Origin: Jaapia argillacea MUCL 33604
Lineage: Eukaryota > Basidiomycota > Agaricomycetes > Jaapiales > Jaapiaceae
Length of the DNA stretch: 64,000 nucleotides
Assembly (NCBI GenBank): GCA_000697665.1
Contig: KL197729.1
Span: 12,997-76,996, forward strand
Direction: 5' to 3'
In this document: positions 1 through 64,000 of the stretch, piece by piece
Numbering within the stretch: position 1 is the first letter of the stretch
Layout: each line of letters begins with the position of its first letter
The notes under the pieces: generated by a model
Seen by the model: the letters and a program-made list of their open reading frames with translations, nothing else
Told to the model about the DNA's origin: nothing
The model's database searches: none
Program-made: the position numbers and the translations under genes

Positions 1-876
1 GGGATAGCAGATGACCATTCATCCCTAGGAAGAGTCACTCGAGACACTGCGCTGGCGCGCGGGAGAGTGTGACGTCACACGTGACTACCTTCCAAATCCG
101 GCAACTGCTCCTGCTCCTGACCTCCGACTTTATACCCTCCACAGCACGCCAACCCAACCACAAAAATGGATAAAATAAAGTGCATTGGATAGCCAAGAAG
201 GTACTCTATCAGATGGAGGGGTCCCACCCCCGGAAATCACCGCCCCAATACTTAATATTTATTTAAGAAAGGGGTATACAAACTACTTTTAGTCACCGGC
301 CCCTTTGGGGACCGGCCACGTTCACGTTGCAGTGGTCTAGGCTGTTCTCGACCTTGTGTCGGCTCGGCCTGGTGTTGGGAAGGTTTGGATACTTCTTAGA
401 TCACGGACCCTGTGTGCGGCATTGTCGGGTAAAGTATTTCCCCGATGTCTTCTATGAGCTAATGACTTCTAGATTGACAGCGTGAATTTCGCCATACGCT
501 TGCGACCAATAGCATAAATCACTGACTACTCATCCCAAGGTAATTATACCTAAGTAAGACCTGAACGGACGGTTGTGGGAGTTACTGTGCATTCCGGTTT
601 GCCTGCGGGCGGCTGGGTGGCTATGCTTCTGCTTCGCAGACCAATTAGGGGTGCGTTCCTTGTCTCATGGCCTGCTTCGGTGGTCTAGGCCGCTGTCGCG
701 GCCCACTGAGCCTGTCGGACGTGAGAGAGAAAGGGTATATCGTTCCCGTTGACATGGGAACTTTCCCATGGGTACTCCAGGGTTAATTCAGGCCGGAACC
801 CATGCCAGGTAATATAAAAGCCTAGAGTAAAGAGTCTGAAGAGATTATCGAAACAGTGCTGTCTCCTCTCAGAACA
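1..876. other. gene-poor flank
   Basis: No reading frame here looks like a gene. A short GC-rich inverted repeat (about 297-320) and a few AT-rich runs are visible, but nothing identifies a promoter or RNA gene. Confidence 0.4.
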
Positions 877-942
877 CCTGTTATTCTTTACTCCTTTCGA
901 CTTAGTTTGATTCGCTCGCGCTTCGCGCTCGCTCCACCCTAA
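877..942. repeat. 66-bp dispersed repeat, copy 1
   Basis: A sequence beginning CCTGTTATTCTTTACTCC and ending in a CTCGCGCTTCGCGCTCGC core plus CACCCTAA recurs at 3265-3331 in the same orientation with only a few differences. The recognisable ARB1-like fragment stops exactly at the end of this copy, so the repeat marks a junction. The GCGC-TTCG-GCGC core can fold into a small hairpin. The family is not recognised. Confidence 0.7.
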
Positions 943-1545
943 GTGGGGCTTGACGAAAAGCGCTCGGGCGAGAGCAACACGCATACACCGACCACCACTC
1001 ATATCCTTCGTAGGCTTATTCGTCATCTCGATGCTGAAACCCAGACCGCACAGTGCTCCCCGCCTTCGCCCCAAATGTGTTCGGATCCATCTCCTCCAAC
1101 TCTTCGCACGCCTGATCGCCTGATCCAATGCTTGCTCGTCGACATCATCGGCCACAGATAGAGCTTCGATACAAGCTGCGAGGTTAGCGACCTTCGCCTT
1201 GGTGGATGCAACGATGAAATCAAGAGCGTTGACTTCTGAGGGCTCTGCTTCGCCCGGATATTAGGCAGACGTTGACATGCCCAGGCAGAGGGATGTCTTG
1301 CTTGGCGATGGATTGCAAGAACTCGGCCTGAAGGAAATAGGTAAAGATAGAACAATGAGATAAAAGGGTGGGTGTACCTTTCCAGACCCATTTTCTCCCA
1401 ACAATCCATATCTCCACCCGAAGTTGAGAGAGATCTCTGCGACGTCGATGAGTAGTCGACTGTGGAATAACAGCGCGTATTGCTCTATCTTGATATCATG
1501 ACCCTTCACATCGGAAACGAGGACACGATTGGAAAGAGTGAACAC
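943..1545 (-). pseudogene. ARB1-like ABC-F ATPase fragment
   Basis: Read on the minus strand, this contains pieces of the first ATPase domain of an ABC-F protein of the ARB1/GCN20 type, which in fungi acts in ribosome biogenesis. Visible are the lead-in DIKIEQYALLFHSRLLID, a Walker A motif GENGSGK, the segment SIAKQDIPLPGH, the ABC signature region (MSGG followed by [14 protein letters not shown]) and, between them, an apparent intron of about 50 nt after Walker A. The frame is lost at least twice (an extra G after the ISG codons near 1262, and compensating shifts near 1100). The protein stops before Walker B at the 877-942 repeat. No ATG start or second ATPase domain is present. This is a decayed fragment of a host gene; the intact gene is presumably elsewhere. 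Confidence 0.8.
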
Positions 1546-1605
1546 GTGTTGGCGCGATACTGTCGGTTTTAGTCATCAGAGCGATATAGTGGTGACAAGA
1601 TACCA

Positions 1606-1632
1606 CTCAGGCAGCCGCAGAGGCTGCCTGAG
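1606..1632. repeat. perfect 11-bp hairpin
   Basis: CTCAGGCAGCC and its exact reverse complement flank a 5-nt loop GCAGA. The sequence after it (GTGTTGGGAGTGTGGGAGG) resembles the sequence after the hairpin at 2433-2455, so the two belong to one repeat. Confidence 0.75.
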
Positions 1633-2157
1633 CGCGTGTTGGGAGTGTGGGAGGAGGTGGATGGCTGGTGGGCAAGCGTTGGTGGGCCCTAACATTCTTG
1701 ATGGGTGGGTAGTGGCTTGTATGGGCGGGTGGAGGTACCGGAAAGACGCTAAAATCGAAAGTGTGAGAGTTAGTGATAAACGAAAAGAAAATCGAATATT
1801 TGCCTTACTGCTTCAGGCGCCTCGAATGGGCTGATGGGCGACGGGCGCTGTCTTGAGGCGTAATGGAGCAGTTGGGGGAGGTGGGTATGAGGTGGTTCGG
1901 TTGGGGAAGAAGGCCTGAAAGGGGAAACAAAGCGAATGAATCAATATAATATTCAGAATGGACATGGATACTTACCATGGGACTGGGTGGCTCGTCCTGT
2001 GACCCCCCTCTGCCCTTCAATGCATCCATAGGGTGAACGTCACTCGTTTAGAATGAGAGCGAGGGGGGTTGAGGCGATGGGGGGTTGAGTGGGTTGGTGG
2101 GCGCAAAGTTGGGATTGCGAGCGAAACCTATACCCTAGTGAGGGCGCCGGTTCGCTT

Positions 2158-2176
2158 GATCGCTACAGAAGCGATC
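2158..2176. repeat. 7-bp hairpin, loop ACAGA
   Basis: GATCGCT and AGCGATC flank a 5-nt loop ACAGA, the same loop length and AGA ending as the hairpins at 1606 and 2433. Confidence 0.55.
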
Positions 2177-2206
2177 GCAAGGGTAGTAGGGTAGGGGAGG
2201 GTCCTC

Positions 2207-2234
2207 GTCGAGCGAGGTGACTGCCTCGCTCGAC
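2207..2234. repeat. perfect 11-bp hairpin
   Basis: GTCGAGCGAGG and CCTCGCTCGAC flank a 6-nt loop. It lies about 30 bp from the 2158 hairpin, in G-rich DNA with no credible gene. Confidence 0.75.
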
Positions 2235-2432
2235 CTGGCAAAGGGTATTGAATGAGCTTGTGGTGGTAGTGGGTCACTTGCGAGGCCGGCTCGCAGTTGA
2301 TTTCGAGGGGTGGAAGTGGTTGCTAGGAGTCAGGCCAACTTTGAGTGTGCAGGTTGGGCGACATGCGTGCATTGTGGCGATATGATCGTTGTGGGTCTTT
2401 AGAGGGTGATAGGGTGTTGAACAAAGAGCGCT

Positions 2433-2455
2433 CAGGCGGCCAAAGAGGCCGCCTG
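2433..2455. repeat. perfect 9-bp hairpin, loop AAAGA
   Basis: CAGGCGGCC and GGCCGCCTG flank loop AAAGA. The following 150 bp repeat, imperfectly, the sequence after the 1606 hairpin, including GGAAAGACNCTNAAATCGAAA. Confidence 0.75.
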
Positions 2456-3264
2456 TGTGGGTGTTGGGGGAGGTCTCGGATCTCGACGGCACGCACTGGT
2501 AAGGGTCCCCACCATCCTTCAGGGGTGGGAGGTGGTTTGGATGGCTGGGTGGAGGTGCCGGAAAGACCCTGAAATCGAAAACAAAACCATCAGCGACGAT
2601 TTGAAGGGAGCAAGACCAGCCCTCCAGCTCTCTCGCTCGCCTCTCGTCGTGCAGTACCCACAGGCGCGCCACAGACCGCCACAAGCTGAGGAGGTGGAGA
2701 ACCACCTTCTGTGCAGCTGGGCAGATCAGGGTCGGTTCCCAGACAGCTCATGCAACCCGAGGGGAGTGGAGAAAGAGAACTGAGAAAAAAACACACACGC
2801 ACACACCTCTCAGATAGCGGCAACAGCTTGGACAGGGTGGGTGAGGATGGATGCGGCTGGCTCAAGGCCCACCGAGCGCCACAAGCTGAAAAGGACGGCG
2901 AAGTTAATCACCGCCTTTTGTACAGCTGGGCGGCTCGGTTCCTCGAGTTGGGGGAGAGCGAGCGAGGGCTGAGGGACTAGAAAGAAAGAAAATAGTTTGA
3001 GGGCGCGTGACACTTTCTCATGGGTGGTCACGTGGTTCCCACGCCTCGCCGCGACCACCTCCTTGTCACTCGAGGCGGACGGACCCACCCCCACGAGGGC
3101 ATGCGCAGCGAGACAACCCAACCGCCAGGCTCTCTGAAAATTGGAGGGTGCAGCAGGGTTGCACCGATGGCCCAGGCCACCCACGCTCCAGCGCGATCCA
3201 ACAGGGGCTCCAAACTGCCGCCTTGCCCATTTTGCTGCGTGGGATACCTTTGGGCCCATAATAG
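2456..3264. repeat. GC-rich degenerate repeats, no gene seen
   Basis: Two related segments of about 75 bp (near 2660-2735 and 2868-2940) share GCCACAAGCTGA, CACC.CCTT.TGT and CAGCTGGGC, and a CA-rich microsatellite sits near 2788-2806. The long open frames here overlap each other on both strands and look like products of GC-rich repeats. Confidence 0.45.
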
Positions 3265-3331
3265 CCTGTTATTCTTTACTCCTTTCGACTTATCTTGATT
3301 CGCTCGCGCTTCGCGCTTGCTTCCACCCTAA
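3265..3331. repeat. 66-bp dispersed repeat, copy 2
   Basis: Second copy of the 877-942 sequence, same orientation. It runs into CACCCTAACCTAACCC, two imperfect telomere-like units. A similar CACCCTAACCTAACC occurs near 4547. Confidence 0.7.
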
Positions 3332-3691
3332 CCTAACCCTTCACAGCCCAAAAAGGGTCAAGGAACCTAGCCCTAAGGGTAACTTCATTACAATATCTGG
3401 GTAGTATACGACAATTCATAAAGTCATATTACTCAAGACGAATATGAAAATGAACAAATGCAACGAGGCATCAAGAGAAGGAGAGAAGGCGAATTTCAAT
3501 CATGTCAGGGTTGGAACATGATCGAGAAGTGGAATTTCCGCTCAGGCAGATCCTCTCTGCCACTTGGGGAAATGGAAGGAAGAAGAAATTTGAGGACTCA
3601 CTCGAGTACGACGATTGGATTGAGGGGTGCGAGGACGACGGGGTCCTAGTACATGAGATACGACTCATACCTGACAGGAAAAGGTCAATTG

Positions 3692-3905
3692 AAATGGAAG
3701 AGTGGTTGGGTCTTCGCGTGCCAAAATCCTCGATAAAACTGAGAAAGATGATCGTCAGCAATATTTTCGAATGAGAAGCAATAAATAATGTACCCGTCTT
3801 CGTTCAAAGCCCACGCCTTCAAGCGCTCTTGGACCTTTGGGCGTTCTCGGTTCAGGAACTCATCGACGACTTTCTTCGTGTTCTCATGTTTCCTGGTATC
3901 CTACA
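3692..3905 (-). pseudogene. unrecognised coding fragment, probably a last exon
   Basis: On the minus strand an open stretch of about 70 codons reads RKHENTKKVVDEFLNRERPK, then QERLKAWALNEDGYIIYCFS, and ends FWHAKTQPLFHFN-stop. It is charged, helical-looking and protein-like, with a possible acceptor (CTGTAG) at its upstream edge. The opposite strand holds a 90-codon frame with an ATG (3502-3774), so the strand is not certain. No family is recognised and no complete gene could be assembled. Confidence 0.3.
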
Positions 3906-5740
3906 GCCCCTCGAGTGACTGGAGATAACGGCAACAAGTATCCTGCGAGGGGGGTGGAGGTTTCCTTGGCCGGCAAATGCCCTGGACATGGGGGGATTTG
4001 ATCGAACTTTGTGACGGGGTGAGACATGGAGCCGATGCAGAATGAGCGAAGCAAGGATCCGATTTCAGCGACAAGGTGTATTTGGGGGAGATGAAATCCT
4101 AGATGGAGGGTCGTCAGCATACATCGGAGAATAACAAGATTATGACGCAGAAAGGAGTGCCAAGTCTGTGAACAACAAACGAAGTCGGTTATCGGTCAAC
4201 GGACTGATAAAACAACTACTAGGTTGACCACGCCGAATGATAGAGCTCCGCCAAGGTGAGGACGGGATGTAGAATAGTAATCGAATGGAATTTACCCAGA
4301 GATCTCACTCCTCCACTCCTCCTTTCAACACTCCCGTTCACCATCACATTGTGTCTCGGTCAAGAGGCGAGCCTCACCCAGAATTCATGCGACTCATGAT
4401 CTCCAACCACGGGTATGACCGAGTGACCATACAAACAGAGTTGAGCTACGTAAAGTATCAGACCTTACTCGTTTCGAGAAAGGATAAACAATGACTTACC
4501 TAGAAAGCGACCCACATCCATCCCTACTGAAGATACGGGAAATCACCCTAACCTAACCAACTCACGGGAAGGGCTACGCTACCACAATCTCTTTCGATAT
4601 GAAACAATCAGCGACACAGATATCTGGGCCAGGCTGTGAGGAGTGACGTTGAGAAGAGGGAGAGGGAAAGGTATGACGGGTAGTCGCTGCAAGTGCGATG
4701 TGAGTGGCGATGAGAACATGGGAAGGAATACATAAGGGTTGTTTTACGCTTGGGATTGGATTGGCCTCGGGGCATTCTCCAGAGAGGTGTTGTATATGAG
4801 TCACGTAAAATTGAACATCCAGAAAATCCGTATGTCGAACCCCAGCACCCGCTTAACCCCAAAAACTACCTCTCCGCCAACAGCCAAGGTTCCAATGCGC
4901 AGCACAGATCCCTTCCTAACCCCATAGCTGAAGGAGACGACAGACAAGGGTTGCGAGAGAGAGAACGGCAGGTTTGAGGGACTTCGACTTGAGAGCGCTG
5001 GGGGTTAAGAGAACAAGGAGGTATCCAGCCGGTCGGTGAGACATATGAGAGGAAGACACGACAATCAGAGGTACGACACACACCATGAACTCAGAACTTC
5101 CAACTCCAGTCCCCCCCTCACGAGATTGCCACGAAATAACCTCAAATTGGTCGAGAACAAGTCGCGTCGCACATAAGGATAAACAGAGGGAATTTTCCGG
5201 TTCGGACGACAGGACAACGGCGCTGGAGGTGGGATGAGTGCGGGATGCGTTGGTAAGTGGGATGGTGATGGACGCGTGGATCGAGGAGAGGGTTAGGAAT
5301 TTAACGAACCCAGGATGATCGACGATGAGACAAGAACATTAATATTGGTACAGGTTTCAGTGAGATATGTCAACGACGACGAAGGGGTCGGACGTTGGTC
5401 GGAAGAGGATGATAGGACATAGACTAATGAGCCATTTAGTCGTGAGATCGTGACTGGAGTTGGGTCCCGTTTGTGATCACTGATCGCTGCCAAGCCCTCA
5501 TTCCTTTACCACCTGTTTTCTTGCACACATTTACGCATGTTAACCCTTAGCACCATCCTCGTGGAGAGATATTAGGAAAGAGGTCATAATTTCCATGTGC
5601 TTTTCTCAACCGCAGCGCTTATGAAGCTGCTTAATTTGAGCCAGGACCTCATTCCCACCACCGGAGTCGCCTTCAGCTCACGAGAATGAATGAATTGATA
5701 GATTACAAGCGCGTGTTGTCAATACCTTGAATGAAAGGGG
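3906..5740. other. no supported gene
   Basis: Only short frames on both strands, none with splice sites that join into a convincing protein. The 3' part (5280-5700) is presumably the downstream flank of the F-box gene on the minus strand. Confidence 0.4.
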
Positions 5741-7250
5741 TTAGGTTTGAATGGTGATTTGTAGCGGCTCCCATCCACCCCATCTGTGCTGATTCTCCAT
5801 CGTTCTCTCCCATATCCACGACTTCACGGGAAGAATTCCGCCCAAGATACCTTGAAAGGAGATCCTGAACGTTTGTAGGCACTTGCAGTGGCCGAGTAAG
5901 GCGCGAATGAAGGCACTTAGCGCCTCGCCCTGGATGTCTTCGGAACCTTCCAGGCACGAGAATCGAGTGTGCAACTCTAGATGGATCAGGGTGCGTGGGA
6001 GGTGATGTGGGAGCTGGGAAATGAGCATCTGAAGATTGAGTCAATAAGGGAAAGAAACCGTCGCAATCAGAGCTGACGAACCTTACGAGTATAGACGCCT
6101 TCGGGGAATCCATCTCCATCGACTGTCCAAATCGTCATAGCAAGGGACTTGAGTGAGGAAAATCGGTCACATATGCAATCAAGGAGAGACCCAGTAATAT
6201 GGTAGACCCCAAAGGTCAAATCTTCGAGGTCAGAAGGCGAGTTGACGTCGGATAAGATTCGAATAATCTCCTCGGGTATATTGTAGGGAAGCTCGAGGCC
6301 CGAGGTCATGACGATTTTGCGAAGAGCGCGAGAGGTGAACGTGGGTGTGCAGGGATCGGGTCCAACGAATACTTCTAGATGAGATGCCATAGTGGATGAC
6401 AGAACCACGGGAGGAGGTCGGTAGGGATGGGAGGTCGATTTCGGGAATGTTAACAGCTCCAACTTGTGCAATCGCGGGCATCGGGCAATAAGAGAGGGAA
6501 ACGAAGGCGAAAGCATACTAGTGGAGGGTATAGATAATGTCGTCAAGTTGAGAAACGGGGTTATATCCGAAGACACGTGAAATATGGCTGCACTGGTTTC
6601 ATCGCCCCAGGTATGTCTCGAAATGTTGAGTGTTCGCAGGCGTGTCAAGTCGAAGAGCATTCCGATGGAGGAACCCTCTTTGGAAGGAGGGAAGATACGG
6701 TACGGATCGCCGGAAATTTGAAGGTGTTCTATAGCGAGTGCTGTAGGAGGAGTCGGGGACGGAATAAGGCGGCAATCACTCAAAACCAGAGTCTTGAGTG
6801 ACCTCAGCTCGCCGAGACACTGTAACTCGCGTGCGTCGAGCATGACAGACGTGAACGAAACTTTCGAGACATTCGGAAACGATGGCAGAGAACGAAGGAA
6901 TTCGTCCATGACTTCTAATGTCCCATCCTGCAAGCAAACCCATCCATCCTCCCTTTCTGAGCGCTCGACTGTGAGATGGCAACTCTGCACGGAGGCGCGA
7001 ATGCGTTCGCAGGCAAAGAACCGCAGGCGTGCGACGGACAATGTCAACGGCATCTGAAGAGTTCGATCTTCCTGGACCCCTTCTAGGATGACTGCTCTCG
7101 GCACAACGGAAATCTTCAGGGTATCGAACAACTTCGGTTGAGCGATCCAACGGAATGCCGTACAGGTAAGAGTCAGACTTCGAAGGTCGGTGCGAGGGAG
7201 GTAAACACAACACATTTCCCATAGCTCTGGAGGAAGTGTTTCATCGATAG
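5741..7250 (-). CDS. F-box/LRR protein
   Basis: Probable substrate adaptor of an SCF ubiquitin ligase, from a family greatly expanded in Agaricomycetes. The N-terminal part carries an F-box-like motif (TLPPELWEMCCVYLPRTDL followed by RSLTLTCTAFRWIAQPKLF). About 350 residues of irregular leucine-rich repeats follow (for example LRSLKTLVLSDC, LTRLRTLNISRHTW). Two exons are clear: 6082 up to about 7250, and 5741-6028, joined in phase 0 through an intron with a GTTCGT donor and CTTCAG acceptor, ending WEPLQITIQT-stop. An upstream intron (donor GTAAGG at 7314, branch-like ATACTAACC, acceptor near 7251-7261) leads to a first exon whose ATG I could not fix, so the 5' end is open. The substrate is unknown. 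Confidence 0.7.
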
Positions 7251-7404
7251 ACTGAAGCCTGCCAATTTCCGGTGGTTAGTATATGATTCATCCAGGACTC
7301 GAATAAGGCCTTACATTGGTAGACTTGATCCGATCGAAAGCTCTGAAGACTATCGTTGAGGTGAAGAGGGTAGTCCCTACAATTTTGTTTGGAGTCGAAC
7401 AACT

Positions 7405-8060
7405 ACATATGTGAACGACGGAGAGTGCGGGACTCCATTCTCTTGATCACCTGAGCACACAACGACGGAGAGAGATACGAAAGGTCGATGAGCGGCGCGC
7501 GATGATACACCCGTGTCCAGTTCACGAAGAGTGGATATTTTGCCGAAGATTCTGCGACCGTGCGAATGCTACGGTGTCTTCGACAGCGGGGACTTGGCGA
7601 CTGGGAGGGCTGCGAATGAATTCAATGAGCTGCAATGACGGATTACTGATCTGTGAGAGAGTACGCCGGTCTTACAAATGCCCCCCTCATGCGCGAGTGT
7701 CCTCAGCAAGAAATGGGATGGTTCTAAACACCCAATACAGGAGATCGACAGTAGCTCGAAGCTCGTGTACGAAACACCCCAAGTGATCATCCACATGCTC
7801 CCATATTCGAAGGCGCTCGAGGCTAGACAAGGAGATATATATGAATCATGATGCGTCGACAGGTTGGGAGTTGCCAGAAGCCGTAGATGCAAGATTCGCC
7901 GAGGAAAGAGGAGCGTGATACACTTGATAGAATCTGCCAGGTTCGCTGCAATAGTTCGAGACGCTCATCAGCAACTGAATTCACTGTGAGGACAGAACAA
8001 TCTCAGTCAGGGTGAAAGGCGAGGCACCGAACAGAGAACGAAGGTTTGGGATCATTAAGT
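7405..8060 (-). pseudogene. decayed F-box/LRR-like gene
   Basis: Several protein-like pieces follow one another on the minus strand in different frames: LRSLFGASPFTLTEIVLSS, VADERLELLQRTWQILSS, LERLRIWEHVDDHLGCFVHE, LSQISNPSLQLIEFIRSPPS and YPLFVNWTRVYHRAPLIDLS, ending RTLRRSHM-stop at about 7405. Style and position next to the F-box/LRR gene suggest a related C-terminal region. The frames could not be joined by good introns, and in-frame stops intervene, so it is probably decayed. It could also be the 5' part of a larger gene with weak splice sites. Confidence 0.4.
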
Positions 8061-8257
8061 GCCATTAAGCAAACGTAAGGTTCCGTCTGGAAACTCCTGC
8101 CCTGTGAGGAGGTGAAGGTAATACAAACAAAGATAACAATAGACCGTGGTATCGATACACACACCGTAGCAAAAACCCATCACAGCAATATTCGAAAGCG
8201 AAAGAAGGGCCCAAGAGTGACTTGCTAGGCCTGTCAAGAAGGAGGCGCGAGAATCGC

Positions 8258-9772
8258 TTAATCTTCAATCCTCGGACCCTTGTCCATCCGACTCGTCTTC
8301 ATCTCCCACATCCCGTTCTTCCCTCTAACCAACCCCTCAAAGACCACTCGTTCTCTCAAGAAATCTACCCTCTTGATGCCCTGCCTCCTCGCATGCTCTC
8401 CCTCGTAGGAACACCGCTTACCGAAGGCTTTGGCGATCTCATCTCGATCCCGCTCATCCAACTCCTGGTTATAGTAATCCGCTCTCCGAATCGGTTTGGT
8501 CAAGTTGGCTCGAATCGCCGTGAAGAGATCTCCGATCAGACATCCAGGCCCCTGAGCAGCTCGAACATCGATGTACCAGGGGAGCATTTGGTGGTATATT
8601 CGCATCTCGTAAACACAGGGTTCAGTGGTGTACTGGGCGAGATCCTGGAGGTGGATACGTCGTCGATCAAGGTGGGCGAATGATATGGAGTTGAGGTCAC
8701 GTCGGAGATCCCAGGATACTGGCGGATGTTCGATGTTGTAGCGAATAGCGTGGTGAAGAGAACCGCTATTTCCTTGTCGAAATTCTGAAGAGTAAGGGTT
8801 AATGATCGAGTCAACGCAGTGAAGAAAGGGAAGATGAGACGTACCTGTCGATGTCGCCTCCTTCCTCCGACCGAAAAACGCCGCCAAGCCACTCTTCGAC
8901 CTCTTTATCTTGAAATCAATCCTCCAATTCTCTGGAGGTCTCCCAGTGCCAGAAGAACTGCTATCCGAGTCGCTGGAGGAAGGTCGTGGCGAGTAAGGTG
9001 GTAAAATGGACATGATTTCCCAAGGTGATTCAGGATTAGGACCTTCGATAGCAGAGGATGGTCTGATCATCCCGGGTTGCCAAGCGACACCATGTGAAGG
9101 AGTACATGGGGCAGACTGAACTTGAACGGGCGGCGAGTTAAAGGTCGGCCAAATGGGCGCAAGAACTTGGGGAGTGGTGGGAGGAGCGGGATTGTAGCCG
9201 GCAACGAGGGCTGATTGAGGCTGTACTGTAACTGGAAGGGGCGAAAGGAGATAAGGAGTACCTGGAGGTGGTTGCGATTGCTGATGGGGTGTGGTCCACG
9301 GACTTGGCTGGTATGGGCCCATGGCTTGCGCCCAGGGACCAGCCCATGGGTTCGCTTGTAGCCACGCAGCGTTCGGATCCGCCCCATTGGAACTCGCAGG
9401 CGAGTAACCTCCACCCACCCACGGACTACCTCCACCGTTCCCGTTCTGCTGCCAAGCTCCATTACCCTGACCCTGATCCACCTGAACGCCAGGATTATAC
9501 CCCATCAACGCATTACTTTGAAGGTTTGGGATCCCGGGAGTGGCGGAATAGTAGTCATTCTGCTCCTGACCGTCCACTCCGTCGAGCTGCATACCAGTAT
9601 TGGCACCCACCCAAGGACTGGGATGGAGTGGCTGAGCGTAACCTCCGTTCGAGATGGGTGAGGGACCAGGGATGTATCCTTGACCAGGTGGACTAGCAGG
9701 CCAGCCCAGCGTCGCTTGGCCAGGATACCCAGAGTCGACTAATGGGGGCATGTCGTGGAAACCGCCAGCCAT
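8258..9772 (-). CDS. DUF6699-type protein, 484 aa
   Basis: Function unknown. Two exons (9772-8845 and 8784-8258) are separated by a 60-nt intron with GTACGT donor and CTTCAG acceptor. The intron contains no stop and is a multiple of three, so it could be mistaken for coding sequence. The start is a true ATG reading MAGGFHDMPPL. Residues 1-300 are low-complexity (Gly, Pro, Gln, Asn, Trp), then a Ser run and a basic KRSKSGLAAFFGRRK stretch. The last 150 residues match the pattern of the Agaricomycete DUF6699 domain as I recall it: PPVSWDLRRDLN, a central MLPWYIDVRAAQGPGCLIGD and a C-terminal basic segment. The disordered N-terminus suggests a scaffold or condensate-prone protein, but that is inference. 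Confidence 0.75.
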   Translation of the reverse strand: MAGGFHDMPPLVDSGYPGQATLGWPASPPGQGYIPGPSPISNGGYAQPLHPSPWVGANTGMQLDGVDGQEQNDYYSATPGIPNLQSNALMGYNPGVQVDQGQGNGAWQQNGNGGGSPWVGGGYSPASSNGADPNAAWLQANPWAGPWAQAMGPYQPSPWTTPHQQSQPPPGTPYLLSPLPVTVQPQSALVAGYNPAPPTTPQVLAPIWPTFNSPPVQVQSAPCTPSHGVAWQPGMIRPSSAIEGPNPESPWEIMSILPPYSPRPSSSDSDSSSSGTGRPPENWRIDFKIKRSKSGLAAFFGRRKEATSTGTSHLPFLHCVDSIINPYSSEFRQGNSGSLHHAIRYNIEHPPVSWDLRRDLNSISFAHLDRRRIHLQDLAQYTTEPCVYEMRIYHQMLPWYIDVRAAQGPGCLIGDLFTAIRANLTKPIRRADYYNQELDERDRDEIAKAFGKRCSYEGEHARRQGIKRVDFLRERVVFEGLVRGKNGMWEMKTSRMDKGPRIED

Positions 9773-10405
9773 CTAGAGAAGATCGAGTCAAGAGATGGGT
9801 GAAGGGATTATGGAGAGTCGTGTATCGCGCCAGGTCAACTGGCAGGGATGATGTTGTTGTAGTAGGTCTATTGTGGTACAAGTCAGCCAGCAGCGCCGTC
9901 AGAGGATGACAGACATCATTTGGCGCCCAAGCCCTTTATTCGGACAAGGATCAAGGTAACAATAGCCGAATGACCAGTGCTTTTCACATCGGGGCCTGCA
10001 CAAACGCGATGATGCTGTGCTCCAGACTGGGTTCTATATAAAATCTCCCCAATAGATCTCCTATGATACTCGGCCATTCGCAGGCTCCGCAAAACGCCTA
10101 CAACACGAGGATGCTAAGACGTCGTATGTACTTCACTCTCCCTCAACATGGATCTCCAATACTCTTGAGAACCCTTTAGCTTGGACGTTCAATCCTGAGT
10201 TGAGGTGGATCGAGTCCGATGGCAAACAATGAATGTCAAGGCGAGTGGCAGTGAGTACGTTGCCAGCCTTGATCATAAGTCGCGGTGATCGAGAGATGTT
10301 CAGCAATGAGCATCACTGATCGAAGAAGATCTACCGGCGCCGAAGGTTCAGAGAACTGAGATACCACAGAAACGATGACGGTAGGAGCAACATACCGAAA
10401 GACGG
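9773..10405. other. intergenic region between two minus-strand genes
   Basis: It must contain the promoter of the DUF6699-type gene and the terminator of RRP46. A TATATAAAA string near 10033 points rightwards, away from either gene, and is not called a promoter. Confidence 0.4.
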
Positions 10406-11328
10406 TCATATCTCCATCTTGTCATCAACTTCTGCATCGTCCTTCTGTACCACCATCGCGTCCGATTTTTTTGCCCTTCTCGACACCGATGGCTCAGATT
10501 TAGCTCCCGCGCCCTGGACGCTATCCTTGATCGCCCGCCAAACATCTTTCGCACCAACTCTCGCCAATTCCCTCGCTCTCGCCAGCTCATCTTCGTTGAA
10601 TGGAGTCGTAGAGTGCCAATTCGTCCAGACGACCTCGCAACCAGGGATTCCCAAGCTTGAGTCATAGTCACCAAATCCGGCGCCGAATAAGAAAGCGAAG
10701 CAACCTCCGCCTTCAAGAGAGGATGCCTCGGATTCCGAAGGGTCTACGATTAAGACCAGAGAGTTACCGCCGGTAGGAATGGCCCTTGAAGTTCGTGTCG
10801 GAGAGAGCCTGAATCGACCTACGGCCACTGCACAAACGACTCCTCGCATAGGTATTGAACCTGCATTAAGCAGGGCTAAGGTCGATGCATTGATGATGGA
10901 AGCTACTAGAGCTGGGTGGTAGCGCAAAGTCGGGGTCGGCGTCAGAGACTGTACAACGAGTTGGACAAGAGTGCGAGGGTTTTGTGAAAGGATGAGAGAT
11001 GACGAGAAGAGGGAGCGTAAGATCGCTGAGAGGGATTTGGACTCTGTTCCGGGTATGGCGGAAAGTGGTCGTATTACGACTTCGAATGTCGCTTTGGAGG
11101 GCTGTTCCACTGCGAGTCGGACTTCGATTGGACCTGAGATAGATGCGAGAGCTTTCGTGTCACCTGGAAATCGAAGATAAATGGTTTGGGGGCGAAAGAG
11201 TCGGTTCGTTGAGAAAACTTACCGAAACCGAAACGAGCAGAGCCATCTGCTCTGTCAAGACCTTCGTACACGAGAGTCAATGGCCTGAGTTCGTCGGGTT
11301 TGCGACCATCGCCGCGAATGGCTGACAT
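10406..11328 (-). CDS. RRP46: exosome subunit Rrp46, 287 aa
   Basis: RNase PH-fold subunit of the hexameric ring of the eukaryotic RNA exosome (EXOSC5 in animals), in nucleus and cytoplasm, for 3'-5' RNA processing and decay. Exon 1 (11328-11223) starts MSAIRGDGRKPDELRPL and includes RADGSARFGFG. A 59-nt intron (GTAAGT..TTCCAG) follows. Exon 2 (11163-10406) continues GDTKALASISGPIEVRL, then FEVVIRPLSAIPGT, PRTLVQLVVQSL and the RNase PH core ending near the VWTNWHSTTPFNE segment. The DGR, RADGSARF and GPIEV motifs are those of Rrp46 rather than Rrp41 or Mtr3. Phosphorolytic residues are not expected to be conserved in this subunit. The last 50 residues are charged and variable. The frame sums exactly to 288 codons. 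Confidence 0.9.
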
Positions 11329-11334
11329 GGAAAA

Positions 11335-11913
11335 GTGATCAAGGCAGGATCAAGCACCGTCGCGTTTTGCCGAGTCTCTTCCCGCTCAGTTTCGCCTCCG
11401 ATCCTTGGTGTACCTTCCATTCGAGTGTTGGACTGGAACACCTACGACCATCTACTTCAAGGTACTGGGCGACGTGGAGCACCAAGTTTTATTACCTCGC
11501 TGGCAACGATTGTACCGGCGTCCTCTGCACATCGCCCCACCTCTCACCTCTCGACCCCCATTTTTCGGATGATGGTATGTACCAAGTGACAGCGTCTGAA
11601 ACACACCCAGTCACTGCCATTCCTGGGTATCCACTTCGAAATCAATGTCGGAGGCATAGTCAACCAGCCGCACGTAACCCCCACTCGTCATCGATACGTC
11701 GGAGAACATCCAGAGTCAACGTTCAACCCTCACGAGGACTCAATCTGAGCCTCGGAGCTCCGGTACGCAGTATGGGTCCTTTCTTATACTGACAGCAGGG
11801 AATACACGTATCCTCCTGAACGAGGGTCTCGTTATGATCCCGGCGAGTATGCGTCAACCGTCGTTACCATCTTTGGTCATCCAGTAGCTGCAAAGATCCG
11901 ATTCAAGATATGA
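11335..11913 (+). pseudogene. unresolved or decayed plus-strand gene
   Basis: Protein-like stretches occur in successive frames: a 140-codon open frame from 11367, an alternative piece LPFLGIHFEINVGGIVNQPH at about 11612-11690, and SREYTYPPERGSRYDPGEYA ending IFGHPVAAKIRFKI-stop at about 11913. The last is preceded by a possible CAGCAG acceptor. I could not connect them into one model without in-frame stops. No family is recognised. Confidence 0.3.
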
Positions 11914-13860
11914 GCGTGAGTCCGTCTTCGTTTCATCCCTCATGCCGCTCGATATTGATCCATTGAACAGCTACTAGGTTCTTGTACATCCACGCTGCTA
12001 CGGCATTAGATCATCTTGTCATCCGCTCCGAGCTGACTGAATTTTGTCTGTATGTCGTTGCTGATCGATTTTCATGTATTGTCGTCCCATTTGTTTCTCT
12101 AAATCACTAGTGAGCTCTCTCGCTGTAGGAAAATCATCGGTTTTCGACTTCCACCGTACAGAAAGCTGCCGTCTATTCCGTCTTACATGCAATACAAGAT
12201 CTCTCTGTCTCGTCCAACTATAGAGCGATACCTTCCTCGCGGAGTGGTTTCCGACTAGACGAGCACGTTTAGATCTCATTTCCCGGACTGATCACCAACA
12301 GACTCTCCCCCCAAAGTGAGTGTGGCCTCTGCCTTCCCCTCGTGGCTGAGAGAGAATCAATAGTCCTCCGCGAGGAATTAGAAGAGGCGATTTCGTCTGT
12401 CCGGCCTCAATGTTGGATGCGACAGGAAGGCGGTGATGCACTCCGAACCAACAGGTGGGATGATCCTTCGGCTTATCCCAGTTTTCCGTGGACTTCTAGT
12501 AGATTTGGCCGTTTCGACTCGACTTCAGCTACGGCTCATCGTTCGGCGTTCAGCAGACACGTCCTCATTCCCTCGAATCTTCTCAATCGGCATTTCTCTG
12601 TGCAGGTATCATTATTTAATATCGATCTCTGATCCCCGCCCGACACGAGGTAACCCCCCGCGAACCTGATGGAGTGAGTGGGTTGAGCGGTCGTGTGGAA
12701 CGTTCTTAATAGTTATCCTGCCGTATCGATGATATTTGACGGTACTTTTCGAGATTTGAATTCTTCCAATCGCAATTGTAAATCAACCCTTTCTCATCAT
12801 TATTGACAGTTCCCGAGAATACCGCATGCCCGTCCCTTTGCATATTCCGAAGACGGCGAACACCGAGACAGAGAGGTGCGTATGTAGCTTAAATATGCCG
12901 TCAATCATTTTTCCATGATGACCTATGTCTTGCTCCAGAATGTCTTCACGCTAGATGTATCCTCCAGCGCGATAGCGCCACCATCACCTTCCTGCAAGAC
13001 ACTCTAGATTCTAGCAAGCGTGTATTACAATGCGCTTTATGCACTACGTGAGCATAATCTTCTTCACTGTTGCTCCTTACATTCGCTCAAATTCCGCCAC
13101 CTCGCGTCGTGCTTCCCGCTGATCACCTCTCCAATCCAAGAGGTGATGACCACCGCCACATGATGTCCCACATCATTATCGTCATTTTCAGCTGACCGTT
13201 GAAGTCAATCCTGTGGCGCCTCCCGTCGGAAAGGATTCGAAGATCACACCACACCCTTGAACCGCAAAACAACCAATGCGGGGGACTGGGGGCGATATGA
13301 GAGGATATGAGTTAGTCTCGTCCCTAAGATACGAATGGCGGCAAACCTCTCGCAGCTCTGCATGCTATGCAGACGATTTGATTGTGCCACTAATACTCTG
13401 CGGCTAGTGACGGTTTCAAGTGTCAGACCGCGAGGGTTGTGGGAGTCGTGCTGAATTCTCGGTCCACCTGAGCGCATGTGAGTGGTCATCCTCATAAGTA
13501 CTTCTGGTCCCAGTTCCCAGTAAACACACTTAGTTCATTGATGCGAATAAAGTCCTTGTCTGGGATATCATCGAAGTATTCGTTGACGGAGGCAAGGGTG
13601 GATATCCAACGGGAGAGATGAATGAGTATCGAACTGTCGGTAACAGGCTCTCGACAACAAGGTATGATAAACAAACCACGGCTCTAAGACCGCCGTGAAT
13701 GATGGCTGACGCTCGTACCCGCCTCGTTGCAAGTTTGCGAGGACCTCAAGTCGACCTTATGTTTCTTGACATAGCCGGCGATTGCCGGCAGTCCGTTTTT
13801 GCTTCCACCGTGAAACTTGAATGCAGGACGCTCAGCCTTGAGGCTCCGTCTTGATACGAG
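11914..13860. other. unresolved region with short coding-like fragments
   Basis: Contains a 90-codon frame from 12342 (AERESIVLREELEEAISSVR) and other weak pieces, mostly plus strand, all interrupted. They may be exons of a decayed gene. Confidence 0.3.
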
Positions 13861-14214
13861 TGGCAGAATGCTGGCCAGCAGGGCGCTCGGATACATAAGG
13901 CCATCACACACGCTGCTCTTGTCTCGCACTTTCGCCCTCTACCATTTGCCAGTTTCTTCAAATCGCTTGGAGAACTGATTCAACCTTGCTTTACAAACTT
14001 TCTGCTCAAAGCCGCCTTTGATTCACTATTCTGTGCCTCTCTGTGCTTCCTGGCTATTCCTCTTCTAGTTTGGCCGTCGCTTCTTTGGAGCTATGTATCA
14101 GAACATGTACTTTCAAAGTTTCAATCGCTGGATGCATCGCGGTCCTCGGCTGAATCGGCTGAAACATACAGATTGGGTGGCTGGATAGAGTCATCCATAG
14201 ATGAGCATTTCTAA
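13861..14214 (+). CDS. orphan exon, hydrophobic C-terminus
   Basis: An open stretch of 117 codons ends in TAA at 14212-14214. It reads AITHAALVSHFRPLPFASFF, a very hydrophobic FCASLCFLAIPLLVWPSLLW that fits a membrane helix, then a Ser-rich tail ending GGWIESSIDEHF-stop. The upstream edge has TGGCAG and CCAG strings that could be acceptors. The remaining exons were not found, so it may be the surviving end of a broken gene. No family is recognised. Confidence 0.3.
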   Translation, partial: WQNAGQQGARIHKAITHAALVSHFRPLPFASFFKSLGELIQPCFTNFLLKAAFDSLFCASLCFLAIPLLVWPSLLWSYVSEHVLSKFQSLDASRSSAESAETYRLGGWIESSIDEHF

Positions 14215-16760
14215 AGATGGGGTGAGCATTCAACGCTTGTATAACTTCTCAATTACAGCACATAGAATCGATGCGCTAACTTCATGTTCTTCAATTTCCT
14301 TCCCCGCGAACTCTCAGTCCGAGTTGCCGATCGTTCCTGGTGTCCACCGGTGGCCTCGGTGATCGCCCACTCAAAGCCATCTTTCCGTGACCGTAGCTTC
14401 GATTCGTTTACGCTGGCTCAACTCAAAACCTTCACCCCTGCCACCTCGCACATGGCCGTCCTACCAAAACCGTCACATACCTTGTGGAAATGCGTATATG
14501 CGTTGATATCTTTCAGTACAGAGATGGCGCATAACATTTCAAGCTGACATCAAATTATTCTCCCGCCTCCCGACTAATTTTCCTTTTCAAGCCGATGCCC
14601 TTCTCGGACTGTCGAGTTCTCATATCTCGGACCCACCTGATGCACACATCCCCTGCAGCGGTGAGCATCCGTACTCTGTGGGCCCAAATATCCACATTTC
14701 TCTCTCCGCCTACGGCACCCGAAGTCCTGGAATCTGAACATTCCCACTCTCGTCATCCCACTGGTGCTTATGACCCTCGCGATTCGGGCTCGTGCCCGAT
14801 CCGATTTATCCCCCTCATCCTTCCCGCCGGTGCGCTTCTGTTTTACCTCTCGCTCGTTCCCTGTGACTCCTTCTAGTGGGAACTCTTCAACTCCGTCGAC
14901 AGGAACCTAGGCAAGTCGTACTTGATTCCGACATATAGCCTGTGTTCATACCCACCAACGGATATTCTACAAGAGCGCACCCTCAAGCCTCTATTCGCTC
15001 CGCACTTTGACAACCTTCGTGAACTACCCTTCATCCTTCCGACGCCGCGGATATCATTCTCTCACTCGGCTATCTGAACACGGTGTCGATCCTTTGTCCC
15101 TCGCTGCTCGGTGATCACTATCGTGCCGCACCTACCATTGATGTGACTTCCTACAAGTCGATTCTAATCGTCATGACCCCAATGAAAACGTCTTCAATGT
15201 CACACTTCCTCCTTATCCTCAAACATGCAGGTTTGTCGCACGCCCTCGGTCTCCAAGGGATTACTCAACATCAGGGCTTCATGTGAACTAGATCATCGCG
15301 GCATGTCGCTGGTCATCGTCATCGTCATTGAGGACGAACGTCGACCTCTCCCCAACGTAATAATCCAGCCCAAGCACGCTTTATACTATCCTTGTCATTC
15401 ATTGTAAGTGTCTTCTTCAGGGTTGTGTCGCATTTCAATTGACTTTGTTCCTCGAGTTCCCCATTTGTTTCATCGAAACTATCCTCCCCGCAAGGCATTC
15501 GGACCGTCGGGACAAGTTCCTCATCATGCATGGGGCTCGCAAATTCGAACCAAGGTCTACAAGGGTCCACAACTCCACGTGTTAATTGGGGGGATGGGTA
15601 TTACTGATTTCAGATTGGTTCGTCAATTGCAATGAAAGAAAGTTTCGTGAGTTGAAAAGGTATTGGATACCTTGAGATGGGCCTGACCATTCTTCGCCTG
15701 CCCACAGCTCCCGTTTGCTACTATGACCTCCGCGGAATTTATACTCTACAAGGCGGGAACGCTGAGGTCGAAGCCCGGCACATGATCGTTTTTGCATAAG
15801 GTCTTATCTCTCAGGTATCCACTTTCTTCGGGTTTTGGTCGAGAGAGATTCTTTCGCTAAAGAATTGCTTCTTCAATCTATCGTGTTCGTTGGCCAATGG
15901 TTACCCGGAGAACAAGGAGGAGTTCGGTTCACCTCAACCGACGAAATGTCTTTCGTCATCGATGCTTACACGATATCGTACAACATCCCCCACCACACCC
16001 CGTGCTTGGGACAACGTCGTGATTCTTTCCTTCTCCGATTTCCTTTAGTGGGCTTGGTTGTCGAGGACAGGACACAGGCCGGATACATCAGGAGATCGAA
16101 TGACAATATAACGTTGAGGTCGGTGGGGTGTTCTCACCGACTCTTTTGTGAGCTTTGTGCCACGCGGCAAAGAGAAGGGCACGTTTCCTCCGCCTCTCCT
16201 GTGGTGTCATCTCCATGTCGAAATCTCTTCCATTCTTGTTCCCCACGGAGATGCTTCCCATTGCAGCGGAATCTCGCCGAGGTCTGTACAGAAACTTTAT
16301 TCCAATCGTGCCTGCTGACATCTACATGTTATGTAAAATTTACTAGAAATCTAATCGCGTATTCGACAGCCTCCAGAGCCGGTCCGTCGACCGCAGGGGT
16401 ATCAGAACAGTTCCTATCGAAGAGAACTTGTTCGATATACACCCAGGCAGAGATACAAGTTCGAACGAACTATTTACAAATAAACAAAATAGGTCGAAGG
16501 CAGAGTCCGACAGTATTATGGGATAAAAAAGTGAGTACTCTTGAGGAGCACCAAACGCTGGTGCGAGTGAACTGATAATACAATGTAAAGGCCTTCGAAG
16601 TGATAATACATTCAGCGCAATGGCGAAAGACGTACAAGACGTCCGATACTCGTGTTTGTCACAAAAGATAGATGAAAGACATGGGGGTGCTGAAATTCTG
16701 ATAAGGGTTTTGATTTGTTTGACACCGGAGGCAGATGATGGAATGGAAAGGGGGTCGAGA
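14215..16760. other. unresolved region with interrupted plus-strand fragments
   Basis: Fragments that read like protein include SNRHDPNENVFNVTLPPYPQ near 15157-15230, VCYYDLRGIYTLQGGNAEVE ending at about 15798, and a long open frame from 15835 beginning VERDSFAKELLLQSIVFVGQ. Stops and frame changes separate them and splice sites do not rescue a single model. Probably remnants of one or two genes. Confidence 0.3.
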
Positions 16761-18376
16761 TCAGTATTGTGAGACAGACGCCATGAATGCTGATAGATCC
16801 ATCGTGAGGTGCGCCATATCCGACTTCTCGTTCATGACGGGAAGGAACTGGCCTTTTGATGAGGAGTCGTATTCTTCCGTGTAATAGGGAACGGGAAGGC
16901 CGGATGGATTGCTGAACGCGATGCCATAGTAATTCGGGGAGATGGCGGCGTTGTAGGTATCACACGGGGGAGGGATCTCGAAAGGATCTCCGCAAGAGCC
17001 CATGCCGAGTCCTTCAAAAGTCGCGTACGGGTCGCATGGCGTAACCGACCCCGAGGATGACATCTCGCAGGCATTCGGGTGGACCGCAGGGTAGCAGTGG
17101 GGAGTGCCAGGAATACTCGAAAGGGGAGATGACTCGGTGGACCAGGTGCCGAAGAAGGATGTGTCGACTGAGAGCGTCGTCTGATCGTACGTCGGCTGAT
17201 AGCCAGAGGATAAGTCATTCCCGTGAGCGAGGTACATACGCATCTGGTGAGGATCAGGCATGGGACTGAGGGGGTCGCACTGCGTCTCGGGGTGGGCTAC
17301 GGTTTCAGTGAAAGTGAAGGTGTTAAAATCCTGGATAGACGAACAGTGAGTGACATTCTCTCGGTAGTTATATATGGAAAAGGACTCACAAAAGGATTGA
17401 TGGAATCAGGGAATGTCGAAGGTGAAGGAGTGGATGACGATGAATAGTCGTAGAATGAATCGGTCTCTGAGCCACAGTCGACTTGGGAGCCCTGCAGCGA
17501 GTCATCGCTAGTAGCGGGCGAGGAAGCACGGGTGGGCTGGGTGCTCGACGCGCGAAGCTTGCGAGAAGCCATGGAAGGGCTGGTTGGCGCACAGAACTCG
17601 GGCAGCTTGGTGTGATCGGTATCAGGAGCGGGCGCAGAGGAAGATCGGCGATACGCGCGAGCGGTGATGGGAGCCTCGAAGCGAGTGACGATCTGAGGTA
17701 CATGGTGACGGTCGAACTCCTGGATGGCAGCGTCGAGCTCAGTACCTTTCTTCCCCTGCACCAATAGTTCCGCTATCTTCTCGCAACGCTTCTGATCCTT
17801 TGGTCCCACCTCTCTAACCTTCCGTTTCTCCGGCGCCCCCTTGGCCTTCGCATGCAACGGTTTGAACGCGTACTGAGGCCAGCGTCGCTTGTGCTCGTCG
17901 AGAGCTGCCTTGGCCTTCGCGTGCCAGACCTGTCGCTCCTCGTGGGGCAAGTTCTGCCAGGTGAGTCCGATGATCTTGGACAAGGTGCTGTGGTTGGTCT
18001 CGACCTCAGACGAGACGTGCTGGTTTTTGATGAACGCGGAGCGGAAGAGGATGAAGGCGTTGGGGGGACGAGGGATATGGTTCTCGGGCTTCTTCTTGCC
18101 GTGTGCAACACGGCGCGAGGACGAGTTGAGATCTTCGTTGGGAGGGAAGAGGGTCGACTCGGGGGGTGCGTCAGCGGCGAAGCAAGGCTCGGTGAAGGTA
18201 CCGGGAGTGACGTTGGGGGCGAAGGCTATCGCTTGAGGCATGGTCGCCTCTACTGGTGTCGTCCAGGTGAGTTGCACACCTTCTCCACCGTCAGCGTTAT
18301 TCACTTGGATTGGTCTCGAAAACTACTTACCGTCGGCACCATTCCTCTTGGAACTTTTTGACCTTTCGGCGGGCAT
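16761..18376 (-). CDS. HMG-box transcription factor, 492 aa
   Basis: Sequence-specific DNA-binding protein of the MATA/Ste11-like HMG class, which in fungi includes mating and pheromone-response regulators. Three exons sum exactly to 493 codons: 18376-18331 (MPAERSKSSKRNGAD), 18252-17390 and 17330-16761. They are joined by GTAAGT..CACCAG (72 nt) and GTGAGT..ATCCAG (59 nt). The HMG box spans residues about 74-147, with IPRPPNAFILFRSAFIKNQH, LSKIIGLTWQNLPHEERQVW and RWPQYAFKP. A basic KKKP precedes it, and a Ser/Thr/Pro-rich region (about 210-300) and a Tyr/Pro-rich C-terminus follow, as in activation domains. No mating-type homeodomain genes are visible beside it. Assignment to a particular regulator is not possible here. 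Confidence 0.85.
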
Positions 18377-18479
18377 CTCTACTGGCTCAGAACAGGGCTA
18401 TGAAGATGTGCGAGGACGACGAGGAGCAGAGGAAATTTGCAGGTGACGCAGAACGTGGACTGTGGCAAAGAGACCGATT

Positions 18480-18730
18480 CTGATGCATTACATACCGCTT
18501 TATAGACGGTTCAATATCCTCGGGAATCCTGGAAATGGGGTCCCAATCGACACTAGGTTCGCACCAGGGAATTTGCATCAAATTTCCCGAGATAGTGGAA
18601 TCTGCTAATTTTCCCAGCTCGGACATGACCGGCGCGTAAGTGTCCATCAAGCTTGCCTGGTCTAGAAGTCGTAACCCAAGCCAATGGGTCGGGTCGGACG
18701 CCGGAAACGTAATGTTCGGTGGACTCCTTC
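18480..18730 (-). pseudogene. coding fragment upstream of the HMG gene
   Basis: A minus-strand open stretch reads ITFPASDPTHWLGLRLLDQA, then LMDTYAPVMSELGKLADSTI and WCEPSVDWDPISRIPEDIEP, and meets a GTATGT donor after SIKR near 18505. It looks like a genuine exon, but an in-frame stop lies just upstream and no partner exons were found. Unrecognised. Confidence 0.35.
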
Positions 18731-20260
18731 AGCCAACGTTATCCAACGTGTATTCGACGGCGAGCCAGCAACAGCAGCACAAATCGAACAGTGGCTGAAA
18801 CTTGCGACAGTCTTCCCCTCCATCTCACGTATCGTCAACGAAACTGTTCGTACTCCCTTCAGTCCAGCTCTGGGGCTCTGGGTCCCTGATAAGATTAACT
18901 CGCGCAGGGGCGTCCTTCCACATTTGGTAACAACGTTCCTCGTGGCTTTGTTATCGAATCAAGATGCGGAAGCATATCTGCCCACTTGCCATGTATGGCA
19001 AGTGTTGTATCATCCATCTCCTCGTCGAGATGCTCACGAGATCTTGCAGCCTCTTTGACCCTGCAGCGTCGTGGTGGCCGGTGCAGTTAATGGGCAGATA
19101 CGCGAGAACGGCGAGCATACGAGCCACCCCTTCTGGCTAATCTCAAGTCCACTCTGACCCAGTCCTCGGTCATGTTTTCCTCGGAGATTCTGCTTTATCT
19201 CTGGGAGAACACCTTCGTCCAGCGTCCTTGGCGCCCTTGTTCCATTCTTGGAGCTCTTTCTCTTTCCGGCGGGGGTGTCGGGGCGGATTAGACTTTGCAC
19301 AGGCATCTATCGAGATCAATGGCTTGCCGATCCTTTCCTTCCTCGAAACGAATACCTGACCTGGGACAAGGCATCGACATAACAACAGGCAACCTTCGTC
19401 GGCGGCTCAAGCAGTGCAAGGCCTCCGCTTCTTAACTCCAACACGTTTGATCGAATTATACCCTCGTTGTACTAGCCACTGGCCAGCCTTAATCATTGAC
19501 TCATTGGCAACTCAACGCCAGTGACGACTTCTGGCCTCTTCCGCGGATCTCTCGTATATTGGCTGGCGATACAATCTCTCCCTAGGGTGCAGTCGCAGGT
19601 ACTACATTGTCTTCGTTGTCCTCCGAACTTGTCGGTCAACTGAATGGCGGCCTTACCGACGGTTCATGTCTAACCTCGTGGCGACAGCGCGTCTCAAAAA
19701 TTGTCACTAATTTGCTTCGAGTTCTCGACGTTCCTCATGCGCGCCTCGGATGACCGTGGGGACTCCCTCTGTCATGTTCTGGTCTTCCTCTCGCTTGCCC
19801 ATGTGACTCCCTTATATTTATGGCTTCCCTTCACCCAATACGCTGGTCATTCGAATTATCTCACAACTGGTTTCTGAAATACAAGCCACTCAAGCAGATC
19901 GGTGGACAAAGCCGTTATGTAAAGGCTTTCGTTACCGAGCGACATCGTCTGTCGGAAGTACAAAGTCGAAGCTAGGATTACAAGTGCCGCCACAGCCACG
20001 CCACATCTCATTCTGGCCTCGAGGCGTCATACCAACCAAGTCCTCGGTCTTTCCGTTCCTGAATCCTGGGTCAGGGACTAGTTTAGTAGGAGTTTTCCAG
20101 AGTCAACAACGCCCGCTTATGCTCTTGTTCTGCAGCTGGTTTGGGTCATCTCGCTTGCGTCCACGAAGCGACATAATCAAGCCCATCAAAGGCAGGATCA
20201 TGAATAACCTGCGCCTCCTGGTGTGTGGTCATCGACTTCAAGTTCAACCAGACGGATAGG
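18731..20260 (+). pseudogene. decayed plus-strand gene fragments
   Basis: The first piece (to 19058, open from an ATG at 18684) reads VIQRVFDGEPATAAQIEQWL and FSPALGLWVPDKINS. A second (about 19100-19292) reads SSEILLYLWENTFVQRPWRP and ILGALSLSGGGVGAD-stop. They are in different frames without good introns between them. Later short frames to 20260 are weaker. The fragment overlaps the minus-strand fragment at its 5' edge, so at least one of them is not functional. Family not recognised. Confidence 0.3.
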
Positions 20261-22219
20261 CGTTAGTTTTCCCTCCCATTCGTCCTGGAAGACCCTGATA
20301 GGTCTTGATACTGGCGGCATTATCCATTGCTAGACTTTCATTTCCGAGAAAAAGTTTGATTCCGCGTCCAAACTAAGACGGAGAATGGAGATTTGACATA
20401 CATGGTCATATCAGGCCCGAATCCACCATGAAACGTTGGACGCCACGGTGTGTGATCTGGGAGGGCTGGGAGTTGTGAAGGAAACGACAGTTAATTTCGG
20501 GTGCTCTGCTACAGAATCTCCTCAAGCGCTGGGAGCTCGAAAGGTGGCTCGCCCGCTCCCATCACTATTAAGGTGACAGTAGGTTTTGCGGCGATGATTG
20601 CCGCATTGAAAACAATTTGTCCTGTAGCTATCCTTGGGTTATCCATTCTAAGGTCGATCATCTATGAAGACATCGACTCCGAGGACATCAGCTATCACCT
20701 CGAAGCTCAACTCCAGTATCGACTCCCCAGTTCTCAAAGCGATCACCGGTCATCAGAGAGTCTTTGGAGCTGATGGCGAGGCCGCTATACTGTCCGACGT
20801 TGCCTAGACAAGGAGTCCGGGCGACATTGTACTTTTTGAATTCGTAGCCTAGTGGTTGCGTAGTGGTTGCGTAGGCGGAATACAAAGTAGCTGTCGGTGG
20901 CCTAAAGTGAAAGAGAATTAATTTTGGGCGATGCGCTAGTCCTTGTGGCTCGAATGCAGAAGGTACGGCCGATGAATGTAGAAGGTATGGTGGATATGAT
21001 TCCATCAAACCCACTGTTTGTGGCGTTCAACCTCAGATCATATGGGCGTAGCTAATCGCCCGAGACGTTCGCAGGCGCTAGTCCTTGCAAAGTGGCAATT
21101 GCCCCCGTGTCCAAGCCCAATTCGGGTCATCTTTCCGCCGGCGACACATTTCTGATACTTCGGTTACAGTGCGAGCTTGAGTGAGCTTGAAATCAGCATA
21201 ATAACATAATCAGGGAACCAAAGTGATGTTGATCGCGAAAGCGCTGTGAGAGAATGTAAGGTGACATCGGCCCCGCGTCAGATGCACAGCAGATGTGGGA
21301 AATGGTCAGAATGGTGAAACGCTCGATTGACAGAAGGTGCTTAAGATGCCTCCTTCGATATTTATGATCGAGTCATTGGCCACTAAACGTCATAACCTAG
21401 GGTCAGACAGTACAAGATTCAAGTCAAAGGAGCGACTCACCCTGAAACAGAGACCTAGACGATAATAGAGGAAGCTTTGCAATGGACGATCTATCTTAAG
21501 TCCAGGGTGACAGTTTGACATGGTGCTTTGTTCGCCTCAGCGCCCAGCTGAAAACTTCAAACACCGTCGGCGCGGTGAGGAATAGGTTGAACGTCTTGTA
21601 GGTACTGTGAAACGTTTGATGAAAAGGATGGAAAACGTAAAAGGCGATGGAAAATGTCAAGGCGACAACAGAGAGAGTCGAGGATTGCTGTGTCCAATTG
21701 ATGAAGGACGCCCGAGGTCCGAGGATACAAAAGCCTCGGATACGAGATCCAAAACATTGTCACGGGGAGGAAAACGAGCTTTCTCACATGAAACGCGGAT
21801 GCGTTCTCCCACTCCACCTGCACTCGGCGAGACTGGGTAATCTTCCAGGGAAGAGGAGCTCGATTAGATAGGAGCACAATGTTGCTGCGTGAGTCTACGT
21901 CGCTTCGACACGCGAACAAGGCATCCGCTGATGACGACAAAACTTCCGCGTCACCCATCTAACCTGGTAGGGACCAAGTCAGCGTACGGGAGCAGTTCTC
22001 GCGTTCCAGAGCCGTTTTGTACTCAGGGTAAAGCATTCACCCTCAAGGAACAAGGATGATGGAAGGGAATCGATGAGGATTCTCGTTTGATATCCGTGAA
22101 ATGTACTGTGCATGTAATGGGTAACTTGGCTTAACAGACCCTATATCCGAGCTCCAGGTCGAAATCTACGGGAGAGAGAAAATTGCTTGGATATTCGAAT
22201 CGGCGAAGTGAGTGAGCAC
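20261..22219. other. unresolved region, possible minus-strand exons
   Basis: Two minus-strand stretches read like protein: 20688-20860 (KKYNVARTPCLGNVGQYSGL then MTGDRFENWGVDTGVELR) and 21958-21780, starting at an ATG (MGDAEVLSSSADALFACRSD, VQVEWENASAFH) and meeting a GTGAGA donor-like site. They could not be joined. The rest shows nothing recognisable. Confidence 0.3.
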
Positions 22220-22609
22220 TCACCACAAAACGACTGCGTCTGCCTCAATCTCGACTCTCATCTCTGGCATCACAAACCTAGCCCCGATGATCATCGAAGC
22301 TGCTGGAGCGATGTCTCCGAGACTATCCTTCAGAGCTCGACCAACATCTCCCGCATCGTCGTCAGATGTCACAAACATCCGGACACGGACAATGTCATCT
22401 CTCGTCCCCCCGAGTTTCTCGACGGCGGCGGCGATCTCGCGAAAGATCTGCAGTGCCTGTTGGTATGCAGATTCTGGATGGAGCAAAATCCCAGTGGTCG
22501 GGTCGATGGACGTTGTTCCAGAGATGAAGACGAAGGGCCCCTTTGGAACTGCTCGTGAATAGCCAAATTCTTCTTCGTATGGATTGGAAGTGGCGTAGCG
22601 TTGGTGCAT
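22220..22609 (-). CDS. RidA/YjgF family protein, 129 aa
   Basis: Member of the RidA/YER057c/UK114 family, small trimeric proteins that hydrolyse reactive enamine/imine intermediates from pyridoxal-phosphate enzymes. The single exon starts at a true ATG (MHQRYATSNPYEEEFGYSRA) and has the family landmarks: PFVFISGTTSIDPTTG, YQQALQIFREIAAAVEKLGG, VRVRMFVTS and the C-terminal ARFVMPEMRVEIEADAVV. The Arg of GARF aligns with the substrate-carboxylate-binding Arg of RidA. The length is normal for the family. The stop codon overlaps a GTGAGT string, so a tiny 3' exon cannot be excluded. It diverges from the MYND gene across a 437-bp intergenic region that must serve both promoters. Confidence 0.88.
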   Translation of the reverse strand: MHQRYATSNPYEEEFGYSRAVPKGPFVFISGTTSIDPTTGILLHPESAYQQALQIFREIAAAVEKLGGTRDDIVRVRMFVTSDDDAGDVGRALKDSLGDIAPAASMIIGARFVMPEMRVEIEADAVVLW

Positions 22610-23046
22610 GACAGGTGATAGGAGGTGGTGGCAGGTCCGAAGAGGGCAGAAGAGTAACCGTTGAACCTTGGGATTGTGGTTTTGGCAAATTCATGACTCG
22701 ACTATCCGATTGGTGGCTATCGTCCTTTTGGAGAGGCATTAGTTGCAGACAGGGATATTGGTCTCAAAAAACCATCAGAGAGGAGAAGCCGCTACCAGGA
22801 GCGAGAATAGGTTGTTGTGTGGTGAGGGTCGTGTCTATGGAGCCTCGAGCCGCATGGAGTCCTTGCGCCCGCCACCGCAGTTTTCCATGTCATTGCTCTC
22901 AAACTTGACTTTCACGTTGGGCTCAGGTTTTCGCTCATTTCTCGTTTTCAATCCAAAGCGGCTGGAGCAACTTCTGTTGCACGGTGCTGAGTTTCATCAA
23001 TCATAACGACGAACAAAGATAACTCTGGGTCGCTGGAAGAGAACCG

Positions 23047-24509
23047 ATGGCGGAATCTGCAGGGATGGGAACGGGAGGTCTCTTCGTAACAGAAGAAATG
23101 CGTCGGATTCTCGCACAGCCCGGTCGCCTGAGTGAGAAAGTGGGAGGTAAGCAGGTCCGTGAGATGTTCGTTGCAAGTGAGGAAGCCGATCTCCCCTCTT
23201 CTCCAAGTTGTCAAGTAGTAATGATGCCCAACGACTTGGTCCTGCCTCATGCACAGATTCTCTCCACCTGAACCCAACTTTGTTCGACGAATTTGCCCTC
23301 GCATGTTTTCTAGGATTCTATGAGAAAGTCGTCCAGGTGAGTTCGAATTGTAGAATGGAATGCAATGACGAGCTTCGAATGTTAAGTTCCATACTGACGG
23401 CGAATCTTCGCAGATGGTCGAAGAGCATAGAACCCCTGTTCTCACAGGAACCGAGACTCCATATCAGTATGGATACGCTACTCTGGTCGTTTTAGGAGCT
23501 CAAAGGATACAGGAAGGACCCCCAGGATCAAGGCTTCACGTCGAAACACTGAAATACCTCCTCTCTCATGGCGTACCGGGAGAAGTGGAGGACATCATGG
23601 GTTGGACGGCTCTAGATCATGCAACGATGAATCATCATGCTCGTCTCGATCTCGTCCGCCTCCTGCTTGAAAACGGGGTGAACGTCGACCATCGTGACCG
23701 GTTCGGTTGCGCAGCCATATCTGCTCCTATGGTGTTGAAGGTATTGCCTTCAATCGAGTTCCTGATGGAGTTGGGAGCGAGTTTCGATATCGTTGACGCC
23801 GATGGATATGACCTCTCCAAGGAATATATTTCGTTAGGACCTGAAGTGACTGCAATCGTCATGAAATGGCTGAGGAAGCGGAGGGGTGAAGAGGATGCGC
23901 CTCTCACCAGCAAGAAATGCGATAATTGTGGAGCCTCGGATGGCGTCAAGCTCTTGGAGTGCGCCGCATGTCATCTCGTCCGCTATTGCACCAAGGATTG
24001 TCAGCGTATGTGATTCGGCATCCCATCTCGCTCTTATGGTTTGATAGATGGTATCCTTCCCAGGCCAGCACTGGAAGACCCATAAAACAAAATGCCGCCC
24101 ATACGCACCCTCCAACACCGTCACTCTCAAACCCCGTTACCAAAATAACACCAGCATGATCTCCATCGCCGACCTCAAACGTTCAGCTGCTGGGATTCCC
24201 TTCAGTCCGACAGACTTACACCCCCCAATCGATACCTCCAACCTCGAGAAACCGAAATCGATCGTCATCAAAGTCCAAGTACCCGTCGTTTCGTGTGGTA
24301 ACCGAGACGCGATGCAAATATACACCAGGAAACGGGATTTCATGTGCCAGGTGACGAAGGTTGATAATGCGGGATCGTATGAAAAGGTCGAGAAGGTTGT
24401 AAGGCAGAAAGGCGTGCAAGGTTTGAAAGCGTACTTCTCGGCTGAGCTGAGGAGTAAGAACGAGTTGGTTGTGAAGGTTGACGAAGTTCTAGCTGAACAG
24501 CCATTCTGA
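23047..24509 (+). CDS. ankyrin-repeat MYND zinc-finger protein, 405 aa
   Basis: Four exons (23047-23146, 23257-23336, 23414-24005, 24064-24509) join in frame to exactly 406 codons through introns of 110, 77 and 58 nt with GT..AG ends. The N-terminal half contains ankyrin-like repeats, for example GWTALDHATMNHHARLDLVR followed by LLLENGVNVDHRD. A MYND finger begins at about residue 229: CDNCGASDGVKLLECAACHL, then RYCTKDCQRQHWKTHKTKC across the third intron, with all eight Cys/His ligands present. The last 120 residues form a globular basic domain without a recognised name. MYND fingers bind proline-rich partners, so a scaffolding or regulatory role is likely. The long first intron holds several in-frame stops, which supports its removal. 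Confidence 0.87.
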
Positions 24510-25993
24510 TACGATGTCATTTTCTTCTGGGCGAATCATAGGGATTTTTGTATTCTATGGGTTGGGCGTCAGAGTGATTTCAATTCTGAAGTACAACATA
24601 TGCAGCGTGTATGACATACCTCAATCCATACTTGGTGGCTATGCTGAATAAGTAGGAACAAGAGGTGGGCAGACGCTCTTACTGTCATCTCGATGACCGA
24701 TGGTATCGATCCTGCGCTGACGACTGAACATCGTTCGTCACTGTTCCAGCGCCCAGCACCGAGAATGAACTCTTCAAGATCCGCCTCCGACAACGACAGT
24801 GGAATGACCGAAAACTACGATATTTTCTAATGAGACACAGGTGCGAGAGAAGTTCAGTAGAAAGGGAGATCGCGCGAGAGGCAGTAGACGGGGAGACTAG
24901 GGAACACAAACGACGAGCTGAGGAAGACTCGCAACTGCAAAAAAAGATGGCCTCTTAGGATAACGAGCCAAATGAAAGAGCAACGGGAAACGAAAAGAGG
25001 CATGAATTCTTAGTGGCGACAAGTTAGAATGATGACAAGGATCGAATGGGCTAGGGGGTGGTGAACTCAGTAAGTGAGTGGGGTTTGAGTGCGGAGAAAA
25101 AGAGATAGTTACTCACCGAGCCTTCTTCCTGGCATGAACGGATGAAGAAAGTTCCCTTCGACGAGATAACAAGAGGACGGAAAATAATGAAACGGCCAAG
25201 GTACCAACATACGCCATAGCAAAACACGACGATATAAATCAACCCTGGTCGTAAACCTGGCGCTGCAAACAGCTCGTCGACTCACAATCAACAACAGACG
25301 TCCGACGACCTCGAGAAAAAGGGATGCGTTCGGACGTCAAAGTGAGGGGCAGCGATAGGAACACAAGGAGGGTCTCAAATCGAATTGAAACATACTTTCC
25401 CCTCCCAACACACCGACGATAAGAATCCATCTCAGAACAATGAATAAACTCTTCAAGTTTCGCCCTGACATGGAACGGATGGAAAGACCAAAGGGTAGGA
25501 GCATCCTAGACGAAAATTGGGTAGGGGCTCAGCCAGACGAGAAAGCGAGAGAGAGAGAGAGGCGGCGGATGGATTAACTGGCCATCACGAACTCCGAGTC
25601 AAAGAAGAGAAATGCACGAATTCAAATCACGAACGTGCCAGACGCAAATCGAGAGAGGCAAGCGAAGCAAAAACAAAATGACAGAAATCTAAGAAGCGGA
25701 GAAGAGAGAGGGGATACGAGGGGAAAGAAAGACCAACAAGACGAGACGTACCACCAGAACCAACGTACACCATGGCGAAAGGCACAGTGTCCAATGGCTA
25801 TGGTACTACATATCACATTGTGGGATAGCTTGTCGAGCCACAATCGATATAAAATACACCCCGGGCCAAACGTGCTCCAGAAAACAAGTTCATACATTCC
25901 AACGGCGAGACGAAGGATAAGAACAACAAGAAATCAAATCGAAACATACCTCTTTCACCATACACCCTCTACCTGACAGACCCACCAAAGCAA
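24510..25993. other. intergenic, no confident gene
   Basis: Two minus-strand stretches are hydrophobic and open (about 25100-25250, LIYIVVFCYGVCWYLGRFII; and about 25740-25900, MYELVFWSTFGPGCILYRLW). They share a weakly similar DNA core (GCTATGGCGTATGTTGGTACC against CGCCATGGTGTACGTTGGTTC). A third similar string lies near 8150-8200. They may be repeats or exons of a small membrane protein; I cannot build a model. Confidence 0.3.
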
Positions 25994-27963
25994 TCAAAAA
26001 ACCCTACCCAACCCACCACAAACATCACACCTATCCTCCAATATAAAGAACCTAACAACCCCCTCCCCTCCACAATTCCTACATAACCTTCCCCCAATCC
26101 TCGGATCTCCAGGTTGTACAACCGGCGCTCCAGGCGGAAGACGCGTAACAGGAGCAGCAGAATACGATCCTGGCATTCGTGATGAAGGCTGAGAACGTGA
26201 TGAATAGGATGAAGACGCTCCTAGTGGTTGGAGATAGGGATGTGTTGGAGGAGGAGGGGAAACCAACCCAGGAGTTGAGCGTGGTCTACCAGAGTCGGAA
26301 CGTGAACGACTCATACCATTTCCGTTCATCCTCCCATCTACACCTCCCATGATCTCGTCTAAGAAGGATCCGAAACCTCGTTGTCCGTCGGCTCGTTGGC
26401 CGTGACCTGGTCTTAACCAATTAGGTGGGAGGGGTCGTTGGTACCTGTACAAAAATAGTGAGTAGGGTTTGATGGAGAGGGGGAAGGAGAGGGGAGGACC
26501 TTGGATCTTTTGCGGAGGGCGTCCAGGGTGAGTAGGCGATGGCGGACGTGTATGGTTTCGAGTACTTTTCCCAGCATTTTGAGCAGGGATGGGTGGGATC
26601 ACGTTCTTTGTAACCTGTGTTGTTGCCTATCGTGGAGAAGCGGTAAAAGGGTATTTGTGAGTGAGAAGGAAGGATCTGGGAGAGGAGACGAGGGGAGACG
26701 AATTGAAAAATGGAAAGAAAAGACGATAGGAAGGTCGAAAAGAGAAGAGAAAGGTGAATGAATCGGCGAACAGAAACATGAACACGAACGGTGTCCCTCC
26801 ATCGTTCATCAAACCGACGTCGATGAGAATCACAAGGACGAATCAGTAATACAGAGAAAGGAGCGAAGATTAAAGGAATAACCAAAACCAAAACGTGATG
26901 TAATGAACAGAAACGTACATTTCCAACATTCGTATCCAGTGGGATAAACCAACACCTTTCCATCCCTCAACAACGGATGGCCCGAGACAGGAACCTCCGT
27001 TGGTTTCCCATCATCTTCTACCCGACTTGCACCACCAGCTCTCGACGTAGTTGAAGGCGATGATCGAGGTGGAGGAGCACCAGTAGGGGGAGCATACCGC
27101 GAAGCTGAAGGTCGAGTAGGACTTGAGGGAGCCGAAGAGGTCTCGAGTTCGCGTGCAACTGATTCTGGACCTTCGCCTACTGCGTAAAAGTCTCTGGCGA
27201 AATCAGAAGCGGATGGAACTGGCATTGGTGGTCGTAAGGAAGAGAGGTCTTCAGACCTCGAAGGGGTGTGTCTGTTTGGAGGTTGGGGTGGGCTGAGGTT
27301 CGTACTCGAGCTCGCTCTTCGTACGCCTGAACCCGTCGTTTGTCTACCGACAGTCCCGGGGTAGTTATTCGACCACGAGTTGTTGTTCGCAGATCGAGAA
27401 CCGGTGGGCTGAGGGGAGAGATATTCATCCCTGACAGCATTGATGACTTCTCCTATCAATCCTCCTAACAATCCTCGTCTCCCTGTTGGTAAATTAACGA
27501 CTCGAGTTTGTTGGCCTGTCGGCTGTTGTTGTAGTGGTTGGTATGGAGAGGGCCCGTAACCACGTGGTTGTTGAGCTGGTGGGATGATTGCAGGTATGGG
27601 AGCAGGTTGGAATGGACGACGAGGACCGAGTTCGATAGTGCTCTCTCCATGACGAGTGTCGGGAGATGCAGTGTACGCGGGTGGAGGTTCTGCGTCTGGC
27701 GGGAGCGGGATGGCTGCGGGGTCTAGATCGTCTTGCGATAGCGCGTGTGAGGGCGGGATCGTCGAGTACGACGGAGACGGGGAGTTCAGGGCTGGACGGG
27801 GCGGCAACGGGGGCGAGGAGACGGCCTCGACGGCCTGGGGTTGGGAGGAAGTGGTTGGGGGAGGTTGTGACGGTGGTTCGTATTGTGACGGTGTTTGTGA
27901 AAGGCCTGTTGGATTCGGTGTCGTACGCGGTGTGCGAAATGGGTTCCGCGATGTCGTCGTCAT
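25994..27963 (-). CDS. HUA1: HUA1-like proline-rich zinc protein, 540 aa
   Basis: Resembles yeast Hua1, a cytoplasmic proline-rich protein with DnaJ-type CxxC motifs. Three exons (27963-26919, 26626-26500, 26444-25994) sum exactly to 541 codons. Intron 1 is unusually long (292 nt, GTACGT..GATAG); intron 2 is 55 nt with a weak GTCCTC donor. Residues 1-340 are Pro/Ser/Gln-rich and disordered. A zinc motif then spans the first junction: YPTGYECWKC, NNTGYK and CSKCWEKYSKPY. The C-terminus ends RLCRNCGGEG, DRCDVCGGLGRVF. It is head-to-head with family gene A across 823 bp. Broken copies of this gene recur six times on the same strand further right, so this is the surviving parental copy. Confidence 0.82.
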
Positions 27964-28786
27964 CCTGGTGCAATACTCATCAGATTACAGCTCGTGCAAA
28001 GTCGAGAAACATCGATGATGGCTTACTGCGACTGGAAGGTGGGTGCTGATGCACGAGTATCTGGGTGGACGGCGTATATAGAGAAGACAGAGGCTGTGAC
28101 GGCTAAGTGGATCGACTGTGCTGCGCGGACGTCGGTGCAAAGAGGAGAGCGAACAGACTGCGGGGTCGCGTGGCAGATAAGATAAGATATTTACAACAGC
28201 CACGTGGCCTGTCCGTCACCCTGCAAATCCCCGAACCAGGTCTCCTTAAGCTTTGTCCCGGACTCACCGAAGTTGACAGGGCCCCAACCTATTCTTTCTC
28301 TCATGGTCTAAGCAATGCATATCCGGTTCTGGCTCCTTCAGTATACCACTTTACCCCCAAACGTTTTGGAGCGACATCCACAACGGGGAAGACCCACTGG
28401 CGCTGGATCTCGCTGATAACCGGCGATTCCACGACCCAGTGAACCAATAGTTCGTCAACCATTACATTGATAAGGCCAGGGTCCTAACAATGCTCGAAAT
28501 GTCTGCATCACAGGAAGTCGCATTCAATACGCAGCGCCTTCGTGGAAATGAGGAGCACAGCCAAACCAAAGGTTTCAATATGGAAATCGCATGCAGTGCA
28601 ACTCACTCGTGTACCCTATCATGATCAATACGAGGATCTTCTCTTAGAACGCCCGAACTTAAGCTTAACAAAAGAGCTTCGCCTCATTCTGAGCTAACAA
28701 ACAGTACGCTTCGCCCACGACCAGCGGTACCTCAAGTTGTCGCTCCGACTATCGTTCTGCTCATTCTCAAAGACCGCCTCTCGAGC
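27964..28786. promoter_or_regulatory. divergent promoter of HUA1 and gene A
   Basis: The 823 bp between the two start codons are conserved, piece by piece, upstream of genes B and C (about 32830-33613 and 37130-37769). Shared blocks include the GATAAG/CACGTGG cassette, a CATGCTCGAAATGTCTGCAT-type block and ACTTAAGCTTAACAAA. Conservation right up to the ATG (GACCGCC then CTCT.. before ATGTTAGAC) implies a kept 5' UTR. Confidence 0.65.
28176..28207. promoter_or_regulatory. GATAAG tandem plus CACGTGG cassette, gene A
   Basis: GATAAGATAAGATA at 28176-28189 is followed by CACGTGG at 28201-28207. GATAAG is the core of fungal GATA-factor sites; CACGTG is an E-box for bHLH factors. The same pair recurs at six further places in the window. 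Confidence 0.7.
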
Positions 28787-30685
28787 ATGTTAGACCCGGT
28801 AAGCAGCTCTCACCTTGACTAGTACCGATAAAAATAACCGTCGCTCGAACAAGTAGGGCTACGCAATCACTCGGCCTTACCCTTGGCCTCGTTTCGGACC
28901 TATATTTCTGGTTGTGTCATGCATCGTCCTCATCGTCCTCACATTACTTAACGGTTAGCCTTTACCTGTATTGTTATCCTCCGTCTATAGCTGAAGCGGT
29001 TGTAGTTGCGGTTGCCGGTTATGAGACAGTAACAGTGACTCGAATCGACAAGAATGTTACCCAGCAGATGTGGTGGACACCCTTCATCCCTCGAGCTTTT
29101 CGGGCGACGACGACATGTGACAGTTCCGTCTTAAACGTCGGTGACACCTTTATGACCAACAACAGTATATTTCAGTGGACTGTTCTTGGTGCATCAGTGG
29201 GTGTTCTACACTTTCGGCGTAACAACTTCCTGTCTCAGGAGTCAAACAGCTCGGTGATCCCCTTCAGGGTGGTGCTTACGAGAATGGTGGATTTCCATAC
29301 TCAGCAGCTCCCATGTCCTCCTGCGACTCAGCAGCCGGGTCTACTGAGATACATGTAGACGTCAATGTGGCAACTGTGACGGTCGTGGTGAGTCTTGTTG
29401 CCGACGACCGCATGTCATTGCCTCACTATGTTACAGTCAATTCTTGCTTGCGACATCGGGACTAGGATGTCTGTCCTTATCCAGGCTACATGGCAATGGA
29501 ACCCCAATTCTAGGGGATACTGGCTCATGAGCCTCTTGAGTGGACCTGTATTTGACGTTCTCTTGAGGTTATCTCAAGATCTTCTCGAGGCATTCCTTAC
29601 TTCTCCCCCTCCGGGAACTGAGGCAATACTCCGCCTCGGCGTTATTGGTAACCCTTACTGCCCATCCTTTCAAGATTCGAACGGGACGGTCCTTTTTCAA
29701 CCCTCCCAAGAAGACGAACTTCAATGTGCGCGGGAACCACGCAGTGTTGGTTTCCAATTACGCGCGGTCTCCTGGACTAATGGTTCCTCGTCATATGAAC
29801 CCGATAACGACGGCCTGGACTACACGACACCTGCACTCCGAAACCTCCTGCAGGCTGCGATGGCCGCAGCCGAGATCGACTTGGGGATCTACAAGGAAAA
29901 CTCGATATACTTTGACATGGAAATGTTCAATGCCACAATTGAGCCGAATCCCTTGCTCACCGGTTCACATTTCGTCGGAAGACCAGGCGATGGTAATCTG
30001 AGCAATCCGTATATCATATCCAGCAGCACAGCGAACAACCTCAGCGGTGCCCAAATCTTGAGGATGTACCCAGTCCCTCCTTTGTATCCGGTCGCCCTTC
30101 CCCTCAATCGCTCTTTCCAACTCCCTGCTATCATCGAAGTATCGTACTTGTGCCACGACCTACGGATCAAGTCACCACTCGCCTTCATGTCATCAGTATT
30201 TGTGGGCGTGAGTTGTCTTCTGATTACACGTCTTCGATGGGACTTCGCTCATTTCCTCCAGACTATCTCCATGTTCATGGCATTCAGGTCTATCGTGCTT
30301 CTCATTGCCACTGTCCTTGCTAAGCGTTATTCGGAAAGAGGTTAGATTTTTTGTACTTTCTTCTCTTCCTTTCGGGACTGAACGCGTTACGATCGTCTTA
30401 GCCAATTATTGCGAAGGATCTCTCGCCTTGGATGAGGGGATATCTCTAGTCGAGAGTCGCCATGTTCAAGCGGCGGTTCCTCCTATTATGGTTACCCAGA
30501 ACAACGCGATGCTTGAGATGGAGACCTTCCACGACCGAACCGAATCGGAAGTCACGCTCTCCGCCCAACCTGCGACCAGTCACCTCGCCAAGGACGATGG
30601 GGCGAGGGTTTACGATACCCAGGACAATTATCAATGGTCATCGGAACTTCGTGCGCTACTTGGGAAAACTCCCGAAGAGACGTAA
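28787..30685 (+). CDS. family gene A: two-TM protein, 523 aa
   Basis: Function unknown. Seven exons (28787-28798, 28857-28953, 29006-29196, 29250-29387, 29437-30207, 30262-30340, 30402-30685) give exactly 524 codons; the introns are 50-61 nt. Exon 1 is a 12-nt microexon, MLDP. Then come ITRPYPWPRFGP and a membrane helix (residues about 17-37), GYETVTVTR, the marker QQMWWTPFIPRA, GDTFMTNNSIFQWT, PMSSC, VDVNVATVTV, and a large exon-5 domain with DLLEAFL..PPPG, AAAEIDLGIY, YFDMEMFNATIEPNP and SYLCHDLRIKSP. A second helix follows (about 405-423, MFMAFRSIVLLIATVLAKRY), then a 94-residue acidic tail ending LLGKTPEET. The middle has several N-glycosylation sequons, so it is probably extracellular and the tail cytoplasmic. 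The pattern fits an uncharacterised Agaricomycete family I recall, but no search was possible. Confidence 0.85.
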
Positions 30686-31747
30686 CTCTACTCCTCGTAA
30701 ACCGGGAAGGATTTCTAAGTTCCATTGTACAGTTAACTTGTAGCATTGGACGAATTGGGCTCGACTGAGTGGTTGGAGGGGAGGAGTGAGAAGTCGTGAG
30801 CTGTTGTAGGGGGATATGTCTTTGTCGCACAGTCAATCTTCGATCTGATACGAGAACATTGCTGTAATCTTGGATGTGGCGCCCTTGAGATTGCGCAGAT
30901 GCACGGGCAGGCCTCGACGATGACGAATTCCATCGCATCTTATCTCTATTAGGTCCATAACTCACGTTGCCGAACTGAATGGGTGTAAGGTGATTCCACC
31001 TCCCCACAATATTAATGGAGCTTATGCTCCACGTTCGCCAGACCATTCCCTTAAGGAGCTTCGCAGATTGAGTCGATGAGGCCCCAACATCGCACATACG
31101 CTGATACGTGGGTATTGGGCTCTTACCCTTCTCACTGCCACGAATGACCTAGTTATAGAGAGAGCCAAGAGAGGTCGACGAGTTTCGAGAGGCAAGATGC
31201 ATGGACGGAAATACAGAGAGGGGAATAGGTCAAACTTAGCTGAAGGTACAAGAACTACGACCTCAGAAGGTTTTCTTTTCGATGGAGACTCGAAGATACC
31301 AAAGGCGGTTATTCATTGCGCAGCTTTGATTCCGCAATGACTTTGAGCGAGCGAAGTTCAAGTTGGTAAATCCGCGAGAGCACTTCAGGCACGCAAGGGC
31401 GAAATCGTTGGCCACCCACGGTGAGATGAGGTCTCCATCGATGTCTCGCCATTCCTGTTCGACGAGTTGGGCCTAAATTGAAAGAAAGTCCCCACGACAT
31501 TCGGGTAAGACACTTGCATCGTAATACGCCTTAACGTGCACTAGCGGAGAAGGTGAGATTCTGTCACTGGAGGTATGGCGGAGAAGGGACTCATCAACGA
31601 TAAGGTCGCGATTTGTGCCGAGGACGTCGTTCGCATGGACCTCTACAGTGAGATCTCCACTTTGAAGAGTAAAAGGGTGTAGACATGACTCACCTGATTG
31701 AAGCAACGCATTATAGCCGCCTGCAGATGTTGGTGAAAGGCCATTTT
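30686..31747. other. array spacer between A and HUA1 relic 1
   Basis: No gene. It contains blocks repeated after other family genes: CTCGACTGAGTGGTTGG just past each stop, a block near 31190-31250 (recurring near 35940-36000 and 53920-53990), and a block near 31540-31690 that recurs near 36060-36200, 40020-40090 and 47260-47420. Confidence 0.5.
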
Positions 31748-32815
31748 AGCATTAAGTCCCACGTTGGCATTGACCCGGTCTTAGCCAATTCGGCGGTAGT
31801 GGTCCTGGGTATCTATAAGAACCAGACGGAATTAGTCTGGGTAAGAGTGAAGGGAGGAGAAGGGGGAGGGGTCCTTGGAGGAAGGCATCCAGGGTGAGTA
31901 GGCGATTGCGGGAGTATATAGTTTTGAGTACTTGACCCAGCATTTTGAGAAGGGATGGGTTAGGTCGCGTTCCTTATATCCCGTGTTACTGCCTGTTGGG
32001 TAGAAGTGTTTGTGAGTGAGAAGGAAGGATCTGGGAAAGGAGACGATGGGAGATCAATTCGAAAAGCGAAAAGAAGAGGTGATAGGAAGACCGAGAAGAG
32101 AAGAGAAAAGTGAATAAATTGGCGAACGTAAACATTAACATGAAAAGCATCCCTCCATTGTCCATCCAGCCGAACTCGATGAGAATCGCAAAGACGAATC
32201 AGTGATACAGAGAAAGGAGCCAAGGTGAAGGCAATGACCGAATCCAAAACGTGATGGAGTGAACAGAGACGTACATTTCCAACATTCAAACCTTAACAAT
32301 TGGTGGTCTTAATGAAGACAAGTCTTCAGATCTCGAAGGGGTATGTCGGTTTGGTGGCGGGGGTGGACTGAGGTTCGTACTTGAGCTCGCTCTTCGTGCA
32401 CCCGAACCGGTCGCTTGTCTACCGACAGTCCCAGGGTAATTATTTTTCCACGGGTTGTTGTTAGCAGATCGAGAGCCGGTAAGCTGAGGGGAGAGATATG
32501 CGTCCCTGGCAGCGCTGACGACTCCCTGTTGGTAAATTAACGACTCGAGTTTGTTGGCCTGTCGGCTGCTGTGGTTGTGGTTGGTATGGGGAGGGCCCCT
32601 AACCGCGAGGTTGTTGAGCTGGTGGGATAATTGCAGGAATGGGAGCAGGTTGGAATGGACGACGGGAGTGACCGACTTCGATAGTGCTCTCTCCATGACG
32701 GGTGGAGGTGGAGGCAGTGTACGCGGGTGGAGGTTTGTGACGACGCTTGCGAGAGACCTATTGGGTTCGGTGTCATATGCGGTGTGCGAAATGGGTTTCG
32801 CGATGTCGTTGCCAT
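31748..32815 (-). pseudogene. HUA1 relic 1
   Basis: Decayed copy of the HUA1-like gene, same strand. The ATG and MATTSRNPFRTP start at 32815 are kept. The middle of exon 1 has lost segments, including everything between the SLRPP codons and the zinc motif, so the frame is broken. The intron 1 region and the exon 2/3 border (SPTHPGCLPPR, YPGPLPPNWLRPGQ) are still recognisable. It ends without the C-terminal CxxC motifs. Confidence 0.8.
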
Positions 32816-33031
32816 CCTGGTGCAATACTCATCAGCTTACAGCTCGTACGAGGTTGAGCAATGGTGGTGACGACTTACGGAGACTGGAGAGATGGATACC
32901 AATGCAGGAGTATCTCATGGACGGCGTATATAGAGAATATAGATGCTGTGACGGCTGAATGGTACTCTGCGGCTGTGTATCAGACGTCAGTGCGAAGAGG
33001 AGAGCGAACAGAACAGCCAAGACTGTGGGGT

Positions 33032-33054
33032 CACGTGGAAGCCAAGATAAGATG
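33032..33054. promoter_or_regulatory. CACGTGG/GATAAG cassette, gene B
   Basis: CACGTGG at 33032-33038 and GATAAGATG at 33046-33054. The order is reversed and only one GATAAG remains, compared with copies A and C, so the cassette is partly eroded, in keeping with gene B itself. Confidence 0.6.
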
Positions 33055-33613
33055 TCCTGCCTGGCGTGTCTGTCAGCCTATCTCCTCTGTTGAGGGCCAA
33101 CGCCGACTACGCCGCTATTCTTTCTCTCGAGGTCTAAGCATGTATATCCGATTCTGACTCCTTCAGCATACCGATTTTCTCTCAAAGGTTTCTCTGCAGC
33201 GAAATCTGCAATGGGCAAGGCCTACTGACACTGGATCTCACTGATAACCGGCGATTCACGACCCAGTGAACCACTAGTTCATCAACCGTCACATTGATGA
33301 GGCCAGGGTCCTAACCATGCTCGAAATGTCTGCATCACAGGAACTCGCATGAATTACGTAGCGCCTTCGTGGAAATGAGAAGCACAGCCAAACCAAAGCC
33401 TTCAATATGGAAATCGCATGCAGTGCAGCTCACTCGTGTACCCTATCATGATGAATACGAGGATCTTCTCTTGGAACGCCCGAACTTAAGCTTAACAAAA
33501 GAGCTTCGCCTCATTCTGAGCTAACAAATAGTACACTTCGCCTACGACCAGCGGTATCTCAAGTTGTTGCCCCAACTATCGTTCGGCTCATTCTCGAAGA
33601 CCGCCCCTCTAAC

Positions 33614-35533
33614 ATGTTAGACCCGGTAAGCAGCTCCCACCTTGACTAGTGCCGATAAACAATAACTGTCATCCGAACAAGTAGGACTACGCAATCACCC
33701 GACCTTATCCTTGGCCTCGTTTCGGACCCATATTCCTCGTTGTGTCATGTATCGTGCTCATCGTGCTCACCTTGCTTAACGGCTAGCCTTTAAGTACCTG
33801 CGTTGTTATCCTCCGCCTATAGCTAAAGTGAATCTAGTTGCGGTTGCCGGCTATGAGACCGTAACAGTGGCTCGAAGCGACAAGAATGCTACGCAGCAGA
33901 TGTGGTGGACACCCTTCATCCCTCGAGCGCTTCGGGCAACGACAACATGTGAGAGCTACGTCTTAAACGTCGGCGACACCTATGCGACGAACAACAGCAT
34001 ACTTCAATGGACTGTCATGGGTGTACACGTGGGTGTTCTACACTTTCGCCGTCGCGAGCTCATATCTCAGGGGTCAGGCAGGTTGTTGATCATACCGCCA
34101 GACCGCTGAGACCGGAGGCTGGATTTCAATACTCCGCAACACCCATGTCCTTCTGTAGCCCAGAACGTGGTGGTACTCGGATCATTGTAGATGTAAACAT
34201 GGCAACTGTGATGGCAACGGCGAGTCTTGCTGCCTACGACTACACATCATGGCCTAACTGTTTTACAGTCAAATTTTATCTGCAACATCGGGACTGGTAT
34301 GTCTTTCTTTATCCAAGCCACATATGAATGGCAAATTGCCGGTCTCGAGTCTGCGGCTGAGTGGGTTGGTTCGGTGCCTATACTTGACGTTCTCTGGAGG
34401 TTATCTGGAGATCTCCTCGAGGCATTCCTCACCCCTCCCCCTCCGGGAATTAAGACATTACTCCGCCTCGTTGTATTGGGTGGAAGTTACTGCCCATCCT
34501 TTCAAGATCCGAATGGGACGGTCCTTTTCGAACCCACTCAAGCAGACGAACTGCAATGTGCACGAGAACCACGCGACGTTGGTTTCGAAGTAATCGAGGT
34601 TTCCTGGACCAATGGTTCCTCGTCATTTCAACTCGATGATGGCGGCCTGGGCTACACAACACCCACATTACGAAACCTCCTGCAGGCTGTGACAGCCGCA
34701 GCCGAGATCGACTTGGGGATCTACAACAAAAACTCGATATACTTCGACATGGGGATGTTCAATGCCACGATTAAGCCAAATCCCTTGCTCACCGGCTCAC
34801 ACTTTGTTGGAATCCCAGGTGATACTAATCTGAGTGATCCATATGACGTATCCAGCAGCACAGCGAACAACCTCAGTGGTGCCCAAATATTGAGGATGTA
34901 TCCTTCGTCTTCGTCGTCGGGTTCGGGGTCCATTCCCATCGATCGCGTTTACCAACTCCCTGCTATCATCGAAGTATCGTACTTGTGCCACGACCTACGG
35001 ATCAAGTCACCACCCGCCTTCATCTCATCGGTATTTGTGGGCGTGAGTTGTCGTCTGATCACACGTCCTCGATGGGGCTTAACTCGTTTCCTCCAGACTA
35101 TCTCGACGTTCATGGCATTCAGGGCTTTCGTGCTGCTCATCGCCACCGTCCTTGCCAAGCGTTATTCGGAAAGAGGTTAGATTTATTGTGCTTTTCTTCC
35201 CTCTATTTCAGGGCTGAACACGTTACGATCGTTTTAGCGAATTATTGCGAAGGATCGCTCGCCTTGGAGGAGGGAATATCTCAAGCGGAGAGTCGTCATG
35301 CTCAGGGGGCGGTTCCTTCCATTGAGGTCACTGAGAACGGCGTGATGCTTGAGATGGAGACTTTGCACGACCGAACCGGATCGGATGTCACGCTCTCCAC
35401 CCAACCCGCCTCTCCAAGGACGATGGGTCGAAGGTTTATGATACCGATAACAATTCTCAATCGTCATCGGAACTTAGTACGCTGCTTGGGAAAAACCCCG
35501 AAGAGACGTAAGTCTGCTCTTCATAAACTGTGA
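33614..35533 (+). CDS. family gene B, drifting copy (528 aa if read)
   Basis: Paralogue of gene A with identical exon layout (33614-33625, 33685-33781, 33838-34028, 34082-34219, 34269-35042, 35097-35175, 35238-35533). Two donors are GC instead of GT: GCTAGC at 33782 and GCGAGT at 34220. GC-AG introns do exist, so splicing may survive or be weakened. In the last exon a 10-nt deletion at about 35409/35410, relative to C, shifts the frame. The conserved tail end (..ALLG.TPEET) is replaced by about 45 basic residues ending KRRKSALHKL. Domain motifs otherwise match A, including QQMWWTPFIPRA, AAAEIDLGIY and SYLCHDLRIKSP, and both membrane segments are kept. It is either an early pseudogene or a copy with a changed cytoplasmic tail. 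Confidence 0.75.
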
Positions 35534-36229
35534 AGGATTTCTAAGTTCCGTTTTGGCAGTTAAGGCATCGACGTAATGGACTCGACTGAGTGGTTGGGAG
35601 TAAGAAGCCGCGAGCTGTGTAGGGGGTTATGTCTTTTGTCGCACACTCAATCTCCGATCTGATACGAGAACATTGCTGTGATCTTGGATGTGGTGCCTTT
35701 GAGATTGCGCAGATGTGCGGGCAGGCCTCGACGATGGCGAATTGCATCACATCTTATTTCTATTAGGTCCATAACTCACGTTCCCCTTCAGGAGCTTCGC
35801 AGCAGGACGAGAATATCCAGATTGAGTTGATGAGGCCCCCAACATCGCACATACGCCGATACGAGGGTATTGGGACTCTTACTCTTGTCACTGCCACGAA
35901 TGACCTAGTTGTAGAGAGAGCCAAGAGAGATCGACGAGCATCGAGAGACAAGGTACATGGACGGATATGCAGAGCGGGAAATAGATCAAACTTATCTGAA
36001 GGTAGGAGGCCACGAGACGACATTGTTGGCCACCCATGGCGAGAGAAGGTTGCCCTCGATGTTTCACCAGTCCTGTTCGACGGCGGGTAAGACGCTTGGA
36101 TCGTAGTACACCCCGATGTGCACTGGCGGGGGAGAAGGGACTCACCATCGACACGGTCACGATTTACGCCAAGGACGTCATCGTCATAACCTTGAATAGA
36201 CCCTCCCAATAACACCTGGCATAGTCTTC
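35534..36229. other. array spacer between B and HUA1 relic 2
   Basis: No gene; repeated spacer blocks as in 30686-31747, in the same order but with some pieces missing. Confidence 0.5.
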
Positions 36230-37030
36230 TAACAAACCTCCCAATCCCCTCTGTTGCCCATCGGCTCGTTGACATTGACTGGGTCTTAACCAATCGGCGA
36301 TGGGGGTAGTTGACATTTATAACAAGGAGTCGGAAATATTCTGGGTAACAGGGAGGGGGGAGGGGAGAGGGGGAGGATCCTCGGAGGGGAGAGGGTGAGT
36401 AGGGGATTGCCGACGTACATGATCTTGAGTATTTTACCCAGCATTTTGAACAGGGGTTGGTTAGGTTACGTCCTTTGTAGCCGGTGTCATTGCATTTGTG
36501 TGTGTGTGTATACGGAGAGAAGGATGTTTACGAGTGAGAAGCAGGATTGGGGAGGGGAGTGAACTAAAAAGACGAAATCGAAGGAAGAAGACAGGGGAGA
36601 ACGAGCACGAGAACAAGACCCAGCCGGGAGGAAAGCGAGGCAGATCAATAAATATGCATACGAATATGAACGACATCGCTCCATCATGGACCTTTGCCAC
36701 CAACAACGATCTAGGAAAATTGCCAAGACGGACGGGTAAAAAGGAGGAAGCAGCTAAAAACTAACAACTGAAACCAAAATGAGCCAAGACGTACATTTCC
36801 AACATTTGAACCCAGTAGGATAAACCAATACTTTCCCGCCCCTCAACAACGGATGACCAGACACGGGTACCTTGGTAGGCTTCCCATCAGCTTCTGCCCG
36901 ACTTCAACCATTAGCGCTGGATGTACTTGAGGAGGATGATCGCGGTGGAGGAGCACCAGTAGGAGGAGCATACCCCGAAGGAGAAGGTCGATTAGGAGTT
37001 GAAGGAGCTGAAGAGGTCTCGAGTTCGCAT
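36230..37030 (-). pseudogene. HUA1 relic 2
   Basis: Holds the 3' part of HUA1 exon 1 (SAPSTPNRPSPSGYAPPTGA, then VSGHPLLRGGKVLVYPTG with the KCWKC knuckle), a recognisable intron donor GTACGT, intron 1 and parts of exon 2. The 5' half of exon 1 and the C-terminal CxxC region are missing, so no full protein is possible. Confidence 0.75.
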
Positions 37031-37769
37031 ATATGACGGTCATATGACGGTTCATTTGCGCAAATATTAGTTTCCGCGCCCCGCGTAATAAATCCCACGC
37101 GCGCTGTACGAACCCAACCGCGCCGTTTCAGCCTGTGACGGCTAAGTGGATCGGTGAAAAGAGGAGAGCGAACAGAACGGCCAAGACTGCGCGGTCGCGT
37201 GGCAGATAAGATAAGATATGTATGTACAGCAGCCACGTGGCCTGATCGTCACCCTCCAAATCCCCGAACCAGGTCTCCTTAGTCCAGGACTCACCAAAGT
37301 TGACTGGGCCGCGGTTCTGGCTCCTTCAGCATACTACTTTGGCCTCAAACGTTTTAGAGCGACATCCACAACAGGGAAGGCCCACTGATGCTGGATCTCA
37401 CTGATAACCGACGATTCCACGTCCCAGTCATTCGTCAACGCGTCGACGGCCACATTGGGTAAGGCCAGGGCCTGACCATGCTCGAAACGTCTGTATCACA
37501 GGATGTCGCATGAGCGCCGGGCTTCGTTGAAATGAGGAGCAAAGCCAAACCATTCAATATGGAAATCGCACGCTGTGCGGCTCACTCGTGTACACTATCG
37601 TGATCGATACGAGGATGAAACTTTGTCTTGGAACACCTGAACTTAAGCTTAACAAAAAGCTTCGCCTCATGCTCAGCTAACAGCCAGTACAATTGGCCCA
37701 CGACCAGCGGTACCTCAAGTTGTTGCTCCGACTATCGTTTTGCTCATTCTCGAAGACCGCCCCTCTAGC
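37031..37769. other. upstream region of gene C
   Basis: Contains the GATAAG/CACGTGG cassette and the conserved blocks also found in 27964-28786, in the same order and ending in the same sequence before the ATG. Confidence 0.55.
37205..37240. promoter_or_regulatory. GATAAG tandem plus CACGTGG cassette, gene C
   Basis: GATAAGATAAGATA at 37205-37218, then CACGTGG at 37234-37240, with spacing close to that of gene A. Confidence 0.7.
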
Positions 37770-39630
37770 ATGTTAGACCCAGTAAGCAGCGCTCACCCTT
37801 CATTAATTCATTAGTGCCGATAAGGATAACCGTCGCTCGAACAATTAGGGCTACGCAATCACTAGGCCTTACCCTTGGCCTCGTTTCGGACCCATATTCC
37901 TCGTTGTGTCATGCATCGTCCTCATCGTCCTCACACTGCTTAACGGTTAGCATTTACCTGGCTTGTTATCCTCCGTCTATAGCTAAAGCGTTCGTAGTTG
38001 CGGTTACCGGTTATGAGACCGTAACAGTGGCTCGAAGCAACAAGAACGTTACACAGCAGATGTGGTGGACGCCCTTCATCCCTCGATCTCTTCGAGCAAC
38101 GATGGCATGTGATAGCCACCTGCTCAATGTCGGGGACACCTTTACAACCAATAATGGCATGTTTCAATGGAGTGTCACTGGTGTAAGTGTGAGTGGCCTA
38201 CACTTTCAGCGGACGTCTCTCCACGTCTCAAGCGGTCAACTCAGAACTCTGATTATGATGAACCTTTCCCGGACGCTGGGTTCGAATACTCTGCGAGGCC
38301 TATGTCCTTCTGTGCACCATCACGAGAGTCCAATGCGACAAGTATCACTGCAGATGTAACCACCGCGGCCGTGACGGCTTGGGTGAGTCTTGTTACCTAT
38401 GACCGAGTATTATGTTCTAACTGTCTTACAGTTATTTTTTATTTGCGATACCGGGACTGGTTTAGTTTTCGAGATTCAGGGGACCTGGAAATGGCAAACC
38501 TCCCAGCCTGCGACTGATAAACAAATTTCGCCCGTTTCCTCGATCATATATTTCATCATTGAGTTCATTCTCAAGTTCTTGGCTCAAGATCTTCTCGATG
38601 CAGCCCTTATACCTCCCCCTCCAGGAATCGAAGCACCCCTACGAATAATTGCAACGGGAGGGAGTTACTGTCCATCCTTACAGAATACGGACGGGGAGTA
38701 TCTTTTTCAACCCAACCAAGCAGAGGCGCTTCAATGTGCGCAGGAACCGCTTCATGTCAATTTCTCCGGAGGCGTATTCTCTTCGATCTACGATTCCTAT
38801 AAACTCAATGCTACCGGCCTGGACTTCACGAACACAGCCCTCAGAAACTTCCTCAAGGCCTCAGTAGCCGCGGCCGAGATTGATTTAGGGATATACAGAA
38901 ACAGCTCGCTATACTTCGACATGGAAATGTTCAACGCGACGATCGAGGCTAATCCTATGCCGTATGCCTTGATGAACAACACTGGGATGAACATCAGCAA
39001 TGCCCAATATTTGAGGATGGCCCATTATCTAGCAATCCCTATCGATGGCGCTTTCCAGCGCCCTTCTATAATCAACGTATCGTACTTGTGCCACGAACTA
39101 CGGATCAAGTCACCACTCTCCTTCATCTCATCGGTATTTGTGGGCGTGAGTTGTCTTCTGACCACACGTCCTTGATAGGGCTTAGCTCATTTCCTCCAGA
39201 CTATCTCCATGTTCATGGCATTCAGGTCTTTCGTGCTACTCATCGCCAACATCCTTGCTAAGCGATATTCGGAAAAAGGTTAGATTTTTTGTGCACATCT
39301 TCTCTCCATTTCTGGGCTGGACGCGTTGCCATCGTCTTAGCCAATCATTGTGAAGGATCTCTCGCCTTGGAGGCCTTGGAGGAGGGTAGATCTCCGGTCG
39401 AGGGTCGCGAGGTTCAAGCGGCGGTTCCTTCCATTGAGATTATTGAGAACGACGTGATGCTTGAGATGGAGACTTTCCATGGCCGAACCGGATCGGAAGT
39501 CACTCTCTCCGCCCAACCCGCGACCAGCCACCTTTCCAAGGACGATGGGACGGTGGTTTATAATACTGAGGGAGATTCTCAATCGTCGGAACTTAGTACA
39601 CTGCTTGGGGAAACTCCCGAAGAGACGTAA
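37770..39630 (+). CDS. family gene C: two-TM protein, 506 aa
   Basis: Intact paralogue of gene A. Exons 37770-37781, 37849-37945, 37998-38188, 38245-38382, 38432-39145, 39200-39278 and 39341-39630 sum to exactly 507 codons. The N-terminal ITRPYPWPRFGP and membrane anchor, QQMWWTPFIPRS, GDTFTTNNGMFQWS, RPMSFC, AAAEIDLGIY, YFDMEMFNATIEANP, SYLCHELRIKSP, the second helix (SMFMAFRSFVLLIANILA) and the acidic tail ending LLGETPEET are all present. Exon 5 is 19 codons shorter than in A, mostly through loss of the variable STANNLSGAQ region. The Cys pair of the YC..LQC segment is retained (SYCPSLQ, LQCAQEP). Like the other copies, the stop codon lies inside a GTAAGT donor-like string. Confidence 0.85.
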
Positions 39631-40094
39631 GTCTGCTCCTCATAAACCGGGAAGAATTTCCAAGTTCCAGGTTTCACAGTTAAGGCATCGACGAAATGGA
39701 CTCGACTGAGTGGTTGGAGGGCAGGAGTGAGATGTCGCGAGCTGTCTAGGGGGTTATGTCTCTGTCGCACACTCAATTTCGATCTGATACGAGAACATGG
39801 CTGTAATCTTGGATGTGGCGCTTTTGAGATCGTGTAGGTGGACTGATATTGATATTATGACATAACGAGTTTACGGTCCTGTCTACCAAAGAATGAGTCG
39901 AGACGGGAAACAAACACCAGAATACGGGCCCGCGGGCAAAATGAGAAGCGAGAGGAACTTTAGGTCTGGTCGGCCTCGACGATGGCAAAAACGCGCAAGT
40001 TGTCGAAGACAGTCGGTGTAAAGTAAGGGACTCACCATCGAGAAGGTCTCAATTTGCGCCGGGGACGTCGTTGTCATAACCTCGATTAACACCT
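39631..40094. other. array spacer between C and HUA1 relic 3
   Basis: Conserved post-stop flank (CTCGACTGAGTGGTTGG) and the same spacer blocks as after A and B, plus ATGACATAACGAGTTTACGG, which recurs near 46955. Confidence 0.5.
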
Positions 40095-41100
40095 GCCACG
40101 ATCTCATCTAGCCACATCACAATCTCCTCTGTTGTCTATCGGCTCGTTGGCGTTGACCTGGTCTTAACCAAATCAGCTGTAGTGGTCGTTGGTATCTATG
40201 GCGAAAGTCAGCTTTAGTCTGGGTAAGACGGATGGTAGAAGGAGGAGGGGAGGATCCTTAGAGGAAGGTGTCCAGGGTGAGTGGGCGGTTGCGGTTGTAC
40301 AAGATTTTGAGTATTTTACCCAGCTTTTTGAACAGGGGCGGGTTGGGCTATGTTCTTTGTAGCTGGTGTTGTTGCTTGGTGCGTGTGTATGCGGAGAGAA
40401 TGATGTCTATGAGTGAGGGGGACGATTGGGGACGGGAGAGGACGAAGGAGACGAATCGAAGGAAGAAGAAATTAGAGAATGAGAACGGGAATAAGGACAA
40501 GAGCAAGACCCCGCAGGGAGGAAAGCGAGGCCGGTCAATGAACATGCACATGAATCCTCTATCGTCAGTCTTGGCCATCCCCATCCAACAACGCTGGGTG
40601 AAAATCGCAAAGCCGAACGGGTAACAAGGAGGAAGTAGCCAATAAGGTAACAACCGAAACCAAAATGTAACGAAGTAAGCCAAGACTTACATTTCCAACA
40701 TTCGAATCTAGGTGATTAAACCAATCCTTTCCCATCCCTCAACAACGGATGACCACACACGGGTATATCGGTATATTTCCCATCAGCTTCTACCCGAATT
40801 CCACTATCAGCGCTGGATGTACTTGAGGCGGATGATCAAAGTGGAGGAGCACCAGTAAGGGGAGCATACCCGAAGGCGAAGGTCGGGTGGGAGCTGAAGG
40901 AGCTGAAGAGGTCTCGAGTTCGCGTGCGACGATCCCGGTCCTTCTCCTGGTGCGTAAACGCCTCTGGGATAATCTGATGTGGTTGTACCTGGGATTGGTC
41001 GTCTTAATGAAGACAAGTCTTCAGACCGCCCAGTGGTAAGTGGACTTGGAGGTGAAAGAGGGGCGGGGCGAGGTTCGTACTCGAGCTCGCTCTTCACACG
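40095..41100 (-). pseudogene. HUA1 relic 3
   Basis: Eroded copy covering the middle and end of HUA1 exon 1 (GRSEDLSSLRRPIPG, then YAPGEGPG), the exon 1/intron 1 junction, the CNNTGYK-like start of exon 2 and the exon 2/3 border. Frames are broken at several points; neither the N-terminal start nor the C-terminal CxxC motifs survive. Confidence 0.75.
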
Positions 41101-41208
41101 CCCGAACCAGTCGCTTGTCGACCAAGAGTTACGAATTAGTTGTACGACGAGGAATTATCAGCAGGTCAAGAGCCTGTAGGTCTAGGAGAGACGTCAACGG
41201 TGGGGTAA

Positions 41209-41228
41209 GATAAGACACTCCCACGTGG
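41209..41228. promoter_or_regulatory. GATAAG/CACGTGG cassette, orphan
   Basis: GATAAGAC at 41209-41216 and CACGTGG at 41222-41228. No family gene follows within 2.6 kb, so a gene copy was probably lost here. Confidence 0.5.
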
Positions 41229-43189
41229 CATGTCCTTCATCCTGAGAATCCCCGAATCTCAACTAATCTATGAACCATCACTGCGACCAACAGGTCCTCT
41301 CATCAATTTCATCCTCGTCCGACTGACGTCTGACCCTTCCGCCCTCGACATGCTTGACATGTGTATCTCATCGAAGTTGTACGAAGGTTCTTGATCATCC
41401 TAGGTTCGTTCAATTGCTACGCTGTCCTCATCCGCGCGTTCATTCCCTGTCGTCTTCTTCAGTTTAGGGGAGCGAGGACGGAGGAGTACCGGAGATTGGA
41501 AGGTTGACTTCCGGTAGAGAGGAGGTTTGGATCGGCCGGTGTTGGGTTGGAAATGCCGGTTTGTGGACATTCGATGTTGGAGGCTGGATGTCGAGCACCT
41601 CATGCTAGGTGTCAGACGGCTCGTGCGACACCTCTCCGGAGAATTTCCCAAGACCCATCTCCCATCCCAACGGCAGCATGAAGTCGAGCAACCCTAGGTT
41701 TCCCCTTCCTGTGCTCCCATCGCCACTCAAATCGCAGGTCTACGCATCGCGCCGCCCCCCTATCACCCTTCTTAGCGTCGCTCTTCGGCGTACAGCCTGG
41801 CCTGGACATCTGTCAACGTCTGTGGTAGCTTATCGTCTTCCGTCCCGTCAGTTGAGTGGTTCGGGTGTGTTTTATGTGGGGAGGGAGGGATGTCACAGGC
41901 TGTTTTTTTGGTCAGCTGCTTCTTAAACTTTCTTGAAACGAGCGACGTCTTCCCCCTCTCTCAGCTCTGTTGTGTGTACACTCTGGTCATGCCCGCACTG
42001 GGAGATCACGAGTCGTTTATGCCTGATGTCCACGAGTTTTCAGTGACGCTCACCTCTTGACCGAGGCACATCGCGAGGGTGAACAGGAGTGTCGAAAGGA
42101 GCAGCGAGTGCTCTGGGTAACGCCCGTTCGATTACCATTCTGATCCATTCCTCTCGCCTTGGAATGTTTTGTTTCGCCTTATCACTCGTTGTGGTGAACT
42201 CCATCGTTGTTTGATCGGTGCGTGGATCAATATCCGACTTCGTTTGTTGTTCACAGTCTTGGATGTGCTTCACATCGTAATCTCGATATTCTCCAACATG
42301 TGTTGAGTCCTTCCATCCAGGGTTTCATCTCCCACCTCCAATACACATTGTCGCCGCAGTTGGATTTCTGCTTTTGGTCTGGAGTAGTTGGTATGCGAGC
42401 TGGCGTTCGCATCGCTTTCCGACGCCCTCCGATCAATATCGACACGATCGAGTAGACAGCATCGGTATAAACCGCCCATTGACAGCCAGGTACACTCGCT
42501 CACTCCTTTCTTCACGCACCAAGCGACATCTAATCTACCGTTGACAGCCTCAAATTTACACCCGCGACGCCTCACTGTTGTCGTCACAAAGAGAATACCA
42601 CGACCCAGAGATCTTCACGTAGACGAAGATTTCTGAGTCATGGTTTTTCTATTGATGGCGGCGAGGATGGTTAGGGTATTCATGGGATGGAAGTCGTTCA
42701 TGAGATGAGTATATGCATTCTTCCCTCCCTGCTTTCGAGGCTGCTCTCCCTCCTTCTTTTCGGCCCTTTCGTCGCTTTGGAAGCTGTTACTTGAAGCCTG
42801 GTGCGTTCATTTTCCGATCTCGCCAGTCTGTGGCGTTGACATTCTCTCAGGTGCAAGTCCTTTGAACATTCATTCTAACCACGTATACGTGAGTAATGAA
42901 TCGCTATATGTCGCACTGTAACAAAGTAACAGCAACCTCACTTTTAGATGTACTTTCGGTATAGTGCGCACTCTCCTACCCAACATTCTTCTGGTGATTC
43001 GGCTCACACCCGTTCGTTGACAGATTTCCAACCAATTGATGCCATTCATATGGGTAAGTTACATCCCGATCCAAAGCCCTAATTTCGTTGACCGAACATT
43101 CATAGCGGCGATGCTGGAAATGTTGCGCAGATGGCGATGAATTTTTTGCAAGTCGATCTGTTGACACCTTGAATGACTCTGACCAACGT

Positions 43190-43440
43190 GACCTTTTGAT
43201 CTCTTACTAGGATGAGTTACCCTCCTCTTACCGCGTGACTCGAACAGAATTTTGTTGGGCTGTAGGGTGTTGTCATTGTGATTGGAACGCAATGACAGGA
43301 TTTGGTCTCCATGACGGGTATCAGGTGAGGGAGTGTACGCAGCGGCGGCTCTGGCGCATGTGAGGGCGGCATCGTCGATTCTGACGGATATGACAAGCTG
43401 AGGGAGAGACATGGTGGCGAGACGGTTGGTGCGACGAGGA
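43190..43440 (-). pseudogene. HUA1 relic 5, exon 1 fragment
   Basis: Short remnant of the proline-rich 5' part of exon 1, recognised by YTPSPDTRHG and its position directly before the gene D promoter, opposite strand. Broken frames, no zinc motif. Confidence 0.6.
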
Positions 43441-43477
43441 GAGGAACGAGCGGTCACAACCCGCGGGTCTCGGCTCG

Positions 43478-43502
43478 GATAGATAAGATAACTCTCACGT
43501 GG
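43478..43502. promoter_or_regulatory. GATAAG/CACGTGG cassette, gene D
   Basis: GATAGATAAGATA at 43478-43490 and CACGTGG at 43496-43502, about 365 bp before the ATG of gene D. Confidence 0.65.
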
Positions 43503-43866
43503 TATCGCGTCTTCCTGACCTCCATCGATTCTCGAACCTCAACCATGCTCATCCTTCTCAGGTTCACCAGCCAGTCTCAATCTATCTTCCCTGACAGCGC
43601 CATTTATACAACCTCGTCCAGACGTCTGTCACCCTCCCCGAGGTCATCAGCACTGCTCACATGCCCTCAGCCATCGCGCGTCCGCTTCCGCGATTGGATG
43701 CTATGATTGTACTCCGTCTTCTTGAGGCTGAGCCGAAAGACAAGCTGTGGCTTAGGTTCAAACATTCTGAGATAACAGATAGCACACTTTGCGTCTTCAC
43801 GAGCAGCGATTCCTCGAGTCGTTCCACTGGCTATCGCTCTGTTCTCTCTCAGAACGCCTCTCCAGG

Positions 43867-45731
43867 ATGTTGACCCCGGTAAGTCGCCTCAGTCTTGGAT
43901 TTTTTTCGTAACACTGACGGTCGTCTGAGAGTAGGACTACCCGATCACCCGACCTTATCCCTGGCGTCATTTCGGACCAATATTCTTCGTTGTGTCGTGC
44001 ATCGTGCTCGCCTTGCTCACGTTACTTAACGGTTAGCCGTGACCGACACTACTACACTCCTCCTACAGCTAAAGCAATCTTAATTAGCTGCGGTCGCCGG
44101 TTATGATACGGTGACAGTCGCTCGAAATGACAAGAACGCTACGCAGCAGATGTGGTGGACACCCCTTATCCCTCGAGCTCTTCGCGCAACGACGACATGT
44201 GACAGTTACCTAATAAATGTCGGCGACACCTTTACAACAAATAACAGCCTGTTTCAATGGACTCTCATTGACGCATTTGTGGGTAATCTATACTTTCGGT
44301 GGTGTAAGTGCATGTCTCAGGGTCAAACATAGTTCGATGAGAACGGGGGTTCATCAGAGGCTGGATTTCAGTACTTTGCAGCACCCATGTCCTTCTGTGG
44401 CCCAAATGAGACAGTCTCGAACCTCGTTGTGGACGTAAACATGGCAACCGTGACGACTTGGGTGAGTCATCTTGAGCATAGTACCATGGCTATCAACACT
44501 TAACTGTCTTACAGACATCTGTTTTTTGTAATACCACAAGTGGTGTGGAATTCGTTATTCAGGGAACATGGCAATGGTCTATCATCCAGTCTAGCCAATC
44601 CATATCAACCCGCCCTGGCCAATACATCAGCTCTCCCCCAGTATTACTTGGACCCATATTTGATGTCCTGTCTCGCTTGGCTCAAGATCTCTATGAGGCA
44701 TTCCTAACTCCTCCCCCTCCTGGAATTGAAAGATTAATCGGCCTTAATGTAGAGGGTTGGGCTAACTCGGATCAATCTGCACAGCAACCAGCCCTTATCG
44801 AGTTCTTTGCAGGCCCGGTTTCTTGGAAGAATGGTTCCTCTGCGTGTTGTATCCACGAGGACGACCTGGGCTACCCGGTGACCGCGTTACAAAACTTCCT
44901 GGCGGCTTTGATAGCTGCAGCAGAGATCGACCTGGGAATATACCAAGAGAACTCGTTATACTTCGACATGGATATGTTCAATGCCACGATTGAGCCGAAC
45001 CCCTTGATCACCGCTCCACACTTTGTGCCAAGCCCAGCCGACATTTATAGTGATCCGGATAATCCGTATGACGTATCCAGCAGCACAGCGAATAACCTCA
45101 GCGGTGCCCAAATCTTGAGGATGTACCCAGCGGTCCCCAGTGATTTGTACATTCCCATCGATCGCGAGTACCAACTCCCTGCTATCATCGAAGTATCGTA
45201 CTTGTGCCACGAACTCCAGATCAAGTCACCGCTTGCCTTCATCTCATCGGTATTTGTGGGCGTGAGTTGTCTTCTGATCGCGCGCCTTCGATGGAACTCA
45301 ACTTGTTTCCTCCAGACCGCTTCGATGTTTATGGCATTCAGGGCTTTTGTGCTGCTCATCGCTACCGTCCTTGCCAAGCGATATTCGGAAAAAGGTAAGA
45401 TATGTGATGTTTGTCTTCTCTTCATGTCAGGGCTGAGCATGTTACGATCCTCTTAGCCAATTATTGCGAAGGGACCCTCGACTTGGAGGAGGGAAGATCT
45501 CGGGTCGAGACCGGTCATGTTCAAGAGGCGATTTCTTCCGTGGAGGTTACTGAGAACGACTTGATATTGGAGATGCAGCCTTTACACGACCGAAACGTAT
45601 CGGAAGCCACACTCTCTGCCCAATCTGCGACCGACCACCTCGCCAAGGGCGATGGGGCGAGGGTTTACGATACCCAGGAAAATTATCAATGGTCATCAGA
45701 ACTTCGTGCGCTGCTTGGGGAAGAGACGTAA
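43867..45731 (+). CDS. family gene D: two-TM protein, 509 aa
   Basis: Intact paralogue. Exons 43867-43878, 43935-44031, 44088-44278, 44333-44461, 44515-45261, 45316-45394 and 45457-45731 sum to 510 codons. It starts MLTP and continues ITRPYPWRHFGP. The exon-3 marker reads QQMWWTPLIPRA. Exon 5 begins TSVFCNTTSGVEFVIQGTW and lacks the YC..LQC cysteine pair of A-C, having a shorter Gln-rich loop instead. AAAEIDLGIY, NPYDVSSSTANNLSGAQILR and SYLCHELQIKSP are present, and the acidic tail ends ALLGEET. From 45167 onward the DNA is identical to gene F (offset 7614), including intron 6 and the 3' flank. The start lies 360-390 bp downstream of its GATAAG cassette. Confidence 0.85.
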
Positions 45732-46089
45732 GTCTGCTCCTCAAAAACCCGGAAGGATTACTAAGTTCGATTGGACAGTTGATCTGTGGCATTGACGAAA
45801 TGGACTCGACTGAGTGGTTGAAGGGAAGGAGTGAAGAGTCGCGGGGCGTTGTATTATGCATAGGGATATATCTAACAATATTTAGTCCAATACGAGAGAC
45901 TTGTTGTATGCGGCGCATCCTTTGAGATCTCGAAGGTGAAATGATATCGATGCTATGACAGGGCGAGGCACGGACCCACTTTTAGACCATATGGGAAGCG
46001 AGAGGAACTGTAAGTCGGGTCGTAAAGATCGCGGGCAGGCGAACGATGACGAATTGCATCTCGTTTCCGGCTTGGGTCCAACTCAAGTT
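45167..46089. repeat. 923-bp identical segment (with 52781-53703)
   Basis: Every base compared by eye is the same at offset 7614, and all translated frames agree. The segment runs from within exon 5 of gene D through its stop codon and spacer, and ends exactly where the N run begins. The sequence just upstream differs (first mismatch at 45166/52780). Confidence 0.85.
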
Positions 46090-46210
46090 NNNNNNNNNNN
46101 NNNNNNNNNNNNNNNNNNNNNNNNNNNNNNNNNNNNNNNNNNNNNNNNNNNNNNNNNNNNNNNNNNNNNNNNNNNNNNNNNNNNNNNNNNNNNNNNNNNN
46201 NNNNNNNNNN
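46090..46210. other. assembly gap, 121 N
   Basis: Run of N between the spacer after gene D and the last exons of gene E. About 1.3 kb of gene E coding region is missing, so the gap length is not the true distance. Confidence 0.99.
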
Positions 46211-46729
46211 ACCCGCCTTCGTCTCATCGGTATTTGTTGGTGTGAGTTGTGTTCTGACCGCTCATCTTCAATGGGCCTTAACTCGTGTCCTCCAGACCGC
46301 CTCAATGTTTATGGCGTTCAGGGCTTTTGTGCTGCTCATCGCCACCGTCCTTGCCAAGCGACACTCGGAAAAAGGTAGGGTGTTCTGTGCTTCTCTTCTC
46401 GTCATTTCAGGGCTGAACAAATTTCGATCCTCTTAGCCAATCATTGCGAAGGATCCCTAGATGTGGAGGGGGGGAGATGTCAGGTTGAGACTGGTGAGAC
46501 TGGTCAGGTTCAAGAAGCGGTTCCTTCCGTGGAGGTTACTGAGAACGACTTGATATTGGAGATGGAGCCTTTACACGACCGAAGGGTATCGGAAACCACA
46601 CTCTCCGCTCAACCCACGACCAGCTACTTCTCCAAGGATGATGGATCGACGGTTTATGATTCCGAGGACAAATTTCAATCATCATCGGAAAGTAGTGCGC
46701 TGCTCGGGATAACTCCCGGTGAGACGTAA
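46211..46729 (+). CDS. family gene E, 3' part only
   Basis: The end of exon 5 (46211-46241, PAFVSSVFVG), exon 6 (46296-46374, second membrane helix, MAFRAFVLLIATVLAKRHSE) and exon 7 (46437-46729) match the family exactly in phase and length. The tail has a small insertion (ETGETGQVQEAV) and ends LLGITPGET. The tail resembles that of D and F (VTENDLILEMEPLHDR) more than A-C. The first four exons and most of exon 5 are hidden by the gap or were lost, so whether it is a whole gene cannot be judged. Confidence 0.8.
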
Positions 46730-47499
46730 GTCTGCTCCTCATAAACCCGGAAGGATTACTAAGTTCCATTGGACAGTTAATCTGTGGCACTGACGAAATG
46801 GACTCGACTGAGTGGTTGAAGGGGAGGAATGAGAAGTCGTGAGCTGGTGTTGGGGGAGATGTCCTTGTCCCACACTCGATCTTCGATCTGATGCGAGAAC
46901 ATGGCTGTAATCTCGGATGTGGCGCTTTTGAGATTGTGCAGGTGGACTGATATCGATGTTATGACATAGCGAGTTTACTGTCCTGTCTACCAAAAAATGA
47001 GTCGAGACAGGAAACAAACATTAGAATACGAGCCCCCAGGCCATATAAGAAGCGAGAGGAACTTTAGGTCGGGTCGGCGTCATGATGGTCACGGGTCAGC
47101 CTCGACGATGGTAAAAGCGCGCAGGCTGTCGAGGGTGAGATAAGGTTGCCATCGATGTCTCACCAGTCCTATTCGACGAGTTCGGCTTGTTAAATTACAA
47201 AAAGTCCCTACAACTCACGGTCGGGTAAGAGACTTGAATCGTAGTACGCCCAACGTGCACTAGTGGAGAAGGTGAGACCCTGTCACAGGACGTATGGGGG
47301 ACTCGGAGAAGGGGACTCACCATCGACAAGGTCGCGATCCGCGCCGAGGACATCATTGTCACGCACCTCTACAAGGGGATCCTCCTCTTAGAATGGTGCA
47401 AAGTCTGTAGACATGGTTGATCTGATTGAAGCGACGTTGTGTGCATCCCAAGTCGATTTGAGGCCTCTTCAATTGGACACGAAATCTGGAGAACTACCC
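46730..47499. other. array spacer after gene E
   Basis: The post-stop flank and spacer blocks match those after C and A (for example ATCTTCGATCTGATGCGAGAAC and the 47240-47420 block). No gene. Confidence 0.5.
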
Positions 47500-48500
47500 G
47501 ACCGATTGCCACAATTTCTATATGAAAATTGAGGTAATCGGCGAGTCCGAGGTGCCCAGAACAAAAACGACAGGATCAGAAATTCTCTCACTTTTTCTGG
47601 GTCGTAGCCCCCTCTCGGCACCTTTGGGCTCCCTGGTGTTCGTGTTTGAAGATAGAAATGTGTCGCAGGAAGAGGGGGAGAAACCAAGCCAGGAATTGAG
47701 AGTGGTCTACCAGAGTCCGAACTTGAACGACTCATGCTGTATCCAGTCCCCAAACTTAAATTGACCCTCCCATGAAAACCTGCCAGGACCCCATCTAAAA
47801 AGCCTCCAAGTCCCCTCTGGTGTCCATCGGCTCGTTGGAATCGACCTGGTCTTCACCAATTCGGCGGTAGTGGTCGTTGGTACCTATGAAAAGCAATCAG
47901 ACTTAGTCTGCGTAAGAAGGGCGGGGAGAGGGAGGAGGGGGAGGATCCTTGGAGGAAGGCGTCCAGGGTGAGTAGGCGATTGCGGAAGAACATGTTTTGG
48001 GGATTTACCCAACAGTTTTGAACAGAAGTGAGTTAGGTTGCGTTCTTTGTAGCCCGTGTTGTTGCATTTGTGTGTGCGGAGAGAAGGATGTTTCAGGGTG
48101 AGCAGGTGGATTGGGAGAGGAAGGCGGATTGGGAGAGGAGAGAATGAAGGAGACGAAAGGATGAAGAAAGGGAGAACGAGAATGAGAATGAGAACGAGAA
48201 AGACCCAGCAGAGAGGAAGGCGACGCATGTCAACGAACATACATATGAATATATGAACGACATTCCTCTATTACCGGTCTTTTCCAACCCATCCAACAAG
48301 GCTCGATGAAAATCGCAAAGACGAGTGTGTAACAAGGAGGAAGCAGTTGATAAAGTAACGACCGAAACCAAAATGTGATAAAGTGAGGCAAGACGTACAT
48401 TTACAGCATTCGAACCCGGGCCCAGTCGATACTTTCCCAACCCTCAACAACGGACGACCAGACACCAGTACCTTGGTTGATGCATTTGAGGCGGATGATG
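47500..48500 (-). pseudogene. HUA1 relic 4
   Basis: Keeps part of exon 3 (SMSRSSSDSGRPLSIPGLVS at about 47750-47650), the exon 3 start near 47880, a stretch of exon 2 and intron 1, and the exon 1 end near 48400-48470 (SGRPLLRVGKV). Order and strand match the parental gene, but the frames are broken and the C-terminal zinc motif is absent. Confidence 0.75.
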
Positions 48501-48711
48501 GAGATAGTGGAGCACCACTAGGGGACGGAAGGATAATTAAGTTCGAACCATCGGACAGTTAATCCAATGTAGCGTCGGCGAAATAAACTTGGCTGAGTGG
48601 TTGGAGGGAAGGAGTGGTCATTTTGTCTCTTCAATCTCTGTGGAAAGAGGAGATTGTTGACGACCACAGGCAGGACGGCAATAAGTTGTGCAGGAACAAG
48701 TTGTCGCGGCA

Positions 48712-48746
48712 GATAAGATAAGATAACCCTTTATGGCAAGACGTGG
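48712..48746. promoter_or_regulatory. GATAAG tandem cassette, orphan
   Basis: GATAAGATAAGATAA at 48712-48726 with a degraded GACGTGG at 48740-48746. No family gene starts within 2.8 kb downstream. Confidence 0.55.
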
Positions 48747-49960
48747 CAGGTCGTTCCCGAAGAATCCCGAATCTCAACCAACCGCAACCAGCGAGTCGCA
48801 CTCAGATCTTGGCGACGTCCAAGGCAGCTCCACCTCATCCTCGTCCGACCAACGTCCAGTTGTAGTCACTTCGCCGTCAATATCCTTGGCTCATCTCACT
48901 TATACCGTACGGAGATCCTTGATCTTCCTAGGTCCGTTGACTTCCTAACCATGCCCGCACTGGGAGGTTACGCGGTTACGAGTATTCAGGCCTGATGTCC
49001 GTGAGTTCTCGATGACGCTTGCTTTTTACTGAGGCGCAGTTTGAGGATGAACAAGAGTGTCGAACGGAAGAGCGAATTCTCTGGTAACATCCAATTGCTA
49101 TCCTGTCCTCCATCTCTCATCTTGGGATGTCTGACTTGTTGGGCCTTATCATTCGGCGTAGTCAACTCCTCAGCCGTTTTATCGGTGTCTGGGCCGATAT
49201 CCGACTCCGTTTGTTGTTCACAATGTTACCTCCGAAAATTAGACCTTCGCGTTTAGTTCAAACTGGTTGAGCGCGAGATTCGGCGTTCGTATCCCGCCTT
49301 GCGACGTCGTTCTCGAGCAAATGTTGATATGACTTGCGATGAAGTAGACAGCAAGGACATCAACCGAGGATTTGCAGCCAGGTACGCTCGCTCGTTTCCT
49401 TTTTCCGACGTGAAGCAGCATCTAATCCGCCGTTGACAGCCTTGCATTCACACCCGCAATGCCTCGCTGTTGTCGCCACAAAGAGAATACCACGGCCAAG
49501 AAATATTCAGCTACTGAGATGATGATTTCTGAGCTATGGTTTTTTCTTGAGGGCGGCGAGTATGGCTGGGGTATCCAAGAGCAGGGGTTGATTGGGAGCA
49601 CATCCCGTTGCCTGAAACTTGGTGTGTTCATTTCCGGTCTTGCTAGCTCGTGGCGCTGATATGCTCTCGGCGCATGTCAAAGAAGCTGTAGAGATCTTTC
49701 GGCCTCTCATTAGCACGCCCTTTTAGTATTATCTCTTACTAGGGTGAACTAGCATCCTCTTACTCTCTCCATGACTGGGTGTCGGGTGAGGGAGTGTATG
49801 CGGCCGGAGGTTCTGCCTCTAGTGGGAGGGGGATGAATCTGGGGTGTAGATTATCCTGTGATAGCGCACATGAGGTGTGCGGATGGGGTGGTCGTGTACG
49901 CTAGACAGGACGGAGGGTGGCGAGGAGACGGATTTGACGGGCTGGGGTTGGAAGAAGCCA
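48712..49960. repeat. duplicated spacer block, right copy
   Basis: Counterpart of 41209-43440, about 1 kb shorter because the 41.35-41.95 kb segment and others are missing here. Landmarks occur in the same order. Confidence 0.6.
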
Positions 49961-50065
49961 GCGAGGTCGTTGGACATCGCTGTTGGAGAGGGTTAACGTG
50001 GGTTGGTATCGCGACAGCATTTCCGAGAGAACAATTGGGTTTGGTGCAATACGTGAGGATGACTG
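49740..50065 (-). pseudogene. HUA1 relic 6, exon 1 fragment
   Basis: On the minus strand this matches the proline-rich 5' part of HUA1 exon 1 (the segment equivalent to 27650-27930), with broken frames. It sits where the HUA1 half of the duplicated unit is expected before gene F. Confidence 0.6.
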
Positions 50066-50154
50066 GTGCGTGCAGTAGTTTTCGATAGATTATTGTCGTC
50101 CTGATACATCCGCTTTGTTGTTAAGTGCTTTTGATCGGGATCCATGATAACGTC

Positions 50155-50722
50155 ATGATCTCCCCCTTGCTTGTTCGGCCCAGGAAGCCCAGCAACCAAT
50201 TCCCAAGTTGGCTGAACTTATTGGCGACTCGCTTCATCAAAAGAAAGCGGCAGGGGTCTCGACTAGGAGATACTGAATTGCTATCAGTCACTTGTGAAGA
50301 GAGGTCCGTGCGGCTCTGCACCGATCCCATGCCATTCATCGATGAGAAGCCTTCCTCTTCCCTCGTAGAAAATTCATTCGCCCTGATCTCTCACTTCACA
50401 TCTGCTCCCATTCTCCGCTTTGTAGATGGATGCAATCCTGACGAAGCAATTTATGTGCCGAGGTAGTTGTACAGTATCTTCCTTGCTTGCGCTCGAGAGA
50501 AGAGTGGCTGCCGCTCGCTCAAAAACCGCTGCACATTCTATTCCTCCGGTCGTGCCTTACTACGCAATAGAACCGCAAAACTTGATTCGATATCTCTCAT
50601 TGACAAGTCCAACTCCTCGCAGTCTTCCCGACGAAACCCCAGAATCATGTTTATCGATTCGAGCCGCCTGGATCGCTGGTGACATTCTCATCCACCACCA
50701 AGGAAGTGCCACACCTCGATAA
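50155..50722 (+). CDS. unrecognised ORFs between HUA1 relic 6 and gene F
   Basis: Two overlapping plus-strand frames. 50155-50466 (ATG, 103 residues) reads VRPRKPSNQFPSWLNLLATR and VDGCNPDEAIYVPR-stop; 50426-50722 (ATG, 98 residues) reads YYAIEPQNLIRYLSLTSPTP and ETPESCLSIRAAWIAGDILI. Both look more protein-like than chance, but neither has a known motif nor a good intron to join them. They are not repeated in the other array units. Confidence 0.3.
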
Positions 50723-51190
50723 GTCGGCTCTCGTTGATTGGGACCCGAGGAACGCCCCGATGGTCTGGGCGGTTTCTGATGCTCGACGGGATGCCGTACA
50801 GGGAAGAAGGACGGGAGTTTCACTGAGCGGTGTTACACAATGATGCGGTGGAGGGGAGGCCGATTCCGTGTTGAAGGTCATACAGACCCTTCCATCCTCC
50901 CAGTCGATGAACTAGTGGTGCGAGATCAATATCTACATCGCTACTGGCGAGGTATGGCCCTCTTAATTCGGTTTATAAACACTCGGTCGGTGACTTTCTG
51001 TTTCGGGGTAACCTTAATCAGGTTTGTTCACGTCACATAAGCGCAGCGATGGCCATCACAGGACGTTTCTGGTCATCAAGCCTTTTTCGTTCCTCTCAAC
51101 CTCTGGGGGATATCCAATGACTAGAAAGATACTCCCATTAAGTAGTCCTATTCCAGTATTCCAAACACTCCGGATACTCACCTGAAGCTT

Positions 51191-51502
51191 TCAGCAATTC
51201 AATTCCTCTGTTGTCCCATTGACCATTTCGCATGCGTCAAGTATTTCTACGGTTTGGTGCCACGTTCTACACTCGTTGCAACGTGCCTCAATATTGATGA
51301 CCCTATCGCGAGAAAACAGTGGAGTGGGGGTTTGAGGAGGAGATTGGTGCGTAAAATTTTGATCTAAGATGGCTTGGTAATGGGATGGCATAAGTGGTTC
51401 TTTTTGGCGCTCCTTGACGTCAGATTTGAACATCACTACAGGCTGTCGCCATTTTTCTCTCCACAAACGCCTCTCCCGCCCTTCGGCCTCACACTCAAAC
51501 AT
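51191..51502 (-). CDS. unrecognised 103-aa ORF, head-to-head with gene F
   Basis: ATG at 51502 (MFECEAEGRERRLWREKWRQ); the frame contains the pair IEARCNECRTWHQTVEILDA and ends TEELNC-stop. It starts only 45 bp from the ATG of gene F on the other strand, in a segment partly shared with the 5' UTR of the family, so it may be an accident of that sequence. Confidence 0.25.
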   Translation of the reverse strand: MFECEAEGRERRLWREKWRQPVVMFKSDVKERQKEPLMPSHYQAILDQNFTHQSPPQTPTPLFSRDRVINIEARCNECRTWHQTVEILDACEMVNGTTEELNC

Positions 51503-51547
51503 CCTGAGATACTATCGCTGTCTTCTCTCTGAGAGCGCCTCTCCAAC

Positions 51548-53345
51548 ATGTTTAACCCAGTCAGTAGTTTCCACCTTGGATTCTGTTAATAAGAATAACC
51601 GTCGTCTGAGGGAGTAGGACTACGCAATCACTCGACCCTATCCCTGGCGTCGTTTCGGACCCATATTCTTCGTTGCGTCATGCATCGTGCTCGTCTTGCT
51701 CACGTTACTTAACGGTTAGCCGTGGCCGAGACTACTACGCTCCTCCTACAGCTAAAGCAATCTTATTTAGCTGCGGTTGCAGGTTATGAGACTGTGACAG
51801 TGGCTCGAAATGACAAGAACGGTACCCAGCAGATGTGGTGGACGCCCCTCATCCCTCGAGCTCTTCGCGCAACGACGACATGTGACAATTACCTTCTAAG
51901 TGTTGGCGACACCTTTATAACAAATTGCTCTCTGTTTCAATGGACTCTCCTTGAAGCATGGGTGAGTAATCTACGCTTTTGGTGAAATACATGCGTCTCA
52001 AGTCAGACTTAGTCCGAAGGGGGTTCTCGGATGGAGACTGGATTTCAATACCCTGAAGAGCCCATGTCCTGTGGCCCATCGAGCTCGGATTCGGGCGTCG
52101 ACGTGGACATAAACGTTGCAACCGTGGCGACTTGGGTGAGTCATCGTGCGCATAAGACAATGGGTATCAAGAGTTCACTGTCTTACAGACAACTTTTGGG
52201 TGCACCACCACAAGTGGTGTGTTTTATATTATTCAGGGAACATGGCGATGGAGTATCCTCCAGTCTGGGTCAAGCGCCGGTGGCGGAGAGCACACACGCC
52301 TTCCCCTCAGTGATGTTCTCGTTCGCTTGGCTCAAGACCTCCTCGAGGTCTTGCTGGCTCCACCTCCTCCGGGAAACGAAGAATTGGTCCGCCTTAGTGT
52401 ACAGGGTATGCCTACCACATTTCAAGCTAAACCGGATCCAAAACCACTCGAAGTCAGTATCCATGGAGGTGCGGTCTCCTGGGCTAATGGCACCTCGTCA
52501 TATCGAATAGACAATGCCAACCTGGACTACACGACACCCGGATTCCAAAATTTCCTGAAGGCTTTGATAAGCGCAGGCGAGATCGACTTGGGGGTCTACA
52601 ACGAACATTCGATATACTTCAGCATGGAGATGTTCAATGCCACGATTGACCCGAATCCTCTGCTCACCGGCTCACACTTTGTGCAGTCAGACAAGGGAAG
52701 CAACCTCAGCGGTGCCCAATACTTGAGGATGTACCCAGACAGACCTCAGAGGGCATTGACAACCATTCCCATCGATCGCAAGTACCAACTCCCTGCTATC
52801 ATCGAAGTATCGTACTTGTGCCACGAACTCCAGATCAAGTCACCGCTTGCCTTCATCTCATCGGTATTTGTGGGCGTGAGTTGTCTTCTGATCGCGCGCC
52901 TTCGATGGAACTCAACTTGTTTCCTCCAGACCGCTTCGATGTTTATGGCATTCAGGGCTTTTGTGCTGCTCATCGCTACCGTCCTTGCCAAGCGATATTC
53001 GGAAAAAGGTAAGATATGTGATGTTTGTCTTCTCTTCATGTCAGGGCTGAGCATGTTACGATCCTCTTAGCCAATTATTGCGAAGGGACCCTCGACTTGG
53101 AGGAGGGAAGATCTCGGGTCGAGACCGGTCATGTTCAAGAGGCGATTTCTTCCGTGGAGGTTACTGAGAACGACTTGATATTGGAGATGCAGCCTTTACA
53201 CGACCGAAACGTATCGGAAGCCACACTCTCTGCCCAATCTGCGACCGACCACCTCGCCAAGGGCGATGGGGCGAGGGTTTACGATACCCAGGAAAATTAT
53301 CAATGGTCATCAGAACTTCGTGCGCTGCTTGGGGAAGAGACGTAA
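51548..53345 (+). CDS. family gene F: two-TM protein, 487 aa
   Basis: Intact paralogue. Exons 51548-51559, 51618-51714, 51771-51961, 52013-52135, 52189-52875, 52930-53008 and 53071-53345 sum to 488 codons. It starts MFNP, with donor GTCAGT instead of GTAAGT. It then has ITRPYPWRRFGP, a membrane anchor, QQMWWTPLIPRA, EEPMSC, TTFGCTTTSGVFYIIQGTW, a Lys/Pro-rich loop lacking the YC..LQC cysteine pair, AGEIDLGVY, YFSMEMFNATIDPNP and NLSGAQYLRMYP. From 52781 to the stop it is identical to gene D, so the second membrane helix and acidic tail are the same protein sequence. The upstream half is clearly diverged from D, which makes F a mosaic. Confidence 0.85.
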
Positions 53346-53703
53346 GTCTGCTCCTCAAAAACCCGGAAGGATTACTAAGTTCGATTGGACAGTTGATCTG
53401 TGGCATTGACGAAATGGACTCGACTGAGTGGTTGAAGGGAAGGAGTGAAGAGTCGCGGGGCGTTGTATTATGCATAGGGATATATCTAACAATATTTAGT
53501 CCAATACGAGAGACTTGTTGTATGCGGCGCATCCTTTGAGATCTCGAAGGTGAAATGATATCGATGCTATGACAGGGCGAGGCACGGACCCACTTTTAGA
53601 CCATATGGGAAGCGAGAGGAACTGTAAGTCGGGTCGTAAAGATCGCGGGCAGGCGAACGATGACGAATTGCATCTCGTTTCCGGCTTGGGTCCAACTCAA
53701 GTT
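52781..53703. repeat. 923-bp identical segment (with 45167-46089)
   Basis: Right-hand member of the identical pair. Here the sequence continues past 53703 without a gap. Confidence 0.85.
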
Positions 53704-54488
53704 GTCGAACGCAGCCGGCGGACTCACCGCTTTCCCCGTATTGGAGCTCATCAGCCACACTCGTCACACCGTCCACTTCAGGGGTTTCGCGACAAGACGA
53801 GAATAAGTATCCAGGTTGATTCGACGATGCACTCGCATTGCACAAGGTACATACACTGATACGCGGGTATTGGTTATCTTACCCTTGTCACTGCCACTAA
53901 GGACCTAGTCATAGAGAGAGTCAAGGGAGATCGATGAACGGAAGGACATGATGGGAGGGAAATAGATGAAACTCAGCTGAAGGTACAAGGACTACGACCT
54001 TTGAAGAGGTCAAAGGTGGACATCGTGGAGTCCTTGAATGAAGTCTTGGGGAGGACGAGGATGCCGGTTTATCCATGGCACAGGTCACTGCGTTTCCGCT
54101 CATAGAGCTCCTGGTTGGATATAAGGTCGCGACGTACCGTATCCTAGGTAGCCATCGTGTATCCTATGTAGACACCGTTGAATACAATCGCGACTTGGTG
54201 TATCTCCGGTTGTGCGGTTTGGAGTAGGTTGTCTCAAACAGGATGAAGAATATCCCACGTATTCTTCGCGCGACACAGTGACCACTCAGGGTATCCACGA
54301 CATATCTCCCGCCTAGGATATTCTGCATATACCTCTGCGACGACACATCTGCTACTCGATGTGGCCTCGTTGGCATCTACCTTGGCTATGTGACCTATCC
54401 TTCCATGAGCTACTTTCGCCACTTCATGTGTCTGCTTACTTGGTGACCTCTATTTCATTCGACATCTGGAGCTTTCGTCTAAGTCGCC
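53346..54488. other. right boundary spacer of the array
   Basis: Array spacer blocks continue to about 54000 (for example GAGATCGATGAACGGAAGGA, like 31190 and 35940). 54000-54488 has only short frames and no recognised sequence. Confidence 0.45.
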
Positions 54489-55254
54489 ATGCCCAAGCAA
54501 GCTACGAAGCTGAGCTGGAGCAAGCCTGTTCCTCTCCACCCTCGAGACCTGACGGTGAAATATGAGCGCCCTTGTAGAGCACCGGGTCTTGTTGACCGAT
54601 GGGTCAAAAGCATGTCTGTGAAATTCGGACATGGTTGTTCGTCTCCATCAGACAAGTGGCGGATTAGTTGCTCGGTCTATGTTACTCGCACAAAGGTATG
54701 GAGTCCACCAGTCTTTCGATTTCGGTCACCCTGACTGACTTGCCAGGCTGAGGTTGAAGGAATCTTTGTTGATCCTGACACCTATACCCTACACCTCGAA
54801 GCCTCGACCCCGTCTCGTACGATCTCCCCATCACCTGGCTTCGAAAAACATCACCTTGTCCTCGAAGAATATGTCGGATTTAACGGAGAGACACTTGACC
54901 ACCCAAGCTGGGCATCTGCCGGCTGGACAATGCAAGAGCCTCTGCAATTTCGAGCCCCGAAATCTATACTGGCTAGTTTCGTTGTGGAACTTAAGTCCCG
55001 GGAGGGAGGGTTGTTGGGAGTGAGTCTTCGTACCTCTCAATCCGGTCTTTACTGAATTTGCACAGGTTCGCATCCCGTCTTCCATCCTCAAGTGGGCAAC
55101 CATAGCTTCTGACGATGTGTTAACGTCGACGTCAGGGTTTATCAACCCCGGACTGGTGGCTCCTTCGAGGTCAACCGTTGCTCGGAATTATCGGTCGCGT
55201 GGGGGTGCTGGTGTTTTACTTAGAGTTGGAAGGAATGGAGTTTCCGATAGCTAG
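54489..55254 (+). CDS. protein of unknown function, 222 aa
   Basis: Three exons (54489-54695, 54747-55019, 55066-55254) join in phase 0 through introns of 51 and 46 nt (GTATGG..TGCCAG, GTGAGT..TGCACAG) to exactly 223 codons. The protein starts at ATG MPKQATKLSWSKPVPLHPRD, continues WVKSMSVKFGHG, then EGIFVDPDTYTLHLEASTPS, HLVLEEYVGFNGETLDHPSW and LASFVVELKSREGGLLGV, and ends with a Ser/Gly/Arg-rich tail. There is no signal peptide or membrane helix. The alternation of hydrophobic and polar residues suggests a beta-rich fold. I do not recognise the family. It lies just outside the tandem array and is not repeated in it. Confidence 0.65.
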
Positions 55255-55771
55255 CCATACAGATACATCTTGTAGCACACCTCACTGATAAAATACTGTA
55301 TATTCGTCTTATTTCATTCTACGAGGCATCTCTGGTTTAGTTATTCCCACACTTTGTAAAGAATGCGAAACTATTTGTATCTGCTGTGTATCTCCTGGTG
55401 GATAGTTTGCGGAGTTCCAAGTTCCAGCTTGCACCCTTGCTGGCGACCATGAACCAACATCGACTTTGCGAATTGTCCCTTAGCATCTTCCCCTCCGATC
55501 CCTTCGGTCGTGGTTTCTAGTTGCCAAACACTTCTTTTATGACTCGCAAGCCGTATCTTACAGGACGACTTTAAGCTGCAGCACTTTGAGCTGTGTCGTT
55601 GATTATGCGATCGACCTCCCCTTGCTTACGGACATAAGACGTGAGCCATTCATACCAATATCCAAAATGTCTAGTACACTCCGTGCTCACTAGGACGCGA
55701 TCCTATCCCCTTTTCGTAGATCTGCCAAACTATTTCAACGCGAGCGATTCACGTTGGTGGCGTTGAATTTT
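55255..55771. other. intergenic region before the transposase
   Basis: No gene. A CACTAGGACGCG string near 55688 recalls a CACTA terminus, but no matching TAGTG partner was identified with confidence. Confidence 0.35.
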
Positions 55772-58700
55772 ATGGTTCGTTTGTCACTTTATTTCACCTT
55801 TCTCGTTGCTGATTATTGTACGTAGGTCCGCAAGCCCAACCTTGAACCCTGCTTCTGTCCCGAGTGTAAGGGCCAGCAGGTTCCCCGGTCAACTCGTCAA
55901 TCTCACGACGCTAAGCAGCGTCGGCGACTAGCGGGAGCACCACCGAAATCAACCGCCCAGAAACCAACTACTCAACTTGCATCCTCTTCTCACTCATCCA
56001 TCTCCCTTGATCCTTCACCCACTTCCACTCTTCCCAGCCCAGTCAACCACGAAGCACCTATCGGATCGTCAGAGCTTCGTCGAATCCCGGAAAATCCAGG
56101 AGAGGAGCCCTTATCTACCCACCATGGTCACGACGTCCAACCAACCGACTTATTTGCTGATCACGACCCTTCTCAATCAACACACAATCTCTCTTGCACC
56201 TCCGACCCCACTGATCACAGTGGAGATATGTTTACGGGCCATTTTGACCAAGAGCTCGACTTTGGAGCCGGGAGTCTGGCGACAGACTCCGTTGAGTTGA
56301 TGATAGCAGACGATTGGGAGGACCCAGAGATTGATAGTGGCGATGAACATGAAGGAGAAACTTGTATGGACACTGGTCCTTCGAGAGAGAGTCCACCATC
56401 GCCCCAGCCTCCCACCATCGACGCAACATCCGACAATGGAGCTCCGCACCTGCCAGCAGCCAATGCCAATCCTGGTGTTGACAATGATACTTCCGCAGCA
56501 AATCCTTTCTATTACCCGCTGTCATCTCATCGCAAACCCACACCGCCGTCAAGTGGTCGTCTCCACCCAGCTGTCCACATGGTCTATTTGCTAACTCTAT
56601 GGCTACATACCCAGTTTCATCTGCCGTTCCGAGCCTGTAACGCTCTCCTTGTCGGAATTGCTGTGATCATTCGGGCCTTTGGAGTCAGTGTCAATCCTCC
56701 AATGGTCGAGACTCTCCCTGGTGTCATATCTGCACTCGGTGCAGAGCCAACGTTCCAAACCCTCCCCGTGTGCCCGAACTGCCATGAAGTCCATCCCCTA
56801 TCCACCGCGAAGGATAGCAGTTGCACCAAGTGTGGCCAGCCCCTCTTTTCGACAACCACATCTGGTGAATCCGGACCCAGTCCGAATGCTCGACGTCGGG
56901 CAGTCCCTCGCCTTTCCTTCCCTCACAAGTCCATCGAGGAACAACTGGCAGATATCCTACCCGAGATCGAGGATGAGATGGATCGTTGGCGGTCACGTCG
57001 TCGTGTGTCCGGGGAGTGGGCTGATATCTTCGATGGTGATGTCTGCAAAGAACTTCTCGGTCCCGATGGGCAGCCTTTTTTCCGTCACGATTTGAAGGAG
57101 ATGCCTAATGGGGAACTCCGCATCGGTGTTACCCTTGGGGTCGACTGGTATGTTATAGCTTCCTTTGTCAGTAACATTATCTGAACAATAATTTTTACTG
57201 TTCAGGTTTTCCTACCTGCGTGGCCTAATTGCGCCGTCCCATACGTCCTGTCCAATGTCCCTCAACATCATCAATCTGCCTACCTCCCTTCGGTGAGTTT
57301 CACGTTTCGAAAAATTCTCAGATTGCTCACGATGTGATCAGCTACCGCACCTCAAATCTTCTTCTCGCCGGAATCATCCCTGGTCCAAAAGAACCTGACC
57401 CTGACCAAGTCCAGCGCTATATGCATGTGCTCGTCAATGAGCTACTTTCACTGTGGACACATGGGGTGAATATCGTGACACCCCGTTATCCTAAAGGTCG
57501 CCTCGTCCGCGTTGCGCTTGTTGGAGTTGTTTGTGACAAACCGGCGGCACACAAATTGGGTGGGTTTGGATCCCACCAGCACACCTTTTTCTGCACACGT
57601 TGCTGGGTCAAGCAGGACCTTAAGTCCACTCCACAATCATTTGCGAAGGATGGTAAGGTGGAAGTATGCCAGTTGTCTATATCACCAGCTGCTGATGACA
57701 GTATGAAATAGGTTTCCGTGCACTTACCAATGACGAACACCGCTCTCACATGAGCAATTATCTCAAATGTCAGACCAAGACGGCACGCGATGACTTCGTC
57801 AAGAATTTTGCAACGCGTTGGTCGGAGCTCAGTCGTCTCCCTTATTTTGATATGTGCCGGATGATTGTGGTAGACCCAATGCGCAATCTCTTCCTCGGTG
57901 AGTCTGTTTTTATTCTTGGCAATGTGGTGCTAACAGGCCATTAGGACTTGTGAAATCTCACTTCTACCATATCTGGGCTCAACTGAAGGTTCTGAGGAAG
58001 ACAAAGGAGCTTCGGAGACTTCATTCTCTCCTTGCTGAGGTTTGTACCTTGTATTATCTTACCTTCTCGTCTGGTTACTGAAACTGATCTAGCTCAAACT
58101 TCCGGCAAAACTCGGCCGCCTCCCAAGCTTGATTGGTGAGCCTGCGGGAGGGTCCTTGACTGCCGATCAGTGGAGAAATCTCGCCACCGTGGTCGGGCCA
58201 TTGATTGTATGCACCATTCTCTCACAGATCAGTCTACCAGTGCTTACCAATATGGAAAGATCCCGCAGATATGGCAAGAATTCATGCCCAACGACGCCAG
58301 AACCATCATCTCACGTCGACACGAGATGATCAAGAAGGTTATCTCTGACAAGAAAGAGAGCACCGCTGCTGCTCGAAAGAAATCTGCGAGCGCCAAGAAG
58401 GGAAAGGCAACCGCGAAGCGACCGGTATCAACCAACCATCGTAGCAACCAAATCTCGGCAGTAGGTTTCATCCTGTTTGTGTCAAGTGTTCGTGATGACC
58501 TATGTCTTCAGGCTGACGCTAGATGTTCCGGACGTACTCGGCGTCCCACTGCCCAAGCCCAGGTAAGTACAGTTATTTTAGTCCAATTTGGTGGCTTTGT
58601 TGATCCTCTAACGTGATAGGAAATGGATATTGATCCCGAATCAGACAATGGCGAAGACGCTGGTGCCGTTGACGACGACGAAGGCGGGTATAACTCTGGT

Positions 58701-60082
58701 CAAGAAGGAGGAAGTTCTCGGAAGAGGAAGCGAAGAGATGGTGGTGTAGATGAGGATGAGGATGGGGATATTCCATGTCATCTTGATCCGAGGGATCCCT
58801 CCAATTTTTTGAAGTTATCGGCTGCTCTAAGACTCCTCCTTAGTGAGAAGATTACGGAGGTGGATTTGGAAGGGGCTGACAAGCCCATTCGGGAGTATTG
58901 CACAGAACTTATCGAGGTAAGCAAGTTATTTCACGAATCTTTTGATCCGAGGTGCTCAAACATGATCTTGATAGTTATATGGACCCTCAGTCATCTGACC
59001 AAATCATCATTACGCAACTCATACGGCCCAGTTTGTGCGGGATTATGGCCCTTTGAAAGAGTTTTGGACTTTTCTATTCGAGCGGATGAATAAGGTTCTC
59101 AAGAGCTACCACACGAACAATCACGCTCACGGAGAACTCGAATGCTCGTTCTTCTGCGAGTTCCACAGGACAGTGCAGACCTCTCGCTTGGTGCGTGTGC
59201 CCAGTAGTTTCCGAAACTATACTGGTCCCTAACAATCATTAGCTTGGCTTCGGTGCAAAGGCACCAGCTGACTCTGAACTCCACCAGCTAGTTGATGCTA
59301 TGTACCGTGCATCCGCTGATGACCATGGTACGGTTCAGGCACTTGCTAGAGAGCTCGACGAAGCCCAGGAGGATGGTATGCCTACTATTTGTTTGTGGAC
59401 AAGTCCAACACTAACCGTACTCACAGAAAATATTCTGTTCAAGCTCAGCTCTCGATCACAAAAGGAATGCTTACCTTCGCGGATATATCATCCCTTGCTC
59501 CTCCGTCTACAGACCCAATACCCACACCGACACTTTCATTCTATGATTGGAACTGCACTCCACCTATCAAGCCAGATTGTCCAAGATCTGGCTCAATTTT
59601 TTGATCACGTTGTTGTCTGAAACCGCCGCTATTGCGCAAGGTCTCGTTCCTCCACGCATGCTGATTCAATCATTGTGGTGCAAACATCAAGCACTGGTGT
59701 TTGGGTCGGTGAGTTGTTGGATATTGTTGTATATCAGCTGGAAACTGTGGGCATCCATCGCTTCGGAGTAGTCAGGTGGTTCCGCAAATCTAGGGTCAGC
59801 ATTGAGGAGAGTCCATGGGCAGCATTGTGAGTTTCGAAGTCGTCTATAATATCAATGTATACCTTACGAGCCATCTTTGGCTGGACTAGTCGCTCACTAC
59901 AAGTTCAGCTCTGGGACGCTGATTCATATCTTGAAGATGACGATCTAGGGCCTGATATATTCATAAACCTTGAAGACATCCTCAGCCCGGTTGTCCGTCA
60001 AACCGTAACTGTCGGAACGGCGAAATGTTGGGCCACGATCATCCTCGAGCGCCTTCCAAGTAATTTGTTGCCAACAACCTAA
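55772..60082 (+). pseudogene. Tnp2/CACTA-type transposase, two in-frame TGA
   Basis: Fourteen exons keep frame to give 1203 codons: 55772-55774 (ATG alone), 55826-57147, 57206-57292, 57342-57652, 57712-57897, 57945-58039, 58093-58206, 58260-58460, 58512-58562, 58620-58916, 58975-59190, 59243-59375, 59427-59826, 59890-60082. Family signs include an N-terminal CFCPECKG, a zinc ribbon (CPNC at 317, CTKC at 334), the Tnp2 run VDWFSYLRGLIAPSHTSCPM, NLLLAGIIPGPKEP, VCDKPAAHKLGGFGS (Asp536), then PNHHYATHTAQFVRDYGPLK, FWTFLFERMNKVLKSYHTNN and a C-terminal GELLDIVVYQLETVGIHRFG. TGA codons at 58996-58998 (codon 897) and 59618-59620 (codon 1070) interrupt it. Both could be CGA (Arg) before a C-to-T change. 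The acceptor choices for exons 8 and 14 are the weakest. DNA transposon class II; terminal repeats not located. Confidence 0.75.
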
Positions 60083-60204
60083 TAGTAATTCCGTTCATAA
60101 TGAAATCTGAGTATATCCGCATGTAGGCATGTCACGGTGCATAAGATAGACAAAGACTAATCATATCAAGAAACCCAAGGTGTGCCAGTCTTACTCCACC
60201 TTCC

Positions 60205-62047
60205 TCACTCGTTATCAGCTGCATTGCTGCCCTCGTCGTCACCCTCATCATCACCTAGCCAGCCCAATATGTCCTGATCAAACTCGTCATCCGAGATAGT
60301 CAACGTAAAGATCGTGTAGCCAGCAGGATGCTCAGGAGCAGCCTCGAGTATGTACTCGTTCTTTGAGTGCCTGGCCCAAGACTCACTGATACATTTCCGA
60401 TATAAGGGCTTCGCCGACTGGCGGGTTTGGGGAGCTTCCTTGTTGTGATTCTCGTGAGGGCCGCGAAAGCGATCCTTCCGTTGGCCGCCACCGCTGGTGT
60501 TGCTTTGACCGGCACACTCCTCTCCCTCTCCCTCGCCCTGGTTGTCTGCGACGTCCTCGGTACCTATGAAAGTCCCCATTTTGGAAAGGATGCGGTTCAT
60601 CTTGACAGCCGGGAATCAACAACGAGCCTGACAAGACCACAAAGTGGACACTCACCCACTCTGATCTCCACAGCCGGCGACGGACCTCAAGAGCTGTTTT
60701 ACCAGCTTGTTGCTTGTTTCGATGACGAATCCATTCGTCCTTCGATGCACGCCCAACACTACTTGCCTCAGATGACATGTAGTCGGTGTCTAGCAAAAGG
60801 TCAACTCCTTTCGTCGCCTCCTCTCCATAGTGAGCCACAAATCCCTCCTTCGCAATTCTTAACCGATTGCATTTCTGTTCAAGTCAGGCCATCAGTCCAC
60901 CAATCTCGAACATTATAGATGTCTTTACCTGACTCTTCCGCTGGCGCCTCTGATTCCGCTTCGATTTCTGATCCGCCTTCCGTCTTCCTTCGGAGGTGTT
61001 CTGACTACCATAAGTAGTTTTGAGGGATTTGAAGTACTGGAGTGCAGCGGTGCGAACCTCCTTTCTTGATAGGCTCTCAACGTTGAGGTCGTGTTCTGCT
61101 TTAGGAGGAAACCGTCAAGATCTGTAGTGGCACACCATTACGAACCACTCACCAGCATTCTGCATCACCAAATCAACCACAGCGTGGATGAACACACCAT
61201 TGACGCCAACCGTCACCGACAAACTCCAATCAGGATTATGCAGCAAGGTACCGTCCCCAGCACGTCGCTGTGGCTCACCAACACCAAGTGGCTTTGGGAG
61301 TATGTACGCATACTTCCCTCGCGGGGTCTTCACCTTGGTCTCCAGACCAAGCAAATGACGGCTCAAGTCTTGGACAGCCTTCTATCATGCATGGTGCATC
61401 AGTTTTCGGATGTGATAAGAGGGTTGTCGGACTTACGGTGATCTTGACTGATCTGCGCTGGCATTTTTCAGCTGGGGAAGGTGTCGCTAACCGTATACTC
61501 TCTTGAATAGCGTTGATTTGTTGCTGCTGAGTGTTGTACCTCTCTTCCTGTTCTTGGAACTTACGCATGTAGTGCTCCTTGAGGTTCTTCGACGCAACCG
61601 TGTTTTGTATGTCCATCACAAGTGGGCTTGGTGCAAGAGGGGTTGTGGGTCCATTCGAGGAGCCAACTGTTGCCTGGCTGCTGAACAAAGCACCATAGAC
61701 AGGGTCTGCATTTGTGGGTGTAGTCGCAGGGTAACCGATCATGGAGCCGTCTTGATTTCCAGGTTGAGGCATGACGAACGAGGAGAGGTCAAACACGGGA
61801 AGATTCTGACTTCCGGTAGGGGCGGAAGGGGTGCTGCCCATAAGGGATGGTACTCCAGTGTTGTCATTCGTGGCGGGGAAGGAGAATCCATTGACGGGTG
61901 AGCCCACCATATTGTTCGATTGCTGGTCAATAGCTGAGCGACGGTTTGGCATGATGAAAAAAGGTGTTCACTCACAGCGAACATTTGGTTGAACAGCTGC
62001 AGCATCAATGTGGACTGTTGCTGGTTCTGCGAGGGTGAGTGCACCAT
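60205..62047 (-). CDS. transposon-associated(?) protein, 522 aa
   Basis: Six exons (62047-61976, 61922-61437, 61381-61153, 61095-60929, 60874-60656, 60600-60205) sum to exactly 523 codons with normal GT..AG introns. It starts MVHSPSQNQQQSTLMLQLFN. Residues about 25-130 are Gly/Ser/Pro/Asn-rich. A predicted coiled coil follows (KEHYMRKFQEQEERYNTQQQ), then TPRGKYAYILPKPLGVGEPQ, a basic stretch (EGRRKADQKSKRNQRRQRKS) that could bind DNA, a segment around TDYMSSEASSV and an acidic end (DDEFDQDILGWLGDDEGDDE). It converges on the transposase with 122 bp between stops. The pairing suggests a two-gene transposon, but a captured or unrelated host gene is equally possible. No named domain is recognised. 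Confidence 0.65.
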
Positions 62048-63023
62048 ATCTGATGTCGTCTGCTGAAGTAGAGGGGGAGGGGGATCAAGCTCATTCGAAA
62101 TAATTGAAATAACCGCTATTTAATTGGGCTCAGTTGTCATTGGACGATCTTCAGCCGACACCAAGTGACTGCCTGAGGGTAAGCTCAATCCCCGAATGGA
62201 TAGTGCGGCGCTGAGGGTTTCAGAATTTTCATATGATCTGACAATGGGTTCCTTGTTATCGCCCTTGCTTCATTTCATCCTTGTCCCTCCCCCTCAGAAA
62301 ATCCTCTGGTTCGATGGTGGCCGATCTCCCAATTCAACCCTTCCCCATCTCGACGACTGCATACCACCACAACAAACCCCTCTTTTCAATGATTACCTTT
62401 GTTTTGGCATTTGGGTTTGTAGCTTTTGGCGAGGAATGATGATGCAATTTTCCCGAAGTGATGCTTCCTATTTTGTACTGTATCCTTCCAGAGCACCTTC
62501 GAATGGAATCTATGTGTCCAATAATCGATACATCAAGTAGCCGAGATGTCTCAGAGGAGACCACATGAAGTGGGTGATGTATCGAAGTGGGGATACAACA
62601 AGTGGCCTTCGGGTGAACACATTCTCCACCTTGCGTAGCCTGAGTATCCAGGCAAGAAAATCCTGGCTGGGAGACCTGTCGCCACGCAGCTGGAAACGTG
62701 CCGCATCTACAACATAGCCCACGGTAGAATATATTAGGTATCCAAACGAATGGATACTTTAGCTACTTCGGATATCGCTGGCGTGTCTTCCAGGCAGCTA
62801 TACGACCGAAAACGCAGTGGGTTTCATTTCGCGAGGGCTTTCGCGACTCGACATGGTTGCCATCCCGTTGATCTGCTTGGCCGAAAACTCGTCAGATTGA
62901 AAGTCGAGCGAGGTCGATGATGCAGGAGTGGCGGGATGGGTGACACATATGAGGAAAACAGAGGTTTGAGACGCGACGGCTAAGTGGATGGTATCGAGGA
63001 AAGCGAACGGAAGCTGTGGACCT
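62048..63023. other. no supported gene
   Basis: Short frames only. GTATCC and GGATAC form a small inverted repeat near 62739-62758. From about 62880 the sequence becomes similar to the gene A promoter (28040-28175), including the ACGGCTAAGTGGAT string. Confidence 0.4.
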
Positions 63024-63057
63024 CACGTGGCAGATAAGATAAGATAATTCCACGTGG
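63024..63057. promoter_or_regulatory. CACGTGG-GATAAG-CACGTGG cassette, isolated
   Basis: CACGTGG (63024-63030), GATAAGATAAGATAA (63033-63047) and a second CACGTGG (63051-63057). It is the most complete cassette in the window, yet no family gene follows in the remaining 940 bp and the transposase unit lies on its left. It is probably a separated piece of the array. Confidence 0.65.
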
Positions 63058-64000
63058 CAGTCCCTGCCGAATGTTCCCCGCAGCGGCCAACGTTGAACGC
63101 TGAACGACACTGTCTCACTTCCCAGCCTCTCCCCTCCAGACGAAATCGCACAGATCGTTCGCTCACTTCTCATCATCAGTCTCAGCTTCGACGTTGGGGA
63201 CAGCTGAAGAGGCACGGATCGAGATGGCGGTTTTCTTGAGAGAATGTATAGTGTTTGATCTTTTTCTCAAGGGATGGTATGGAGGTGGGAGATGAATATT
63301 GGCAGGATGGTTAAGAGTCCGACGGCTGCATATTGAAGCTTGAAGTCTGGTAAACCTCGCGTCGCTTGTCAACGGGCCTACTCAGCCGAAGTTCAAGTTC
63401 ACCCTTTCAGCTTTCGAATCTTACTGCGCCGCATTGCGTTGCGTTGTTGTTACGGTGTGTGAACCCCTGGTCGCACAATCATTGTTACCCTTCCTTATAT
63501 TACCCTCCAAATCTCCGTTCGCTGTTCGGCGCCCTACATTCTCTTCTAAGCGCGGACATTCTACCCCCACATTGGATTTGGTTACTAGTGAAGGCTGCCA
63601 GCGATTTCAGCGATTGTTCTGGCTGGTTCTATCGGGTCGCGCTTTCTCTTGACTTGCGATGAACTCACGGGCCTCGCGTGCTTGGAATGCCTGGAACTTT
63701 CAACTCTAGTGTCGAACTGCTTGTGTCTCGGTATCTCTCTCTTGTTTGGCTCAAACATCAGTGATGTCGATAGCCGCGAGGTCTTGCCGGCACCACAAGT
63801 GTAGAGCTATCTTCATCCTGGCCCACAGTTACGAAAGATCTCTGTGCTTCATCAATTCTCCTTATCTCCTTATCTCTAGACTCGCCCGTCACCTCGCCCC
63901 ATGAGCCCCCATGTATGGGCTCCGAGCCAAGCATCAGTATGATATACGGGATGTGTTATCTTCAGCGATTCACTCAGAACCCCCGGCTGTGGGACCTGGT
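63058..64000. other. no supported gene
   Basis: A 98-codon plus-strand frame (63366-63662) and several shorter ones overlap without splice support. I see no family motif such as RPYPWP. Confidence 0.4.

Follow-up and report, generated by a model that had tools for sequence, protein, structure and literature searches.

A tandem gene array in Jaapia argillacea encoding a family of predicted two-helix membrane glycoproteins

Gene models and number of copies in the array

We analyzed 64,000 nucleotides of the Jaapia argillacea MUCL 33604 genome (assembly GCA_000697665.1, contig KL197729.1, positions 12,997 to 76,996, forward strand; hereafter, the window). An array of related genes lies on its plus strand, with the first start at position 28787 and the last end at 53345 (Table 1). 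Elsewhere, the window carries a gene for an HMG-box protein at 17300-18322 (−) (Pfam PF00505, E 6e-11), a gene at 8261-9772 (−) for a DUF6699 protein (Pfam E 1e-30) whose long N-terminal part is rich in glycine and proline, and ORFs at 55826-59093 (+) that resemble a large fungal DNA transposon protein and that we take to be KDZ-like; a Pfam scan of part of them (55826-57181) gave no match. Scans of the window for Rfam families and tRNAs gave no hit, and the telomere repeat was absent from positions 1-10000 of the array contig (C21), the first 200 bases of which are N.

The gene models built here contain seven exons of 12/97/191/123-138/687-774/79/275-296 nt in copies A, B, C, D, and F, and the lengths of exons 1, 2, 3, and 6 are the same in all five copies that have a 5' end. 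The introns measure 49-67 nt, with phases 0,1,0,0,0,1, and are bounded by GT donors, except for GC at introns 2 and 4 of copy B, and by CAG or TAG acceptors. An upstream acceptor of intron 2 and a donor of intron 3 located fifteen bases upstream were also considered and dropped in favor of the downstream choices, which keep the frame open in each of the five copies and have sites close to the consensus. For copy C, a protein-guided spliced aligner returned a model that differs only at the end of exon 4. Exons 4 and 5 have lengths that are multiples of 3 in all eight fully modelled copies (A, B, C, D, F, and copies G, H, and I from outside the array), which is not independent evidence, the models having been picked to keep the frame. 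Units A and B share 83% DNA identity over 2.7 kb, far beyond chance. This is a genuine, well-built gene family, and our own models agree with the seven exons, the intron phases, the fixed lengths of exons 2, 3, and 6, and the range of exon 5 given in a preliminary description of the locus. It had also counted four copies as open from end to end, and four are open as assembled: A, C, F, and, only through a doubtful tract that it shares with F, D. The tail of copy B leaves the common frame and reaches another stop at 35531-35533; this copy is probably decaying.

Table 1. Features of the array and of the neighboring gene (window positions).
Feature	Position	Strand	Basis or remark
Upstream neighbor, proline-rich gene with CxxCxGxG-like end	25994..27963	−	ORFs
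Copy A	28787..30685	+	523 aa, open; gene model
Copy A exons	28787-28798, 28857-28953, 29006-29196, 29250-29387, 29437-30207, 30262-30340, 30402-30685	+	gene model
Incomplete neighbor-gene copy in unit B	31880..33012	−	blastn 80-91%, four pieces with gaps between
Copy B	33614..35533	+	two GC donors, tail off common frame; gene model
Copy B exons	33614-33625, 33685-33781, 33838-34028, 34082-34219, 34269-35042, 35097-35175, 35238-35533	+	gene model
Neighbor-gene fragments	36789-37028, 47642-48121		interspersed in array
Copy C	37770..39630	+	506 aa, open; gene model, spliced aligner
Copy C exons	37770-37781, 37849-37945, 37998-38188, 38245-38382, 38432-39145, 39200-39278, 39341-39630	+	gene model
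Neighbor-gene fragment between C and D	40644..41123	−	blastn 78%
Copy D, 5' part, with exons 1-4 and the bulk of exon 5	43867..45166	+	independent sequence; gene model
F-identical tract, apparent 3' end of D (stop 45731)	45167..46089	+	0 mismatches in 923 bp
Assembly gap, 121 N	46090..46210		sequence
Copy E, 3' part (exons 6 and 7 and the end of exon 5)	46211..46729	+	519 nt, tail open
Copy F	51548..53345	+	487 aa, open; gene model
Copy F exons	51548-51559, 51618-51714, 51771-51961, 52013-52135, 52189-52875, 52930-53008, 53071-53345	+	gene model

The same description had counted six plus-strand paralogues. Five of them, each with a 5' end, were recovered here; the sixth, E, consists of a 3' end behind the assembly gap. 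The tract of D in front of this gap does not differ at a single position from 52781-53703 of copy F, introns and downstream DNA included; it stops exactly at the gap, and E starts directly behind it, about where D would have to go on. D and F share only 76% identity at their 5' parts, E and F 84% at their 3' ends, and the DNA downstream of the E stop is 86% identical to that of C. The 3' half of D is thus most likely a contig-end chimera, with E as its true 3' end, and because the 5' part of D and the 3' part of E most likely belong to one gene, the array probably comprises five genes and not six. That six genes are real, the identity of D and F being due to very recent gene conversion and E being a truncated gene, seems rather unlikely to us. 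Conversion itself is plausible in this family, since A and C show a silent divergence of 0.18 in the flanks and 0.43 in the core, but an identity that is complete even in introns and 3' DNA, an end that coincides with the gap, the position of E, and the lower identity of the D 5' part and of E to F all speak against it. The case illustrates how a repeat-induced assembly error can mimic an extra gene copy.

Family members and anatomy of the predicted proteins

A protein search of the genome with copy A revealed seven further loci outside the array, at about 87.3, 93.1, and 130-132 kb on the same contig (C21), at about 205, 221, and 225 kb on contig C20, and at about 1012 kb on contig C9. The family thus has at least 13 loci including E, all locus counts being lower bounds; queries with the divergent members M and N yielded no additional loci in the genome up to E 10. 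Copy G has an in-frame stop and a 12-nt deletion, copy H stays open as far as a TAA, and copy I as far as a TGA that lies two codons beyond the end of the alignment. Protein identities across 12 sequences range from 39 to 86%. Each of the 12 copies modelled (E has no such model) contains introns 2-6, with a displacement of intron 3 by a few residues in the members J, K, M, and N. Intron 1 was found in each modelled copy whose exon 1 is resolved, which applies to A-D, F-I, and K but not to J, M, and N. Introns that the spliced aligner added in H, J, K, and M were discarded: in H, a 48-nt intron within exon 5, as this exon is open without it, and tail introns in J, K, and M, after in-frame reading of exon 7. 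In member N, exon 2 is about 42 nt longer (C9:1013316-1013451, locus L005) owing to an in-frame duplication inside the first hydrophobic segment.

Database searches gave no name to these proteins. No Pfam family matched A and C, and nine members together gave five Pfam rows, all at chance level (best E 0.027, in two members). A profile search of NCBIfam gave no match, and one of PDB gave two rows up to E 10, the better of which (Glycoprotein G1, E 0.1) is not meaningful. Scans of viral and prokaryote contigs gave no confirmed relative, and nothing on the family was found in literature searches covering titles and the openings of abstracts. The family is undescribed in the Pfam, NCBIfam, and PDB libraries searched. 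As the preliminary description had also suggested, we presume that it resembles uncharacterised Agaricomycete transmembrane proteins, of no named family, with a TRPYP..F start and a YLCQ.P.LKS..LFVS end. It would share with them the N-terminal TRPYPW/Y motif, the first hydrophobic segment, and a C..F.TN pattern. A profile comparison with a sequence composed to this TRPYP pattern gave 96% probability over 116 columns, a value that is not independent, the query having been written out after the window was viewed, and the C-terminal half of the query remained unaligned. Searched against the J. argillacea genome, the same query gave five weak matches, three of which are exon 2 of this family (E 0.17-0.53).

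With a Kyte-Doolittle call (window 19, ≥1.6), a first hydrophobic segment was detected in all 12 sequences and a second in 11 of them, N falling below the cut; weaker extra stretches also pass in A and C. The second segment is about 31 residues long and has an internal arginine in A-D and F-I. Between the two segments lies a domain with conserved features (numbering of A): sequons at 53 and 347 in 12/12 sequences and at 88 and 311 in 10/12, cysteines 125, 151, and 385 in 12/12, and Cys 74 in 11/12. A further cysteine, at position 433 just past the second segment, is kept in 11/12. Ectodomain sequons exceeded those of shuffled sequences at P≤0.05 in 10 of the 12 sequences (A: 8 vs. 3.2), the excess falling short of significance in F (P 0.061) and H (0.077), and the tails carry 0 or 1 sequon. 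Because of its conserved sequons and cysteines, the domain between the segments is predicted to be outside the cell. Cys 221 and Cys 243 are both kept in eight sequences and both missing in four (D, F, G, and H), the pattern to be expected if a disulfide disappeared together with its loop, which may have been a single event. Instead of a first transmembrane segment, there may be a cleaved signal peptide, several copies having A-V-A before G41; the tail would be cytosolic in either case.

The preliminary description had held that the anchors are kept while the loop changes, and the columns bear this out: 16 of the 31 columns of the second segment, compared with 30 of 164 for residues 101-264, are near-invariant (one residue in 11 or all 12 of the rows). 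Its statement that the tail is acidic and conserved stood only in its first half. Copies A, C, D, and F have acidic tails (pI 4.1-4.4; 9.7 in B), and pI remains at 4.1-4.8 when G, H, and I are included with these four; it is 4.2 in J, and the tails of K (8.7) and N (8.3) are not acidic, the values for J and K coming from imperfect tail models. On the other hand, only 3 of 99 tail columns are near-invariant by this count, in an alignment that contains the imperfect J, K, and M tails, and the tail dN/dS (0.56, eight C21 copies) equals that of the variable ectodomain. A motif ExxxL[LM], presumably an acidic dileucine sorting signal, occurs near the C-terminus in 9 of 12 in-frame tails (A, C, D, E, F, H, I, K, and M, the D tail being identical to that of F) and is missing from G, J, and N. 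The C20 and C9 members J, K, M, and N (loci L003, L004, and L005) have a tail motif of their own, like DWSKDAYDAVSP in M, unlike the C21 members.

Uneven divergence and selection along the protein

The A-C contrast in silent divergence (synonymous sites and introns) given above (P 6e-10) has its counterpart in B-C (flanks 0.21, core 0.46; P 7e-9), by Fisher's test on rounded counts with sites treated as independent. Among 28 pairs, four pass 0.05/28, and F vs. G and F vs. H show the opposite tendency without significance. Trees built from the two parts differ, the flanks joining A with C and the core A with B, but the flank alignment does not significantly reject A+B (p-AU 0.09). An origin of the C core in a distant lineage was dropped on this p-AU value and on the core tree, which keeps A, B, and C together (92/93), with C on a long branch. 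We therefore claim only that silent divergence is uneven between the core and flanks of C; conversion of the flanks is its likely cause.

The repeat units also hold pieces of the upstream neighbor, a gene that we take to be Hua1-like and whose two ORFs have no Pfam match. A further piece lies upstream of copy G (positions 519-772 of locus L001), and none of the copies found by blastn is complete. This arrangement points to unequal duplication of units in which, afterwards, mainly the membrane-protein genes would have stayed open.

Pooled NG86 dN/dS over the eight C21 copies was 0.19 in exons 1-2, 0.26 in exon 3, 0.64 in exon 4, 0.58/0.30/0.58/0.55 along exon 5, and 0.26 in the second segment, B being omitted from the tail and the D-F pair from residue 321 on. 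A ratio near 1 in all exons, which the preliminary description had named as counting against it, was thus not observed. Residues 1-96 were constrained in seven close pairs (pN/pS 0.15-0.37, P<0.001 in six of the seven), whereas residues 97-190 gave 0.92, 1.06, 0.98, 1.16, 0.88, 0.78, and 0.85 in the same pairs, none significantly different from 1 (P 0.3-1); the pairs are not independent of one another, and some include the damaged copies B and G. Values above 1 were seen for D-F and F-H at 97-190 and for F-H at 321-367, none of them significant, and the last was the highest of any stretch tested (1.91, P 0.33). None of 44 pooled 25-codon intervals from the eight copies exceeded 1 (maximum 0.97). 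The term "diversifying" used in the preliminary description did not hold in the sense of a ratio significantly above 1. Residues 97-190 are a free or diversifying patch in a constrained protein, for which positive selection is not proven.

Possible roles of the family

As a whole, we read the array as a tandemly amplified family of membrane glycoproteins that would act as surface receptors or adhesins, a reading that we favor only tentatively. Its anatomical part can be held with high confidence; a recognition or receptor role is possible, on a slightly weaker footing than the whole. The two hydrophobic segments would flank an outside domain of about 315-370 residues, glycosylated and disulfide-bonded, with the N-terminus and the tail in the cytosol. 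The conserved second segment would do specific work, such as helix packing, oligomer formation, or signaling, beyond mere anchoring, and the dileucine-type motif of most copies may direct clathrin-dependent sorting. The variable patch would contact something that differs between partners, and a surface receptor or adhesin of hyphae would be the likeliest mechanism. Copies would arise by unequal crossing-over; gene conversion would even out their flanks, and the patch would meanwhile drift or diversify. No fold backs a receptor or adhesin, because structure prediction, which the preliminary description had proposed as a check, yielded nothing usable (AF2 model of exon 5 from a five-row alignment, pLDDT 32.5).

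The array may instead reflect ordinary birth and death, with a housekeeping or fine-tuning membrane protein multiplied by unequal crossing-over, residues 97-190 forming an unconstrained linker or loop, and nothing being recognized. The pN/pS of this patch, near 1 and not above, the decayed copies B and G, the moderate family size, and the incomplete neighbor-gene pieces in the units all agree with such a process, but the cysteines present in at least 11 of the 12 sequences, the conserved motifs around and inside the patch, and the several copies still open despite a silent divergence of about 0.2-0.4 are harder to reconcile with it. Surface recognition is a reasonable guess, and ordinary birth and death is about as likely. 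A channel-like or transmitter protein, in which the helices oligomerise and the outside domain gates, appears improbable. P2X, ASIC, and CDC50-type proteins are two-helix proteins, and here the second segment is the most conserved part, more so than an anchor needs, and both ends are predicted inside. However, the likeness is one of topology without sequence support: neither the PDB profile search nor Pfam gave a meaningful match, and the AF2 model was unusable.

Within the receptor or adhesin reading, a more specific proposal is that the array encodes allorecognition (self/non-self) or partner-recognition receptors of a basidiomycete, which we consider quite unlikely. Fungal allorecognition and animal antigen families occur in tandem and combine conserved anchors with an outside part that varies. 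The family described here shares with them the tandem copies, a variable patch, conversion-like flanks, and decayed members; it differs in that positive or balancing selection is unproven, in a comparison that covers a single genome. The constant helices would then transmit, residues 97-190 and perhaps 321-367 would recognize, and specificities would be maintained by conversion of the flanks on either side of a core that is old and divergent, as in copy C.

The family escapes recognition by Pfam and NCBIfam and yet has a clear anatomy, with a highly conserved membrane helix, two sequons common to all 12 sequences, cysteine pairs, and one free patch. To our knowledge, surface recognition receptors in basidiomycetes are poorly known, and if the patch were polymorphic between strains, these proteins would be a testable candidate for basidiomycete surface recognition.
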